DNA of 64,000 bases from Dendrophyllia cribrosa. Its lineage: Eukaryota; Cnidaria; Anthozoa; Scleractinia; Dendrophylliidae. Positions 1-64,000 of the stretch are shown here, piece after piece. Position 1 is the stretch's first letter, and each line of letters opens with the position of its first letter. The stretch is taken from the NCBI GenBank assembly GCA_024195265.1, contig JAJLRJ010000006.1, forward strand, positions 7,708,639-7,772,638, written 5' to 3'. Under the pieces are notes generated by a model. That model did no database searches, was not told the DNA's origin, and saw only the letters and a program-made list of their open reading frames with translations. The position numbers and the translations under genes are program-made.

Positions 1-418
1 AAGCAGTAACTAAATCAGCGTTTCAAAAGAGGCTGTTTGGAGCGTTTTCCCTCATTCTCGTACTTGGGATTACGTATACCTTGTGTAAAAGACGGATCAA
101 ATGAGGACGCGAATGACAACTGATATATGGTCGAACGGAAACAATTTTAATGCTTCAGCTCTGGGGAATGTCACGAGAGCTATGTAGATTTCATTTTGGC
201 TGCCCGAAGACAACAAAACCCCTGTTAGTGTTAGATTTAGAACTACAGTCTGTACTTGCTGTTGTTGTTGGGTTACACGGCGGCCGTTTTAAAAATTAAA
301 GACTTTGTACGGGGAAAAAACAACGTAGATTTCGAACACTTAATAAAGCGAAATTTAGGCATTAATGCAATAAAGTGATTCTATTGAACCCACCGCTGGT
401 GTATTCTTTTATCCTTTG

Positions 419-505
419 CGGTATTTCAAGCCGTTTCGGTTGCGAGCTTTGTCTGACCACTGTTATTCTGGTGACAAAACAACCCAAAACGGCTTGAAAT
501 ACCCC
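419..505. repeat. Short foldback (inverted repeat)
   Basis: Arms at about 419-440 (GGTATTTCAAGCCGTTT) and 486-505 (AAACGGCTTGAAATACC) are reverse complements around a 45-bp spacer. It is probably a small MITE fragment; no target duplication was found. The rest of 1-540 shows no gene. Confidence 0.6.
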
Positions 506-540
506 AAATGACAAAAGATGCTGACTGGATCTTCTCTAGA

Positions 541-592
541 TCAAACGTACACCAGCAGCATTTTCGTTCGCGGTCCTTTGCTTCTTATTTAC
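541..592. repeat. Penelope-like repeat tail fragment
   Basis: The sequence around GTACACCAGCAGCATTTTCG and GCGGTCCTTTGC recurs at 59625-59675. In related form it also appears at 16215-16260 (reverse) and 29478-29510, where it belongs to the ribozyme-bearing repeat family. This is a terminal fragment only. Confidence 0.55.
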
Positions 593-2004
593 ATATATAT
601 AACCCATCAAATATTTTCGCTTTCGTGCAATTGGTCGAACTGCGTAACGTAAAACTGAGAAATGTCAGATGAATTTTCCCAAGTGATATTCTCCAAATTA
701 CAAAATCACCAATGAAAAGAGTTTTGCTTTTGAAAATGAGGAGGGAATTACAATTCGGGGAAAAAGCGGTTCCAGAAAACGCCAAAAAGTCGAAGTTTTT
801 TGACAAAAGCATGCGAGCATGAAAAAGCACTTTAATAAACAAATATAACTGAAAATGAACGATTTGACTGAAAAAAGGACTTGTTGTGCCGGAATCATTT
901 CAACTAAAGCAGGAGTTACCAGCCTAGTAATCGCCGAAAATTATGAAGAAGAGACCTTGCGTTTGAAGGAGTTGGCTCTCACAAGTGGAAATAACTGTTA
1001 AGAAACTTAGAAGAAAAACAGATATATTCATTGTAGTCACTATCTGTCTTCTCATTGGCTAAGAGCCTAGCAGTTAATTCTGGAAATCAACTCACCCGTA
1101 GTACAGATTATTCAGAGGTGAGATGAAGAGATGAATGGCTTCTTGGATTCCCCAAGCACTCTTGAATTAGTCCTGTAAGTGTATGGCGAGATTGTGTGAA
1201 GAAAGTGTGGATGCCGAGACAGCAAGTATAAATACGATGGACAGTAAACAAGTGATTCCTTGTGGATAACTTCAAGCCGGCAGTTTTATTTTATTTATCA
1301 GTTGTGATACTCTTGTGGGCCTTTTTGTAGTCTTATAGTTTATTTTCTGGGCCTGGTACGGTTGTTGTGTCGTTCAATGTATACATTGATGTAACTGTTT
1401 TAATAAATGTACACTTGTGTCTGCTTATCCCCCACCGCATTCTGGTTGTCAGTAGTTTGGGTGCGGGGAATTCAAGAACTTTAATTATTTATTTTTTTGT
1501 GATAAAAATGAGCGATAACAAAATGTTTATCAAAAAGCAGTTAGTTTGGCTTTAAAAATATGCACGAATATTTCAGTGTCCTTGGACATTATCTGTCCCT
1601 CGAAGCTCGCAGTTTTCCTCGAGCTTCGCTCTTTGAAAACTGTTCGCTTCTCGGAACAGAAGGCCATAAGTAAAAAAGAAAAAAGAAAATCCGAAAAGCG
1701 AAATAGAAACAAACAGACAGTAGATAAATGATTTCGTACATAAAGGCTTGAAACTAGATAACTAAGGGCTTTTCGTACTCTGCAACTATAGACTGACACA
1801 GATCACAACGGTTTGAGACGTTTGACGACGAAAACTGAAATTATATAAAGTAGTATAAAAAAGACAGGCCAAACGTAACACGACTCCCAATAGTCGCAAT
1901 CAAATAAGACACGACACTTTGAGTCTTTACTATTTGTTCACTTTTTGAATTCGACAAACAGATATTTCAGTAATAAATCATTTCGCTTTACCTTTTTAAT
2001 AGAA
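593..2004. other. Intergenic, nothing recognised
   Basis: No coding frame here has a recognisable domain or splice context. Short frames at 585-842 and 1530-1799 (minus) are hydrophobic or low-complexity and have no homologue that I know. Confidence 0.5.
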
Positions 2005-2165
2005 CTTTGAATTCCGTGATGTCTTCTTATCGCCTAAGAACACCAGCGCACTCTCAGGAATTCAAAGAGAAGACTGAAACTGTACCAGTATCACCTTTTG
2101 ACTCCTGGTGTATTTTTGCGGAGTGCAGCCAGCTAGTACTGACGTTAATCGAATGGCAACACAAA
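2005..2165 (-). promoter_or_regulatory. Promoter/leader-like segment shared with 57367-57520
   Basis: On the minus strand this segment aligns over about 150 bp, at roughly 70% by eye, with 57367-57520. Shared parts include AGTGCGC, the CACGGAATTC/CACTGAATTC block and the AAAAGG-T-ATAC region. The 57-kb copy has a clear TATA box and splice donor. This copy has a weaker donor-like AAAAAG|GTAAAG and no good TATA box. It may be a decayed paralogous promoter or an uncatalogued repeat. Confidence 0.35.
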
Positions 2166-2314
2166 CGAAGGCTGTAAAAGGTAGCGAAAAGCACACGAAA
2201 GAAGTCGTTTTATCTTTTTTGCATTTTAAAGAATTAGACTACTAATTGTTTTGTTTAGAAGACTGAATCAGTATAACTTGGATCATGGAGATCAGTGTTT
2301 TCAAACTTTGTCCC

Positions 2315-2739
2315 CGGGGGGGTACTCAACAAAGTTTTGTACGGGGATGCTCCGCTCCGAGATCCAAACTCTTACCCTTTCATATACCGTTTTTGACAGA
2401 AAAGGTACCCCTTTCATATACCTTTCATTAAAAATGGTACCCCTTTCATATACCTTTCATTGAAAATGGTACCCCTTTCATATAGCCTTTACGTGCGTCT
2501 GTTTGATATATTTTGAAAGGTGCTTTTTATAATACTTAAATGGCAGTTTTCCCTACTCGTGTTTTCGCTACCATTTCCTATTCTTCGTGAAATCCCTATC
2601 CTTTCACATACTTCAACTCCCCTTTTATATACCTCCAGCCTAAAAAAAGGTACCCCTTTCGGGCGGAGCATCCCCGCATAGCCCATTATAGGAAGTACCC
2701 CCCCCCCCCACCCCCCCCCCCCCCCCTCTCCCCTCGGGA
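2315..2739. mobile_element. Poly-G/C-bounded MITE, family P1
   Basis: The element opens with CGGGGGGGTACTCAAC and closes with GGAAGTACCCCC followed by a long C run. It is flanked by the 10-bp direct repeat ACTTTGTCCC at 2305-2314 and 2740-2749. The interior has tandem copies of a word like GGTACCCCTTTCATATACC. The same family lies at 42867-43564 in reverse orientation and as a fragment at 46207-46372. No coding capacity is visible. Confidence 0.8.
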
Positions 2740-2749
2740 CTTTGTCCCG

Positions 2750-3135
2750 TCAAATTTAGTTTCTCTGAGTGATTTGATTACAGATGAAGAAGCACAGAAC
2801 ATTCCATCGGTTTTACTAAAAAGATAATCAGTTAAGATAATAAAACAAAGCTGAAAGAGAATCGGTTCACGCTTTGCCTCTGTCGAGTAATGAATGCACG
2901 CGGAAGGTTTCGAGAGCACGCGGAAAGTGTAAGTCTGCAAGTGAAAGTTAAGTTGTTCGAGGCGATATCCAAGAGCATCTCTAGCTTCAAGAGTGCTCTT
3001 CAAGCTTACTAAATGCAACGACAACTCGACAGATGCACTGTTAAAGCGAGACCTAATTTTCGTATAGCATAGTCAAACATAGAAATGCACGGATCTAAAT
3101 TAAATTGTATCTGTTAATTGAAATCCGGGATTAAC
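2750..3135. other. Intergenic, nothing recognised
   Basis: No gene, RNA or repeat could be supported here. Confidence 0.4.
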
Positions 3136-3453
3136 TTAGTTCGCAGTGACACGAACGGTACTTTCTTTGACAACTTTTTTCTTCTGAATTAAGTAGCGAA
3201 GAGAATTAACCTGTCTCCAAAAATCAACGCGGATTTTTCCGTTGACACAAATTTCAAATGTTGTAACATCTAAATAACGCTCCTGAAGAAGGCCGTAAGG
3301 GCCGCCGGCGGAAACGTAGAGCAAATTAAAGCTATCATAAGCCAAAATTGGAGTTGGTTTCTTGCCATTCATAATCGTAACTTGTTTAAAAAAACTGCAA
3401 GTCTCCACGATCGCTGCTAGTGATCCTACAGTTTTGCGCTTGATAGGAAACAT
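3136..3453 (-). CDS. Unassigned 105-aa open frame
   Basis: A 105-codon frame runs from ATG at 3453 to TAA at 3136 (minus). The start context AACAATGTTT is acceptable. The composition is protein-like rather than low-complexity: mixed hydrophobic and charged residues, with PILAYDSFNLLYVSAGG in the middle and a Lys-rich QKKKVVKES stretch near the C-terminus. There is no signal peptide, no predicted membrane segment and no motif I recognise. It could be a single-exon gene, an internal exon, a transposon relic or chance. No neighbouring exon, promoter or polyadenylation signal could be linked to it. Confidence 0.3.
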   Translation of the reverse strand: MFPIKRKTVGSLAAIVETCSFFKQVTIMNGKKPTPILAYDSFNLLYVSAGGPYGLLQERYLDVTTFEICVNGKIRVDFWRQVNSLRYLIQKKKVVKESTVRVTAN

Positions 3454-4739
3454 TGTTTGAGAGACCCATCACACAAGCCATGAAACGTATATATACTAAC
3501 CTTGCGATCGGGACTAGCATTCCATTCAGAGAGGAAGTATAGCAATACGGTACGCCTACAACGTAGTTGCTTTTTTGCTGCATGAAACCACAGGTTAAGC
3601 TCCTTTGTATGGGCCATCTGGTTAGTGTGCGACATTAACCTTTTAGACCATTGTAAACATTGGTAAATAAAGACGTTATTAACAAAATCTCAGCCTTGTA
3701 CATTTTTATCACGTTCTTCAAATTCTGGATAATGTCAGCCTCATAACACTAAGAACCTTTTTTTGTTATTATTTGTTTTTTTTTTTATATAAGAACGTTA
3801 AGGCTGGGATTGGACTAAATTTTAAGAACTTGCTGAGAAAGTTACACAGGATGAGATTATTTTATTCTCTTATTTTTTCTGTTAGAGTTACAGTTATAAT
3901 AATTTGGTCAGGTAAAATGTACAATCCAGCTGAGCCCAAAATGCTTGTGTATGAATACTTTGCAACGTTGCAGGTCGTTTTCCATTGTCAAAATAGCAAA
4001 TTGTTATAACAATTAGGACTTGGAAGAACTTGGTCCATTTTTCGTTCGTTAATTTCATACACAATCTTGATTTACTGAAATACAAAACAGTCAATTTATC
4101 TTAAGAACAACGAAAGAACGTTTTTAGGCTCAAATAGCCAAAACAAAACAAAAAACGTTCATCCCATCTCAGCCTCAAATCAAGACACGAAATGACAGGA
4201 AATGCATATCATAGCTAATTTTAAGTTTAAAACGTTAAGTGAAGGTCAGGTCTCCGAGAAAGTCTTCAATCAATTCTTCTCACGTAACTTTTGCCCTGAC
4301 GTGATGTGTACACGACATGTTTTTTATCTAATGACGGAACTTTTTATTTGAAATCCACCAGGCTTAATTTAGAAAATCACGCGAAATTGAAATTTCAATG
4401 CTTCCAAAAAAGCCCGAAACAGGCCCGAAAAGAACTACAGAAACAGGGCGGTAATGTTAGGGTTAGGGGAGTTATGCGGGAGGGGGGGGGGGGGGGGGGG
4501 GAGATAATTTTGTTTTATCAATTGGGTTGATAAGGTAAATTCGAATCGCAAAAGCAATGCAGAATTACGAAGCTTGAGTTTCTCCTGAGCTAAAGCACTT
4601 CGTCCGATGCGAAGGTTGAGTTTGGCAACGTACGCTGCGTTATTGGGTCACGTGGAAAAAATCGTGAGTTATGTGTTGTGAAGATTAATTGGAATGTAAA
4701 TTGGGTTGTCAGTAAACCGCATCCAGACCCTCTAAACTA
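3454..4739. other. Intergenic with a G-run
   Basis: A run of about 20 G begins near 4482. The part at 4190-4275 (AGGAAATGCATATCAT, then TCTCCGAGAAAGT) resembles 42165-42230, so it is a dispersed repeat. No gene is supported. Confidence 0.45.
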
Positions 4740-4922
4740 TAGCCTGCGAGCGCGCAGGCTCACTTGTTTGGGGTATCGCGCGAGTATCTTGGCGGCGAAG
4801 CCGGCGAGAAGAATGGGGCGAGGAAAAGTGACCTTCTCGCCAGCTTCGCCGGGTCGCTTTGGTGGCTTCGCCGCCAAGATACTCGCGCGATATTACAAAC
4901 AAGTGAGCCTGCTCGCAGGCTA
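4740..4922. mobile_element. MULE-like foldback MITE with 9-bp target duplication
   Basis: The 183-bp element is almost entirely a hairpin. TAGCCTGCGAG at the left pairs with CTCGCAGGCTA at the right, and the arms continue through CTCACTTGTTTG and CGCGCGAGTATCTTGGCGGC. It is flanked by perfect 9-bp direct repeats TCTAAACTA at 4731-4739 and 4923-4931, the length typical of Mutator-like elements. It has no coding capacity. Confidence 0.8.
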
Positions 4923-4931
4923 TCTAAACTA

Positions 4932-5937
4932 TAAACGGCTTTTCTTTAATACCCGAGAAGTCACAGAAAACTATGAATTATAGTTTCACAAGGCATGCAA
5001 AGAATAAACAGACTTCTCCATAATGTCTTAGCTTGAAGTCAACGCACAAAATTCACAGCAATAACATGTTGAGAATTGCCGGATCTGGTCTTCCAATTCT
5101 AGATCAGTACTATGAAGAATGAGCTGCGCACGAGCTCTTGGTCAAGCGAAAGACGAAGGGCTAGCACCAGAAACGTCAGGTTTTGAATATTTTGGCAGCT
5201 GTTTATCTTTAGTAACAACGAACTATCTCAATCGCTTAAGCCCCAGTTTATGATTCGTCTAATCAGTCACTACCTGTACAAACTTATACTGTTATATGGA
5301 TAAAGGAAGTAATCACCAAAGATAAGATTGGCTTGATCTTTAAATAATTTCTTCCAACTAGAATCATTAAAAATATATAGAGCTGTGAATGAGAATTTTT
5401 ATGTTGATGATCAATGCATACCATCCTGTGTTTGCGTGCGCGTGGTGAAAATTGCTTTCAAATAGCTGCGTCGATTATAAAATGTTAATCTTCAAATTTG
5501 TGTGGTTGCCTCTTCTAGACAACATCTCTCCTGGTACTTTGGGTGGGTCACTTAATTAAGGCTGGTTGTCATAATCGGAGTCGTACGGAGAGCATACGAA
5601 TCGGAGTTACAAGAATCAGAAGGTTGCCATTTTCTTTCGATTGTGCTTTGTAATGATCCTTTAATGGTCGACTAAACTAATAACTACAGATACAAACAAT
5701 AACCTCCAACCGCCTAACTGTCCACCATGTGCTCGCTAATATATGCACACAAAGCATGCCGGGAAATGATAATTATATGGCTATCACATGCTTTTGACTC
5801 CGTCGCTAACGATCCTGTTGTGAAAACGAGACTGACTAGATTGTCGGTGTCGCAAGCAGAAGTGGAAGAACAAACCAATCAAAATACCCATTCCTAGGCC
5901 ATCCGAGTACAGATTTCTATTTAAGACTCTGGCAATT
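4932..5937. other. Intergenic with a decayed ribozyme-type repeat
   Basis: At about 5149-5178 the plus strand reads GACGAAGGGC, a short loop, then AGAAACGTCAGG. This is the pattern of the Penelope-type hammerhead repeats at 45.68 kb. The two residues before GACGA are AA instead of CU, so the core is broken. Nothing else is recognised. Confidence 0.4.
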
Positions 5938-6295
5938 AAGTTTTCACTAGATCTTCAATCAAGTTTTCACTAGATCTTCAATCAAGTTTTCACTAGATCT
6001 TCAATCAAGTTTTCACTGGATCTTCAATCAAGTTTTCACTAGATCTTCAATCAAGTTTTCACTAGATCTTCAATCAAGTTTTCACTAGATCTTCAATCAA
6101 GTTTTCACTAGATCTTCAATCAAGTTTTCACTAGATCTTCAATCAAGTTTTCACTAGATCTTCAATCAAGTTTTCACTAGATCTTCAATCAAGTTTTCAC
6201 TAGATCTTCAATCAAGTTTTCACTGGATCTTCAATCAAGTTTTCACTAGATCTTCAATCAAGTTTTCACTAGATCTTCAATCAAGTTTTCACTAG
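5938..6295. repeat. 23-bp minisatellite, about 15-16 copies
   Basis: A 23-bp unit containing TTTTCACTAGATCTTC is repeated head to tail about 15.5 times with almost no divergence. Two units carry CTGGATCT in place of CTAGATCT. Near-identity implies recent expansion or gene-conversion-like homogenisation. Confidence 0.95.
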
Positions 6296-7796
6296 GACAA
6301 TGTCACGGATTCGCGTGCGCGGACCAGGCAAACTTCAAATATCCTCCAAATATCCTTTTCCGTCCCGATACGTTTTAAATATCTTTTTTTCGTCCCTTAA
6401 AGCGACGGAATCATACGCGTAATCGTTAACTCTGCGTAACGTTTACATTTCTGACTACGGAAAGTGAAGCAGCCTTTACGAGACGCCTTTTTTCTATAAT
6501 CATGCGCGCAAATTAATTTTTTTTTTATTGCAATAAGTCATCGTCACACAACCTTATTATAGAGCACATGTGGTTCTCAGTAGGTTAGATGAACGAGCAA
6601 CAACTAACGGTTTTCTTTATTTACATGTAGAGGCTGACTGAAATTCAGAAAGCCAAATATTATGTAAAAAACATGCAGCACAAATACTAATTGGTATTTT
6701 GTGATATTTTTGCTATTTCTGTACAGTTATTTATTTATTCATTTTATTTTATTTTATACGTGTATATTTCTTCTGTAATCCTTACTTCTATTTAAGGTGT
6801 GTACATTAAACTTTAGTTAATTCAAGTAAAGCCACTTTTCTGACTCGCGTCTATATTATTTTTAACTAATAAATGATGGTCACCCAACTAGTTTAGCTTT
6901 TTAGTTATTTGGGGTAACCAGCTATATATATTATATACTCCAGCTCTGTAATTTGCAGTACAAATAATTGTTGTTGTTGTTGTTTATGACAAACAAGGCA
7001 GTAAATCATAGCCTCTGTAAATGTAAACATACCATTACTTTAAGGTGGCTCGATATAGTTTTTTTGGCGCGCGCAGATTGGGTTCTAATTTACCCGCGGG
7101 ACTTTTATAAATTTGAGTCATGCAAGAAAAAAGATAAACAAACATGGCCGCAGCACTCCTGTCGCGATTTTATTTTTGCGCCGGCCTGGTAGACTGTGTT
7201 TTTCGCGTGTATGGAAGCTAGGTTTACATTCTTCTTTCTTTGGTGGTAATGTGTTTTACCGAGAAAAAGAAAACAGGGCGTTAAAGTTCCCTGACAAGAA
7301 TGTAGTAAAGAATGGTTTCGCGATCGACAACTCAGCCCCGCATCGACGCAATTTTCCTCTAAATACGGGAGAGTTTATTTTGGGTTGTTTTTAGGGGCAG
7401 TGTATTGTCTTAATCTAGCCTCTAAGAGTAATGCAAAATGTGTTGGGAAATACAGTTCATCTTATAATAAGAACAAACAGCAACAGAGCGTGTGCGCGAC
7501 GAAGTTCCCACCCACTGCATGACATTTGCGGTCGATTCTCGTCATCAATTGGATAAGAAAATGCACAAAAAAGGGTTATGCAGCTACGAACCACCAGCGG
7601 AAACCATCACTTGGAGGAATTGATATGAAGAACGCCTGGCTAATCGTGAAGGCTAACACAATACTTTAAAACATATTATCGTGGAATAGTATACTTCCGA
7701 AAGTTTCCTTTAGGGGAAACTTCCATATTGTTCTAACAAAATGACTGGAAATTGTTCGAAATAAAGTCAATTTCAAATAAGGAAAAATCGGAGTGT
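6296..7796. other. Intergenic, nothing firmly recognised
   Basis: The stretch 7043-7110 (GGTGGCTCGATATAG...) looks like a dispersed repeat terminus. An ATG in good context at 7143 (AACATGGCCGCAGC) opens only about 25 codons. No gene is supported. Confidence 0.4.
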
Positions 7797-7955
7797 ATAA
7801 AAAATTTCCCGCGCGTCGCCATTTTGAATTTGTATGACTTCATGTGCTTGCCGCTATTATCAAGAATCGACGTTCATCTGTCAGAAAACAACTCCGAAAC
7901 AGTATGACGTCATATCAGTATTTCAAAATAGCGGCGCGGGAAATTTAAAAGCGAA
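7797..7955. repeat. Foldback MITE
   Basis: AAATTTCCCGCGCGTCGCCATTTTG at about 7802-7826 is mirrored near 7923-7951 by CAAAATAGCGGCGCGGGAAATTT. Paired GACTTCAT/ATGACGTCAT blocks lie inside. It is a short inverted-repeat element with no coding capacity. Confidence 0.65.
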
Positions 7956-8030
7956 AATAGGCGACATTGATATATACTAACGAGAAGTCCAAGGACTACT
8001 GCAAAGCTGAATACAACGAGTAAATATATT

Positions 8031-8076
8031 TAAAACAATATTTCGGCTGGCCAGACCAGCCTTCTTCAGGTTATAA
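8031..8076 (-). ncRNA. Hammerhead-ribozyme-like motif in a Penelope-type repeat
   Basis: On the minus strand the order is CTGAAGA, then GGCTGG-loop-CCAGCC, then GAAA, then TATT. This matches the hammerhead plan CUGANGA, stem II, GAAA, stem III, UH. Stem III would be the palindrome AUAU. Stem I is short: AAC pairs with GUU, then a mismatch and three further pairs. One extra A lies between CUGAAGA and stem II, so activity is uncertain. The copy at 10219-10259 is closely related. Confidence 0.5.
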
Positions 8077-8602
8077 GATGTTACTAAATTATAAAATGAA
8101 AATACAACATTATATAAAGGAGAATGTCGCAATACATATTTAAAAAAAGGAGGGGCGGAAATGACCTACAAGATAATAAAGATAAGGCTAGTATACGTAA
8201 ACTACAATTCATCACGTTTGTTCAATCCATTTTTTGAACCACTAAAAATCATATTTCCACTTGTTTTTAAAGAAATAGAATTGAGACTTCATTTCCAACA
8301 ATTCAACGTCAATTTGTCATAACAGTGGTGGTTCCCTTTAATGACGACTTTTAAAGCCAAACTTTGCAAGTCAGGCCAAAGTCAAAATGGCGGTCCGCCA
8401 AAACTCCCGTGGTGCGTTGCACAAAATACAGACAAACACGCTCAACTGATAAGCAAACAGTATATACCCACGGCCCTTGCAGGCAACAAAGCTGGCACAC
8501 TTCCGTAAGTTTAGTTAGCAATATGAACCGTAGTTTTTAGTTTTTCATATCCTTTGCTTAACATGTTCAAAGTAAACTTTCAATGTATTTCGTCTGAAGC
8601 AG
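8077..8602. other. Repeat flank and intergenic DNA
   Basis: The words CAAGATGTTACTAAAT and TCATCACGTTTGTTCA are shared between 8075-8225 and 10258-10585. This shows that both belong to one repeat family attached to the ribozyme-like motifs. No gene is supported. Confidence 0.5.
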
Positions 8603-11600
8603 TTAGTCCAGGACGATACTTGAACCTCCAGTGAGTACTGTAGGTGTCGGTTTTGTCTTCCTTTGTGACCTAACGAAAACAAAAGGAACCAGCACGCAAT
8701 TCACAAATGAACACATGCTTAAGTATTCACCTACGTAGTAAAAGTTCAAAGCATTTTGTTGCCAGTATGCTTTCAAACAGTGATACATATCTTCTTTCAA
8801 GAAGTGTTACCTGAGTTCTTTTGCATTTCATGATAAATTGAGTAACCATATAACCAAAAATGGTTTTCAATATGATCCATTTTAAAGTGTTGTTTGAACT
8901 TTCTGAATGGGTTAAATCTACTTATTGTTTTGAGGTTAAAATAACATTTTTTAACCCATTTGTTTTTTGTTTAAAATAGCAAATCTGATGCAAATGGTCG
9001 TCTGCCACCCCGGAACACTTCAATAAAAGAGCCCTCAGCCACCGGGTTAGTAGAAATGATTCCCCCCCCCCCCCCCCCCCCAACTCGGACAATGATGTTT
9101 GGAGGAAACTACAATTGTAGTTTTTAGCGCAGAAATCAACCTTGTGATAGGGGGGCGGGGGGAGGGGGGATTTAGCAAAAAGTACTTGTCTTGAGGAATG
9201 CGATAATGCTACAACACCTCATTATCCAATATTTCCGCTCTATTATCTGTCAAGTAGATTTAAGTGGTCGCTTACGGGAGGTTAAAAACAAAAGAAAATT
9301 TCAAACTTTTAGCTCTAAAAGTGGTCGCGGTCGCTTACGAGAGGTGGTCGCTTACAAGAGGTTCCAAATATAGTGATTTGACTTGGAAACTTTGGGTATT
9401 TTGGAAAACTGGTCGCTGAGGAGAGGTGGTCGCTTACGAGAGGTGGTCGCAACCTGACGTCGACTGTATTTACATCACAATGTAATATGACACTGGTTTT
9501 GGCCGCGCACAAATCGGAGCCACTTTTTAGCGCCAACAACCTAACTTTGAGACCATAAAAAAAGCGTTTCGCATCGTCTCTAACACTTTAAACCTTTTAT
9601 TCCAAGGTCTAAAAAGATGAAACTTTCGATATACCAAAAAATAAATTACATTTCATAAACACTTTAAGTGCTACTGTTCCGAAACTGCTTGATATGAAAA
9701 GCGTCACTCTATACAAGTTAACATATGTAAATGAAAAATAACAAAAAGGAATGTTATCGTTTGTCACTCACAGAGGATAGAGGCGAAAAAATAGTAAGAA
9801 ATAATAAGATATATATTTATTTCTGACTGAGCTTTGACTGTATATAGAGTGCTCGTTACATAAATAAGGGAGAGCTAATTTAGTATAATGAGCAAGTTGT
9901 CACCAAACGGAAATCAAGACGTTAAAGTTGTTGAAACGTTGCACGTGAGTTCTGTTGTGCGTAAACTGACGACTTGCGTCTAATCTTTCGATATCATTTT
10001 ATTAGCTTCGTGTATACAGCAGCCGTTTGCAAAAATTTTAAGCCCCCCAAAATATATCATTATATCCAGGCATTGTTTGAGGTAACTGGTTAAATGGCAA
10101 GAAACCGTACACGAGAATCCCGCTGCTTGTACGCTGGATCCTTGAGGATCTGCTTCAGCAAAAAATAATTGAATATAAAACTTAAAAGCAAAGCTGAAAG
10201 CAGCGTATATTTTGTTGAGTACAATATTTCAGCTGGCCAGACCAGCCTTCTTCAGGTACAAGATGTTACTAAATAAACTAGCAGTAATCACAGATTATGG
10301 AGACGCGTTCGAAAGAATTTCCGGCGGAAATGAACCCCTGAAAAAAACCAATAGGGGCAGCCATTTGGATGACCGTCTACCAAAAAATCTCAAATTTTAC
10401 TGCACATAAACCACAGGACAACCAACACGAAATTAGGATTGCGTTCTTCGAACGCGACAATACTCATTTGTTATACGATGTTATATACATGGAGAATTTC
10501 GCGATATAGAAGAATTAAGTAACCAGGATGTGATGAAATCGGAAACTAAAACGAAAAAGTATTACATTTCATCACGTTTGTTCATGCCGTGTGGCTCTAA
10601 AGTATTACCTTTATAGATAAGATATGATTCTCTGGCTTTACGTATCGAGTCACGGGAAGTGTAAATAGTTTCTAAAGGAATTAGTTGCATGTCGGAGTTA
10701 GAATTGTTTGAGGGCATTGATCCGGAAACTTTCAGCGAGTTCCATTTTGCTGTCAGTAATGTATAGAACAGGCTTGCGCTGGAGTATAATTTAGTACATT
10801 TATATTAACTACGTAGATATTTGCGGGGTTAACCCTATCCAGACCGGGCTTTTTTTGACCGTCTGGGACCGGGGGGGGGGGGGGGGTCCAGAAGCCCCCC
10901 CTATGTAACTTTGAAACCGCTTATGCTATGGCCACCAAATTTACACAGGATAATGTTGTCATGAATTCTAGTAACTACAGATACTTTGGCGTCATAATGA
11001 CGTAACGTGACGTCATTATGACGTCATATAGTCGATTTTATTGGCTAAAACAGTCTTTCATCAATATTTTCTCAATTCTGAACATTCTGCTATGGTAACA
11101 GCGTGTGACGTCATAGAAGTGATGTGTACATGTTCTTAAAAGCTGGAACAGTTATCTTTGCAAATTATGGCTTTTCATGTACGTAATGAATTAAAAAAAA
11201 GCTTTCTCAAGTGAAAAGGACATTTTTATGATATTTTAACAATAAATGTTTAGAGATAATGGAATTACACAGACACGTAATGTACTAGAAATAAATTCTT
11301 GGATCCGCCATCTTGGATCCGCCATCTTGAATTAGTCCAAACGTGTTTATTTTGGTAAAAAACACCGAAAAATAAAGCAAATGGACTGCTAAAGCTTAGT
11401 TTATTGTGGGCAAATGTTTTACAATCCAAATATGAACCAATAATAATATTATAGAGAGAAACGACCTTTAGTAAAACTTCGATCCGCCATCCTGGATTTT
11501 GACATTTCATATTCCACATTTTCCTAAAATTACCGTTAATTAACCTTAATTAATAAACAATTATACATAATTTGATCAATTATCGCTAAATTAAGTGGAA

Positions 11601-11835
11601 AATAGTAATTCAATAAGAAATCTTTGAAATAATCTTGATTAAAGCGAAAAATGCTAATTTTGTAAAACATAGGTGTCAAAAAGCGGTTGCTATGGAAACG
11701 TCAATGTCGGTGGACAAAGGACGCTAACGTGAAAATGTTCCCAGATAAATTTTAGGAAAAGTCACCAAATTTGGTGGTCATTGCATCGACCGTTTTGAAA
11801 CGACACAACTTCAAAGTTCGAGCGGGCTCCAAAAG

Positions 11836-11866
<31 letters not shown>

Positions 11867-12482
11867 CTGGATAGGGTTAAGTTTTGCAAACAGCTGTATT
11901 CCTAAAGTCGTGATACAATTCGGTTTGTAGGATGTATCATTTGTACAGTGTGTTTAACTGTTGGGTAGTTGCGTGTTGCAAGTTTGTGTCATTTCTGCAT
12001 GATAGTGAAAGCTAATCCTGTGCTAAGTAAAGGCAAGAGGTCGGCTTTGGCTAAAGTTTTTTTTTCTGATTTTAACATCTCTCTTGACATCAGCCCCGGG
12101 GGGGGGGGGGGGGGGGTACTCGCAGAAAAATTGGGTAGGGGTGTGCGGCCCGCTTCCCAAAACCCTTACCCTATTTATGACCAAAATCTGCGATTTTCCC
12201 TACCCTATTTATGACCTTACCAAAAATTTGATACCCTATTTATGACCTACAAAGCAGCCGCTGGAGAGGAAGGCAAAGCGCGGATGGAAGGAGGGGGACA
12301 TGATAAGGAAGTACCTTCTTCTAAAAAAGTGCATTCAAGACTACAGTGCAAGAATCGTTACCCTATTCATGACCAAAATGGCGGCAAAATAGCCAAAATC
12401 GATACCCAATTTATGACCAAAACGGCTGAAAAACCCTACCCTTTGGGGCCGCACATACCTATATAGCCCATATTAGGGAGTA

Positions 12483-12513
<31 letters not shown>

Positions 12514-13026
12514 GACATCAGCATCTACAGCTGAATATATAAATAGAATACCAAAACTTTTCAAATGGAAGTGATATAAATAAGGATTTACGTAGAATGA
12601 AGCACGATATCCGTAATTTCAGTCTCTGTTTTTACAGAAAAAGTAACAGTATCACACCAATGAGAATTTTCCATTGACTTGGCAATAACGCAGTGCAGAT
12701 ATTCAAATTCCTACGACATAGCTGCAAGCTCGTTCATATAATCTTTGTAATTATCGCCTCTATAAAAGGGACACCTCTATTAAGGGGACACTTCTCCTGG
12801 ACCAGATGGTGTCCCCATAATGGAGGTCCCGCTGTAGTGAATACCTTAAGTTTGCCCACCGCTTTAGATTCTCATTTTCATGTACCGGAGGTCTTCTTCT
12901 TTGTGTTTTCCCTCTTCTTCCCTTACGTCGTCTTTTATTTGGCCAGAACCCCTGAGCGTTGTCAAACAGTTCGCAGCTAAGAATCAACCACAAAATTATG
13001 AAGGCAAAAAGTCGTTTAGAATCCAT
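8603..13026 (-). CDS. Secreted Arg-rich peptide, family member A (two exons)
   Basis: Exon 1 (12845-13026) starts at an ATG shared by all four paralogues. It encodes a signal peptide (MDSKRLFAFIILWLILSC, likely cleaved near AQG at residues 24-26), then FWPNKRRRKGRRGKTQRRR and a polar segment. It ends at donor AAG|GTATTC. Exon 2 (8603-8669) follows acceptor CGTTAG and reads SQRKTKPTPTVLTGGSS to TAA. The precursor is about 82 residues with no Cys in the mature part. The donor is phase 2, whereas B-D use phase 0, so exon 2 is read in another frame. An upstream phase-0 donor, CCG|GTACAT, would restore the family frame with a longer tail. The 4.2-kb intron is full of transposons. I infer secretion from the leader; the function is unknown. 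Exon 1 is firm; the exon 2 assignment is less so. Confidence 0.6.
9262..9468. mobile_element. Tigger/pogo-like MITE fragment
   Basis: Repeated GGTCGCTTACGAGAGGT words end in GACGTCGACTGTA. Read from the other strand this gives the CAGTCGA-type terminus of Tigger-like elements. The left end is not clear, so this is a fragment. It lies inside the long intron of gene A. Confidence 0.55.
10219..10259 (-). ncRNA. Hammerhead-ribozyme-like motif in a Penelope-type repeat
   Basis: The minus strand gives GTAC-CTGAAGA, stem II GGCTGG/CCAGCT closed by a TCTGG loop, then GAAA, TATT and GTAC. Stem I is GTAC pairing with GTAC, and stem III is the palindrome AUAU. All hammerhead core positions are present (position 7 may be any base), with one extra A before stem II. 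It sits in the intron of gene A, antisense to nothing known, in the sense orientation of that gene. Confidence 0.5.
10833..11876. mobile_element. piggyBac-like non-autonomous element
   Basis: The terminal inverted repeats are CCCTATCCAGACCGG and CCGGTCTGGATAGGG. The element is bounded exactly by TTAA at 10829-10832 and 11877-11880, the piggyBac target site. Subterminal poly-G (near 10870) and poly-C (near 11838-11862) runs face each other. The interior (1.04 kb) has CRE-like palindromes (TGACGTCATTATGACGTCA near 11010) and no transposase frame. It lies in the intron of gene A. Confidence 0.8.
12095..12513. mobile_element. Poly-G/C-bounded MITE, family P3
   Basis: The left end is CCC-(G)n-TACTC and the right end GGGAGTACC-(C)n-GG. 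The 9-bp direct repeats GACATCAGC lie at 12086-12094 and 12514-12522. The interior repeats the words CCCTA.CCTATTTATGACC. The frame at 12242-12466 is part of this repeat, not a gene. It lies in the intron of gene A. Confidence 0.8.
12761..12838. mobile_element. Tigger-like fragment next to the gene A splice donor
   Basis: On the minus strand, CAGCGGGACCTCCATTATGG leads into GGGGACACC words, the style of a Tigger/pogo terminus preceded by TA. The matching words on the other side (AGGGACACCTCTATTAAGGG) make it a short foldback. It begins about 6 nt inside the intron of gene A. Confidence 0.55.
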
Positions 13027-13086
13027 AGTTGAGTTCTTCCTTATTGAAAAAATAGCGGTTCAGTTAGTCTTCGTCCTCGACGTGCT

Positions 13087-13094
13087 CTTTATAA
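13087..13094 (-). promoter_or_regulatory. TATA box of gene A
   Basis: Minus-strand TTATAAAG lies about 60 bp upstream of the gene A ATG at 13026. This spacing fits a short 5' leader of roughly 30 nt. No transcription start data are available. Confidence 0.45.
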
Positions 13095-13167
13095 GTGAAG
13101 TTCCTTTCTCTGAGTCAAACGACGTAAACAACATGTATCGTTTTCTGATCCTCGACCTTTTATTTAA

Positions 13168-13373
13168 CCCTTTCACTCCAAGAGTCAATTATGAAGACAC
13201 GAAGTGTAGTTCGAACTTTTGAGTCTGTTGACGAAATCTTATGGTGTGACCATTCAAGTGAAACCTCTTCAGCAGTACTTTTGCACGGTACCATTTGTTT
13301 TTCAATATTTAATAAAATGAAATTTGGAATATTTCTTGAATTTCGATTTTTGACGCTCTTGGGAGTTAAAGGG
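13168..13373. mobile_element. piggyBac-like MITE
   Basis: TTAA at 13164-13167 and 13374-13377 bounds inverted ends CCCTTTCACTCCAAGAGTC and GACGCTCTTGGGAGTTAAAGGG. The same family lies at 26794-27043, inside the intron of gene C. Here it sits just upstream of gene A. It is 206 bp and noncoding. Confidence 0.75.
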
Positions 13374-13644
13374 TTAAACCACAATTATCACCTGACGCAT
13401 AAGTTGAATTCTGATCTGTGATGATCAAGTTTTCTAGCGGTTCCTTTTAAAATCAGTATGTCAGTCAAACTAAGGTGTAAAATAACATGTATCGATTTTT
13501 GATCCTTGACTTCCACTAAACCAACAAAAAGTGTTGTCCTCTGCCAAAAGTCTGTCTGTTTGTTTTGCAAGTTTCTTCCGTTACTATGGATTGTGCATCA
13601 ACTAGCAGTTTTTATAGACGTTAAGCGTGCATTGTTTTCTTATA

Positions 13645-13788
13645 TAGAGCGTTTTCATATGACGTCACGGCGGCCATATTGGTGTACCAAACCAATCCTC
13701 CGGGAATTGAACTCTATTTTTATGCAAACAGTTTCTTTTTTTCATTAAACCAACATAGCCGCTGGTCACGTGAGTGAAAACGCTCTAT
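13645..13788. mobile_element. TA-flanked MITE (GAGCGTTTTCA ends)
   Basis: TATAGAGCGTTTTCA-T-ATGACGTCA at the left is matched by CACGTGAGTGAAAACGCTCTATA at the right. A related copy with the same ends lies at 38029-38185. It is noncoding. Confidence 0.7.
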
Positions 13789-14889
13789 AGAATTCTCAAG
13801 GAAATGCGCGCGCTAGATTGGTCAAACCGAGTTCGTTATAACTCGATAAAGCACGAGCGAATTCTTGTCCTTTTGTGGTCGTTTTTATTTTATAAAAGAA
13901 ATTAAAAAAAACGTGTTCCTCGTGCGTTGTTCAGTTATATAAGCACTTGGGATTTTTTAAGAAAACTCTAGAAGTTCACTTCAATTCTTTCGTGTTCCCA
14001 ATAATTACCGCATGCCTATATAACATAACAATGCACTCTGCGCGTTTTTTATTTCTTTAATAAAACATGGGAAACCATATGACAGAGCGGGAGGGGAGGG
14101 GGATTTTTGTGAAAGGGAATGAGTTTTGACCTTTGTAATCAATTAAACAAACTCCTAAGTTGATGTCATAATATTTCGATGAAGGAAAAGCAAAAAAAGG
14201 CACGGCATACGCAAATTTGTCGTCAAAATGGAAACTTTGTAGTCGCACATGCAGTTGTGTGCCCATGCAATTAAAATTATGATTGTTAACTAGCTAATAA
14301 ATGTGTCACAAAACATGTTGTGAAAGCCAAGTACACTAATTCAGCTGTAAGTACAGTCATCCACGGATAAACGAGGCTTGTTCTCAAACATGATCAGTAT
14401 TGTGAAATGCTTTAAGGGGACAATGTCTCGGTTGAAATAATGTGTTTTCATGCCAGTTATGGCCAGGAGCTTGCTTTAAAATAGGAAGACCGGGTCAAGG
14501 GGAACTAACAATTTGTACGTTTCGTTTCAATAGCTTTCTTTTTCTTAATGCGTCTTTGAGCGGAGATCTCGTATATGTGAATTTAAATTCTTATTATTTT
14601 TTAACTTAAAGGCAATGAATTGGGATATTTGCCTGACCTCCAAGAACACATTCAAACGGGAAAGTATTAAATACCCACTCGACAGTCTGCAGGATGGCGG
14701 AGGAGAGAGGCATATCTCACGTTCAGTTTTTAACCGTCGAACTGTAATTTCAGTTAGGACTTAGATGTTTTACCAGTCGTGTTCAAGGTAAAACCCGCCG
14801 AAACATCAGTTGAAGTGCTGCGGTAACAGAGCAGCTAATCATAAATAATTTCAAAATTTGCAAATCCCAAAGGGCACAAAAGGAAACCA
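13789..14889. other. Intergenic, nothing recognised
   Basis: No gene is supported. The frame at 14057-14266 (minus) has no recognised motif. Confidence 0.4.
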
Positions 14890-15136
14890 AAGCCTGGTTT
14901 TCATATGTCGGAAAAATCCCAGACGATCGGGGATTTTGCCCGTTCGCGATCGTCCCAGATTTTGCCGGCGATATGTCGGGAAAATCGCCGATCATTGTAG
15001 AAATCTGGGATGCGTCGGGAAAATAGAAACGCTCCCGATTTTCCAGATTTGTTCCTGACCATCCCAGATGATCGGGGATGTCTACGATTGAGTGTTTTTA
15101 TAAGTCGGCCAAATCTGGGACGGTCGGGAACCTGGC
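14890..15136. repeat. Foldback element with CCCAGA/TCTGGG words
   Basis: The ends AAGCCTGGTT and AACCTGGCTT are inverted. The interior repeatedly alternates ATCCCAGA, GATCGGG and their complements, so the whole segment can fold on itself. It directly abuts the TTAA of the next element. The short frames within it are repeat shadows. Confidence 0.6.
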
Positions 15137-15140
15137 TTAA

Positions 15141-15762
15141 CCCTATTCGGCCTGGCGGGGGGGGGGGGGGGGGGGGGGGGCGGCACAATGTGCCCGCGCG
15201 AACTTTCAACATTCATAACTTCTTTAATATGTATACAAACGCCATCAAACTTTGTGACTTTTCGTAAAATTTATCTGGCAACAATTTTATATGACAACAT
15301 TTTGATCTCGTGAGTTGATGTTTCCATGGCAACAAGATTTTGACAGCCTTGTTTTTTGAAATTTGCATAGTTATACCTTTGAATGAAGAAAAACAATGTT
15401 TATTGGTATAACTTTTATATTTTACGTCATTTAGCGTTTATTTATTGGTTTTGATTAATTTTGAGTTAATTAAGAGGTTTTAAAATATTCAGAAATCCAA
15501 GATGGCGGAGCCAAGATCCAAGATGGCGGCCGTACAACTAATTACCTAATAACTACGCCATATGACGTCATCGTTCTATTGTGCGGACCGCAAAGGAGAC
15601 AGTTTTGGACGTACTATGTACCCTCTAGGTTTCATTGTCATAGCCTTAATGAAGTTACGAGGGTGGAGGGGGGGGGGGGGGGGGAGACACAATGTGCCCT
15701 CCCCCCACCCCCCCCTCCCCAGGCTCAGAAACTCAAAAAAAGCCCAGGCTGAATATATAGGG
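15141..15762. mobile_element. piggyBac-like non-autonomous element
   Basis: The element is bounded by TTAA at 15137-15140 and 15763-15766. The inverted ends are CCCTATTCGGCCTGG and CCAGGCTGAATATATAGGG. Poly-G runs and CACAATGTGCCC words follow each end in inverted orientation. It is 622 bp with no transposase frame. Confidence 0.75.
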
Positions 15763-15774
15763 TTAAAAGGGAAG

Positions 15775-16335
15775 GAACAAAAACAATGAACTGCAAGGCT
15801 GATCTGACCACGTAAAAAAGAAAAAAAGTAAAATTTGCGAGACATCATCACGATAGAAACCGATAAAGTAGGATCGTAACCGTGGACAATTGTTTCGTTG
15901 TTATTGCAACTCATCAGCACGGTGTAACGATCTAAGTGTCGCCAGCAAGAAAGCCAACGCAAATAGATTGCACAATGACCCGTTCACAATATCAGGTTCC
16001 GTACTATGTACTCACTTGTCACTTGAAACACGCGTGCCACATCACGTGTTACGGGGAACAAGGAGCCCACAGTGTATTTCAAAGATGTCTCGCAAATTGA
16101 AATGTAGATCGACAAAGCCGATCTGAACATTTAAACGCATGGGCAAAACCATGCTTTTTGAGCACAGTATATCGGATCTAAAAAGACCTACGGTCCCAAA
16201 ATATATGGAAATAAAAGTAAACTGCAGAAGACCGCAAACGATAATGCTGCTAATGATACGTGGGATCTACGAGAGACCTAACCAGCCAAAAAAAAAATGA
16301 ATGAACAAAAACAATGAACTGCAAGGCTGATCTGA
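15775..16335 (-). repeat. Penelope-like repeat unit carrying a hammerhead ribozyme
   Basis: The unit is flanked by 33-bp near-perfect direct repeats starting GAACAAAAACAATGAACTGC at 15775-15807 and 16303-16335, so the period is 528 bp. Related copies at 29268-29515 and 59280-59680 share the GCAAGGCTGATCTGAC/TACGTAAAA head and the GGACCGCAAACGATAATGCTGC tail, with the tail in changing orientation. Direct and inverted terminal arrangement plus an internal ribozyme fits Penelope-type pLTRs or a retrozyme. No reverse transcriptase remains. Confidence 0.6.
15872..15932 (-). ncRNA. Hammerhead ribozyme, complete core
   Basis: Minus strand, 5' to 3': an outer stem I arm GATCGT, an internal loop TACA, inner stem I CCGTG, core CTGATGA, stem II GTTG-CAATAA-CAAC, core GAAA, stem III palindrome (ACAATTGT counting the core A and U), the cleavage-site C, then the stem I return strand CACGG, TTA, CGATC. 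All invariant hammerhead residues are in place. The internal loop on stem I opposite loop II is where type I ribozymes make their tertiary contact. Predicted cleavage follows GTC. Such ribozymes are known in Penelope-like elements and retrozymes. Confidence 0.85.
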
Positions 16336-17946
16336 TCAGTTTTCCGATCAATTGGATTTAGGTTCACTGGATTCTGACACCAGATTGCCAGTCCAAGTTA
16401 GTGCTTCCCAGCTTTCCAAGTGTCTGGTTTTTATGTTACTTAATGGTACTAGAGTATAAAGCCAAGATTCAGAAGAATTACAAGCTTGTTTAACACCTTC
16501 AACAACTGGGTTTAAGTCAGTGTTAGCTACACTCCGCCGTCAATAACCACACAAGGCTCGTTCCATGGGTCTGGCATTAGCCATTTCCGTCATAAGTGTC
16601 TTCCAAATAAATAAAAACGAGTGGCCAGACCAGAGCACCATTGTACTACCAAGTCTGCTCTATGAGACATCCCTGTTTCTCTTAAAAAAACTGAAGTACA
16701 TGTCCTTGCCATGGTTCACTTTGGGAAGGATTTAATTTATAAGCGGCAATCAGCAGTCCACTGGCATTGCAACGCAAATTCTAATATGACACTTCAAGAT
16801 GCTTATTCTTTAATCCATTTTGTTTCTCTTAGAACTCCTGATAAATGTCCCTGCCATAACTCACATTGGGGAGGATTATTTAAGTAGCAATCAGCTATCC
16901 ACTGCCATTGGAAAGCAAGTTTTTTTGTGTGTTAAATCATTCTCAGCGTCATCTCAATAAAGATCTCAAGAGCATCTCAATAACTATCGTTTTTGGGCCG
17001 TCTATCATGTGTCCACTGTATATTTTCTAAATCCTTTGCCCTGGTTGGGTGCCCTGCCGCCATACATTTACCATCTTCCTTTGTTTATCAGTATTTTTTT
17101 TAATTTTATAACCGGGGCTTCAGTTAAAGTACAGTCTAAGCATCGTAAAAGGCCGATTTAACGGCACAACTTTGTGGCATGCGATTTTTTGTAGCGCGCG
17201 CTGCTTGCGTCAGGCGAAAATTGTATACAACACGCATCATGTAACATTGTATGTAGCTATGTAATGATTGTCGAAGGGTTTTAAAACATGTTTCAAAATT
17301 GATCCTACAACTTTTTTTCGTGTTGCATGCAACAGTTGTGAGCGAGTTGTAGGTTGATTTAGACGACGCGATTCGTGTCGTTTGTATGGCGTGAGCAGGT
17401 TGTAAGGGACCTCCTTTCCAAAATACCAAGAATGTTTCAGTCAAACTATTTTAATGGGAATCTTTTGTTAACCACCGTGGCTAACAGCGCTGGTGGTTTG
17501 ATTTATTGCTTTTGTTTTTAACCTCTCCCCAGAGCGACAAATCGCCATTATTTCTCTGTATACGGGAGCAAATTAGGCGATGCGATGCAGTTCAAGTCCG
17601 GTAAAACGACCAGTTTTGTCTCTTGTCTCAAAACGTCTGTGTATCGCAGTATTTTATGCAGTGCACTGAAATTTGCAAATAGTATGCCATTATTTTATCG
17701 AACTAACTGTCCATACCGGACAATTTGTAGATAGCACGCATCATTTTTATTTACTTGTTGGAACAGATCTGCAGAAAGGTGCATACTGTTTACGAACTGA
17801 CCGTCTATATAAACCGGACAGTTTTACAAATGATAAGCACCCTTAATCTTTAAAATATTCGATGTACAGAGCTGGAACCCACTGTTACAATTTAAACTAC
17901 ATGTTTTTAAATAAAGCTTTCAATGAAATATTTCAAGTCAGGCAGT
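16336..17946. other. Intergenic, nothing recognised
   Basis: The frame at 17136-17444 (minus) has no recognised domain. The direct similarity between 16685-16760 and 16835-16900 (TGTCC.TGCCAT..TTCAC, GCA-TCAGC..TCCACTG) marks an old local duplication of about 145 bp. Confidence 0.45.
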
Positions 17947-18540
17947 TCAACCAGGAAGCAACTTGCACCTCCGGGGCTGGGTACTCTGGGTATCGGCTTG
18001 ATCCTCTTCTGCAATCTAATTAAAAATAAACTCGAACGTCAAAGCAAATTATATTAAGCTGTAATTATAATAATAATTTTTACATGTTGCAAAAAAAATG
18101 CAATCGAAATTACAGTAAAAGTACAGTAAAACGTCACTCTTAAAATTCAAAGAGCAAAAATAAGTGTCTTAGGGTGCAGATGGCCAGGATGAGAATGGAT
18201 TGCTACTTGAAAACTTTGATCTTGTTTGTAAGGTCTATAGCCTCACGGTCCCTTGGAAACTTTGCTAAAATAATGATTAACCTTTACTATTTATAAAGCA
18301 AAAGTTCCCTTGTTATAAACATGTACACATTTTCATGGTCTTAAAACACAAATTAGCACATACCAAGCATTTAAGTGTACCATAACGTTTCTTCTTTACA
18401 TCGGACGGACGCCGTCTCCGTCTTCGTCGAAGTCTGTACGGCCAAAGTCCAGGCGTTGGATCGTCGACGTCTTGTAACAGAACGCAGCTAAGAATCAGCG
18501 ACATGGTTATCATGATGGCAAAGAGAAGCTTGGAATCCAT
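17947..18540 (-). CDS. Secreted Arg-rich peptide, family member B (two exons)
   Basis: Exon 1 (18364-18540) encodes a leader MDSKLLFAIMITMSLILSC, a short acidic spacer (DVDD), then GLWPYRLRRRRRRR and a Lys/Arg-rich end. It stops at donor CTTG|GTATGT, phase 0. Exon 2 (17947-18015), after acceptor AATTAG, begins IAEEDQADTQSTQPRRC and ends LLPG before TGA. The total is 81 residues. The intron is 348 nt. Two Cys lie in the mature part, unlike A, C and D. The exon 2 3' end and the start of the 3'UTR (CATTGAAAG) align with gene A. The layout basic then acidic then basic suggests a processed or condensed cationic peptide; this is inference. No convertase site is certain because Arg runs are everywhere. 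Confidence 0.7.
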
Positions 18541-18576
18541 CGCCGAGGTCTTCCTAATAGCGTAAAAATCGGTTCA

Positions 18577-18584
18577 GTATATAG
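18577..18584 (-). promoter_or_regulatory. TATA-like box of gene B
   Basis: Minus-strand CTATATAC lies about 40 bp upstream of the gene B ATG at 18540. That would give a very short leader, so the true start site may differ. Confidence 0.3.
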
Positions 18585-18707
18585 TGAGTTTCCTCGGCGA
18601 TCAATGTGTTTATTAAGTATTTATTTATTTATTTATTTATTTATCTTGTCACTTTTTCAATAGCGGTTTCATATTGAAAGTGAAGTGCTGCAATGTATGT
18701 AACTTCC

Positions 18708-19043
18708 CCCCCGGGGGGGGGGGGGGGGGGGGGGGGGACTCCCAAATAAAAATGACGGGGGTTCTCGTCGTACCTTTTAGGGGTCAAAATTTGTAGATTG
18801 GTACCGCTTAGGGTACTAAAATCTAAAATGACCACCATTAGAATTATCGCGGTACCTTTTGGGGTATGAGCCGAAAAAATATGACAGAATATGACATGTG
18901 TTGTTTGAGAATTGGTACCTCTTAGGGGTAAAAATTATTTTGAGCCACCCCTATCAAACGAGATTCTGGTACCTTTTAGGGTGTTTTTCGAAAATTTCCG
19001 ACGAGCACCCCCGTCACCCCCGTCACCCCCGTCCCCCCCCGGG
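18708..19043. mobile_element. Poly-G/C-bounded MITE, family P5
   Basis: The left end is C/G-run then GACTCCCAAATAAAAATGACGG. The right end is CCCGTCACCCCC followed by CCCCGGG. Perfect 9-bp direct repeats GTAACTTCC lie at 18699-18707 and 19044-19052. The interior repeats GGTACCTTTTAGGGGT words. A partial copy lies at 29098-29265. Confidence 0.8.
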
Positions 19044-19237
19044 GTAACTTCCTTTCTTCACGCACAGCATACGTACAGGGGTACAGACAAATTGCGTGTA
19101 TATACATGAAGATGCGCATACATGGAGGTCCAAAAGACACAAAAGAAGCGCGGCAAATGACAAACATAAATAAACATGGATAACATTGACCTCTTACCAT
19201 ATGCAGAAATATGCATGGAGTCAGGCGGAAGTGATAT

Positions 19238-19725
19238 ACAGTGGAACCTCAATTTAACGAAGTGCCAAGGGACTGGGGAAATTGGTTCGTTATATCGAGG
19301 GTTCGTTATATCGAAAACCTCGTTGTAACGAATTTGCGGAAAAACAACCAAAATGTTCGTTATATCGCGGTATAGTTAATAATTGTTTTGTAACGGTGTT
19401 ACGTATTTCCGGATCTTAACAAATAACATTTGCCTGTATGAAAATACAGTACACTGTAAACCGGTAACTACGGCACTGGAAAACTGTACAGGTTATACCT
19501 TTGTCCTATAGCACACACTGTTGGTCTGTCCTGCATTCATCTTTTGCCGCACGTTGACATTTATTCGTTATATCGGGGTAGATTTTACGTTTGGGCTGCC
19601 GGATTGTGTTCGTTACAACGAGGATTTCGTTATATCGTTATATTATTTTGCCGGGCTGAAGAATCTGATCGTTCGTTATACCGAGGACTTCGTTTTATAG
19701 AGGTTTGTTAAACTGTATTTTATAT
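19238..19725. mobile_element. Tigger/pogo-like MITE, older copy
   Basis: The left end CAGTGGAACCTCAATTTAACG is preceded by TA. The body is full of TTCGTTATATCGAGG words. The right end has decayed (AGAGGTTTGTTAAACTGTA). A complete relative lies at 51068-51572. Confidence 0.7.
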
Positions 19726-19807
19726 CTCATTGCTCAATAAAAAATCAGTTTCCTTCCTATAAATTTCGTTCGTCTTCTCTGTAAAGCTGCAGGCATCTAG
19801 GTTTTTT

Positions 19808-20257
19808 ACGCACCTTTATCCTTTTTCGTCAGTCAGTCTTCACGCACTTTTAATTCTTTTTACGCTTTTCCATCATTCATAAAATGGACCAAAACTTTCG
19901 CCGCAATCTTTGTCAAACAGAATGGTTGTCCAGGTTCCCATCATGAATATGTGATGCATGAGAAGCAAGTTATGACCAATGAATTCGTTTCTTTCAACGA
20001 AGGAGTTTAGTTTGAGCATTATTCTGCAGTAACGCACCTTTATCCTTCTTCGTCAGTCAGTCTTCACGCACTTTTAATTCTTTTTACGCTTTTCCATCAT
20101 TCATAAAATGGACCAAAACTTTCGCCGCAATCTTTGTCAAACAGAATGGTTGTCCAGGTTCCCATCATGAATATGTGATGCATGAGAAGCAAGTTATGAC
20201 CAATGAATTCGTTTCTTTCAACGAAGGAGTTTAGTTTGAGCATTATTCTGCAGTAAG
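19808..20257. repeat. 225-bp tandem duplication
   Basis: Two adjacent copies (19808-20032 and 20033-20257) begin ACGCACCTTTATCC and end TTCTGCAGTA. They differ at very few positions, the first being CCTTTTTCG against CCTTCTTCG. It is a recent tandem duplication with no coding frame conserved. Confidence 0.95.
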
Positions 20258-22127
20258 GCGGAAGGCGGTTTTGAAAATTTGGAAAATCCTCCCAATTTTC
20301 TATCTAATCATTGATGGGCTCCTGATCTAATGTTATTCATATATTTAGCTTGGCTACATCTACCTAACTTCACACTACCCTGCCGTGCTTTTAAACTCGG
20401 GCACCTTTCCGGCCTTATTCGAGGCCAGGAGTTCAGAAACATTCTCACGTGTGCAGACAGCCTTTCGTACGGTTTTCGCATAGCCAGATGGTGGGTCCTG
20501 ATCATGTTTGATATTTGTTTTCACGCGAGGCAAAATCCTGAATGTTTACTGGCATCGACTGCATGCTGGCTAATAAAAACGGATGTTACATACATGTACA
20601 GGTGACCTTTGTTTTGCGCTTGAAAAAAATATCAATAAAATAGTCAATGCTTATAATAACGCCCGATGAAAATGTAACTGATAAATCCCAAAGGAAGTTA
20701 TTAATTTTTTTGATATGCAGAGACTTCAACCTGATATAACAGTTTCGGTACAAACGGATTTCGCCGGTACAAATGGATCCCCAATTTCAGGTTTAAACGT
20801 AACATGCAGCCAAATTTTTTCCATAAAGCGATGTTTACCATTAACATCGCTATTTCTATGTTTACTATTGGGGACATTTTACCCATTAGCTCACCACTTT
20901 CCTTGCCGTCTGTGAGGAGATGCGAGTTTTTAACTGAGCCCCCGGTCTCAAAGGACAGGAAGCTCAGCTAAATGTCCTCGTGTACGGCAAGTTTTGCCTG
21001 TAACATTTTTAAAAACAAGCAAACGAAATCTACTGTCGTAGTGCTTAAAACGCACGTACACTTACGTAAATTTGTCGTTTCTTTACAGTGGGTTTATTTT
21101 GTATTCAGCAAGGAAAAGCATGCGAGGCTAAGGGCATTCACACACAGCCAGAAACTTTTTATGTTTCGAGGCTAATACTTGCCATCACTAAGCTCCCAAG
21201 ATTTCGTCTAAAAGGCTTCTTAAATAAGTCGTCTTCTTTTACAAATAATTCCATGTCAAATACTTTGATCACTTTTCTAATGGCTGGCTGTAATAATTCA
21301 CAATGGAAATATAAAGAACGTACCTTCAATTCTGCTTTGATTCCTTTGGACAACATAATGCAAATGGCTGGAAGCCCTTTACATGAATTGATAATATTTC
21401 TACAATTATTATTGAAGGGTGTTTTAGAGTCCCCCTACCAGTTTGACAGACGATTGGTTAATAGAAATGGCTAAAGCTTTTTTCGAATTACTATGACAAT
21501 TTTTTGTTTCAAAAAGTGCCGTGAAAAATGGCAATTAGTATTAGAATAACATTTAAGAATATAGTTGCTAAACAATAGTTTGACATGCTTTTACAACCAA
21601 ACAAAATGGCACGCAAGTTTAAATTAAACATTTGATATATTGGTTTCATGCGATGTCTTTGTACTTTTACGCTTTCAGGATTGGAAAACAACGTTTTAGT
21701 CCCGTACTTGACGTATTCTGGAGTCAAAAAGCATCTAAAACAGTCATCGTAAAGAAATTTGTCAATCCCCTTTTCTAAAATCTTTTGTAAAAGCAACCAC
21801 GACGGCCACGGCAGCGAAAACTAAACGATACAATAGTTTTAATGAGCGGAAACAGTGTCTCTGCACGTAGTATCTTATTTATTTGCCGTTTCCCGCAAAA
21901 TATTAACGCCAAATGATCATATTATAGGTTTTGTGGAGAACGTGAACATTCCCTCCTATATCTGAGCTTCAAAGTCGTCCCTACATGTTTAGCTCCAGGA
22001 CAATTCATGATCAGTCATATTACATGTAACAGGTGGATATCTTACCGTTGATATTTGTTAGCCTCTCCACAGGAAGTTCAAGTATATGAGTTTGTATGGA
22101 GAATTCGGACTGATAATTATAATAAAA
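20258..22127. other. Intergenic, nothing recognised
   Basis: Several 60-130 codon frames exist (for example 21088-21474 plus), but none has a domain, a splice context or a family likeness that I can name. Confidence 0.4.
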
Positions 22128-23253
22128 CTAGTAGTAATCATAGATTATAGTGCGTCTCCTTATCCCGTGGCACCTCGTCTTGACCTAGTACCTCAGTTTC
22201 ATGAATTAATTCAGCTACTGTTAAGGGCTATGTCGCGAGATATGTCACGCAGGCAAAAACGTCGGGCCGACATCAAACAAATTCACGCTATCGCCGTGGG
22301 ATCGGGAAAAATCCTGCCGTGCTGTGTACTCCGAAAGGTCTCAGATTTTTCCGACATATAAATAGCATCTTTGTCTTGATTTCATTTCGGTTATTTCTCC
22401 GATTCTGAAATCATACTCCTCAGTACATGTACTAATACCGGAACCGGAAATGAGAAATTTCTGAGAAAGCCTGAAAAAGTGCTCCCGTGATAAATTTCTT
22501 GGACACCGCGTTAATGGAGCATGAAATCGACGATTAAGTCATGCAACATTCAACGTGAATTTCGCAGGATTTTTCGGATAACATTACAAATACCAGTTGC
22601 AAGTAAGACACAAGACTGTTGAATATAATTCCTTTATTTGCTAGACAAATTTTAGTCACAAAACTGCGAAATCTTTAGTCGCAAATGCGCCCGATACAGG
22701 CGTAATTTCGAGCACTGTAAAGTTAATCTGCGTTCGCCTGGCGCGGCCGGTCAGTGAATTATTGCTACAAGACATACAGCGAATTGCACCGTACCGTAGA
22801 ACATCGCGAAGAACGACGTCGGTATTTAGGTGAAAGCTTTCCAAATCAGGCAGAGAACCACACAAATCAAGATAGAACATTCAAAACATACCAGAACGGT
22901 AGCGAGGAAAATCCGATAACTTCTTGCTTGATTCCAAACAGACCCAACAACTTACTTGGTCCGGAGAAGAACTTCGTCCAATTTTTCCACTGCGTACTTT
23001 TAGTAGGCATTGAAATATTGAGCTGTACGATTCCAAAATCGGGAAAATATCCTAAACTAAATCAAGACAAATAGATTATTCACATGTGACATTTCGGAAC
23101 CCCAGCTCCCCAGGATGATGCCTGATTTCCACGCGTTGGGAATGCTGAATACTATTGTGACGTTTCAAGATGGCGCAGATTTGGTACCGACACTTTTCTC
23201 GATTCGTTCCGCCTAGCCGACAAGATTAGGAAGCGTCTCCTTCGTCGACGCAA
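22128..23253. repeat. Dispersed 1.1-kb repeat R, copy 1
   Basis: This segment starts CTAGTAGTAATCATAGATTAT and ends GCGTCTCCTTCGTCGACGC. It is closely matched by 47318-48508 and, with a large internal deletion, by 52579-52920. Near the right end is one copy of an approximately 90-bp block (GATACTATTGTGACGTTTCAAGATGG...). The minus-strand frame ending ...AFATKDFA.L is present in two copies but has an unlike N-terminus in each. No protein family was recognised and no target duplication was found. Confidence 0.7.
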
Positions 23254-24558
23254 AAATAGACAAGTTAATAGGGTAAGACGCTAAATAAAACTGAAACGTC
23301 CCTACGTTACCTGGTGTTGTGGTTTTTTCATTTTATGTTTTTTTTTCTCAATTTGAGTAATTTTATACTGCGCAAAAACCAGACTGTCTGACTTGAACTT
23401 TAGCCATCGAACCACATCAGCGAAAATAGCTCGGACTCTGATGTGGAACGTGGACGCGTGCACTTACATTTTTCCTCGCCGAGCTCACAAAGTGAAGTAT
23501 TCAGAACCCCTCTCTGTGATCCAATTAAGCATACCTTGGGCCTTTGCAGTAGTATACGGTCGACAACATCGAATAACAATTCAAAAACCAGCGCCATTTC
23601 TGCCTGATCCGGTCAAAACGCCACTTTTGATCTCAGCGGGCACTGGGTATGAGGGTCAAAATACAATTTCACAGGGGTGGGCATGACATTTTTTAAACCA
23701 CGAAAGAACGGCATGTTCCTGAGGGATCTCATCATGGCCAAGTACGTATCGTTTGCCTGTTGAAATAACACATATCTAATCGATAAGATTGTAATATGTA
23801 TATCTGCAGCTTCCTTTTTGGTAATTTTTCCGCGATTTGGACAATCAAGACAACAGGTAAATTATGCGAGACAGGCTGTGCTGTTTCCGTTGAGGAAAAC
23901 TACACAACGCACAGCACGCTGTGAAATCGTCCTTGAATTTGTAGATTAAAAGCATCGCATAACGCGTGACTAAAACTTCGCTGGATTGTTTTAATATTTT
24001 TAAAATGAACTCCTTTGTCTTCTCTTTGCCCAAAAACAGTGAAATTACAAAATTAAAGGATGGAGAACGAGAATCTGACCCATATAATCTATCCTAGGCA
24101 GCCGAGAGGGACATTGGACTGGCACGACAGGAACTGAGTTATCATGTCTGACAAAGGGGAGTGGAGAAAACTCATTGAATCGGTGCGGGTGTGCCCGAAG
24201 TAGTAATAAATCTGATGCGTCTTTAAAAGAAATACGGTGACTCCAGTCTGTCTATGCTGATTTTTGTGGACGTCCGTGAGCTTGCTCTCCCGGACATTTT
24301 TCTGAATTTAGTCAACAGTCTTTTGTACCTTTCTCTTTATTAGTCTCGTGGAAAAAATTAAAAGAGGTTTAACCTTTATTTCATTTATGCATGTTGATAA
24401 GTGCTTGATTAAGTGTAGGGGGAAAATACTGTCTATGGCTTCATTAGCTAAGGATTTGTACATTCGTTTTCTGTTGACTTAATGAGAACGGCTGTATATA
24501 AGGATCCTTAAATTTTGCTTGATTTGTAAATAACGTTTCTTCGGGTTTTCTCTGCAGT
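23254..24558. other. Intergenic, nothing recognised
   Basis: The frame at 23393-23686 (plus) has no recognised motif. No gene is supported. Confidence 0.4.
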
Positions 24559-24630
24559 CAGCAAAGGATGAGGCAGAGTACGGGTGCCGACAAACAAAAG
24601 AGCACCGAAGACTTCCTCTCCCCGGCTAAG
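24559..24630 (+). other. Possible orphan exon 2 of the secreted peptide family
   Basis: After a good acceptor (TTTTCTCTGCAG) the phase-0 frame reads SAKDEAEYGCRQTKEHRR and ends LPLPG before TAA. That is 23 residues, close to the 22-residue exon 2 of B and C (TAKDEEAD..., ...LLPG). It lies on the opposite strand, and no signal-peptide exon is visible upstream. The likeness is short and could be chance. Confidence 0.2.
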
Positions 24631-25771
24631 AGAAGGCTTGTAATAGTTTATATGTGTGCATTTAAGATGGGCATGCTTTTCTTTGAAAAATGATTAAATG
24701 AAATTTACAGTGGTTAATCAAATGATTTGCTGAGCAAGAACATATTTACACTACCTGTGATGTTTGAATTTTTTTTCGAATTGCATTCGTCCAAAAAGCC
24801 CGTGCAACTTTCATATCATTTTCAAATATGACTTGTAGAGTATATCCTAACTTACACTCGCACTTATTCGATTACTAATACATACAACAAATAAACAAGG
24901 CGAATTATTTTTATGTTTATTTTGAGCTCTTTTCAATTTACAGACATCAGAAAGCTCCCATTTCCTCAGTTACAGCAAGTCCACTCATGCTTTTCGTTGC
25001 TGGTTGTGTTTACATGTAATGATAAAGCAGAGTCGAACCACTATTAGGGTCCACTTCTTTTAAGGAACTTCTTTTTGAAAATACGAACACCTTTCTGGTG
25101 AAATCTTTATAATTGAAAGCTCTTGAAAGCCACCACCACCACTGGTGTTTTGAATTCTGCTATAATTGTTGCCAACCTCTGCTGAGCGACCACTCACCAT
25201 TATTTCGATCACTAAAGGATCAAATAGGACAACGCGATGCATACAACTCCAACAGGATAAAACAAATGTTCATTGTTTTAAGCGCTGTCATAAGTTAAGA
25301 AACCTGGTGTTGTTTCGTAAGCCACCCTTCCATAAACGGTCAATGCTCACTGTCTGGAGATTCGACTAAATTGTTGTATGAAAATTTATTGAATTTTAAG
25401 TTAATGTTAAAGCACTGTCTGAATTTAGAAGCCGACCATTTTAATTGTGATGAGCTGTTGGGTAATTAAAAATAAAAAGCACCACCCAACCCTTGCATTC
25501 TGTGTATCATGTTAAGGGATTTGAAAAAAGAATCATCAAGTTAATCCAAATCGTCCAACCTTGACTCTTTAAAATTAAAATAGTCTGTCCAAAAGTAATA
25601 AGCCATATTATTTTGCCATTTAAACTGCATGTTTAAATATTTCTTTTCCTTCTTTTGTACTTCTTCTCTATATTTTAAATAATGTAAGATAGTGAACTTC
25701 TATATATGTGAATATTTCTATTAATAGTATATATAATGACTTGTTTCAGGGACTATTCCAAGAAAAACCTG
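24631..25771. other. Intergenic, nothing recognised
   Basis: AT-rich sequence with no supported gene, RNA or repeat. Confidence 0.4.
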
Positions 25772-26106
25772 TAAAGGCCCGTTTACACATGCGATTTTTG
25801 ATGCGAGTTTTGTCGCGCTGTCCAATGCAACTTTTGTCGCAAGTGTAAACTAAACTAGCGGCGATTTCCTGTGCGATTCGGGTGCGACATTTGCTTTGAT
25901 TTGCTGTAATTTCCCAAAAAATCGCCGTCAAGTTGCATCAGTTCGAAACCTATGCGACATCGCGCGACAAATCGCGCCCAAATTGCATTGAAATCGCCGC
26001 CCGTTTACACATGCGATTTGAAGATGCAACTTGCGCGCGACAAAAATTGCCTCCACAGGTGCGACAAAAATTGCACAAAAAATTGCCCGTGTAAACGGGA
26101 CTTTAG
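25772..26106. mobile_element. MITE with GCCCGTTTACAC ends
   Basis: TAAAGGCCCGTTTACAC at the left is inverted as GTGTAAACGGGACTTTA at the right. The inside is built from scrambled TGCGATTT, TTGTCGC and GCGACAAAA words in both orientations. It is noncoding. It lies about 90 bp from exon 2 of gene C. Confidence 0.75.
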
Positions 26107-26195
26107 GGTTTCAGAAACTCTCTGCAAAACTATAAAAATGAAAAAAATATACCAAAAAAATATATATTTTGAAAGATAGTTTTGCCTGGGTCAGT

Positions 26196-27357
26196 TCATC
26201 TAGGACGTAACTTGGACGTTCGCGGCGTGCCGCTGTAATTGTCGGCTTCTTCGTCCTTTGCAGTCTAACAAAATAGATAAATAAAGAATTAAACAAAAAC
26301 GTCAAGGCAAATTGTAATTAGTAGACGTTACTATAGGCTATAAATAATAAAGCTAGGCCCAAAATAAAACATACATCCGCTGATATACCACTGATGCGTT
26401 TATTTTCTCAGTGAGATGAACAAATTGCTTTTTCGTGATTCTTGTCCACTGTTCAAGTGACTTTTCAGTTTTCCGGAGTTTTTTTACTTGTAAAAATGAC
26501 GTCATAATAACCTTAGTATAGTGTTTTGTTAGAGTTTGCACTAATCTCACGTAACACAGCATTGGGTGTTATCCAACTGGATTTTGACTTTCCACAGAGA
26601 CATTATTCTTCTAACTAGCTGGGGTTTTTTTTCTTTCCTTTTTCTACTTGATTGTAAATTAGTATTGAAAATCTCTTTCGGGATATACTAATAAACTTAT
26701 TGTATTGTATTGTACTCCCTGATAAAAAGAGATTATGTAGGAGGACGGCTGGGTTCTTAAACGAGTCAATTTCTTTTTCTAGCTCGTGTTTATCCCTTTA
26801 CCTCCCAAGAGTGCCAAAAACCAAAATTCAAGAAAAATAAAAAGTTACATTTTGTAACATATTGAAAATATGGTCACACCATAGGATTCCATCAACAGAC
26901 TCAAAAGTTAGTACAAATGGTACCATGCAAAAGTACTGCTGAAGAGGTTTCATTTGAATGGTCACACCATAGGATTTTGTCCACAGACTCAAAAGTTAGA
27001 ACTACACCACATGTCTCCATAATTGACTCTGGGAGTGAAAGGGTTAATATACGATTTCTATTATTGTTAGCATTTTAACTCACGCCGCAATAACAAAAAG
27101 GCAGAACTTCTCAAGTATAAACACATTTTCTAGGTTTTAAAACGAAAAATAGTACATACCCAGGAGTCAATCACCACATCATGTTCTTCGTTTAAATCCG
27201 TCACAGACTTTTCGTTGTGATCTGGTAATGACGGGCTTATTCTTCGTCTTCTTCGTCTCCTTCTTCCCGCCCGAACCCATCCTTCAGCGTGTTCAAACAG
27301 AACGCAGCTAAGAATTAGCCACAAGGCTAAGACAGTAAAGACATGTTTGGAATCCAT
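26196..27357 (-). CDS. Secreted Arg-rich peptide, family member C (two exons)
   Basis: Exon 1 (27160-27357) has the leader MDSKHVFTVLALWLILSC (cleavage likely after AEG, residue 26), then WVRAGRRRRRRRR, a run of eight Arg, and an acidic stretch (DLNEEHD). It ends at donor CCTGG|GTATGT, phase 0. Exon 2 (26196-26264) follows acceptor TTGTTAG, starts TAKDEEADNYSGTPR and ends KLRPR before TGA. The total is 88 residues, without Cys after the leader. The 895-nt intron holds a piggyBac-like MITE at 26794-27043. The upstream region to about 27600 matches that of gene D. This is the cleanest member, with canonical splice sites and charge halves of opposite sign. Secretion is inferred from the leader; the role is unknown. 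Confidence 0.75.
26794..27043. mobile_element. piggyBac-like MITE in the intron of gene C
   Basis: The right end GGGAGTGAAAGGG is followed by TTAA (27044-27047). The left end CCCTTTACCTCCCAAGAG has a mutated target (TTAT). The body carries duplicated ATGGTCACACCATAGGATT blocks and matches the element at 13168-13373. Confidence 0.7.
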
Positions 27358-27391
27358 CGTTGAAATCTTCCTTTAGTTATTGAATGAATCA

Positions 27392-27600
27392 GAGCGACGA
27401 GCAGGTCAGTTCGGCTACACTCTCAACGACTATGTTTTCTTTTTCTTATTAAACCACTTTTTAGTAAACCGTGGAAAGAATCGCTTTGCTTTACTGAACT
27501 TCCAGAAAGTGCTTTAGAAAGACCAGGTTGCGACGTAAACAGTGATCAGGTCACACAACACCCTGTGGAAAAGATCGGAGTAAATTATATTCACTTAAAA
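27392..27600 (-). promoter_or_regulatory. Upstream region of gene C conserved in gene D
   Basis: A block at 27392-27427 (GAGCGACGAGCAGGTCAGTT...) is identical over 36 bp to 52405-52440 upstream of gene D. A second shared block is GCGACGTAAACAGTGATCAGG at 27530-27552 and 52481-52501. The positions relative to the ATG are similar. No TATA box is visible. It is the likely shared promoter or 5' leader. Confidence 0.5.
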
Positions 27601-28278
27601 ACTCTCGTAAAATGTGTATTTTTTTTTCAAATTCTCTATTTCATATCGAGAATGTTTTATAGCATTAATTTGTTTAATTGCTCTTCTCTGGATACGATGA
27701 GAAGTCGGCTAAAAATTTGATCTCATTCTTATCTTTAAATTTTTTAAATTTTCTTAGATTTAAACATTTGGTGATAATAAAAATCAGTTGTTTTCGATAT
27801 TGGTATTGTTTGTAATGCCACCATAAGATTATTGATATGGACGGTTAATAGACCGCATGGCTTACTTTAAAAAAACTGTGAACAAAAACAAATATACTTA
27901 TTGAGGAAGTTTGCAAAATTCATATTAAATATATAATTAAAGTGTACATGAAGTGAAATTTCACTACCATTTTTTTTCGATAATCTGAAAATAGGTGTTT
28001 TAAAAATTTTGTTGGATAAATAAGTCACTTGAAGTGGCGGGAACATATTTTAACAAGCGACGCAAGTTGTGCATATTAGACAGGGTGGTCATCACCACGT
28101 GCAATTTGGTAGAAAATTGGCGTTCGCTTTGATTTCTCTATCTTTTTGCTGCTACATCGTGCTGACGAGACTCAATCAGGACGAAACAGCTGTCCACGCT
28201 TGCATTTTGGCTTTCAGTTTGGGCTCTATCGTGTCGTTGTCGCGTTAAATGTTCTACGTAGTATCAGCTTTGCTTACT
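27601..28278. other. Intergenic, nothing recognised
   Basis: AT-rich, no supported feature. Confidence 0.4.
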
Positions 28279-28540
28279 TTATAAGAAATAAAACACAAAC
28301 AGCGGTGATAAACATGGTAAACCAACGCAATTTTATAATAAACTTGACGTTTCGTATGCTAAGCGACATACATTTTCAAAAGTAACCGTTGCAGTGTTTG
28401 AAAACTGTTTATATAGTTCAAAATTAGGGGTCTGGATTTCAAACACTGCAACGTCGCTTAGCATACGAAACGTCAAGTTTATTATAAAAATGCCTTAGTT
28501 TACCATGTTTATCACCGCTGTTTGTGTTTTATTTCTTATC
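28279..28540. repeat. Foldback element with about 90-bp arms
   Basis: The arm ATAAGAAATAAAACACAAAC... at 28279-28372 is the near-perfect reverse complement of 28449-28540, with an insertion or deletion around the middle. The outer words AAACAGCGGTGATAAACATGG and inner words CGTTTCGTATGCTAAGCGAC recur inverted. Frames within it are repeat-derived. Confidence 0.8.
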
Positions 28541-29097
28541 AAGTTACGATGGCCTAAGAACAAGAGTTTATTTGCTTACTTTGTTTGTACTAGACAAGGA
28601 CCTGGGTTCTAGTGACGTCATTAGTGTGTAAATAACTGAGCGCGTCACTTGTCTTACAGTGGAGTTTTCGCAACTTGTAAAAGGTTCTTTCGATTGGATA
28701 TGTTTGAAAGCGACTCGTATTTTAGCCCCAGGTTCGTTCCCTTCTCCGCCAGGTTTTGTTGTGATCGAACACACGAATGACGTCACAAATCCATTGTTTG
28801 TACCTTTTAATTTTGGCCGCGCTCAAAATGTCGCAAATTTCAGGCCCCGGCGGGAGTTTTCAAACCGCTAAAAATAGTGGATCCTCTTCGCGCAAAAAAG
28901 AAAAACGACTGAAAATGAAATAAAGGTGATAAAAACAACATAAAACCCTAAATTTCACTTCATGCGCAATAAACTATATTTAAGATTCAAAGTATTTAGC
29001 AGTGCAGTGCTAATTGGGGACACTATAAATCATTGTATGAGTAAACATTCAAAGTAAACTAAACATTGTTAAGAGACCCAACGGGTGAAATGCTAAC

Positions 29098-29265
29098 CCG
29101 GGGGGGGGGGGGGGGGGGGGGACTCTTAATAAAAATTATATTAAATGACGGGGGTGCTATGACGGGGGTGCTCGTCAGAAATATTTATTCGGCTCGTATA
29201 CCCTAAACGGTAACGGAGGTAGTCATTTGACCTTTTAGTAGCCTAATATAAGCGGTAGATAAACT
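29098..29265. mobile_element. Partial poly-G-bounded MITE, family P5
   Basis: CCCGG-(G)n-GACTC followed by AAATGACGGGGGTGCT and CTCGTCAGAAAT matches the ends of 18708-19043. The distal end is missing or replaced by the next repeat. Confidence 0.55.
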
Positions 29266-29267
29266 GC

Positions 29268-29515
29268 AAGGCTGATCTGACTACGTAAAAAGGTAAACTT
29301 TGCAAGACACCAATACTCAGAAACCGATAAAGTAGGGTTGCAGCCGAGGACAGCTTTATCGGTTTCTGTCGTATTGGTGTCTTGCAAAGTTTACCTTTTT
29401 ACGTAGTCAGATCAGCCTTGCAAATTATCTTGTGTTTATCATTTTGGCTGATTAGGTCTCTCGCAGATCCTAGTTAGCAGCATTATCGTTTGCGGTCCTT
29501 TGCAGTTTATTTGTT
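29268..29515. repeat. Palindromic Penelope-like repeat copy
   Basis: CTGCAAGGCTGATCTGACTAC at the left is inverted about 120 bp later as GTAGTCAGATCAGCCTTGCA, making a nearly perfect hairpin. A reversed tail copy (AGCAGCATTATCGTTTGCGG) follows. Part of the hammerhead region survives (GAGGACAGC..., CGGTTTCTG), but the CUGANGA box is absent, so no ribozyme is left. Confidence 0.7.
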
Positions 29516-29520
29516 TCTAA

Positions 29521-29981
29521 GGGGCCGATTACATGGCGAATTTCAGCCCGGGCTGAGATTTCAGCCCGGTTGTCCGGGCTGAGATTTCAGCCCGGCTTCC
29601 GAAATAAATCCTCTTAAAATGAAGTTAGCGATTACATGAACAAAGTTTCAGCCCGGGCCGAGTTTCAGCCCGGGCTGAAAATTCCAGCCCGGTTTCAGAA
29701 ACCGGGCTGGAATTTTCAGCCCGGCCAAACGGGCTGAAATTCGCCATGTAATCGCATCAGAATTTCAGCCCGGGCTGAAAAGTGAATTTGGGCACGCGCA
29801 GTCGAATCTTCGACGCCATTTTGTTTATCGTTATCAATCTTCCCGCGTAATTTCAAACTTGGCGCCCGGGCTGAAATCTCAGCCCGGGCTGAAATTTGTC
29901 ATGTAATCACAACGAAATTTCAGCCCGGTTGACCGGGCTGAAATCTCAGCCCGGGCTGAAATTCGCCATGTAATCGGCCCC
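29521..29981. mobile_element. PIF/Harbinger-like MITE built of CCCGGGCTGAAA words
   Basis: The ends GGGGCCGATTACATGGCGAA and TTCGCCATGTAATCGGCCCC are perfect inverted repeats, flanked by TAA on both sides (29518-29520, 29982-29984). The interior is about a dozen copies of TTTCAGCCCGGGCTGA in both orientations, with extra ATTACATG..GAA boundaries inside that resemble the ends. It is 461 bp and noncoding. Confidence 0.75.
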
Positions 29982-30446
29982 TAAGTAATGCTCCACATGG
30001 TAAACTTCACTGTCAGTCTTCGGCTTTGGCTCTTTCCCACATAGAATATCTTTGGTTTCAAGAATAGAGGAGGAGCTGATGGTTCATAATTATATTTCAT
30101 TATAAAAATAAAGAAAATCTAATTGCGTCAAATAAATTTTAGATCTAATAATTTTGCTTCTTTGATGAAGTTCCCCAAATACAATATATTTTAAAACTCA
30201 CTTGCATGTTGTGCGATTGGGTCTCAAATTACTTGAAACCTTAAAAAAAATTAGACAAAAGCACCTTGAACCTTAACTTTTGAGCAGTTTTTGAGTCTAG
30301 TTCAATGAGATCACTAGTTGTAACAATGAAAAAAGTTGACATTCCATCGTGCATATATAGCCGTTCAGCGCTATCCTTCTTATGCGGATCATTTAATACT
30401 TTTAACACATAGCGTGGCCAAGGATTTGAACAAGGACTACCGTGTT

Positions 30447-31205
30447 CCCGGCGGTATCAATCAATGAAAATCAATCATATTCAGGCTACCACGAATGTCC
30501 TTTTGATGTGAATGTTGATGATGTCCTTATTTTGATATTATTGATTATTATTGATTTTTATAGATAATCAATAACTGGTTATGCAACAGTAAAACCTGAG
30601 CTTTTACGACGTATGCTTACGTCCCGCGTCATATACCCGACGGAATTTTGCACGCTGTGGTAATCCGATTGCACACGCACTTGAGTTGGATAAAAACGTC
30701 CATAATGTCGAACCAAGATCTCGTGGAACTATCCATATTCAGGCTACCACGAATGTCCTTTTGATGTGAATGTTGGAGAAACGTTTTTGGCATCCAAGAG
30801 GAGAGGAGAACGTAGGAAGCATTCTGCTGCTAAGACCATCACTCGTTTTAGCAAATTAGTATGTTCTTAGTAGAAAGCAATCTCAAGGATGCTAAAACTA
30901 AAGGATACGTTTAGTTATAATATATATGAGAACAAATAAACTTTTTAAAATCATTTGTCAATTCATATGATGCGTTTTATTGAAAAGAAAACCGAGATTT
31001 GACTAGTCAATGAAAATCAATATTAATCAATGATAATCAATATCAATCAACTGTAATCGACAATAATCAATGAAAATCGAAACTCACTCAAATTTGAGGC
31101 TTCGATTTCTATTGATTTCCAATATCAATCAATCGATTATTATTGATTATTATTGATTATATTGATTATATTGATTATTGATTTTCATTGATTGATACCG
31201 CCGGG
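30447..31205. mobile_element. 759-bp element with perfect TIRs and 6-bp target duplication
   Basis: The ends CCCGGCGGTATCAATCAATG and CATTGATTGATACCGCCGGG continue to about 29 bp of inverted identity. Perfect direct repeats CGTGTT flank it at 30441-30446 and 31206-31211. The subterminal right part is dense in ATTGATTAT words with their complements at 31005-31075. The ACCACGAATGTCCTTTTGATG block occurs twice inside (30489 and 30737). No transposase frame is present. Confidence 0.85.
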
Positions 31206-31211
31206 CGTGTT

Positions 31212-34200
31212 ACATATCCATCGAGTGATCAGAGAGGCGGACTTATTTGTGAGAGAACGATGACATTTGATGAAGAACAGCAACGAAAATTTAAGGTAGA
31301 AATGTGCATAAGGGCTTGCGTTGACGTACTTATCAGCCATCAGCTCAGAGCGGTGGCCGGATTTCCATGAGAGCACACCGGCCTTGTGTGTTTGATCACG
31401 AAGAGGATTAAAGTAACACGGTACACAAAACTATAGCGTGGTCAATCTTAATAATTTTGTCAATAAAAATCGGAAATATATGGCCGTGTTTCCATTTTGT
31501 TACCTTTCCTGCCGAGGTCCACGACCGAAAAAACTACTAATAAAAGCTGGATTAAAAAAATGTTTCTTTTTACCTGTTTTTAACGCTTTCATGTGAATTT
31601 GGATTTTTGGTTAATGGAAGAACAAATTATTTCGATCTATTGATAAAAACCAAGAATAGAAAACATTAGAGCTCGCGATGATCGTGTTTTTCTTTTGAAT
31701 GGCAAAACAACGGCAGGGGTCCACGATTTTAGAATGCACGTACGCTATCAAATTTTACCAATTGATTAATTGATTAGTCAAAACAACACGTACATGTCAT
31801 CATTGAAGCGGAATTTAATGTTATATTTAAGCGTTTAAGCAAGGATTAAAATTGTTTATGGGCTTTTGTATATTCGTTTGATGTCATGACCTACAATTTC
31901 CGACAAAACGTTGAAGCACTTTTTTGTGTAAGATAGCCGGCTGTATTCGTAGACACCAGTAATTGCAGGTTTTAGGCTTTTGAAGGCCTCCCGTGGAAAA
32001 TACGAGTGCACTTGTTATTCTGTAAATCTCATTACGATGATTACGGTGATGGGAGGCAATCGGCGGGATTCTAATTAGCGGCTTAGTGTCCTTAGTCTGT
32101 CTCGACCCTGGTCTCGACTTTCAGTAAAAATAGCGCTTGCGAAATGCTAAGTCCGAAATGCCACAGATCACGAAAAAAAAATCATAGTTACGTTTTATTA
32201 GTTATGGGTTTGATTTTACGCAAGAAATTAGAATCACGCGCTAATACGATTTTAAGAGAGTTGCGGTTGCTGCATCACTCTTAACCGTCCAACGCATATG
32301 TCGCATGTCACCCGTGGCCTGAACAATCGGAAATATAATTTTGTTTGGAATGTAGAACATGTTTCTGAAGTTACTTACTGTTGTTTGATCCGGAAATTAA
32401 TACTACGCGGATCTTAAGCAATTCATTGATTACTCAATCGATAACTTGGTACTTGGTAAAGGGCCAAATTACAATTATGTCTAGTGATAATTGCAGCATA
32501 CGGTGTTTGTTTGTTGTTTTTCCCTCAACCTTTCTTTTTTTTTCACACTAATCTCTATTACACAAGACACTATCTAGATTATCCTTCTAAAATGTGACAA
32601 TGCATATATACCTCCTAACTTAGTTGTATGGAATAAAACTTACAGCATATTTTGCCTTTTTAAAAGGATCCTCTTTCGTTCATTTTTGCAATGATTAGTT
32701 CAAGTTTTCGAGTTTCTGTTGTTTTGGCCTCCAGGATAAATATGGCTTCTTATTTTTGCTGTGACAAATATTATGTTTTCTGGGAGCAATTATGTGATTT
32801 AACAATTATAATTTTCTGGATTATTTCTAGGATAACGAAAACGATGCGGATAATCTCATCAAGCTTGACCATCAGAACTTTGGCCAAAATTCTTTCACGG
32901 GTATACGTGCGTGATCTGCACAAAACGTGGGAACCAATTTCATTTTACATAAGTTTATGTTAGTGCAGCGAATACGGTTTAAGGTCTAATAACGAATAGC
33001 TCGTGTTTGGTGTCTAATGGCATAGGACCTGGAGAAGTACTAATAGACATTTTTCCACTCTTCCCTACTTAGAATCTGAACTTTAAATTGAGCAGTCGAA
33101 GGATCATCGTCTGAGGCAGTTTGTCAATTTGATTAACATTAATAATTCCCGAGAAAAAGAAGGAAGAAAATCTGACGATGGTAGATTTTTTTCTTTTTTC
33201 GAATAACTCCAACTTTTAAATTGGAATCATGGCATCAACGGTTTAGAAGTAGAGGACAGAGAGTTCATTCAAATGCATTGCCTGCGCAGGCGCGGACTTA
33301 AATAATTTCCTACGAGATGAGAAATCCTATGAAGCACTAAATAAGCCCCTTAAGGACACATGGCAACTGTTTAAACAATATTCCAAACGGTATCCGGTTC
33401 GATACGAGAAAGTGTTACCAGAAGGAAATCCGTTTTTAATGGCTTTCAAAGTTCCTGCTTATTTTGAATTCTTTTACGCGATGGCTTTTCTTTGTGCGTG
33501 ACTCATCGAATATGGCGAACGTTTTAGCCTCGAAAATTTAGCTGACCAATGTTTGGTGGGATACAGTTCCTTTCCCTAAAATTTTAAGCCGCTGAAATAT
33601 TTAGCTGACGGAACGGAAAAGCTCCAACTGTAATATTGTTATAGTTCTCATACAGTTTTCTTCAAATGCACTAAAATGATATGGGAAAACAGTACAACGC
33701 CATTGTAAGCGTTTTCCTAAACATTCCTCGTAGGGTGCCCCTGCATCTTTAGATAACAGGACAAGAAAATCTTCCATAAGCTATAAGTAACATTAAATAC
33801 CTTTGAGGATCAATTCTCTGTGTTGTAATCAAAGAGCTTACTTTTCCGCACAAAGTTAAAGATCACGAAGTTTATGCTCTTAATTATGTCCTTTACAAAA
33901 GAAATAAGAGACGGCTCGATACATAAACCTAGTTGAATTTTGCTAATCAGTGTTATGTTAAGACTTCAACACCCTAAATTGCAATCAGAGAAGACCGTAA
34001 GAGCTGCGTACTGCCCCCTAATTAGCTAAATTGGTAACAATGCCTTCTTGTTGCCAATTTGGGTTGTTCAATATCATAATGTCTTCACTTTGTGTGATTC
34101 GATGCAATCGACACCATCGACTGACTACAAAATGCGAAATACTTGCTGAAGTTTTCTTTAAGCACTTAAGCAGGAGGTAAAAATTATTTGAAAAGCCGAA

Positions 34201-34569
34201 AGACATATTTGTATGAAAGGTAATTATCTAAAATTAATGGACTAGTTTTGTTAGCAATTGCTATATAAGTGCACGAAAACTATCGATGTGTGTTTCTAAC
34301 AGTAGATGGCCAGGATAGAAATGGATTGCAACTTGTAAAAATTACTCCCTCACTCGTATCTTTGAAGAATCGCTAAAAATGGATGTGGTTCGGCGTTCTT
34401 TTTTTTCGGTTGAAAGGAAATGTGTTGCATTATTGAAGATGTTTGGCAATAATATGAGCACAGCTTTGATGAAAACATCCGGAGCGAAATGCTCGTTATA
34501 TAACTCATGAAGTTTCACAAACCATTGTGCGAGAGCCCGTATACCTTTGAATTCATGCAGAGCTTCTCT
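31212..34569. other. 3.3 kb with nothing recognised
   Basis: No frame above 100 codons, no domain, and no inverted or tandem repeat of note were found. Noncoding exons or very short coding exons cannot be excluded. Confidence 0.4.
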
Positions 34570-35018
34570 CCCGGAGGTGGGGGGGGGGGGGGTACTCCCT
34601 TATATGACCTATACGGGGACGTGCCGCTGGACAGGGTATGGTTTTTGGCATTTTTGTCCTGAACAGGGTATATAATTTAACGTAAGTCTGTCCTAAACAG
34701 GGTCTGAGTGCCCTAAACAGGGTATGGTTCGCTTGTGACGACTTACCTTGTCGTGATTAGTATATTCATGCGAAGGCGAAGTCGTTTTCTTCACAAAGGA
34801 TCAGTCTACCATTTTTTTAAAGCTCAGATCAATAACCACGCTCGAGCCGTATCCTAGACAGAGTCCTAAATTAGAGGGTGTTGTCCTACACAGGGTAGGT
34901 ATTTTCGTTTACTTTTATCCTAAACAGGATCAGGGTCTCAGACCCTCAGCGGCACCCCTATACCCAAATATTGGTCGAGTACCCCCCCCCCCTCCCCCCC
35001 CCCCCCCCCCCCCGAGGG
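34570..35018. mobile_element. Poly-G/C-bounded MITE, family P2
   Basis: The left end is G-run then TACTCCCTTATATGACCTATA. The right end is TATTGGTCGAGTACC then C-run and GAGGG. Flanking repeats GCTTCTCT lie at 34562-34569 and 35019-35026. The interior repeats TAAACAGGGTATG and CTAAACAGGG words. It is the same family as 55575-55988. Confidence 0.8.
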
Positions 35019-36056
35019 GCTTCTCTTCACAATTTACGATGAGAATTCCTTTCCCCTCACTTTAAATTCCATTGACAAATACACTATTCCCTGTATTGTA
35101 TTCTTCGCGGACATCTACATCGTTCTTCAATATTGCTTTATATTGCTCTATATTGAGCTATATTGGAGTAGACTGCTTGGAGCCCCTTTAAGTGAAAGCA
35201 AAGTACAGGTGAGGGTCCCGCTCGACTACCAAGAAACGAGTCAGAAAAGGACTCGTGTAATGTAATCTTCTGATTAACAAAGTCGAACCTCTTTACAAAT
35301 GCCTGCAACTTCGGACAAAATTTTCTGGCAGTTCCAGAGAGGTGAGTTTTACCCCGACATATTGCCCGATCTTCAATTCCCCTTAAAAAAAATAAATATT
35401 CCTTACAGTACTTAACATCTCAAAGGATGTTAACAAGAAGGTGAAACTAAGATTTTGACTGCTTTGAGCCATCCGATAATTCATAAATCAGCGAGCCTGG
35501 ATGCTTTACTGGTGTTGTTGTATTCTTTTTATAAATTTTAAGCGCAGTTCCACGGTTCAGATAAATGCATAGCGCAACAAGGTAGCGGTTTGTATATGCG
35601 AGAAAAGCAAAGAGCGTGCGGAATAATAGACGATTGGTAGCTCGCTTAGACATATTTTAAACCATTTGGTCGAAATAGATTCTATAAATAAGAGAGCGAG
35701 ATGCCATGAACATCGACCAGGGCCGTAGCCATACGGAAGTTCTTACCGAGGTAATATCAGAAAAAAATAAACACTTCTTTCATTTCTTTTTATGCATAGC
35801 TTCTTACAAGAGAGATCCACCGCTTGGCTAGTTCGCCTCATGCTTGCTACGCGCTGTCGACGCAATCTGAATTCATTCCTCGACAGTGTCCGACCATAGC
35901 GGATTAAGACAGGAAACAGGAATGTTTCCCTATTTATGTGCTTACCAATTAATTCAAACTGATCATTAGTACTAATTCACTTCACTTACTTTATCTTCCG
36001 TGAAATTCTTAAATATGAACAACACCCACATGCAAAGGTCATGAAGAATCGGCAGG
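35019..36056. other. Intergenic, nothing recognised
   Basis: No supported gene. TATTGCTCTATATTGAGCTATATTG at 35140-35165 is a short local repeat. Confidence 0.4.
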
Positions 36057-36850
36057 CACATACATAAACGCCTGTCGGTCCACAGGCAGCCCAAGCTCAG
36101 CTTGTGATGGTCAGTTTGATATTACGCAACGAACGATTTACAGACTTTGTACGGGAGCTAAAATAAAACTATTAATGTAGAAATAAACTTTACTTAACTC
36201 AATATTGGGTTTTCATTGTGTCTTTTATGCAATTTGGGCGGAAACTGTGTCCATTTTAGACGGTTTTGTGGCTTACGAGTTTTTGCGATGTCGTTGGTTG
36301 TCACTGGTTGTCGTCGCAGTAGTTTCCACTGAAACGACAACCAACCCCGGGGGTGAGGGGGGGGGGGGTACTCCCCCAAAATACCTATACGGGTATGTGC
36401 CGCCCAATGGGGTCGTGATTTTGGGACTCCTGATCTAGAACGGGGTATCCATTTTAGAGACGTTTCCTAGAACGGGGTAAAATATTTCGAACGCACGAAA
36501 GCTTCAGATTATCAGCAGCCATTTTTTCTAGAACGGGGTATTAAAAATTGACCTATTTCTAGAACGGGGTATCATTTTGAGTGCAAATTCTTTCTAAAAC
36601 GAGGTCCAAATTTGGAGACCCGGACGGCGTAAGCCACAAAACCGTCTAAAAATGGACACAGTTTGCGCCCAAATTGCATAAAAGACACAATGAAAACCCA
36701 ATATTGAGTTAAGTAAAGTTTATTTCTACATTAAGAGCTTTATTTTAGCATATATAAGACTAAAGTGAATTTCCCATACTGAGTCTATAAATCGTTCGTT
36801 GCGTAATATCAAAGAACCATCACGTACTGAGCTTGGGCTGCCTGTGTTCG
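36057..36850. repeat. Inverted-repeat pair enclosing a poly-G element
   Basis: The arm at 36057-36345 (AAACGCCTGTCGGTCCACAG through TTTTGCGATGTCG) is reversed at 36625-36850. A third copy at 39300-39645 has the same orientation as the second. Within the loop, about 36352-36620 is a poly-G-bounded element of another family (GTACTCCCCCAAAATACC, then repeated CTAGAACGGGGTA). This is probably one foldback transposon later disrupted. Confidence 0.75.
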
Positions 36851-37379
36851 GTCTGGCGTATTTATTGATATCCGGGGGTGGGGGGTGCGGGAGTTGAAGT
36901 GTGGGTAGCAGGTTGAATGGCAACATCCCTGAAGTGAATCGCAAATGATCTTAGATGATAGTTAATTTGCGTAACAATGAAGAGTGGTGGTAACTTAAAA
37001 GTTTAGTGCGAGCTTGTTTTTGGTATTTTTGTGGTATTTATTTTACCCGAAACCGCATAGTCGGAACCACTTTGTACATATAAAATGTCTCTATTGTGTT
37101 GTATGATAGTGTTATTAAAATTCTTAACTGACTAAAATTCCTAAAGCGTCATTGGATCCCCCCAGTTAAAACGTCGCAAAAAAAAACATCATTTTTGTAT
37201 CGCGTTGTGTCTTGTCATAGTGTAGTGCTCATTTCCGAGACTCAACCTTCGAGGGACAAATACTTCAACCAAAATCAAGTTTAGAGTTTAATCTAACATT
37301 TCCGAAAAGCAAAATTTAAAAAAAAAAATTACATTTGTTTAAGAAAGTGCATTTTAGAATAGAAGTTAGTAATTAGTGG

Positions 37380-37935
37380 TTAGGTGGAAAACGAGGAGTG
37401 CGGAATGTGGTAGAAAATAAGCAGTGCAGAAAATGCGGAGGGTGGAAAAGGAGGGGTGTAGACTAATGACGAGTGTGGAAAATGACGAGTGTGGAAAATG
37501 ACGAATGTGGAAAACGAGGAGTGTGGGAAATGAGGAGTGTGGAAAATGAGGAGTGTGGAAAATGAAGAGTGTGGAAAATGAGGAGTGTATAAAATGAGGA
37601 GTGTAGAAAATGAGGAGTGTCAGAAAATGAGGAGTGTAGAAAATGAGAAGTGTAGAAAATGAGGAGTGTGGAAAATGAGGAGTGTGGAAAATGAGGAGTG
37701 TGGAAAATGAGGAGTGTGGAAAATGAGGAGTGTGGACAATGAGGAGTGTGGACAATGAGGAGTGTCAGAAAATGAGAAGTGTAGAAAATGAGAAGTGTAG
37801 AAAATGAGGAGTGTGGAAAATGAGGAGTGTGGAAAATGAGGAGTGTGGAAAACGAGGAGTGTAGAAAATGAGGAGTGCAGAAAATGCGGAGAGTGGAAAT
37901 TGAGGAGTGTAGAAAATGAGGAGTGTGGTAAACGC
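37380..37935. repeat. 16-bp minisatellite, roughly 35 copies
   Basis: The unit GTGGAAAATGAGGAGT is repeated across about 550 bp with scattered variants (GTAGAAAATGAGGAGT, TCAGAAAATGAGAAGT). The long minus-strand frames here, with HSSFSTLLIFHTPHFP-type repeats, are by-products of the repeat. A few reversed units lie at 39045-39090. Confidence 0.95.
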
Positions 37936-39098
37936 AAAAATAAAAAGCTTGTATGTGTGTAAAACGCTTGTAATAAGAAGCGATTTATTCTTTGAAAGTT
38001 GATTTAACGCAATTTAATTTAATAAACTATAGAGCGTTTTCACTTGACGTCATAGCCGCCATATTGGTGTTCCCGTACAAAAGAATTTTAATTAACTTCT
38101 TTTGTAAGGAACACCAACATGGTTGCCATGGCCTTTGTCATTTGAGTCCCACGGGACTGAAGGTCACGTGAGTGAAAACTCTCTTTATTAACGATATTGT
38201 GTACTTCCGGTTAATAGCTTTGCCATTTACACTTCCTGTTTAGTGACTTCCGGCTACTCTAACAGCGTTACTGAAGTGTCACGACAGCGTCTCCTACAAC
38301 CCTAGTTACATTACTTATGTTCACGTTAGGAAAATATAAGAGTTAGACGAATCACTGGCTTCATTGTGGTACAGTCTTCATTTACAAAACATTCAATAGT
38401 AAACAACGTGGTTTTACAGGAACAATGACTGAATGAAAGGAGTAACTCTTCTCCATATCGGACATCTTCTTATCATGTTTAAAATATATCGTAAAACTTT
38501 CTTACGCATGCGCATGAGTATAGGCTGCTTGGAGCCTCTTGTTCCTATAAAAAAGCATCACAGTCTTTTCATTGCTAGATAATACATTACTTTAACGAAT
38601 GAGTAAATAAAAGAATTCAACACGCGCAGCATTGTTATAACAATCAGTACTTGTTCTTTTTTAAAAAGCAATGCATCATTGCATTTTCATTGCTAAATCG
38701 TACATTTACGAAAGAACAGTAACGAATAGGTAAATAACATAAATCAACGCGCGCATCATTATTATGAATTAACGGTCGATGTAATCGATGCCAAAAAGCA
38801 GCATACTTCAACTGGATCTAAATCTCCATCTAAATTTCCATCTAAATTTCCATCTAAAGTGTCTATGAAAACATGGACTGATTGTTTATTGACTGTTAGA
38901 GATCAATGGAAGGAAGGGGTTATAAAGGGTGTTATGTCAAATTAAATTAAATTGCGTTAAATAAACTTTCAAAGAATATATCGCTTATCGTTTTACACAC
39001 ATACAAGCTTTTTATTATTATTTTTTTACATTTTGTTTTTCATTTTCTACACTCCCCATTTTCCACACTCCGCATTTTCTACACTCCTCAAAAAAATC
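37936..39098. repeat. Inverted repeat flanking a 0.9-kb core, with an inserted MITE
   Basis: The stretch 37950-38030 (AAGCTTGTATGTGTGTAAAACG..., TTGAAAGTTGATTTAACGCAATT) is reversed at 38938-39015. Minisatellite units continue the symmetry on both outer sides. At 38029-38185 lies a copy of the GAGCGTTTTCA-ended MITE seen at 13645-13788. No gene is supported between them. Confidence 0.7.
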
Positions 39099-39218
39099 AT
39101 TTGCACCTTCACGTCACATCAAATCTGGAATCTCCCTGGATTTTAGGCCAAGTAAATTGTTGTTTTGATAACAAACATACGTCTTTATCCACCACAGAGA
39201 CCGTTGTTTCTAACCCCA

Positions 39219-39660
39219 CCCCCCCCACCCCCCCCCCCCCCCCCCCCCCCCGCGAAAACTTCAGCGAAAACTGACGTTGATAGAAGTTGGTTGTAACAAC
39301 TCGTGGCTTACGAGTTTTTGCGATGTCGTTCGTTGTCGTTTCAGTGGAAACGACAACCACTGCAACCACAACCAGTGACAACCAACGACATCGCAAAAAC
39401 TCGTTAGCCGCAAAACCCTCTAAAATGGACACAGTTTGCGCCCAAATGAAAGACACAATGAAAACCCAATATTGAGTTATGTAAAGTTTATTTCTACATT
39501 AATAGCTTTATTTAAGGATATATAAGATCAAAAGTGAATTTCCCATACAAAGTCTATAAATCGTTCGTTGCGTAATATCAAAGAATCATCACAAACTGAG
39601 CTTGGGCTGCCTGTGGACCGACAGGCGTTTGTGTATGTACCTGTGGTCAATCGAGCGGGC
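39219..39660. repeat. Poly-C tract and third copy of the 36-kb inverted repeat
   Basis: A C-run occupies about 39219-39251. From 39300 on, ACTCGTGGCTTACGAGTTTTT is followed by a local hairpin of GTTGTCGTTTC/GAAACGACAAC words. The long block then matches 36625-36850 and the reverse complement of 36057-36345. Confidence 0.75.
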
Positions 39661-39840
39661 GAGCTCATCAAGAAAACAAGCTCGGCGAGACTGGAGCGAG
39701 CAGACGAGCCGAGGGGAAACTGGTTCGAATTACTTTCGCTCGCTTGCGCTCGGATCGTGGATCGCTGATCGCGTATTTACTCTCCCGCTCGACTATACAG
39801 AGAGGACTGCTAGCAGTCTAAAGTGACGAAAGCAAAGACA

Positions 39841-39882
39841 TGCATACATACATACATACATACATACATACATACATACATA
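39841..39882. repeat. (CATA)n microsatellite
   Basis: Uninterrupted CATA repeat of about ten units. Confidence 0.95.
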
Positions 39883-40276
39883 CTTTATTGCAACTCCCTG
39901 CAAGGGTTTTTCAGTTAAAGACATATTAACTGGTAAAAAAACAACGGCTTAAAGAGTTTAAATTCCACAAGAATGAGAATTTTGATTTTTTTTTACCGCC
40001 TTCCACGAAATCAAAATTGATGAACCGTACGTAGTCCACTTCCATCCTTGCAATCCTGCAAACTACGTTTTCTATATAATCCTTTTATCCAATAAAGTTG
40101 TATATTATTTTGGTGGCATTTGGCGCCTAACATGTACATCAAGTCGGGATCAGGCAAGGCTGACTGTACAAAAAAGTGAGTGTGTCACTAATGTTCTTAC
40201 CACATTTTGATGTCTTCTGTGATCTAGAACTGAACAGACACACGTCCAAATGGAATCTATTTGTTTTATAAAATAA

Positions 40277-40525
40277 TCAGAAAAGTAAAAAGTGTAAAAT
40301 TACGAACTTGCCTCGTAGCGCTCGACTGTTCGAAGATTTGTTCCAGTTTAGGTATTTTTCAAATTTCGTTTTGGTTTCTTCTTTTTCTTGCTCGTAAACA
40401 GCTACTGCTAAACATTTGCGAGGCAGTTTCACTTGCTCAATCCAGAATAATCTCGCAAACATTTTCAAAACTGTGCGCCATGTTGGACAAAACATATGAT
40501 CTGATAGATCATAGGCAACGACCAA
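40277..40525 (-). CDS. Weak candidate exon, unassigned
   Basis: A minus-strand frame of 82 codons from ATG at 40525 includes CPTWRTVLKMFARLFWIEQV and a charged EQEKEETKTKFEKYL segment. An internal ATG in good context (AACATGGCGCAC) reads another frame for only 14 codons. A GC-type donor, CGAG|GCAAGT, sits near 40292. No family was recognised. Overlapping frames exist on the opposite strand, so coding status is doubtful. Confidence 0.2.
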   Translation of the reverse strand: MVVAYDLSDHMFCPTWRTVLKMFARLFWIEQVKLPRKCLAVAVYEQEKEETKTKFEKYLNWNKSSNSRALRGKFVILHFLLF

Positions 40526-42355
40526 TCACAGAGCGCGTAGTATTCAGTTCATTGTGTAAATTCTGTATATTGTGCATTTTTAGCTTTTGTCGATTTATTT
40601 TTCTTCGGAGACAATAAAGCAAGCTTAAAGCTCCATGGCCATAACCATGAAAACACGATACATCAGCCGGTATGAACCCAACTATTGATTTATATGAGCT
40701 CCTGTTAAATATACTCAAAGCAGCGCGAAAGAGGTCTTTGCGATTTGCGAATAAAAATATTTATTTCTTATATTGCGCTTTTTTATCTTTTAAGAATTAA
40801 AATCTATTATACAATTGAAAATTGTGCTTAAAAGAATCTTATCAATAGCCTTGTAAAATGAAAGAATGATAGATATCACCTGTATTCGCATTTTCGGTTC
40901 AGACCGGATCAGTCACATTACTAGCCTGGGGCAAAAAAAGAGCTACTGAGCTAAGGCTTTTGAAAGATAACGTATGGCTAGTCGTAACTGTAATTAAAGG
41001 ACGCTATTGGCAAGTTTACGATGGTCGGTTCATTATCCACACCAACGTACTGCATCCATGCACTGCGATGATCTCCTCCTCACGGAAATGAAATGGTCCG
41101 TCACTTAAAATGTATGTCATATTAACAAGAAAATGCCATGAGACGGTCTCGGCTGAGCTGAATGATAAATCAGGTGCGTTTAATATGCAATTGCACGTTG
41201 TCGCGATCGGTTTACGTGAAAAACGGAAATAATATGACGAGAATAGATCATTTAAAAACATTTTATATCTTTCGATTTGATTGATTGTAAAAACGACTAC
41301 AAACAGGACGAAACAAATCGAGATTAACATCACTTCATTCGGGGTCATTCATCTGAAGAGGGCTGGTTGATATCTGACATAATAACTCAAAATTTATATC
41401 TAGCTCATTTAGCTAGTTTGTGGGTGGCAAATATTGTTTAATTGTTTCGTTTACTTATTAAAATACAGTTATTGTTTTGCGTGTTTGTTATTTGTCTACT
41501 ACATTTTAGTACTACTTTATTTTACTTACCTGGAACAGTTCTTCCCGTGCTATACCTTTGCTATCTTTATCTTCTTTAAGACTGACAGAAACCTTGAAAT
41601 CATAAATAAACTTTACAGTACTATATAACCTTTTGGGCTGTACTGACGTATGTTCTGTAACATGAAATGAATGGCAGCATTATTCACAGAGGCCGCCGTC
41701 GGATATAACCAATGTTATAAAGCTAAGTGGTTGTTATGAAATTAATTCCGGAACCAGGATTAGATCACGGAGAGTTCTTAAACCTGTCACTTCAAGTGTG
41801 CCAAAAAGATGATCAGTGGGAGTGTTATTGTTTTTTTTTTTAGTGGTCTCAGTTGTAAACAGAGAAGACGGAAACGGGGGATATTAAAAGACTTGTTTTA
41901 GCATCCTACGCAAAGGGAAGACGTGCGTGATGTGCACTGCTAGTAGGGTATTAGGATAGTTTAAATTCTCGATTATAACCGCTGAGTTTTGTGTTTCATT
42001 ATTGCGGTTCGAGTTATTAAAACTCTGCTCTTGATCGATCTGTTTTGAGATAAGCCAGTTCCCATGCAGAATCTTGTATATTGCTTTACTACTGTATAAA
42101 AGGTCGGAATCTTCAAGTGAAAAATGTTTGTTGTATTAGAAAATAAAGACAAGAACTGAACAGGAAATACATATCACAACAAAAAAAATTACAAGGATAG
42201 GTAACGGTCAGTTCTCCGAGAAAGTTGCATTTTAAGCAAGCTTTTGTGAAACCTTCTTATGTTATGATACTTGACTGTGCATGAGAAGCATGTTTGGACA
42301 TTGTTTAATTCTAGTCCTAAAATAACTAAGAATTATCTCTCACTCAGTAGTATAA
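40526..42355. other. Intergenic, nothing recognised
   Basis: AT-rich, no supported gene. The segment 42165-42230 resembles 4190-4275 and is a dispersed repeat fragment. Confidence 0.4.
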
Positions 42356-42430
42356 GAGCCTGAAGACGGGCGCTGTATTACGCATATACGAAACATACAA
42401 ATACAAAAAAAAAAGGAAATGCGTATCATG
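42356..42430 (+). repeat. Penelope/DIRS-type repeat fragment with hammerhead-like order
   Basis: GCCTGAAGACGGGCG is followed after about 20 nt by ACGAAACATAC and AGGAAATGCGTATCAT. The CUGAAGA and GAAAC boxes are in the hammerhead order, but stem II does not pair well and stem III is not palindromic. A relative lies at 44060-44095. It is probably a decayed copy. Confidence 0.3.
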
Positions 42431-42866
42431 AGAAACGGTAGGTTTCTGTCGGACACCAACGCATCTTTTTTATGAAATTTTTTCGAATACTTTTACCCTA
42501 ACTTGGTGTCCAAGCGACATCTTTAGTGCCAGCTTTTCATCCGAAACCCACGCACGAACAAATACCTTTTACTAAAGTCATGCGAAAGTATAGAAACAAC
42601 CGTGAAACAAGTGCTTCATAATTTGATTAATGATCCGCCCTTTTATAAAATAAGTTGGTGTTTATCTTTTAACATTCTTAAGTTTTATTACATATACATC
42701 AGTAATCTTATGTATAAGAATACTGATAGCAGATATGTTTTGCCTGTCTTTAGAATTATTGTAGTCGGTGGCGACCTTTCAATTCAATGCCGGAAGTCTA
42801 ACGTAGCCCGCGGTTTCAGATGATTAATGGAACTCCATATCTGTTTATAACTGAGTGGGTCATTTT

Positions 42867-43564
42867 CCCGGGGGGGGGGGGGGGGGGGGGGGGGGAGGTA
42901 CTTCCTATAATGGGCTATACGGGGATGCTCCGCCCGAAAAGGGTACCTTTTTGAGGCTGGAGGTATATGAAAGGGTCGGGATTTCACGAGTTGAAGTATA
43001 TTAAAGGGTAGGTATTTCACGAAGAATAGGAAAGGGTAGCGAAAACACGAGTTGAAGCATAAAAAAGGTAGGGAAAACTGCCATTTAAGTATTATAAAAA
43101 GCGCCTTTCAAAATATATCAAACAGACGCACGTAAAGGCTATATGAAAGGGGTAGCATTTCCAATGAAAGGTATATGAAAGGGGTACCATTTTCAATGAA
43201 AGGTATATGAAAGGGTACCTTTTCTGTCAAAAACGGTATACAGCTGTTTCAATTAACGTTGTCGGGTGAAAGCTCAAAGCTCAAATCCTATAAGTCAAGA
43301 CCGAACGAATAAACCGAGAACCTGTTCCAGGCATGTAGATAGTTGGGAGCGGCGAAATGAAAAGAAACGGCGCGAATGAGCGATGCAACGAGCGGGAAAA
43401 ACGTTTCTTTTGCGCCGCTCCCAACTATCTTGGCTTGTAGTTTTGAGCTTTCATCCGACAACGTTAATTGAAATAGCTGTATGAAAGGGTAAGGGTTTAG
43501 ACCTCGGGGCGGAGCATCCCCCTACAAAACTTTGTTGAGTACCCCCCCCCCCCCCCCCTCCGGG
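42867..43564. mobile_element. Poly-G/C-bounded MITE, family P1, with nested insertion
   Basis: The element is reverse in orientation relative to 2315-2739, with direct repeats GGGTCATTTT at 42857-42866 and 43565-43574. Words such as GGTATATGAAAGGGTACC repeat inside. At about 43241-43482 it is interrupted by a foldback element. The two outer parts together match the undisturbed family length. Confidence 0.8.
43241..43482. mobile_element. Foldback element nested in the P1 MITE
   Basis: ACAGCTGTTTCAATTAACGT at the left is mirrored by ACGTTAATTGAAATAGCTGT at the right. Inner pairs include GATAGTTGGGAGCGGCG with CGCCGCTCCCAACTATC. It lies between TAT and TAT of the host repeat. It is noncoding. 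Confidence 0.75.
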
Positions 43565-43574
43565 GGGTCATTTT

Positions 43575-45445
43575 AAGTAGATAAATATTTTTCTAGTTTG
43601 TACTACATGCCTTCTGAACAACGTTTACAGAAAATAACGTTTAAAATTAGGATTGGCCAGATAATATTGATTAAGACGGCGGTTAGAAAATAAGCGGAAT
43701 TCGCTGGCGCCTAAAAAAGAAATAGAAACAATTCAAACTTCATTTTTTTTTTAGAAAGTGCAGAGAATCGGTAAAAAAGGGATCCGTTTAACAACAAAAT
43801 AGGGGTTACCAATGGTGCATCCAAGATAGTTTAATCCGTTTACTAGCCCTTCATGTGTTTAGATTTCTTCCATGATGAGATTTCTTCCCTGGCCCTTGAA
43901 ACCATGACTTGCGTCACAAACAACGTAAACCGGCATTGTGTTTGACGTCTTCTGGTCATCTGGCCACAAATTACGCATGAGTTGAAACTTCAAGTTCAAG
44001 TTGAAAGTTCAAGATCAAGTATTTTTATTTTTGCATAGACCAGCCGTTGTAAAGTGTATTACGAGACACACAAATACAAACAACAGGAAATGCGTTGTGT
44101 TTAAGGATAATTACGTTTTTAGCGTCTTTTTCAGCTACAAATATCTTAAAAATATTTTTTGGAGATATTTAGTAAAATTCTACATGGAAAAAAAATATAA
44201 TTTTGAAGATATTTAGAGTTTTCTTATAGGTTTTGTGCATCATAATTTTATAAACATTAGAGAAGCTGTTTTCCTCCATTTAGTACCAACAGTAATTCAA
44301 TTCAGCGATTTCCTCTCGGAGTAATGTATCGTATACGTCACATGGTTGCCAAATTGGAACCTGACGTGAATGCGTGGGTTGTATGTTATGAAAACAACAT
44401 ATGCCGGACCTTTTATTCTTATTCAGTCAAAACAAGGCTATTAAATGTTTTAATAAGAAATATAACATGTTTTCGAAATATTTAGAACTTTTTGGAGGGA
44501 ATTTCCGGACAGATTAATTTAGACGATTTTAAGACTATTTCTGGCTGATCCTATTTTCAAATCTCGCGACTAAGCTTTTCACTTGGTAAGTAAAAACTAG
44601 TCTGGGAGAGTGCAATATGCAAGTGACTCGGCGGCTCGGACGAGTGTTTTGAGAATTTTCTTTTCAACCCAGCGATTTATCATACCCAAATGAGCGAGAG
44701 TTACAAAATTTTGTTGAACTCTGCCTAATGAAATGTACTGCATACGCCGGTATAGGCTCAAATAATTAGTACTAGTTTAGTAAAACTATTATCAATAAAT
44801 CATCACCATTAGAAGCTGATAATAGGCATGTATAAGAACTTGAACTTAAGATTTCGATAATATTCCGCTGTTTCCCGATTCACGCACAAAAAATATCCTG
44901 TTTTTTTTTCTTTATGAAACGGGGCGTCGCTATGTCCTGCTTAATAAATGGCGCTATTGTCAGTAAGGTGATAGTTCAATGAGCGCGAGCTTCCCCGCCT
45001 CCTCCCTCGTTCTTCCTTTGCTCGTTTCAACATTTTTCGCTCGCCCCCACTACCTTACAGACTGGAGTGCTGGGTGATAACCGGCTGCATGCAGACATCT
45101 GCTGTAGGCTCCCCACCCTGCTCACTATTCTTATCATGTCTTTTCAAATCCCGCACAGCCATAATTAGTGAGCGGGTAGTATCACATAACTGAATCTTGC
45201 TATACAAATATGTGTAATTTACAAATCATTCACAGTTAAGATAAGACACATAGCTAATTTTATGAAAACGTGATTGATGAAAATTACAGCATTTTCACTA
45301 CAACGACGCTCAGACAAGGGTTTTATGACTCCGATGGGGCCTAAAATCACATAAAAAAGAACGAAAACAAGACTAGCAATTATTGCAGAAAATGAAATTA
45401 CATTGCAAAACATGAAATGTGAGAAGTGGGTAACTGGAAGTTGAT
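43575..45445. other. Intergenic, nothing recognised
   Basis: No supported gene. The part near 44030-44095 resembles 42356-42430 (repeat fragment). Confidence 0.4.
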
Positions 45446-45536
45446 CCGAGGCTGAGGGGAATAATACAATTTAAAAGAAATGGATTATTGATCCCTGAAA
45501 ATGTGATTTCTTTTGTTTTATTCCCCTAAGCCTCGG
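45446..45536. repeat. Foldback MITE (CCGAGGCT ends)
   Basis: CCGAGGCTGAGGGGAATAAT is inverted at the right as TTTTATTCCCCTAAGCCTCGG around a 45-bp centre. It is noncoding. Confidence 0.75.
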
Positions 45537-45589
45537 AGTCCAATTGGAATTGAAATCCCGGAAGGGGGGGAGGGGTACTCAACAATTTC

Positions 45590-46207
45590 TTTTCACGTCA
45601 CCAAATTTCCACCAATAGCGTAGCTCCACCGCTTACTATATAAAACCACACACTACCCACAATTCCTTGATTCGCTCCGACGAAGGGCTAGCGCTCGAAA
45701 CGTCAGCTATTTGAATCTTTTTACGGTGGTCAATTTACCTTATCGACTCAGTCGATAAAACTAAATTCTCGTGTTTCATCCCCCCACCGACGCAGCACCA
45801 CAGTTTCTCTAGAAACTAACCCCATTCATTTGTTGTTTATTCGCTGCGACCATTAACTTTTTACATCAATATTTCTTACTCAACAGCTTTCTCACCGAAG
45901 ACAACGATGCCTAACCTCAAGACACTCACCAAGGAGCTACGCCAGGAAATCGTAAGTTATCTTGTTTTTCACGTCACCAAATTTCCACCAATAGCGTAGC
46001 TCCACCGCTTACTATATAAAACCACACACTACCCACAATTCCTTGATTCGCTCCGACGAAGGGCTAGCGCTCGAAACGTCAGCTATTTGAATCTTTTTAC
46101 GGTGGTCAATTTACCTTATCGACTCAGTCGATAAAACTAAATTCTCGTGTTTCATCCCCCCACCGACGCAGCACCACAGTTTCTCTAGAAACTAACCCCA
46201 TTCATTT
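45590..46207 (+). repeat. Duplicated Penelope-type repeat, 375-bp period
   Basis: A segment of about 240 bp (TTTTCACGTCACCAAATTTCC to AACCCCATTCATTT) occurs at 45590-45829 and 45965-46207 with essentially no differences. Each copy carries CCGACGAAGGGC-TAGC-GCTCGAAACGTCAGC, a hammerhead layout. The spacer at 45907-45949 contains ATGCCTAACCTCAAGACACT, an open frame of about 15 codons running into GTAAGT, which may be a leftover coding start. The direct-repeat pair recalls pLTRs or a retrozyme dimer. Confidence 0.7.
45677..45710 (+). ncRNA. Hammerhead-like motif, core position 4 altered
   Basis: CCGACGA, GGGC-TAGC-GCTC, GAAA, CGTC, AGC. Stem II is four pairs including one G.U, stem III is the palindrome ACGT, and stem I is GCT/AGC. 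The invariant U of CUGANGA is C here, so self-cleavage is probably lost. An identical motif lies at 46052-46085. Confidence 0.4.
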
Positions 46208-46372
46208 GGTACTCAACAAAGTTTTGTGCGGGGATGCTCCACCCCGAGGTCCAAACCCTTACCCTTTCATATACCGTTTTTGACAGAAAAGGTACCCCTT
46301 TCATATACCTTTCATTGAAAATGGTACCCCTTTCATATATCTTTCATTGAAAATGTTACCCCTTTCATATAC
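46207..46372. mobile_element. Fragment of a P1 poly-G MITE
   Basis: TACTCAACAAAGTTTTGTGCG through repeated GGTACCCCTTTCATATACC matches the left half of 2315-2739. The poly-G end and the right half are absent. Confidence 0.7.
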
Positions 46373-46580
46373 AGTCAAACCTGTATATAACGGCCCTGTA
46401 TATAGCGGTCACCCTGTATATAACGGTCACCGAACAACTTCCCAAAAATCATGCCTTATATTTACTGCAAAGTTTACCTGTATATAGCGGTCACCTGTAT
46501 ATAACGGACGCGGTCACCCCTTAGACTTCCCGAATCCACAATTTCATTATTTTTTACCTGTATATAACGGTCACCAAATT
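46372..46580. mobile_element. Tigger-like fragment (CAGTCAAACCTGTATATAACGG)
   Basis: ACAGTCAAACCTGTATATAA starts a series of CTGTATATAACGGTCACC words. It is the left end of a Tigger/pogo-type MITE; the right end is missing. Confidence 0.6.
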
Positions 46581-47317
46581 GGATTACGATCAAACTAATA
46601 GCGAATCGTGACAAGCCTTATTCAACAGCTCATCTGCAAGATGCCATCATTCCAATATAGACCATGACTATCGCAAAAAATTAGGGAGTTTATTTTATTT
46701 CGCTTTAGCTGTTCAAAATAGAAAAACCATAGATGTCATAGATTGTTTCAGGTTAGAACATACTGAACATAACTATGATAAGCGTTAAACTGTGATGGTA
46801 ACCTACACTAGCCCTAGTGTTAAACTGTTATCTACCTGTAATGTTTTGAAAGTGATTTAAAATTTTGTAGTCTCCAATCATAGCTTCCGAAATGTTTGTT
46901 TATGTTTTGTAAGTCGGCTCTTTAAGCTATGATGTAATCGCGTCGCGTCAATAGCTTATTGTAAAATATTCTTTGGTTATGTTCTTGAGTACAAGTAGAA
47001 TAAACTACGTTGGACCAAAGTTCGGTCTGTTCTATTTGTCTCGGAGATATTATCTGCTGTAACAGATCCCGGACTTCCCGTCGAAGCCAGCGATTGTTCC
47101 CTCAGGCAGGTTAAAGAGCCGTCGCAGATAGAGAATTGTCCTTAGTGCCAGAAAACCTGTCCACATCACTGAGGGTGTTTAGGAAGGAATCTCAATATTT
47201 TTATAGCCATCAAGTTATGACTAAGGGTGTAAACAGTCTAGATTTATATTTCAAAAGAGTATCAAAGAGAGAATGAATGAAGAAAAAAATATTTATGACA
47301 ATCAATTTATTTTTATA
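46581..47317. other. Intergenic, possible solo-LTR-like DNA
   Basis: The stretch 46880-47070 has an AATAAA-like signal (AGAATAAACTACG), a TCTGTTCTATTTGTC region and TGTAACA followed by GATCCCGGACTTCCC. That could be an LTR end with a primer-binding site, but no second LTR or TG start was defined. Confidence 0.25.
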
Positions 47318-48508
47318 CTAGTAGTAATCATAGATTATAGTGCGTCTCCTTATCCCGTGGCACCTCGTCTTGACCTAGTACCTTAGTTTCATGAATTAAT
47401 TCAGCCACTGTTTAAAAGGGATTTGTCGCGAGATAAACGTCGGGCCGACATCAAACAAATTCACGATATCGCCGTGGGATCGGGCAAAATCCTGCCGTGC
47501 TGTGTACTCCGAAAGGTCTCAGATTTTTACGACATATAAATGGTATATTTGTCTTGATTTCATTTCGGTTATTTCTCCGATTCTGAAATCATACTCCTCA
47601 GTACATGTACTAATACCGGAACCGGAAATGAGAAATTTCTGAGAAAAGCCTGAAAAAGTGCTCCCGTGATAAACTTCTTGGACACCGACGATTAAGTCAC
47701 ACAACATTTAACGTGAATTTCCCAGGATTTTTCGGATAAAATTACAACTACCAGTTGCAAGTAAGACACAAGACTGTTGAATATAATTCCTTTATTAGCT
47801 GGACAAATTTTAGTCACAAAATTGCGAAATCTTTAGTCGCAAATGCGCCCGATACAGGCGCAATTTCGAGCACTGTAAAGTTAATCTGCGTTCGCCTGGC
47901 GCGGCCGGTCAGTGAATTATTGCTACAAGACATACAGCGAATTGCACCGTACCGTAGAACATCGCGAAGAACGACGTCGGTATTTAGGTGAAAGCTTCCC
48001 AAATCAGGCAGAGAACCACAGCAAAATCAAGATAGAACATTCAAAACATACGGCCAGAACGGTAGCGAGGAAAATCTGTAACTTCTTGCTTGATTCCAAA
48101 GAGACCCAACAACTTACTTGGTCAGGAGAAGAACCTTCGTCCAATTTTTCCACTGCGTACTTTTACCAGGCATTGAAATATTGAGCCGTACGATTCCAAA
48201 ATCCGGAAAATATCCGAAACTAAATCAAGACAAATAGATTATTCACACGTGACATTTCGGAACCCCAGCTCCCCAGGATGATGCCTGATTTCCACGCGCT
48301 GGGAATGCTGGATACTATTGTGACGTTTCAAGATGGCGCCGATTTGGTACCGACACTTTTCTCGATTCGTTCCGCTTAGCCTAGACGACGCGCTAAGAAT
48401 GCTGGATACTGTTGTGACGTTTCAAGATGGCGCAGATTTGGTACCGACACTTTTCTCGATTCGTTCCGCCTAGCCGACAAGATTAGGAAGCGTCTCCTTC
48501 GCCGACGC
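47318..48508. repeat. Dispersed repeat R, copy 2
   Basis: It matches 22128-23253 over nearly its whole length with small indels. The approximately 90-bp GATACTATTGTGACGTTTCAAGATGG block near the right end is present twice here (about 48300-48395 and 48408-48475), against once in copy 1. Confidence 0.8.
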
Positions 48509-49016
48509 TGATTTCCCTTTCGTAAACCGTCGATGCCATTTTTAACGGTCGATGCCATTATTAGCAAACGGTCGATGCCATTTTTAACGGTCGATGCCAT
48601 CATTAGCATTCATTAGTAACCAAGCCTTTTTGTAATGGTCGATGCTATTTCTCTCTAGTTTATGCCTGGATTGGGACGAAAATAGGCTATCATTATTAGA
48701 TCAAATTGGGCCTAGGTAAAGCGATTATTAGATCTAAGCTAGATTCACGGTTAGGTAAGATTTAGGGTTAGGGTGACCCGTTATTGATATATATTAAGAA
48801 AAGCACCTTTTATAATTAAATTTTTCTTGGGTTTGCCGGATCAACCCAGTGGTCTAGTGGTAAGAGAGAGATGTTAGCATGCAGAGGTTCCGGGTTCGAT
48901 TCCAGGTAATTATATTCCATTTTTCTTTTTCTGATAGAAAAAATAATTCTAAAATTGGTGAAAATTTTTCTAAGTGTCGCTAAAATGGCAACGACCGTTT
49001 ACGAAAGGGAAATGCG
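48509..49016. mobile_element. 508-bp TIR element with 12-bp target duplication, inserted in repeat R
   Basis: The ends ATTTCCCTTTCGTAAACCGT and ACGACCGTTTACGAAAGGGAAAT are inverted with one mismatch. Direct repeats CTTCGCCGACGC flank it at 48497-48508 and 49017-49028. The interior has several GGTCGATGCCATT words (48530-48600) and a tRNA-like segment at 48844-48910. No coding frame is present. Confidence 0.7.
48844..48910 (+). ncRNA. tRNA-like pseudogene or SINE head
   Basis: A-box-like CAGTGGTCTAGTGGTAAG and B-box GGTTCGATTCC are correctly ordered about 35 nt apart. The acceptor arms do not pair and the anticodon arm is poor, so this is a tRNA-derived relic rather than a functional gene. Confidence 0.5.
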
Positions 49017-49028
49017 CTTCGCCGACGC

Positions 49029-49512
49029 AATTAATAGATGAAAACATTCGATTACTTTATCGTCATTGAAGTCACTATAAATCTTGTTTGTCTGCCTTTG
49101 TTAGAAAGCTTAAGCCACACCCAGGTTGACCAGCTTTAGGGTTTAATTCATAATTTCGGTCGAACATCCCCGTACCTTTTATCTGCTAATGTAGTGCCTG
49201 ATTCAGCTAACGTAACTGTTTTGGTCCTTTCTCGCAATCAAGGATGTACAGTAGGATAGCTAGCACATTGGCGCGAGTATTATCTCAGTAGGCTCGAGTC
49301 AGTGAAATTCATTACTGGAATCCCTTGTTGTCTGTATCGGGAATATCAGTCGTGATTGTTGAAATAATTACAATCATTAGTCATCATTGTCATTAAGATA
49401 ATCACCTCTTATGTTGTTTTGTTTATTTTGTATTTGTAAAGTGAGGAGATGATCCTCGCAGCTCTGTTTGTGATTTATAAGCAATTGCAAAGAAGCCTGA
49501 AAACAAATTCAG
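49029..49512. other. Intergenic, nothing recognised
   Basis: No supported feature between the TIR element and the tRNA-like sequence. Confidence 0.4.
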
Positions 49513-49593
49513 GGCTTCAACGGGAATTGAACCACGACTACGATCCGCGTTACTGCCGGTGCGATGCTCTACCAACAGAGCTGTCATGAAGCC
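49513..49593 (-). ncRNA. tRNA-like sequence, probably a pseudogene
   Basis: On the minus strand a perfect 7-bp acceptor stem GGCTTCA/TGAAGCC encloses a good D arm (AGCTCTGTTGGTAGAGC) and TTCAATTCC. The T stem (GTGG against CCCG) and the anticodon stem are mismatched and the molecule is 81 nt long. The anticodon cannot be assigned. It is likely a tRNA-derived repeat. Confidence 0.5.
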
Positions 49594-50283
49594 AAACACA
49601 TGGGTTACACGAAGAATGTCGCATGTCTCAGGCGCGAACAAGATTACAAAAACAAAAAAATTGGTGATTTTGTCGTAGTGCGAACAGGGCCAATTGTGAG
49701 TTCGTGTGTTCCCGTGAAAGGTTCGAGTTTTGAATTTTCTCCACTTTTTCGTAACCTCTGCAAGCTGCAGTAAATTTCTACCGTAAACTATACATCCTAC
49801 AAAGCTAATTCTGTACCAGACGAGTGTTACAATCCTTTACAAACGATGTTTTGCTTTCGATTTTCAAAAGTTTTTTAAACTGTCATGCAGTTTATCAAGC
49901 TATTTCAGCCTTGAGCCGTGAAAATAAACAAAATTGAACCAGTTGAAAGTCATTTTGTATTATAGATGCTTATAAGCCGATTTAATGGCACTTATAGTGA
50001 ATGCAATCTTTTGTGATGAGAATTTTGATGTAATTAACACTTCGAAGTTTTTGTCCCTAAGTCACGGGGGCACAAGATGGTTGCTCTATGCATTTTTACT
50101 AAAAATATCTAATACTCATTTGCGTTACTCTTCGCCTAACTCTTCAACGATATGCTCTTGAGCTACCAAATTTGGCCCAACTGTGTTGTTTAAAACACTC
50201 TACAATTTCGTAAACATTTTAGAATCGAAATCTGTTTTTTAATCACGGCTTCTGAATTTTAATGACTTAAGTGTAATACAAGA

Positions 50284-50514
50284 ATGCTGCAAAACCAGCC
50301 CGTGTTTTTGCGCAAGTCCACTGAAAAAAAAGCGTTGTTACGTGCTCAGAGTTTGCCGATTGAACAAAGGACCGCCTCCACCATAGATCAGATTCTTAGA
50401 AAAGGAAATCAACTTTATTTGGATGTTCTTGAAAGTAGATCCATCGCTGACACAGAGACCCCGTCCCTGGATTATCTGCCCAATTTGGCGTGTTGGTCTA
50501 TTGAGACTACCTGA
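50284..50514 (+). CDS. Unassigned 76-aa frame, possibly transposon-derived
   Basis: A 76-codon frame contains STIDQILRKGNQLYLDVL and later SLDYLPNLA. The spacing DxILxxGxxLYxxV...LPxx recalls a motif seen in large transposon-encoded proteins (helitron or OTU-type contexts), but I cannot name the family with confidence. It is short and lacks flanking domains, so it is probably a relic. It lies 62 bp beyond the stop of gene D, on the opposite strand. Confidence 0.3.
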   Translation: MLQNQPVFLRKSTEKKALLRAQSLPIEQRTASTIDQILRKGNQLYLDVLESRSIADTETPSLDYLPNLACWSIETT

Positions 50515-50575
50515 TTTAAACAATTTTTAAACAATATTTGAAACTACAGAAAGCTATCAAAATATTTGGACTGAG

Positions 50576-52375
50576 TCAGTTCATCTCATACGAATCTTGG
50601 TCTTGATCATCTGAGACTAATCTCGGTGGAGGGCGAGTGACAGCGTCTGGCTCCTGCCCAGTCTAACAAAATAATAAATAAATGAATGAATGAATGAATA
50701 AATAAGTAAATAAATAAATAAATAAATACACAAATGAATAAATAAACTAGAAATACGTGTCTTGCAGAACCTCGCGAAGCTCGGGTAGGATGCACCGCAA
50801 AATTTTATATGTTTTAAACGCGCTCATTCGCTCATGGAGGCGTTCATTCTCTGAATAAGGTTTACATTTTTTTTTTTCGTCGATTCTTGTCCATTGGTTT
50901 ACTGATGAGGACGTTTTCTAGACAATCCATTGAAATCATTTTGTGATCCATCTTGCGAAAAGAAACGTCATGATGGCCTCAGCATATAGTGGCCTATCAC
51001 TGTGTGCAATTAGTTTGATGTATGACAACACTGGATGTTATCCGATTGACTTTTAGCTTTCCATATACAGTGGAACCTCGATTTAGCGAAGTGCCATTGG
51101 TTCGTTACATCGAGGGTTCTTTATATCGAAAACCTCGTTATAACGAATATTTGCGGAAAAACAACCAAAATGTTCGTTATATCGAGGTATAGTTAATAAT
51201 TGTTTTGTAACGGTGTTACGTATTTCTGGATCTTAACAATTAACATTTGCACTTTAATGCCTGTATGAAGCTACAGTACACTGTAAACTTAACTACGGCA
51301 CTGGAAAACTGTAGCGGTTATATACCTTTGCCCTATAGCACACACTGTTGGTCTGTTCCGCATTCATAATTTGTCGCACGTTGACATTTCTTCATTATAT
51401 CGGGGTAGATTTTACGTTTGGGCTACCGGATTGTGTTCGTTATAACGAGGACTTCGTTATATCGAGGTTCTGTTCTATACATTTCACATGTAATTTTGCC
51501 GGGCTGAAGAATATCGTTCGATATACCGAGGACTTCGTTATATAGAGGTTCGTTAAATCGAGGTTCCACTGTATTCAATTGTTACATATTTTAATACTTT
51601 ATACGTAGTTCTAGTATTTTTAAAATACCCTCTCATTTTAGTTTTGTTATCTTTATTTTGTGGCGTAACCAAAATTTTTAGCAGGATGCAGCGATACAGT
51701 ACAATTCAATGCAATGCAATGTAATGTCATGTAATACAATACAATGCAATGCCATATAATATAATGCAATGCAATACAATACAAAATAATGCAATGCACT
51801 GCAATACAATGCATTCCACAATGCAATGCAATACAATACAAAACAATGCAATACAAAACAATGCAATGCAATACAAAACAATGCAATGCAATACAATACA
51901 AAACAATGCAATACAAAGCAACACAAAACAAAACAATGAAATGGAATACAATACAATACAATTCAATACAATACAATACAATGCAATACAATACAATACG
52001 TTATTTATACAACGATTAAAATAAAAGTGACCCTTGTGGGATCGTTTTACTGCTTTTTTATACACAATGTAATGTACTGTTATTCTAACTAAACTTGCTA
52101 TAATTCAGATATTATAGTTACCATAATGATAGTAATTGACCACGTATTTTTCTTTGCTTTAAAACCCTGCATACCTGAAAGGAAGCCAACGCATTAGACA
52201 GACGACTGCCTTTCGTGTTCGTCTTCGTGTTGGTGTTCGTGTTCGTGGTCGTCTTTGTCTTCGTCTTCGTGTGAGGTCGTCTTCGGCGTACTATAAATCC
52301 CCGTGTGTAGTCTAACAGAACGCAGCTAAGAATAAGCCACAAGGTTATGATTGTAAAGAGACGTTTTGAATCCAT
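50576..52375 (-). CDS. Secreted basic peptide, family member D (two exons)
   Basis: Exon 1 (52175-52375) has the leader MDSKRLFTIITLWLILSC (cleavage near TRG, residue 26), then FIVRRRRP and a Thr/Lys/Asn repeat (HTKTKTKTTTNTNTNTKT). It ends at donor TTTCAG|GTATGC, phase 0. Exon 2 (50576-50662) follows acceptor TTGTTAG, starts TGQEPDAVTRPPPRLVS and ends with an acidic DDQDQDSYEMN before TGA. The total is 95 residues. The 1.5-kb intron carries a Tigger MITE, a pentamer satellite and a microsatellite. The Thr/Lys run comes from the same CGAAGA hexamer that codes Arg runs in A-C, read one base out of phase. The upstream DNA matches gene C. The function is unknown. Confidence 0.7.
50680..50745. 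repeat. (AAAT/GAAT)n microsatellite in the intron of gene D
   Basis: A run of AATA and AATG tetramers directly upstream of the exon 2 acceptor region. It is variable but uninterrupted over about 65 bp. Confidence 0.9.
51068..51572. mobile_element. Tigger/pogo-like MITE, complete, in the intron of gene D
   Basis: CAGTGGAACCTCGATTTAGC at the left and AAATCGAGGTTCCACTG at the right are inverted and flanked by TA. The body consists of TTCGTTATATCGAGG words. It matches the older copy at 19238-19725. Confidence 0.85.
51690..52002. repeat. Pentanucleotide satellite (CAATA/CAATG)n
   Basis: About 300 bp of AATAC/AATGC pentamers in irregular order. Long Cys/Ile/Leu frames on the minus strand arise from this repeat and are not genes. 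It lies in the intron of gene D. Confidence 0.95.
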
Positions 52376-52404
52376 CGTTTATATCTGCGTTATTGACTGA
52401 GTCC

Positions 52405-52560
52405 GAGCGACGAGCAGGTCAGTTCGGCTACACTCTCAACAGCTGTCTTTTCTTATTAACTTTCAGGAAGTGCTTCAGATGGCGACGTAAACAGTGATCA
52501 GGTCAAACGACACCCTGTTGAGAAGATCGGAATAAATTTTATTCACTCACAAACTATCCT
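52405..52560 (-). promoter_or_regulatory. Upstream region of gene D conserved in gene C
   Basis: Positions 52405-52440 are identical to 27392-27427. Further blocks (GCGACGTAAACAGTGATCAGG, GAAGATCGGA.TAAATT) follow at matching spacing. No TATA box is visible. The segment ends where repeat R copy 3 begins. Confidence 0.5.
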
Positions 52561-52578
52561 GACTAACGTAAACGTAAA

Positions 52579-52920
52579 TACTAGAAGTAATCACAGATTA
52601 AAGTGCGTTGCCTTAGGTACCTCGTTGTGACATGGCATTCGCGTTTCAGGCATGTTTCTGGTTCAAAACACGCGCTAAGTATGCGGGATACTATTGTGAC
52701 GTTTTTCGACGCGCCAAGCATGCTGGATACTATTGTGACGTTTCAAAATGGCGCAGATTTGGTACCGACACTTTTCTCGATTCGTTCCGTCTAGACGACG
52801 CGCTAAGCATGTTGGATACTATTGTGACGTTTCAAGATGGCGCAGATTTGGTACCGACACTTTTCTCGATTCGTTCCGCCTAGCCTACAAGATTAGGAAG
52901 CGTCTCCTTCGTCGACGCAA
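52579..52920. repeat. Dispersed repeat R, copy 3 (internally deleted)
   Basis: The start CTAGAAGTAATCACAGATTA and end GCGTCTCCTTCGTCGACGC match copies 1 and 2. The central 0.8 kb is missing. The GATACTATTGTGACGTTTC block is present three times, the first truncated. Confidence 0.75.
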
Positions 52921-53547
52921 TTAAAAATTATCTATTTCTCTCGGGACTATTTTATAGCACCATGTTTTAATTGCAATTTGCTGAAAACTGCGGAAAGGCG
53001 ACTAAACAAATAATCCCAGTTTCTCTTTTGTATCTTGTATTCTTTTTTTAGGCGAATTATCTAATGAGACTTGCTCAACTGACAAACCGAGCAAAGCTAA
53101 CCTCCTTATACGAGTGTGCTATTCTCAAATCGAATAAGAAATTTTGAGACCACGTTTGCGAAAGTTGCTCAGACAAAATTGTTACTGAACATTACTTTTA
53201 TTTTTCTTATTGCAAAGGCAAGTAGACATCAGTCTTGATACGTTCTTAGCACATCACGCTTGCAATTTGGCCAATCTAAGCATCTAGTACGTTTTTTAAT
53301 AAAATTAGAGCATATTATCGGTTTTCTTGTGACGTCATCAAAATCTCAATCCAACACGAAGATGAATCGATGTGGCAAGTTTTATGTAAAAAATACCTTA
53401 CTTTTAGAAATATTGCATTTTAAAATTTCGATAAAAGTTGCGATGGACCGAAACACCGAGATATTGAAATGTCACGAAAAACAAAATTAAATGCACCACT
53501 TTTACAATGGCGGACGTAGATAGAGATTGTGGCATTTTGCTATCTTT
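52921..53547. other. Intergenic, nothing recognised
   Basis: No supported feature. Confidence 0.4.
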
Positions 53548-53690
53548 TTATAGACTGCAAAACAGTCGTATTTTTTGCGTTGGTCATACGAATGCGCGCG
53601 GTCTTTGAACGAAAGGTCTGGAGCGAGTGTGAATATGACGAGTGGGAATGGGGAGAGACGTTAAAAAATACGACTGTCGCCTTTCCATTC
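53548..53690. mobile_element. MITE fragment (GACTGCAAAACAGTCGT end)
   Basis: The left end TAGACTGCAAAACAGTCGTAT and the inner AAAAATACGACTGTCGCC are inverted. It is the same family as 55268-55410. Confidence 0.55.
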
Positions 53691-53844
53691 AAAGAATTCG
53701 CTCAAATTTCCCTTTTCTCCAGGAAAGGGAAATTCCCAGTCGTTGAATAATGACGCTACCTGTCAAAAAAGATGTCATCACACCTCATCATAAGATATTC
53801 GAAGCCGTGTCAATTTCATAGTAAAACGAGCTCTTTGCGGGAAA

Positions 53845-54240
53845 ATGAAAGACGTGGATCTGGATGTGCTTGCCAGAGATTTGGGATTTGTTTTAAAATC
53901 AGAACAAAAGGAGGCAGTTCGTTCGCTCCTTAGTGGAAGAGATGTTTTTGGTGTGCTACCAACCGGTTGTGGAAAAGCCTAATTTATCAATTGTTTGTTT
54001 TGGCAAAGACTTCGGTCTCGCCAAATGCTGCAGCTTCTTCGTTACCGGTCGAACGGCCGACAATTATTGTCATCTGACCAATAAAAAGCATCAGTGATGA
54101 GCAGATAACGTCGAATGAATTCAACCTTTCTGCTTCAGAACTGAAGTTTGAAGGAGAGACGTTAAATACTGTTCGGAATTGTGAAATTCAGGTCGTTTAT
54201 GCTTCTGCGAATAAGTATTAAACGAGAAGTTTACATCATC
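53845..54240 (+). pseudogene. RecQ-type helicase fragment
   Basis: The frame from ATG at 53845 reads LGFVLKSEQKEAVRSLLSGR then DVFGVLPTGCGKA, the Q-motif region and Walker A (motif I) of RecQ/Bloom-type DNA helicases. It hits a stop right after GKA where GKS/GKT would continue. Downstream, decayed pieces in other frames still resemble the following part (RSNGRQLL, then MKDQ-like and STFLL). No other helicase motif remains. It is a truncated, frameshifted relic, either a retrocopy or cargo of a transposon, as such fragments are often repeated in invertebrate genomes. Confidence 0.65.
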
Positions 54241-55267
54241 AATGTTGAAGGATAAAGACTGCCCTTTTCGTCGCTCGTTGTCACTTCTTATAAAAGGTGA
54301 CAGGCCTAACACAAATCCTGCTCGTCGCTGAAAGCATTTTAGCCCAGCTTTAGAATAAGTCTATCCCAAGTACGTGCCTGTAAGATTTTTCCTTTTGGAT
54401 CAAAATAAAGATATAACAGGCCTGTTGTTCTAAATGTTGTCGTTTCTTTAATCTTAGGAAAAAATCTCTAGCTGTGATACTGACAGAAGAAATTTGCGCT
54501 TTCCAGAGCAAGTCTGCGGTTAGCATAACTCGCGAGATAGTGTTTCTTCATCAGGCCCGTAGGAGTAGGGGGGGCGGGGTAGGCCCGTGCCTCCCCCCCC
54601 CCCCCCCCCCCCACACTTTTCGGGTGAAAATTAAAAAAAATTAACCGTCGAAAATATTGAAGGGGTCTCGGCCGACAACAGTCGATCGTGCCCTCTCACT
54701 TTCAAATTCGTTCCTACTGGCCTGTTCATCACAGCTAAAAGAGTCTAAGATCCAAGTATTATGCGATACTTACGGTCTTTATTGGAATAGTGGAATCTTG
54801 CAATTGTTTTTAGCTTCTCAGAGTTTATTCTGCAGTTGTCGTGTTTCTCGGAGCTAGGCAGTACCTCCATTGTCAGACGAATGGCGTCATTATTGCATCC
54901 GCCGGGTTTGAAATATTTGAATCTCCAGCATGTTAGCTATTTTGTAATTCTTACGGATACAAGTGGTTACTTTTGTATACTCTTTAAGCAAGACTCGCGT
55001 TTCGGTTCTTTAGTGAACCTCAAACATACATTTCGGTTCAGCCGAACGCGCTTACATTTTGGAGAACCAAAACTCTAAAACTCAAAAGCCAAAACTCTGA
55101 AGCCCTTGTTGAAATCAACAATGACACGCTACCATGTATTTTCCCGCGAAAATAAGACATCGAGCCGTATCAAATTTACAATGTGGGTGGAGCTGTCAAG
55201 CAATTTTTGACATCTCAGTGATAATTTTGTATCCCCTGGTCAGGACGAATTCGTTGTATGGAAAGGT
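54241..55267. other. Intergenic with a G/C-run pair
   Basis: A G-run and a C-run at 54568-54612 (GTAGGGGGGGCGGGG to CCTCCCCC) are close together, probably the collapsed end of a poly-G element. No gene is supported. Confidence 0.4.
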
Positions 55268-55410
55268 GACAGTCGTCTTTTTTCTCGCCTCACGTGTGAG
55301 TCTCGCACGCTTCGCGCGTGGTTATCCACGCTTCAGACGCTTTCGGCGCTTCGCGCCTTTGCGAGCGAGCCAGCGAAAAAAAAAACACGACTGTTTCGCA
55401 GTCTAATCTT
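55268..55410. mobile_element. MITE with GACTGCGAAACAGTCGTG end
   Basis: GACAGTCGTCTTTTTTCTCGC at the left is inverted as GCGAAAAAAAAAACACGACTG at the right, with CGCTTCGCGC palindromes between. A degraded relative is at 53548-53690. Confidence 0.65.
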
Positions 55411-55574
55411 TTTATAGAAACGCTGTGGAGTACGCTTTAGTATCCAAATTTTCAAAATATCAGAGAAATAAAACCTAAAATATTTTATTTTATTTATTTA
55501 TTTATTTATTTACCACCACACTTCATACGTAGCATTGCAGATTGAGATACATTATGATACTATGATTACACTCC

Positions 55575-55988
55575 GGGGGGGGGGGGGGGGGGGGTACTTG
55601 ACCAATATTTGGGTATAGGGGTGCCGCTGTGGGTCTGAGAGCCTGACCCTGTTTAGGACAAAAATAAACGAAAATACCTACCCTGTGTAGGACAACACCC
55701 TCTATTTTAGGACCCTGTCTAGGACACGGCTCGAGCATGGTTATTGATCTGAGCTTTACAAAATGGTAGACGGATCCTTTGAAAAGAAAACGACTTCACC
55801 TTCGCATGAATATACTGATCACGACAAGGTAAGTTGCCACAAGCGCTAAAGAAACTGGAACCATACCCTGTTTAGGACAGACTCACGTTAAATTATATAC
55901 CCTGTTCAGGACAAAAATGCCAAAAACCATACCCTGTCCAGCGGCACGTCCCCGTATAGGTCATATAAGGGAGTACCCCCCCTCCGGG
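55575..55988. mobile_element. Poly-G/C-bounded MITE, family P2
   Basis: It is flanked by a perfect 15-bp direct repeat CTATGATTACACTCC (55560-55574 and 55989-56003). The ends are a G-run/GTACTTGACCAATATTTGG and TATAAGGGAGTACC/C-run. It is reversed relative to 34570-35018, with the same CCCTGTTTAGGACA words. Confidence 0.85.
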
Positions 55989-56003
55989 CTATGATTACAC
56001 TCC

Positions 56004-57037
56004 AGTTCAGGAAGAAGCGCTGTCAGTTGAAATTGATTCAACGCAAGGACGTCTTGAAAAGAGGTGTTGACAGGCCAGATCCGACTAATAAGCTCGGGAT
56101 ACCGTGGAGTGTGACCGTTAGAGTTTTGCTCTAACTAACGAGTACAGAACTCTATTAACGGACATCTCTAAGCCAACACAAACTGACATCGCTAAAAAAT
56201 AAACAGACGCCCCGACAAAGAAGTCAAAACTAGCAGACAGCTTAAAAACATATCGAGACTAAAGTCTGTATCATTTTGCGATTTTAATAGAAGGCTTTTA
56301 ATTCAGTAGCTTAATCAAAGTGTATTTGGAAATACAGATGGTTAAAAATATTATAAGCGCGACGTTTCGGTGTCGTACTGACACCATTATCAATCGAAAA
56401 AAGGACGCATTGACAAGCGAAAGGAAATCTGCATACTCTATACAAAAAGCTTAGCCCTAAGGGAATCTGACTGTTTGTTTAGAGATGGCTTGTGCTCTCT
56501 AATCAGGAGCATTTCATACAATAGGCAGTCAAATTTAGTTTGGCACTTCGGTTACCTCGAAATCTCCATATACCCGCTACAAATATACAAGAAGCATCAT
56601 TTTGCGAGCTCAACTATAAAATGGCTAAAACACTCGCGAGGGAGTCGCGTAGGCTTGTCATTCTTTATTACACCATTAATTGCTTTTTGACAGGCCCCGT
56701 CCCCGCAGTAACGAACATAAAAAGTGCCACATTCTTCTTGGACTGAAAATTCAGAGAAGAAAATATCATTATTTGTACTTAACACAGTTCTGCAGTGAAT
56801 TAACATCTTATAGCCGCTATCATCACAGAGGAGTAAAACAATCAATGCGCTATTATTCTGTACTATGTGCAGATAGTGCGTGTGACTTAATTTTCACATC
56901 TCCTCGCTGCGACGAAACATACGAGGTACTAAAATATTCATAAAAGCCGCAAACAGACATGTGAAAGCTTCGAACGAAAAAGGATCGAAAAAACACATCG
57001 CACACAGTTGGCTTCCTTTAAATAAGCCAATAGAAAG
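56004..57037. other. Intergenic with a decayed ribozyme repeat
   Basis: At 56348-56392 (minus) GATAATGGTGTC-AGTA-CGACACCGAAACGTCGCGC keeps a 6-bp stem II and GAAACGTC, but the first box reads UUGAUAA, with two core changes. This is a Penelope-type relic. No gene is supported. Confidence 0.4.
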
Positions 57038-57360
57038 CTAGTATTTTCGATCCGCTCGAAGGGTATAAATAGACGTCAGACAACGTATGCCAAGCAGAAT
57101 GGTTTTCCATTCCCACAGAAATGGGCACTTGCATCTAGCAAGAATAAACCTGAGGTTCACGTGGAGAACCGAAACCATGGTCTTGCCTGTAGAAATCATA
57201 TATATCATGGCATAAACAAAACAGTCGATGGTAATGAACTCGGGAGTGGTCTCCTGTGAGAAGTGTAGCAGTTGATACATTGTAATGATTGGTAATTTTC
57301 ACTATTTCTGCACCAGTTGGATTCAAACGGGGCTGTACTATAATTCATTAAAGTACTTAC

Positions 57361-57520
57361 CTAAATAGAACTGGAATTCAGTGATATTCCTCCTTGTCTC
57401 CTAGGAACACGCGCACTCTGAATACATAAAGAACTGCACGAGTATATATACCCTTTTGACTTCTGGCGTATTTAGGGGGCTGCATACGTCGGTTATGTAA
57501 GATGAATTGAATGCTAACGG
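57361..57520 (-). promoter_or_regulatory. Candidate promoter and first exon
   Basis: On the minus strand a TATA box (GTATATATACTC, near 57440-57451) is followed 30-80 nt later by a leader ending in TTTAG|GTAAGTAC, a strong splice donor at 57360/57361. The downstream DNA has acceptor-like TTCTCACAG|GAGACC near 57255 and open frames of 60-80 codons (57038-57326) without recognised domains. A weaker relative is at 2005-2165. The gene product is not identified. Confidence 0.4.
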
Positions 57521-57970
57521 AAACAGTCCGCGAACGGAAATTGTAACCGACGTTAGAAAGTGGTTGGTATTAAATTATATCTTAATTATGTCAGTGGCGA
57601 CAAGAAAAGGACAGAATGGCATTTTTTCTTTGCAGTTGGTCGTCTAGAAAGAAGGCGGGGGTGAGACGATGAGCGGTGCAAACTTGGTTGAACTTCCCCT
57701 GCACTATTGAGCGTATTAGTATCCACAGTGTGGTTTCTGAGTTAGCGACAAACGCAAGATAACAGTAACTTGTTTCAGCTGAAGGAAGTGCTACACAATC
57801 GTGTGTGCGGGTTTTAAGTTTGGCGGATTTTGCTTATTGCCTTCGATCAGCAAAAATAGGTTCTCGTAAAAAAGACTCAGAATAATATTACACAAAAATT
57901 TACCCCCTTCTGTCAAATAAAGAACTTTGCTTTTTAATGCAAATTTGCGTTACTGGAATGATATCGTACT

Positions 57971-58170
57971 CTAATATAAACTAATTTCGATTTTGAGACG
58001 GCAATACTGCATTATATTGACGGATAGTTGGGAGAAAATATATTCCGTATTGGGCGGAGTCGCGAAGCGACGGAGCCCAATACGAAGAATATATTTTCTT
58101 CCAACGCCGTCAATATAATGCAGTATTGCCGTCACAAAAATCTAAATTAGTTTATATCACGATTCAACGG
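57971..58170. repeat. Foldback element with about 75-bp arms
   Basis: ATATAAACTAATTTCGATTTTGAGACGGCAATACTGCATT at the left is inverted as AATGCAGTATTGCCGTC...TAGTTTATAT at the right, with ATATATTC...GAATATAT nearer the centre. It is a nearly perfect hairpin and noncoding. Confidence 0.8.
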
Positions 58171-58347
58171 TTTTTCGGGCAAAAGAAAGCAAAATTGAAG
58201 ATAACTCGTGCTGATCAAAACTGAAATTCTTACTAGTCACGAGCTGACGTACACGACGTTTTGTACGCGTTATCATATTTTTGTTTACTGCAAAAAAGTT
58301 TCAAAAACACGGTCTTTTCACGCCATAAATTGCTCATTGAAATCGAA

Positions 58348-58700
58348 CAAATTTGTTAGAACATCTTTTCGAAGTTTTCCAACTCAGTTTTGATAGAAAG
58401 GGTCGTTAATTGAATACAGCGTTGTTTATCTGCTAAACTAGACAAAGTAATCAACATTTTTGCCCCTCCTTTGAAGATAATTTTCTACGCAAGGAACCCA
58501 TTTGTTAGAACATCTTTTCGAAGTTTTCTAAAGTTACAAACGTCGAAGGAACAAAAGCAGCTTTTAAACTCATCTTATCCTTAACTTTTGATAGAAAGGG
58601 TCGTTGCATTGAATACAGCGTTGTTTATCTGCCAAACTTGACAAAGTAATCAACATTTTTGCCCCTCCTTTGAAGATAATTTTTTACGCAAGGGACCCAT
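58348..58700. repeat. Tandem duplication within repeat DNA
   Basis: The block TTTGTTAGAACATCTTTTCGAAGTTTTC (58350 and 58500) and the block GATAGAAAGGGTCGTT...AAGATAATTTT.TACGCAAGG (58392 and 58589) each occur twice, so the unit is about 150-200 bp with an internal indel. Confidence 0.85.
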
Positions 58701-59279
58701 TGAATTGCAGCGGGAAATTTTCAACCAATCACAGGCTGGTTTTGAGACGACAAGACGTCTCAAAAGCAGACAAAAGTATCTGAGAATCGTGATACTAATT
58801 GACATTGATTTTTAATAGAAAACAACAGCTTTTTTTTCAATAGTGATAGCAGTTCTTGAGCATAACAGAGGGTAGGCTGTTTGTTTGACTTTCTTGTTGT
58901 CTCAGTCGGTTAGGGCAGCACTGTATCACCTTCGAAGATTCAGGAGTAGTTGATGATATTTTTCAAGACACTAGGAAAATGCTTGAAAAAAGAGCAATTT
59001 TTTTTTTCAGTTGGAATATATTTCCACCCCAGAAAAGCGCAATAAATATATGTATCCGCAGTCAAAGGCAGGAAATAAAAGTGTCAGAACACTACCGTGT
59101 GAGCATGAAATTTTGCGTGGTTCTATTTTGCAGATTGGCGTTTTTTTTGTGTGTTTTGCGGAAACTTAAGTTTTTTGCGGTTCGAGATCGATTACTGAAA
59201 CTTCTGCTGGGAACTAATTTTTGCGACTTCCTGTTCAAGCAGCAGAATATTAACAAGCCACTTAATATTATCAAACAAA

Positions 59280-59680
59280 AGCAAGGCTGATACTACGTAA
59301 AACATTCTAACATTTAACGCGACTACGACATGATAGAGCCCAAACTGAAAGCCATAATGCAACCGTGGACAGCTGTTTCGACCTGGTTGGTCTCGTCAGC
59401 ACGGTGTAGCAGCAAAAAGATAGAAAAACCAGCGCGAACGCCAATAAGCCCAATATTCTACCGAATCGCAGGTGGTGATGACCACACAGATGAGCTCGAA
59501 TTCAAACTCGTTTGCCAATTGACCCACGTCACAGCGGCGCGTGATGATGAGTAAATATTTTTGGCTGACTTTATCTCTCCAGATCCTACGTACACAGGAG
59601 CTTGCAGGAGCAATAAGCTCCTGACGTACACCAGCAGCATTTTCGTTCGCGGTCCTTTGCGTCTTATTTACTTATTAATT
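59280..59680 (-). repeat. Penelope-like repeat copy with hammerhead ribozyme
   Basis: The head GCAAGGCTGAT-ACTACGTAAAA is 82 nt from the ribozyme, as in the 15.8-kb copy (86 nt). The tail AGCAGCATTTTCGTTCGCGG is inverted relative to that copy. It directly precedes the LINE remnant. Confidence 0.6.
59362..59405 (-). ncRNA. Hammerhead ribozyme, complete core
   Basis: Minus strand: stem I ACCGTG, core CTGACGA, stem II GACC-AACCA-GGTC, core GAAA, stem III palindrome (ACAGCTGT including the core A and U), cleavage-site C, and stem I return CACGGT. Upstream, a TACA internal loop and a TGC/GCA outer helix repeat the layout of the 15.9-kb ribozyme. Stem II has a different sequence from that copy yet still pairs, so the structure rather than the sequence is preserved. 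Confidence 0.85.
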
Positions 59681-59816
59681 TTATCAACTTTTATTACTTG
59701 TTGAGTTACGGTACGCTCTACTTAGAGACATTTCACTGAATTCTAAAGCCAAGAAGCTAAAATCACGTCTAGACCTTTTCTTAGTAAGTGGTAAATTCAT
59801 TCCTAATATTAAAAAA

Positions 59817-60416
59817 GTGGAAACGCGGGCTTCGATCGCACCCGATCATAATGCGATTTTTCTTAATATGAAACTGGATGATGAATTTAAACGAGGTCCG
59901 GGAACCTGGAAATTCAACAACACTTTACTGCAAGATGAAAACTATGTAAAAACGACAAAAGATTACTACCCACTCATTTTGCACAAATACCATGAAGTTG
60001 AAAATAAACAATTACTCTGGGAGTTAATCAAAATGGAAATAAGAGCGGAAACAATGCGCTACTCCAAAAGAAAAATGAATCAATCCAAAACACGTGAGTC
60101 CACTATCCAACGTAAAATAGAGGAGCTGGATTCGAAAATTTGCAATGACGTTTGTCTCGATCAACCCTTGTTATCGGAATACGAAAACCTAAAAAAAGAA
60201 TTGCATGAAATATATGAAATGAAAGGTAGGGGCGCAATTTTTAGATCTAAAGTCAGATGGATCGAAAAAGGAGAAAAACCGACAAGATACTTTTTCAACT
60301 TAGAGAAAAAGAACTTTGAAAAGAAAATTATCACTCAACTGAAAGTCGGAGATGATGAGATTGTGTCCGACTTCAAACAAATAAACAAAGAAATTGAGAA
60401 CTTGTATAGTGACTTT
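59817..60416 (+). pseudogene. LINE ORF2, endonuclease end and linker
   Basis: The reading frame starts upstream of 59817. APDHNAI corresponds to the last conserved SDH-type motif of apurinic-like endonucleases. GPGTWKFNN and VRWIEKGEKPTRYFFNLEK are typical of the L1 linker between endonuclease and RT. A charged, helical region lies between them. It ends at the hAT-like insertion, after which the same protein continues at 61341. Confidence 0.8.
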
Positions 60417-61340
60417 CAGGGGCGGATCCAGGAAATCTATAAAGAGGGGGTCGGAGCTATTTTTATAGTGACAATATGGGCGCGTCAGCGCCCGCGCCCA
60501 TCAGGAGCGCGCGCCGAAGGCGTGACAATCTAGGGGGGTTCGGGGGCATGCCCCCCCGAAAAATTTTGATAATTGGAGTACTCAGAGATGCAATCTGGTG
60601 CATTCTGGACGCCTAAATTTATCAATTGCTTGGATTCCATATTGAAAAAGAAATGCTGAACTATTTAATAAAATACAGGTGTGGTTGTCAAAGAAGTACA
60701 ATAAACACTTTTAAAATGATGCGTGTTTTAATGAATGACATGACCTTTTCCAACTTAACAATAATATTAAATCAAACATGAGCCGCAGCAATTGCGGCGA
60801 GAGCGCAACCTCGCGCCAAAGCAGCAACATTTCCCCCCCGGAAAACTGATGCTATACTGCATGCATTCTGGGAACACTTGTGACCAAAAAGAAAGGCTTC
60901 GGATGACAGATTTTAAGATAATTTTTCAAAAACAAATTAAACAAACGAAATATCCCGTGGAAATGACTTTAAGAAGAGTCACCGCAGGGGTTGATTAATG
61001 TCATCCTTCTCTGGTTACGCTTGGCATAGTCGTCAACAATTGCACCATAATCTAAAGCTACGTCTTTGTAAACAAAGAGCAGCAACAGTGCGTTGAGGCG
61101 TACTTCTCCCATGGTGCTTCTGTAAACATTCTTGAAACTTGTTTATAAAGGCGGGTTGATTCGAACAATGCTTGATAATGTTCATATTGATAATAAAGGA
61201 AATATATCTCAGGAAACAAAGCAAAAGCTGCAAAATACAATCTGACAGGCGTTGCTAACTAAAATATTAAAAAAATAATAATAATCCCAGGCAAAAGGGG
61301 GGGCCGCGGCCCCCTCGGCCCACCCCTAAATCCGCCCCTG
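60417..61340. mobile_element. hAT-like non-autonomous element inside the LINE
   Basis: CAGGGGCGGATCCAGG at the left is inverted as CCTAAATCCGCCCCTG at the right, the classic hAT MITE ends. TGACTTT precedes the left end and also occurs at the right border, consistent with an 8-bp target duplication with one change. It is 924 bp and noncoding. It splits the LINE at NLYSDF, with the protein resuming as DFYKLNFD. Confidence 0.85.
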
Positions 61341-62490
61341 ACTTTTACAAATTAAACTTTGATATTCAAAACAAAACCGACATACAAGAAAAGTTTAAAG
61401 GATTTGTAGAAAACTTAGAAATCACTAAACTCTCTGAGAAAGAAAAGAAAAAGTTAGAATGTGAACTAAACTTAGAGGAACTTAAAGATGCTCTAAAGGG
61501 TTTCCAAAATAACAAAACTCCCGGTGACGACGGCTTCACAAAAGAGTTCTATGAGACATTTTTCGACCTCTTAGGCAACGCTCTATTGGACTCGCTTAAA
61601 ACGGCTTACGGCAGCGGAAAGTTATCAGTATCACAAAGACGAGGAATTATTATTACTTTAATACCCAAAGATGAAAATTACCTGATCGTATTAACAAACT
61701 GGCGCCCAATAACATTACTAAATGTAGATTATAAAATTCTTAGTAAAGCAATTTCCAAAAGAATCGAACCAACATTGCCAAAACTGATCCACTCAAACCA
61801 AACAGGGTTTATTAAAGGAAGATTTATTGGGCAAAACGTTCGATTGCTAAATGATCTAATGGAATATACAGACGTTAAAAAAATTCCAGGAATTTTGCTT
61901 TTCGTTGATTTTGAAAAAGCCTTCGACACAATAGAATGGGAATTTATACAAAATGCCCTAAAACTATTTGACTTTGGCCCGGTAATAAGAAAATGGATTT
62001 CAGTTCTTTATAACGATATAGAAAGTGAGGTAATGAATAGTGGTTTTATGACTAACCTATTTAAGGTCTCAAGAGGCGTTTGTCAGGGCTGCCCTTTAAG
62101 CCCTCTCCTATTTGTTATAGCTGTAGAAATTCTAGCTAAAAAAAAATAAGACAATCCGTAAATTGTAGAGGAATAGAACTACCGAACTCGGTAGAAGCCA
62201 AAATAAGCCAATTTGCAGACGACACCACTCTGATATGTAAAGATGTAAACGCACTAAAGGAAAACATGAAAATTGTTAGCGAATTTCGTGACATCTCTGG
62301 TCTCAAATTGAACAAGAAGAAAACTAAAGCAATGTGGATCGGTTCGGCTAAAGAAACTAAAACTAAACCTCTAGATTTTCACTTCTCTCAAGAACCAATT
62401 AAAACGTTGGGTGCGAACGTATCTTACAATCAAGATAAAAACAATAATTTAAACTTTTTTGTTAAAATCCACAAGATGCATGAACGTTAA
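61341..62490 (+). pseudogene. LINE ORF2, reverse transcriptase domain
   Basis: The RT motifs are in order: NNKTPGDDGFTKEFY, IIITLIPKDEN, NWRPITLLNVDYKILSKAIS, QTGFIKGRFIGQN, motif A LLFVDFEKAFDTIEW, motif B GVCQGCPLSPLLF, and, after a frameshift in an A-run at about 62145, motif C QFADDTTLI with the catalytic Asp pair, and motif D GLKLNKKKTK. The catalytic residues survive, but the frame is broken at 62145 and again near 62487. Confidence 0.85.
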
Positions 62491-62888
62491 GATTAATATG
62501 TGGCAAACGCGAGATTTAACACTTTTCGGGCGTACGATGTTAGTTAAAACATTAGGGGATCTCTAAATTAGTCTATGCGGCCTCTATGTTCTGTGTTCCT
62601 GATCCAGTGATCAAAACAGTTCAAGAAAAAATATTTAAGTTTCTATGGAAGAACAAAATGGATAAAGTAATACGTTCAGTTATTCTCCAACCCCTCGCGT
62701 GCGGCGGGTTAAATTTTCCTAACTTTAGAAAAGTAATCAAATCCTTACGTTTATGTTGGTTGGGTAGGTTATTAAATAGCTCTAATGAGGTTTGGCAAGC
62801 AATTCCAAACGCGTTCTTCAATAAATACGGAGGATTATCTTTTCTACTTAAATGCAACTATGTCTCCAAATGCGCTATACAAATGCAT
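62491..62888 (+). pseudogene. LINE ORF2, post-RT (thumb) region
   Basis: Two frames joined by a frameshift near 62562 read WQTRDLTLFGRTMLVKTL and then EKIFKFLWKNKMDKVIR and CGGLNFPNFRKVIKSLR, the LxGRxxxVK and GGLxxPN signatures that follow RT in L1-type elements. It ends at the TTA microsatellite. Confidence 0.75.
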
Positions 62889-62966
62889 ATTATTATTATT
62901 ATTATTATTATGCATATAAAAATGCATAAATTATTATGCATATATAAAAATATATATATAAATATA

Positions 62967-63007
<41 letters not shown>
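62889..63007. repeat. (TTA)n-rich microsatellite
   Basis: ATT/TTA trinucleotides with ATGCATAT interruptions, inserted into or expanded within the LINE reading frame. Confidence 0.95.
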
Positions 63008-63008
<1 letters not shown>

Positions 63009-63120
63009 AACCTTCCATTATTTTACCGTGAAATGTTAGACTTTTTCAAAGAACTACGTGACAATTACCCTGATGTATATGAAAGTGAACTTACAGTATT
63101 ATTTGGAACAACAAAGAGAT

Positions 63121-63760
63121 AACGATAGAGAATAAATCCATCTTCTGGAGACAACTTTTTGACAGGAAAATATATTTTGTTCAAGACCTGCTTGATGAAA
63201 ATGGCAAGTTCCTATCCCTTGAACAGTTTCAGCTTAAATATAATCTGCATTTAAACTTCGTACACTATTTTCAACTCCTTGCCGCAATACCTAACTTCTT
63301 GAAAAATAAAGCAAAAGAAAGGACTGCTGTAAATAGAGACATTATTGAGAAACTTGATATATTTCATCTGTCCGAAGAAAAATCACTTATATTAACTAAG
63401 CTACGCTGCAAAGACTATAACAATTTATTTCAAGAAAACCTCAAAACTGAACCTACTGCCATTAAGACCTGGTCTAAACATTTTCCCAATCTCTCTCAAA
63501 ACTGGAAAGAAGTATTTAACGCACTTACAAAACGACTAAAGACAATAAGCTAAGAGAATTTGCCTTTAAGCTGTTACATCGAATATTGGTAACAAATAAG
63601 GAGCTCGTGCGATTCAAAATAAAAGATGATAATAAGTGCTTTCAATGCCAGAACACTGACTCGCTAGAGCATACCTTTTTAGAGTGCCCTATTAATATTG
63701 AATTTTACCAAAACGTTTTATCGTGGTTTAACAAATTAAATAAAAATTTTGTTCCAAGAT
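63121..63760 (+). pseudogene. LINE ORF2, C-terminal part
   Basis: IFWRQLFDRKIYFVQDLL, a long helical region and, after a stop or frameshift near 63553, REFAFKLLHRILVTNKELV then CFQCQNTDSLEHTFLECP. The last is the CxxC...HxxxxC motif common at the C-terminus of L1-type ORF2 proteins. Confidence 0.75.
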
Positions 63761-63825
63761 TACACACCTCCTCCATCACTACACCTTCGCTTATGCCGCC
63801 AACTAGATCTTCTGCAACCTCGTTC

Positions 63826-63876
63826 CCAGGGTCTCTCATCTTCCCGCCCCCTGGAGCGAGAGAAGAGAGACCCTGG
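63826..63876. repeat. 51-bp hairpin insertion with perfect 12-bp TIRs
   Basis: CCAGGGTCTCTC is inverted as GAGAGACCCTGG around a 27-bp centre. It is a minimal terminal-inverted-repeat remnant in or just after the LINE. Confidence 0.75.
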
Positions 63877-64000
63877 TCTGGTCTGGTCACGTGCCTCTTG
63901 GACAATTATATTCCTAAGGAGGGGTCGACGGTGTTTGTAACTTTGTCTCGTTTTCTGGTATATACTCCGTGGAGGTTTTTAATTATATGCACACAAAACT

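What the first reader, a model, noticed from the sequence alone, without database searches (positions are those of the whole stretch)
8603..52375. Family of four two-exon secreted Arg-rich peptides with a conserved leader and diverging mature part
Seen: four minus-strand exons start with MDSK and carry LILSC.L, followed by Arg-rich or Thr/Lys-rich segments. Each has a GTATG/GTATT donor and a homologous short second exon downstream ending around an AACTGA context. Known: conserved leaders with variable mature regions are typical of antimicrobial, venom or neuropeptide families. Inference: an undescribed coral secreted cationic peptide family, perhaps for defence or mineral/matrix binding. Aromatic residues begin the mature part (FW, GLW, WV, FI).
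Basis: partly seen in the sequence, partly recalled or inferred. Interest (0 to 1): 0.88.

Follow-up and report, generated by a model that had tools for sequence, protein, structure and literature searches.

The report
Tandem family of secreted cationic-peptide genes
Four neighbouring copies of a small two-part gene, in what looks like an animal genome, seem to make short secreted peptides that keep the same export signal and a positively charged stretch while the rest has changed almost beyond recognition, a pattern typical of defence peptides.

Summary
Exon 1 and exon 2 are each homologous in 4 of 4 copies (leave-one-out E ≤1.6e-23 and ≤6.4e-8); no further convincing copy was found in the window. 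The first 22 codons are 74-85% identical, while exon 1 after the leader (47-54%) beats no shuffle maximum. A basic run follows the leader in 4 of 4; the exon-1 mature parts have net charge +11, +12, +3 and +10. Corrections: copy 1 splices in another phase, so its exon 2 is read in a different frame; copy 4's tract is a hexamer repeat read in a Thr/Lys/Asn frame, with another frame Arg-rich; the exon-2 tails are mixed in charge (+3, -1, +1, -5). Best explanation: a locally duplicated family of secreted cationic peptides, most likely membrane-active host-defence peptides. Function is inferred. Genome-wide copy number, relatives elsewhere, transcripts and coral origin could not be tested: the genome search was unreachable in seven tries and the protein database was switched off.

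The parts
12845..13026 (-). copy 1 exon 1: leader MDSKRLFAFIILWLILSCELFDNAQG, then FWPNKRRRKGRRGKTQRRRPPVHENENLKRWANL; donor AAG|GTATTC (phase 2)
8603..8669 (-). copy 1 exon 2; after the phase-2 donor reads RSQRKTKPTPTVLTGGSSIVLD then TAA, a frame different from copies 2 and 3
18364..18540 (-). copy 2 exon 1: leader longer than the others before the cleavage site, then LWPYRLRRRRRRRPSDVKKKRYGTLKCL; donor TTG|GTATGT (phase 0)
17947..18015 (-). copy 2 exon 2: IAEEDQADTQSTQPRRCKLLPG then TGA
27160..27357 (-). copy 3 exon 1: leader, then WVRAGRRRRRRRRISPSLPDHNEKSVTDLNEEHDVVIDSW; donor TGG|GTATGT (phase 0)
26196..26264 (-). copy 3 exon 2: TAKDEEADNYSGTPRTSKLRPR then TGA
52175..52375 (-). copy 4 exon 1: leader, then FIVRRRR and a Thr/Lys/Asn-rich stretch; donor CAG|GTATGC (phase 0)
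50576..50662 (-). copy 4 exon 2: TGQEPDAVTRPPPRLVSDDQDQDSYEMN then TGA; 13 extra bases in the alignment
52212..52272 (-). hexamer tandem repeat (10.2 units) coding much of the Thr/Lys/Asn stretch of copy 4; the +1 frame would read Arg-rich and the +2 frame Asp/Glu-rich
27358..27606 (-). upstream/5'UTR region of copy 3, homologous to that of copy 4 (52376-52558)
52376..52558 (-). upstream/5'UTR region of copy 4, homologous to that of copy 3

Best explanation
A tandem family of four small secretory genes that arose by local duplication. Exon 1 encodes a signal peptide, probably cut after the conserved Gly just before an aromatic or bulky residue, plus a basic run; exon 2 encodes a short tail of mixed charge. 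The peptides most likely act as host-defence (antimicrobial or microbiome-shaping) peptides: an aromatic N-terminus plus a run of Arg or Lys would bind anionic microbial surfaces and insert into or cross their membranes, and the less basic or acidic later part (clearest in copies 3 and 4) may balance the charge until secretion or clipping. Shown: homology, gene structure, leader conservation against mature divergence, a basic run and a net positive mature part in 4 of 4. Inferred: transcription, secretion, cleavage, activity, and any role of the tail.
For: Exon 1 and exon 2 are homologous in 4 of 4 copies and paired in order on one strand. Mean hydropathy of the leader is 2.15-2.66 over 17 residues in 4 of 4. 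A small-residue site lies before F/L/W/F in 4 of 4 (AQG|F, TPG|L, AEG|W, TRG|F). Leader dN/dS estimates are 0.21-0.88 over 6 pairs. Leader identity of 0.74-0.85 exceeds every shuffle in 6 of 6 pairs, while post-leader exon 1 (0.47-0.54) does so in 0 of 6. Net charge of the whole mature part is +14, +11, +4 and +5 for copies 1-4, and of the best 20-residue stretch +11, +11, +8 and +7. Copies 1, 2 and 3 each use four different Arg codons, so the Arg runs are not a pure repeat. Tandem clusters, signal peptide and two-part charge are described for Hydra antimicrobial peptide families (passages of PMC10945409).
Against: No transcript, peptide or activity data. Copy 1 is out of phase with the family frame of exon 2. 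Copy 3 is only weakly positive overall (+4) and its exon-1 part +3; exon-2 tails are +3, -1, +1, -5, so a conserved acidic tail is not shown. The excess of changes at third codon positions is not significant (leader p=0.10, exon 2 p=0.14), and one leader pair (c2/c3) has dN/dS 0.88. Charge order differs from arminins (acidic first). No cysteine scaffold.
Confidence: 0.48

Rival explanations
1. Prohormone or neuropeptide-like precursors: the Arg run is a convertase site that frees a very short N-terminal peptide (FWPN, LWPY, WVRA-amide, FIV) and a C-terminal peptide.
For: The aromatic or bulky residue follows the predicted signal cleavage in 4 of 4 and a basic run begins within a few residues. 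Copy 3 has Gly before the Arg run, as for amidation (recalled rule).
Against: The short peptides differ among copies. A stony-coral GLWamide precursor has 7 GLW motifs and 7 Gly-Arg amidation sites in 260 residues (PMC7287070 passages), whereas here there is one unit per gene. Runs of seven or eight Arg are more than a convertase needs (recalled).
Confidence: 0.15
2. Extracellular matrix or mineral-binding peptides that use the Arg/Lys tract to bind polyanions (acidic glycans, mucus, acidic skeletal proteins).
For: A basic tract retained without sequence conservation suits polyanion binding.
Against: No link to skeleton or matrix could be tested, and rapid divergence of paralogues is less expected for structural roles.
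Confidence: 0.12
3. Membrane-anchored peptides: the hydrophobic leader is not cut and the Arg-rich side stays in the cytoplasm (positive-inside rule, recalled).
For: The hydrophobic stretch is followed by four to eight consecutive Arg in copies 2-4 and a mixed Arg/Lys run in copy 1.
Against: A cleavable small-residue site lies before the tract in 4 of 4, and Gly is kept there although copy 2 gained residues.
Confidence: 0.08
4. Partly decayed family: some copies (1 and perhaps 4) are pseudogenes and divergence of the mature part is largely neutral.
For: Copy 1 reads exon 2 in another frame and lacks the family stop in the family frame; copy 4 exon 2 has 13 extra bases in the alignment; some dN/dS near 0.9; third-position excess not significant.
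Against: All four leaders and post-leader exon-1 frames are open to the donor, and every spliced model ends in a stop near the same place.
Confidence: 0.13
5. The exons are cargo of a high-copy transposon.
For: The window is full of repeats, and one repeat is shared, in opposite orientation, between the region upstream of copy 1 (13164-13379) and the intron of copy 3 (27047-26788).
Against: Homology common to the copies is confined to exons and near flanks; introns differ in length (348, 895, 1512 and 4175 bases); all copies share strand and order. Genome-wide copy number could not be tested.
Confidence: 0.04

Closest known systems
Hydra arminins and periculins (taxon-restricted antimicrobial peptide families)
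   Same: Signal peptide, conserved N-terminal part, poorly conserved cationic part, tandem clusters of paralogues (PMC10945409 and PMC4820302 passages)
   Different: In arminins the conserved region is negatively charged and precedes the cationic C-terminus; here the basic run follows the leader directly and the later part is mixed (exon-2 net +3, -1, +1, -5). Periculins have complex cysteine patterns; here only copy 2 has Cys in the mature part (2). No sequence comparison was made.
AmAMP1 / damicornin, coral ShK-related antimicrobial peptides
   Same: Small peptides of corals named as antimicrobial (table and reference-list passages of PMC11820242)
   Different: They are ShK-related by the title of the cited work (cysteine-stabilised, recalled); these peptides lack a cysteine scaffold
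GLWamide preprohormones
   Same: Copy 2 has GLW across the end of the leader, followed by basic residues
   Different: One GLWP, no repeated GLWGR units (compare PMC7287070 passages)
Apela/Toddler (Pfam PF22050)
   Same: Weak hit to copy 1 exon 1 only; signal peptide followed by a basic short peptide (recalled)
   Different: 13.4 bits against a cut-off of 27, E=0.1: not a member

Membership tests
Arminin | conserved negatively charged region before a cationic C-terminus | tested here: not met
   The basic run follows the leader directly in 4 of 4; exon-2 tails are net +3, -1, +1 and -5; definition from PMC4820302 passages
Arminin | sequence homology to arminins | not tested
   No arminin sequence was compared; the protein database was off
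AmAMP1/damicornin or other cysteine-rich antimicrobial peptides | cysteine scaffold in the mature peptide (recalled) | tested here: not met
   0, 2, 0 and 0 Cys in the mature parts of copies 1-4
GLWamide preprohormone | several GLWG(R/K) units | tested here: not met
   1 GLWP in copy 2, none in the others (definition)
Apela/Toddler PF22050 | score above curated cut-off | tested here: not met
   13.4 against 27 bits, copy 1 only (which held copy 1 without exon 2)
PROL5-SMR PF15621 | score above curated cut-off | tested here: not met
   17.4 against 25.3 bits, E=0.0054, copy 3 only
Secreted cationic host-defence peptide (functional class) | cleavable signal peptide | tested here: inconclusive
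   Hydrophobic core and small-residue rule satisfied in 4 of 4; no SignalP available
Secreted cationic host-defence peptide (functional class) | net positive mature peptide | tested here: met
   Net +14, +11, +4 and +5 for the whole mature part of copies 1-4; copies 3 and 4 only moderately so
Secreted cationic host-defence peptide (functional class) | antimicrobial activity | not testable with these tools
   needs synthesis and assay

The most novel reading that the evidence does not exclude
An undescribed lineage-restricted family of secreted peptides in which a purine-rich hexamer tract behind a fixed signal peptide can switch its product by slippage and frame change between Arg-rich, Thr/Lys-rich and Asp/Glu-rich, while exon 2 is also read in more than one frame: a fast generator of new secreted peptides from one locus.
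Probability: 0.15. Interest if true: 0.75.

Novelty: new member of a known kind. Interest (0 to 1): 0.45.

Why it matters
If transcribed, it adds a tandem, fast-diverging secreted cationic peptide family of the kind reported to shape the microbiome in Hydra (PMC10945409, title and passages), here almost without cysteines and with the basic part directly behind the leader, and it gives concrete peptides to synthesise. The frame relation between the Arg-rich copies and the Thr/Lys copy offers a simple, testable route by which mature peptides change sharply while the export signal stays fixed.

Tried and rejected
Transposon cargo: disfavoured by homology limited to exons and near flanks and by unlike introns. 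Extra copies in the window: none convincing; best further exon-2 hit 33125-33075, E=0.06, and 0.02 in one leave-one-out run. Known domains: Pfam only sub-threshold hits (Toddler E=0.1, PROL5-SMR E=0.0054, DUF4834 E=0.07); NCBIfam 0 for 4 members; solved structures 0. Viral contigs: 6 pattern matches whose translations do not continue the leader, and 60 pattern matches with 0 relatives by tblastn. Phage records: no match for one 2 kb stretch. Literature: three leader strings in 0 papers; topic searches (two searches returned 0 papers) listed no paper evidently about such a family, judged from titles and abstract starts only. Codon-position test not significant. A bacterial promoter/terminator scan is not relevant to this genome.
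Full report
Observation. All four introns are GT..AG with acceptors ending TTAG; their lengths are 4175, 348, 895 and 1512.

More than chance. A DNA profile of exon 1 and one of exon 2 each find four strong places. When each copy is left out of its own profile it is still found: 2.1e-24, 1.6e-23, 3.2e-33 and 1.9e-30 for exon 1; 2.7e-14, 4.1e-15, 5.3e-18 and 6.4e-8 for exon 2. The best other place is E=2.5 for exon 1 and E=0.06 for exon 2 (0.02 in one leave-one-out run), and the reversed window gave nothing better than E=2.4. Exon 2 and exon 1 alternate along the window on one strand. A scan for ORFs with a hydrophobic leader and a later basic stretch gave 5 in the window (these four and one at 22085 +), and 1 in total in 30 second-order Markov copies.

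Conserved leader, diverged rest. Identity per region over six pairs of copies, against 100 shuffles each: first 22 codons 0.74-0.85, above all shuffles in 6 of 6; exon 1 after the leader 0.47-0.54, above in 0 of 6; 100 bases before the ATG, above in 2 of 6 (copies 3 and 4: 0.79); the 150 bases before that, 0 of 6; exon-2 coding part, 2 of 6; first and last 80 bases of the intron, 1 of 6 each; 60 bases after the stop and the next 100, 0 of 6 each. This global comparison is less sensitive than the profiles, where exon 2 is recovered in 4 of 4, and than the local matches, which carry the homology of copies 3 and 4 further upstream. Leader amino-acid identity is 0.42-0.69 and mature identity 0.19-0.34; the latter exceeds the shuffles only for copies 2 and 3. 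Counting-method dN/dS for leaders is 0.21, 0.23, 0.23, 0.26, 0.59 and 0.88, on only 13.8-17.7 synonymous sites per pair; for exon 2 (copies 1-3, in the frame of copies 2 and 3) it is 0.34, 0.53 and 0.88. Third-position excess is in the expected direction but not significant. Coding is likely but not proven by substitution pattern.

Anatomy. The leader has a hydrophobic core (mean hydropathy 2.15-2.66 over 17 residues) and, by the small-residue rule, a possible cleavage site directly before F, L, W and F in copies 1-4. Other sites also meet this loose rule (ILS|C and LSC|E or V in all four, LLQ|D in copy 2, VRA|G in copy 3). After it come FWPNKRRRKGRRGKTQRRR, LWPYRLRRRRRRR, WVRAGRRRRRRRR and FIVRRRRPHTKTK. 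Net charge of the exon-1 mature part is +11, +12, +3 and +10; of the exon-2 part +3, -1, +1 and -5; of the whole mature part +14, +11, +4 and +5. Copy 3's low sum comes from an acidic stretch behind its eight Arg. A basic run is thus shared by 4 of 4, but a common acidic tail is not shown.

First, copy 1 uses a phase-2 donor where the others use phase 0. Its exon 2 is then read in a frame unlike that of copies 2 and 3, and in their frame the family stop is absent. Other GT sites of copy 1 would read exon 2 in the family frame (12885 and 12774), but they are not at the position aligned with the donors of the other copies. Copy 1 may have a new tail, use another donor, or be failing. Second, much of the Thr/Lys/Asn stretch of copy 4 is a hexamer repeat (52212-52272, 10.2 units). 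Its +1 frame reads TRRRRQRRPRTRTPTRRRTRK and its +2 frame is rich in Asp, Glu and His. Copy 4 therefore may read the same kind of purine-rich tract in a shifted frame, so a sharp change of the mature peptide could come from a frame change within the tract (inference).

What it is. Local duplication of a small secretory gene is the simplest account. Copies 3 and 4 look closest: they share a local match that reaches 249 and 183 bases before their ATGs and have the highest leader identity (0.85). Repeats fill much of the surroundings, one of them shared in opposite orientation between the region upstream of copy 1 and the intron of copy 3, but nothing suggests that the exons themselves are a mobile element. 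No library gives a family. The best-supported function class is a secreted cationic host-defence peptide. Passages of PMC10945409 describe Hydra antimicrobial peptides as derived from precursors with a signal peptide, mostly with a two-part charge distribution and a complex cysteine pattern, in tandem paralogue clusters, and periculins and arminins as confined to the genus Hydra. [quoted passage not shown] Passages of PMC12013895 describe arminin-like precursors in a placozoan with the same acidic-then-basic order. The present family may work like these but is not shown to be one of them: the basic part lies directly behind the leader, and no sequence comparison was possible. Neuropeptide and matrix roles remain open.

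Limits. 'Coral', 'undescribed' and 'low copy' are therefore untested here; two-exon structure and the reverse-transcriptase and repeat content point to a eukaryote (inference). Of the papers named I saw passages only, otherwise search listings.

Noticed in passing
59362-59405 (-): Type I hammerhead ribozyme, 44.1 bits against a gathering score of 34, E=5e-8, a few hundred bases before a reverse-transcriptase region on the other strand
   Followed up: no
59679-63553 (+): Broken open frames of a probable LINE-like element; Pfam RVT_1 at E=3.5e-27 and 2.3e-9 in two adjacent pieces, no family above cut-off for the other three pieces scanned
   Followed up: partly
22117-23225 and 47307-48388: Two copies of a repeat of about 1.1 kb, 92% identical, ending in shorter repeats also seen at 52704-52920
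   Followed up: no
19808-20256 and 45590-46208: Near-perfect duplications: two 224-base units head to tail (99%), and 243 bases repeated exactly, starts 376 bases apart
   Followed up: no
37384-37964: Long 16-base minisatellite, 32.3 units (GAAAATGAGGAGTGTG), open in several minus-strand frames
   Followed up: no
12757-12795: 17-base direct repeat just inside the intron of the copy 1 model, near where homology with the other copies is lost; possibly a repeat insertion that changed its donor phase
   Followed up: partly
22085 (+): The fifth ORF of the leader-plus-basic-stretch scan, without the MDSK leader
   Followed up: no
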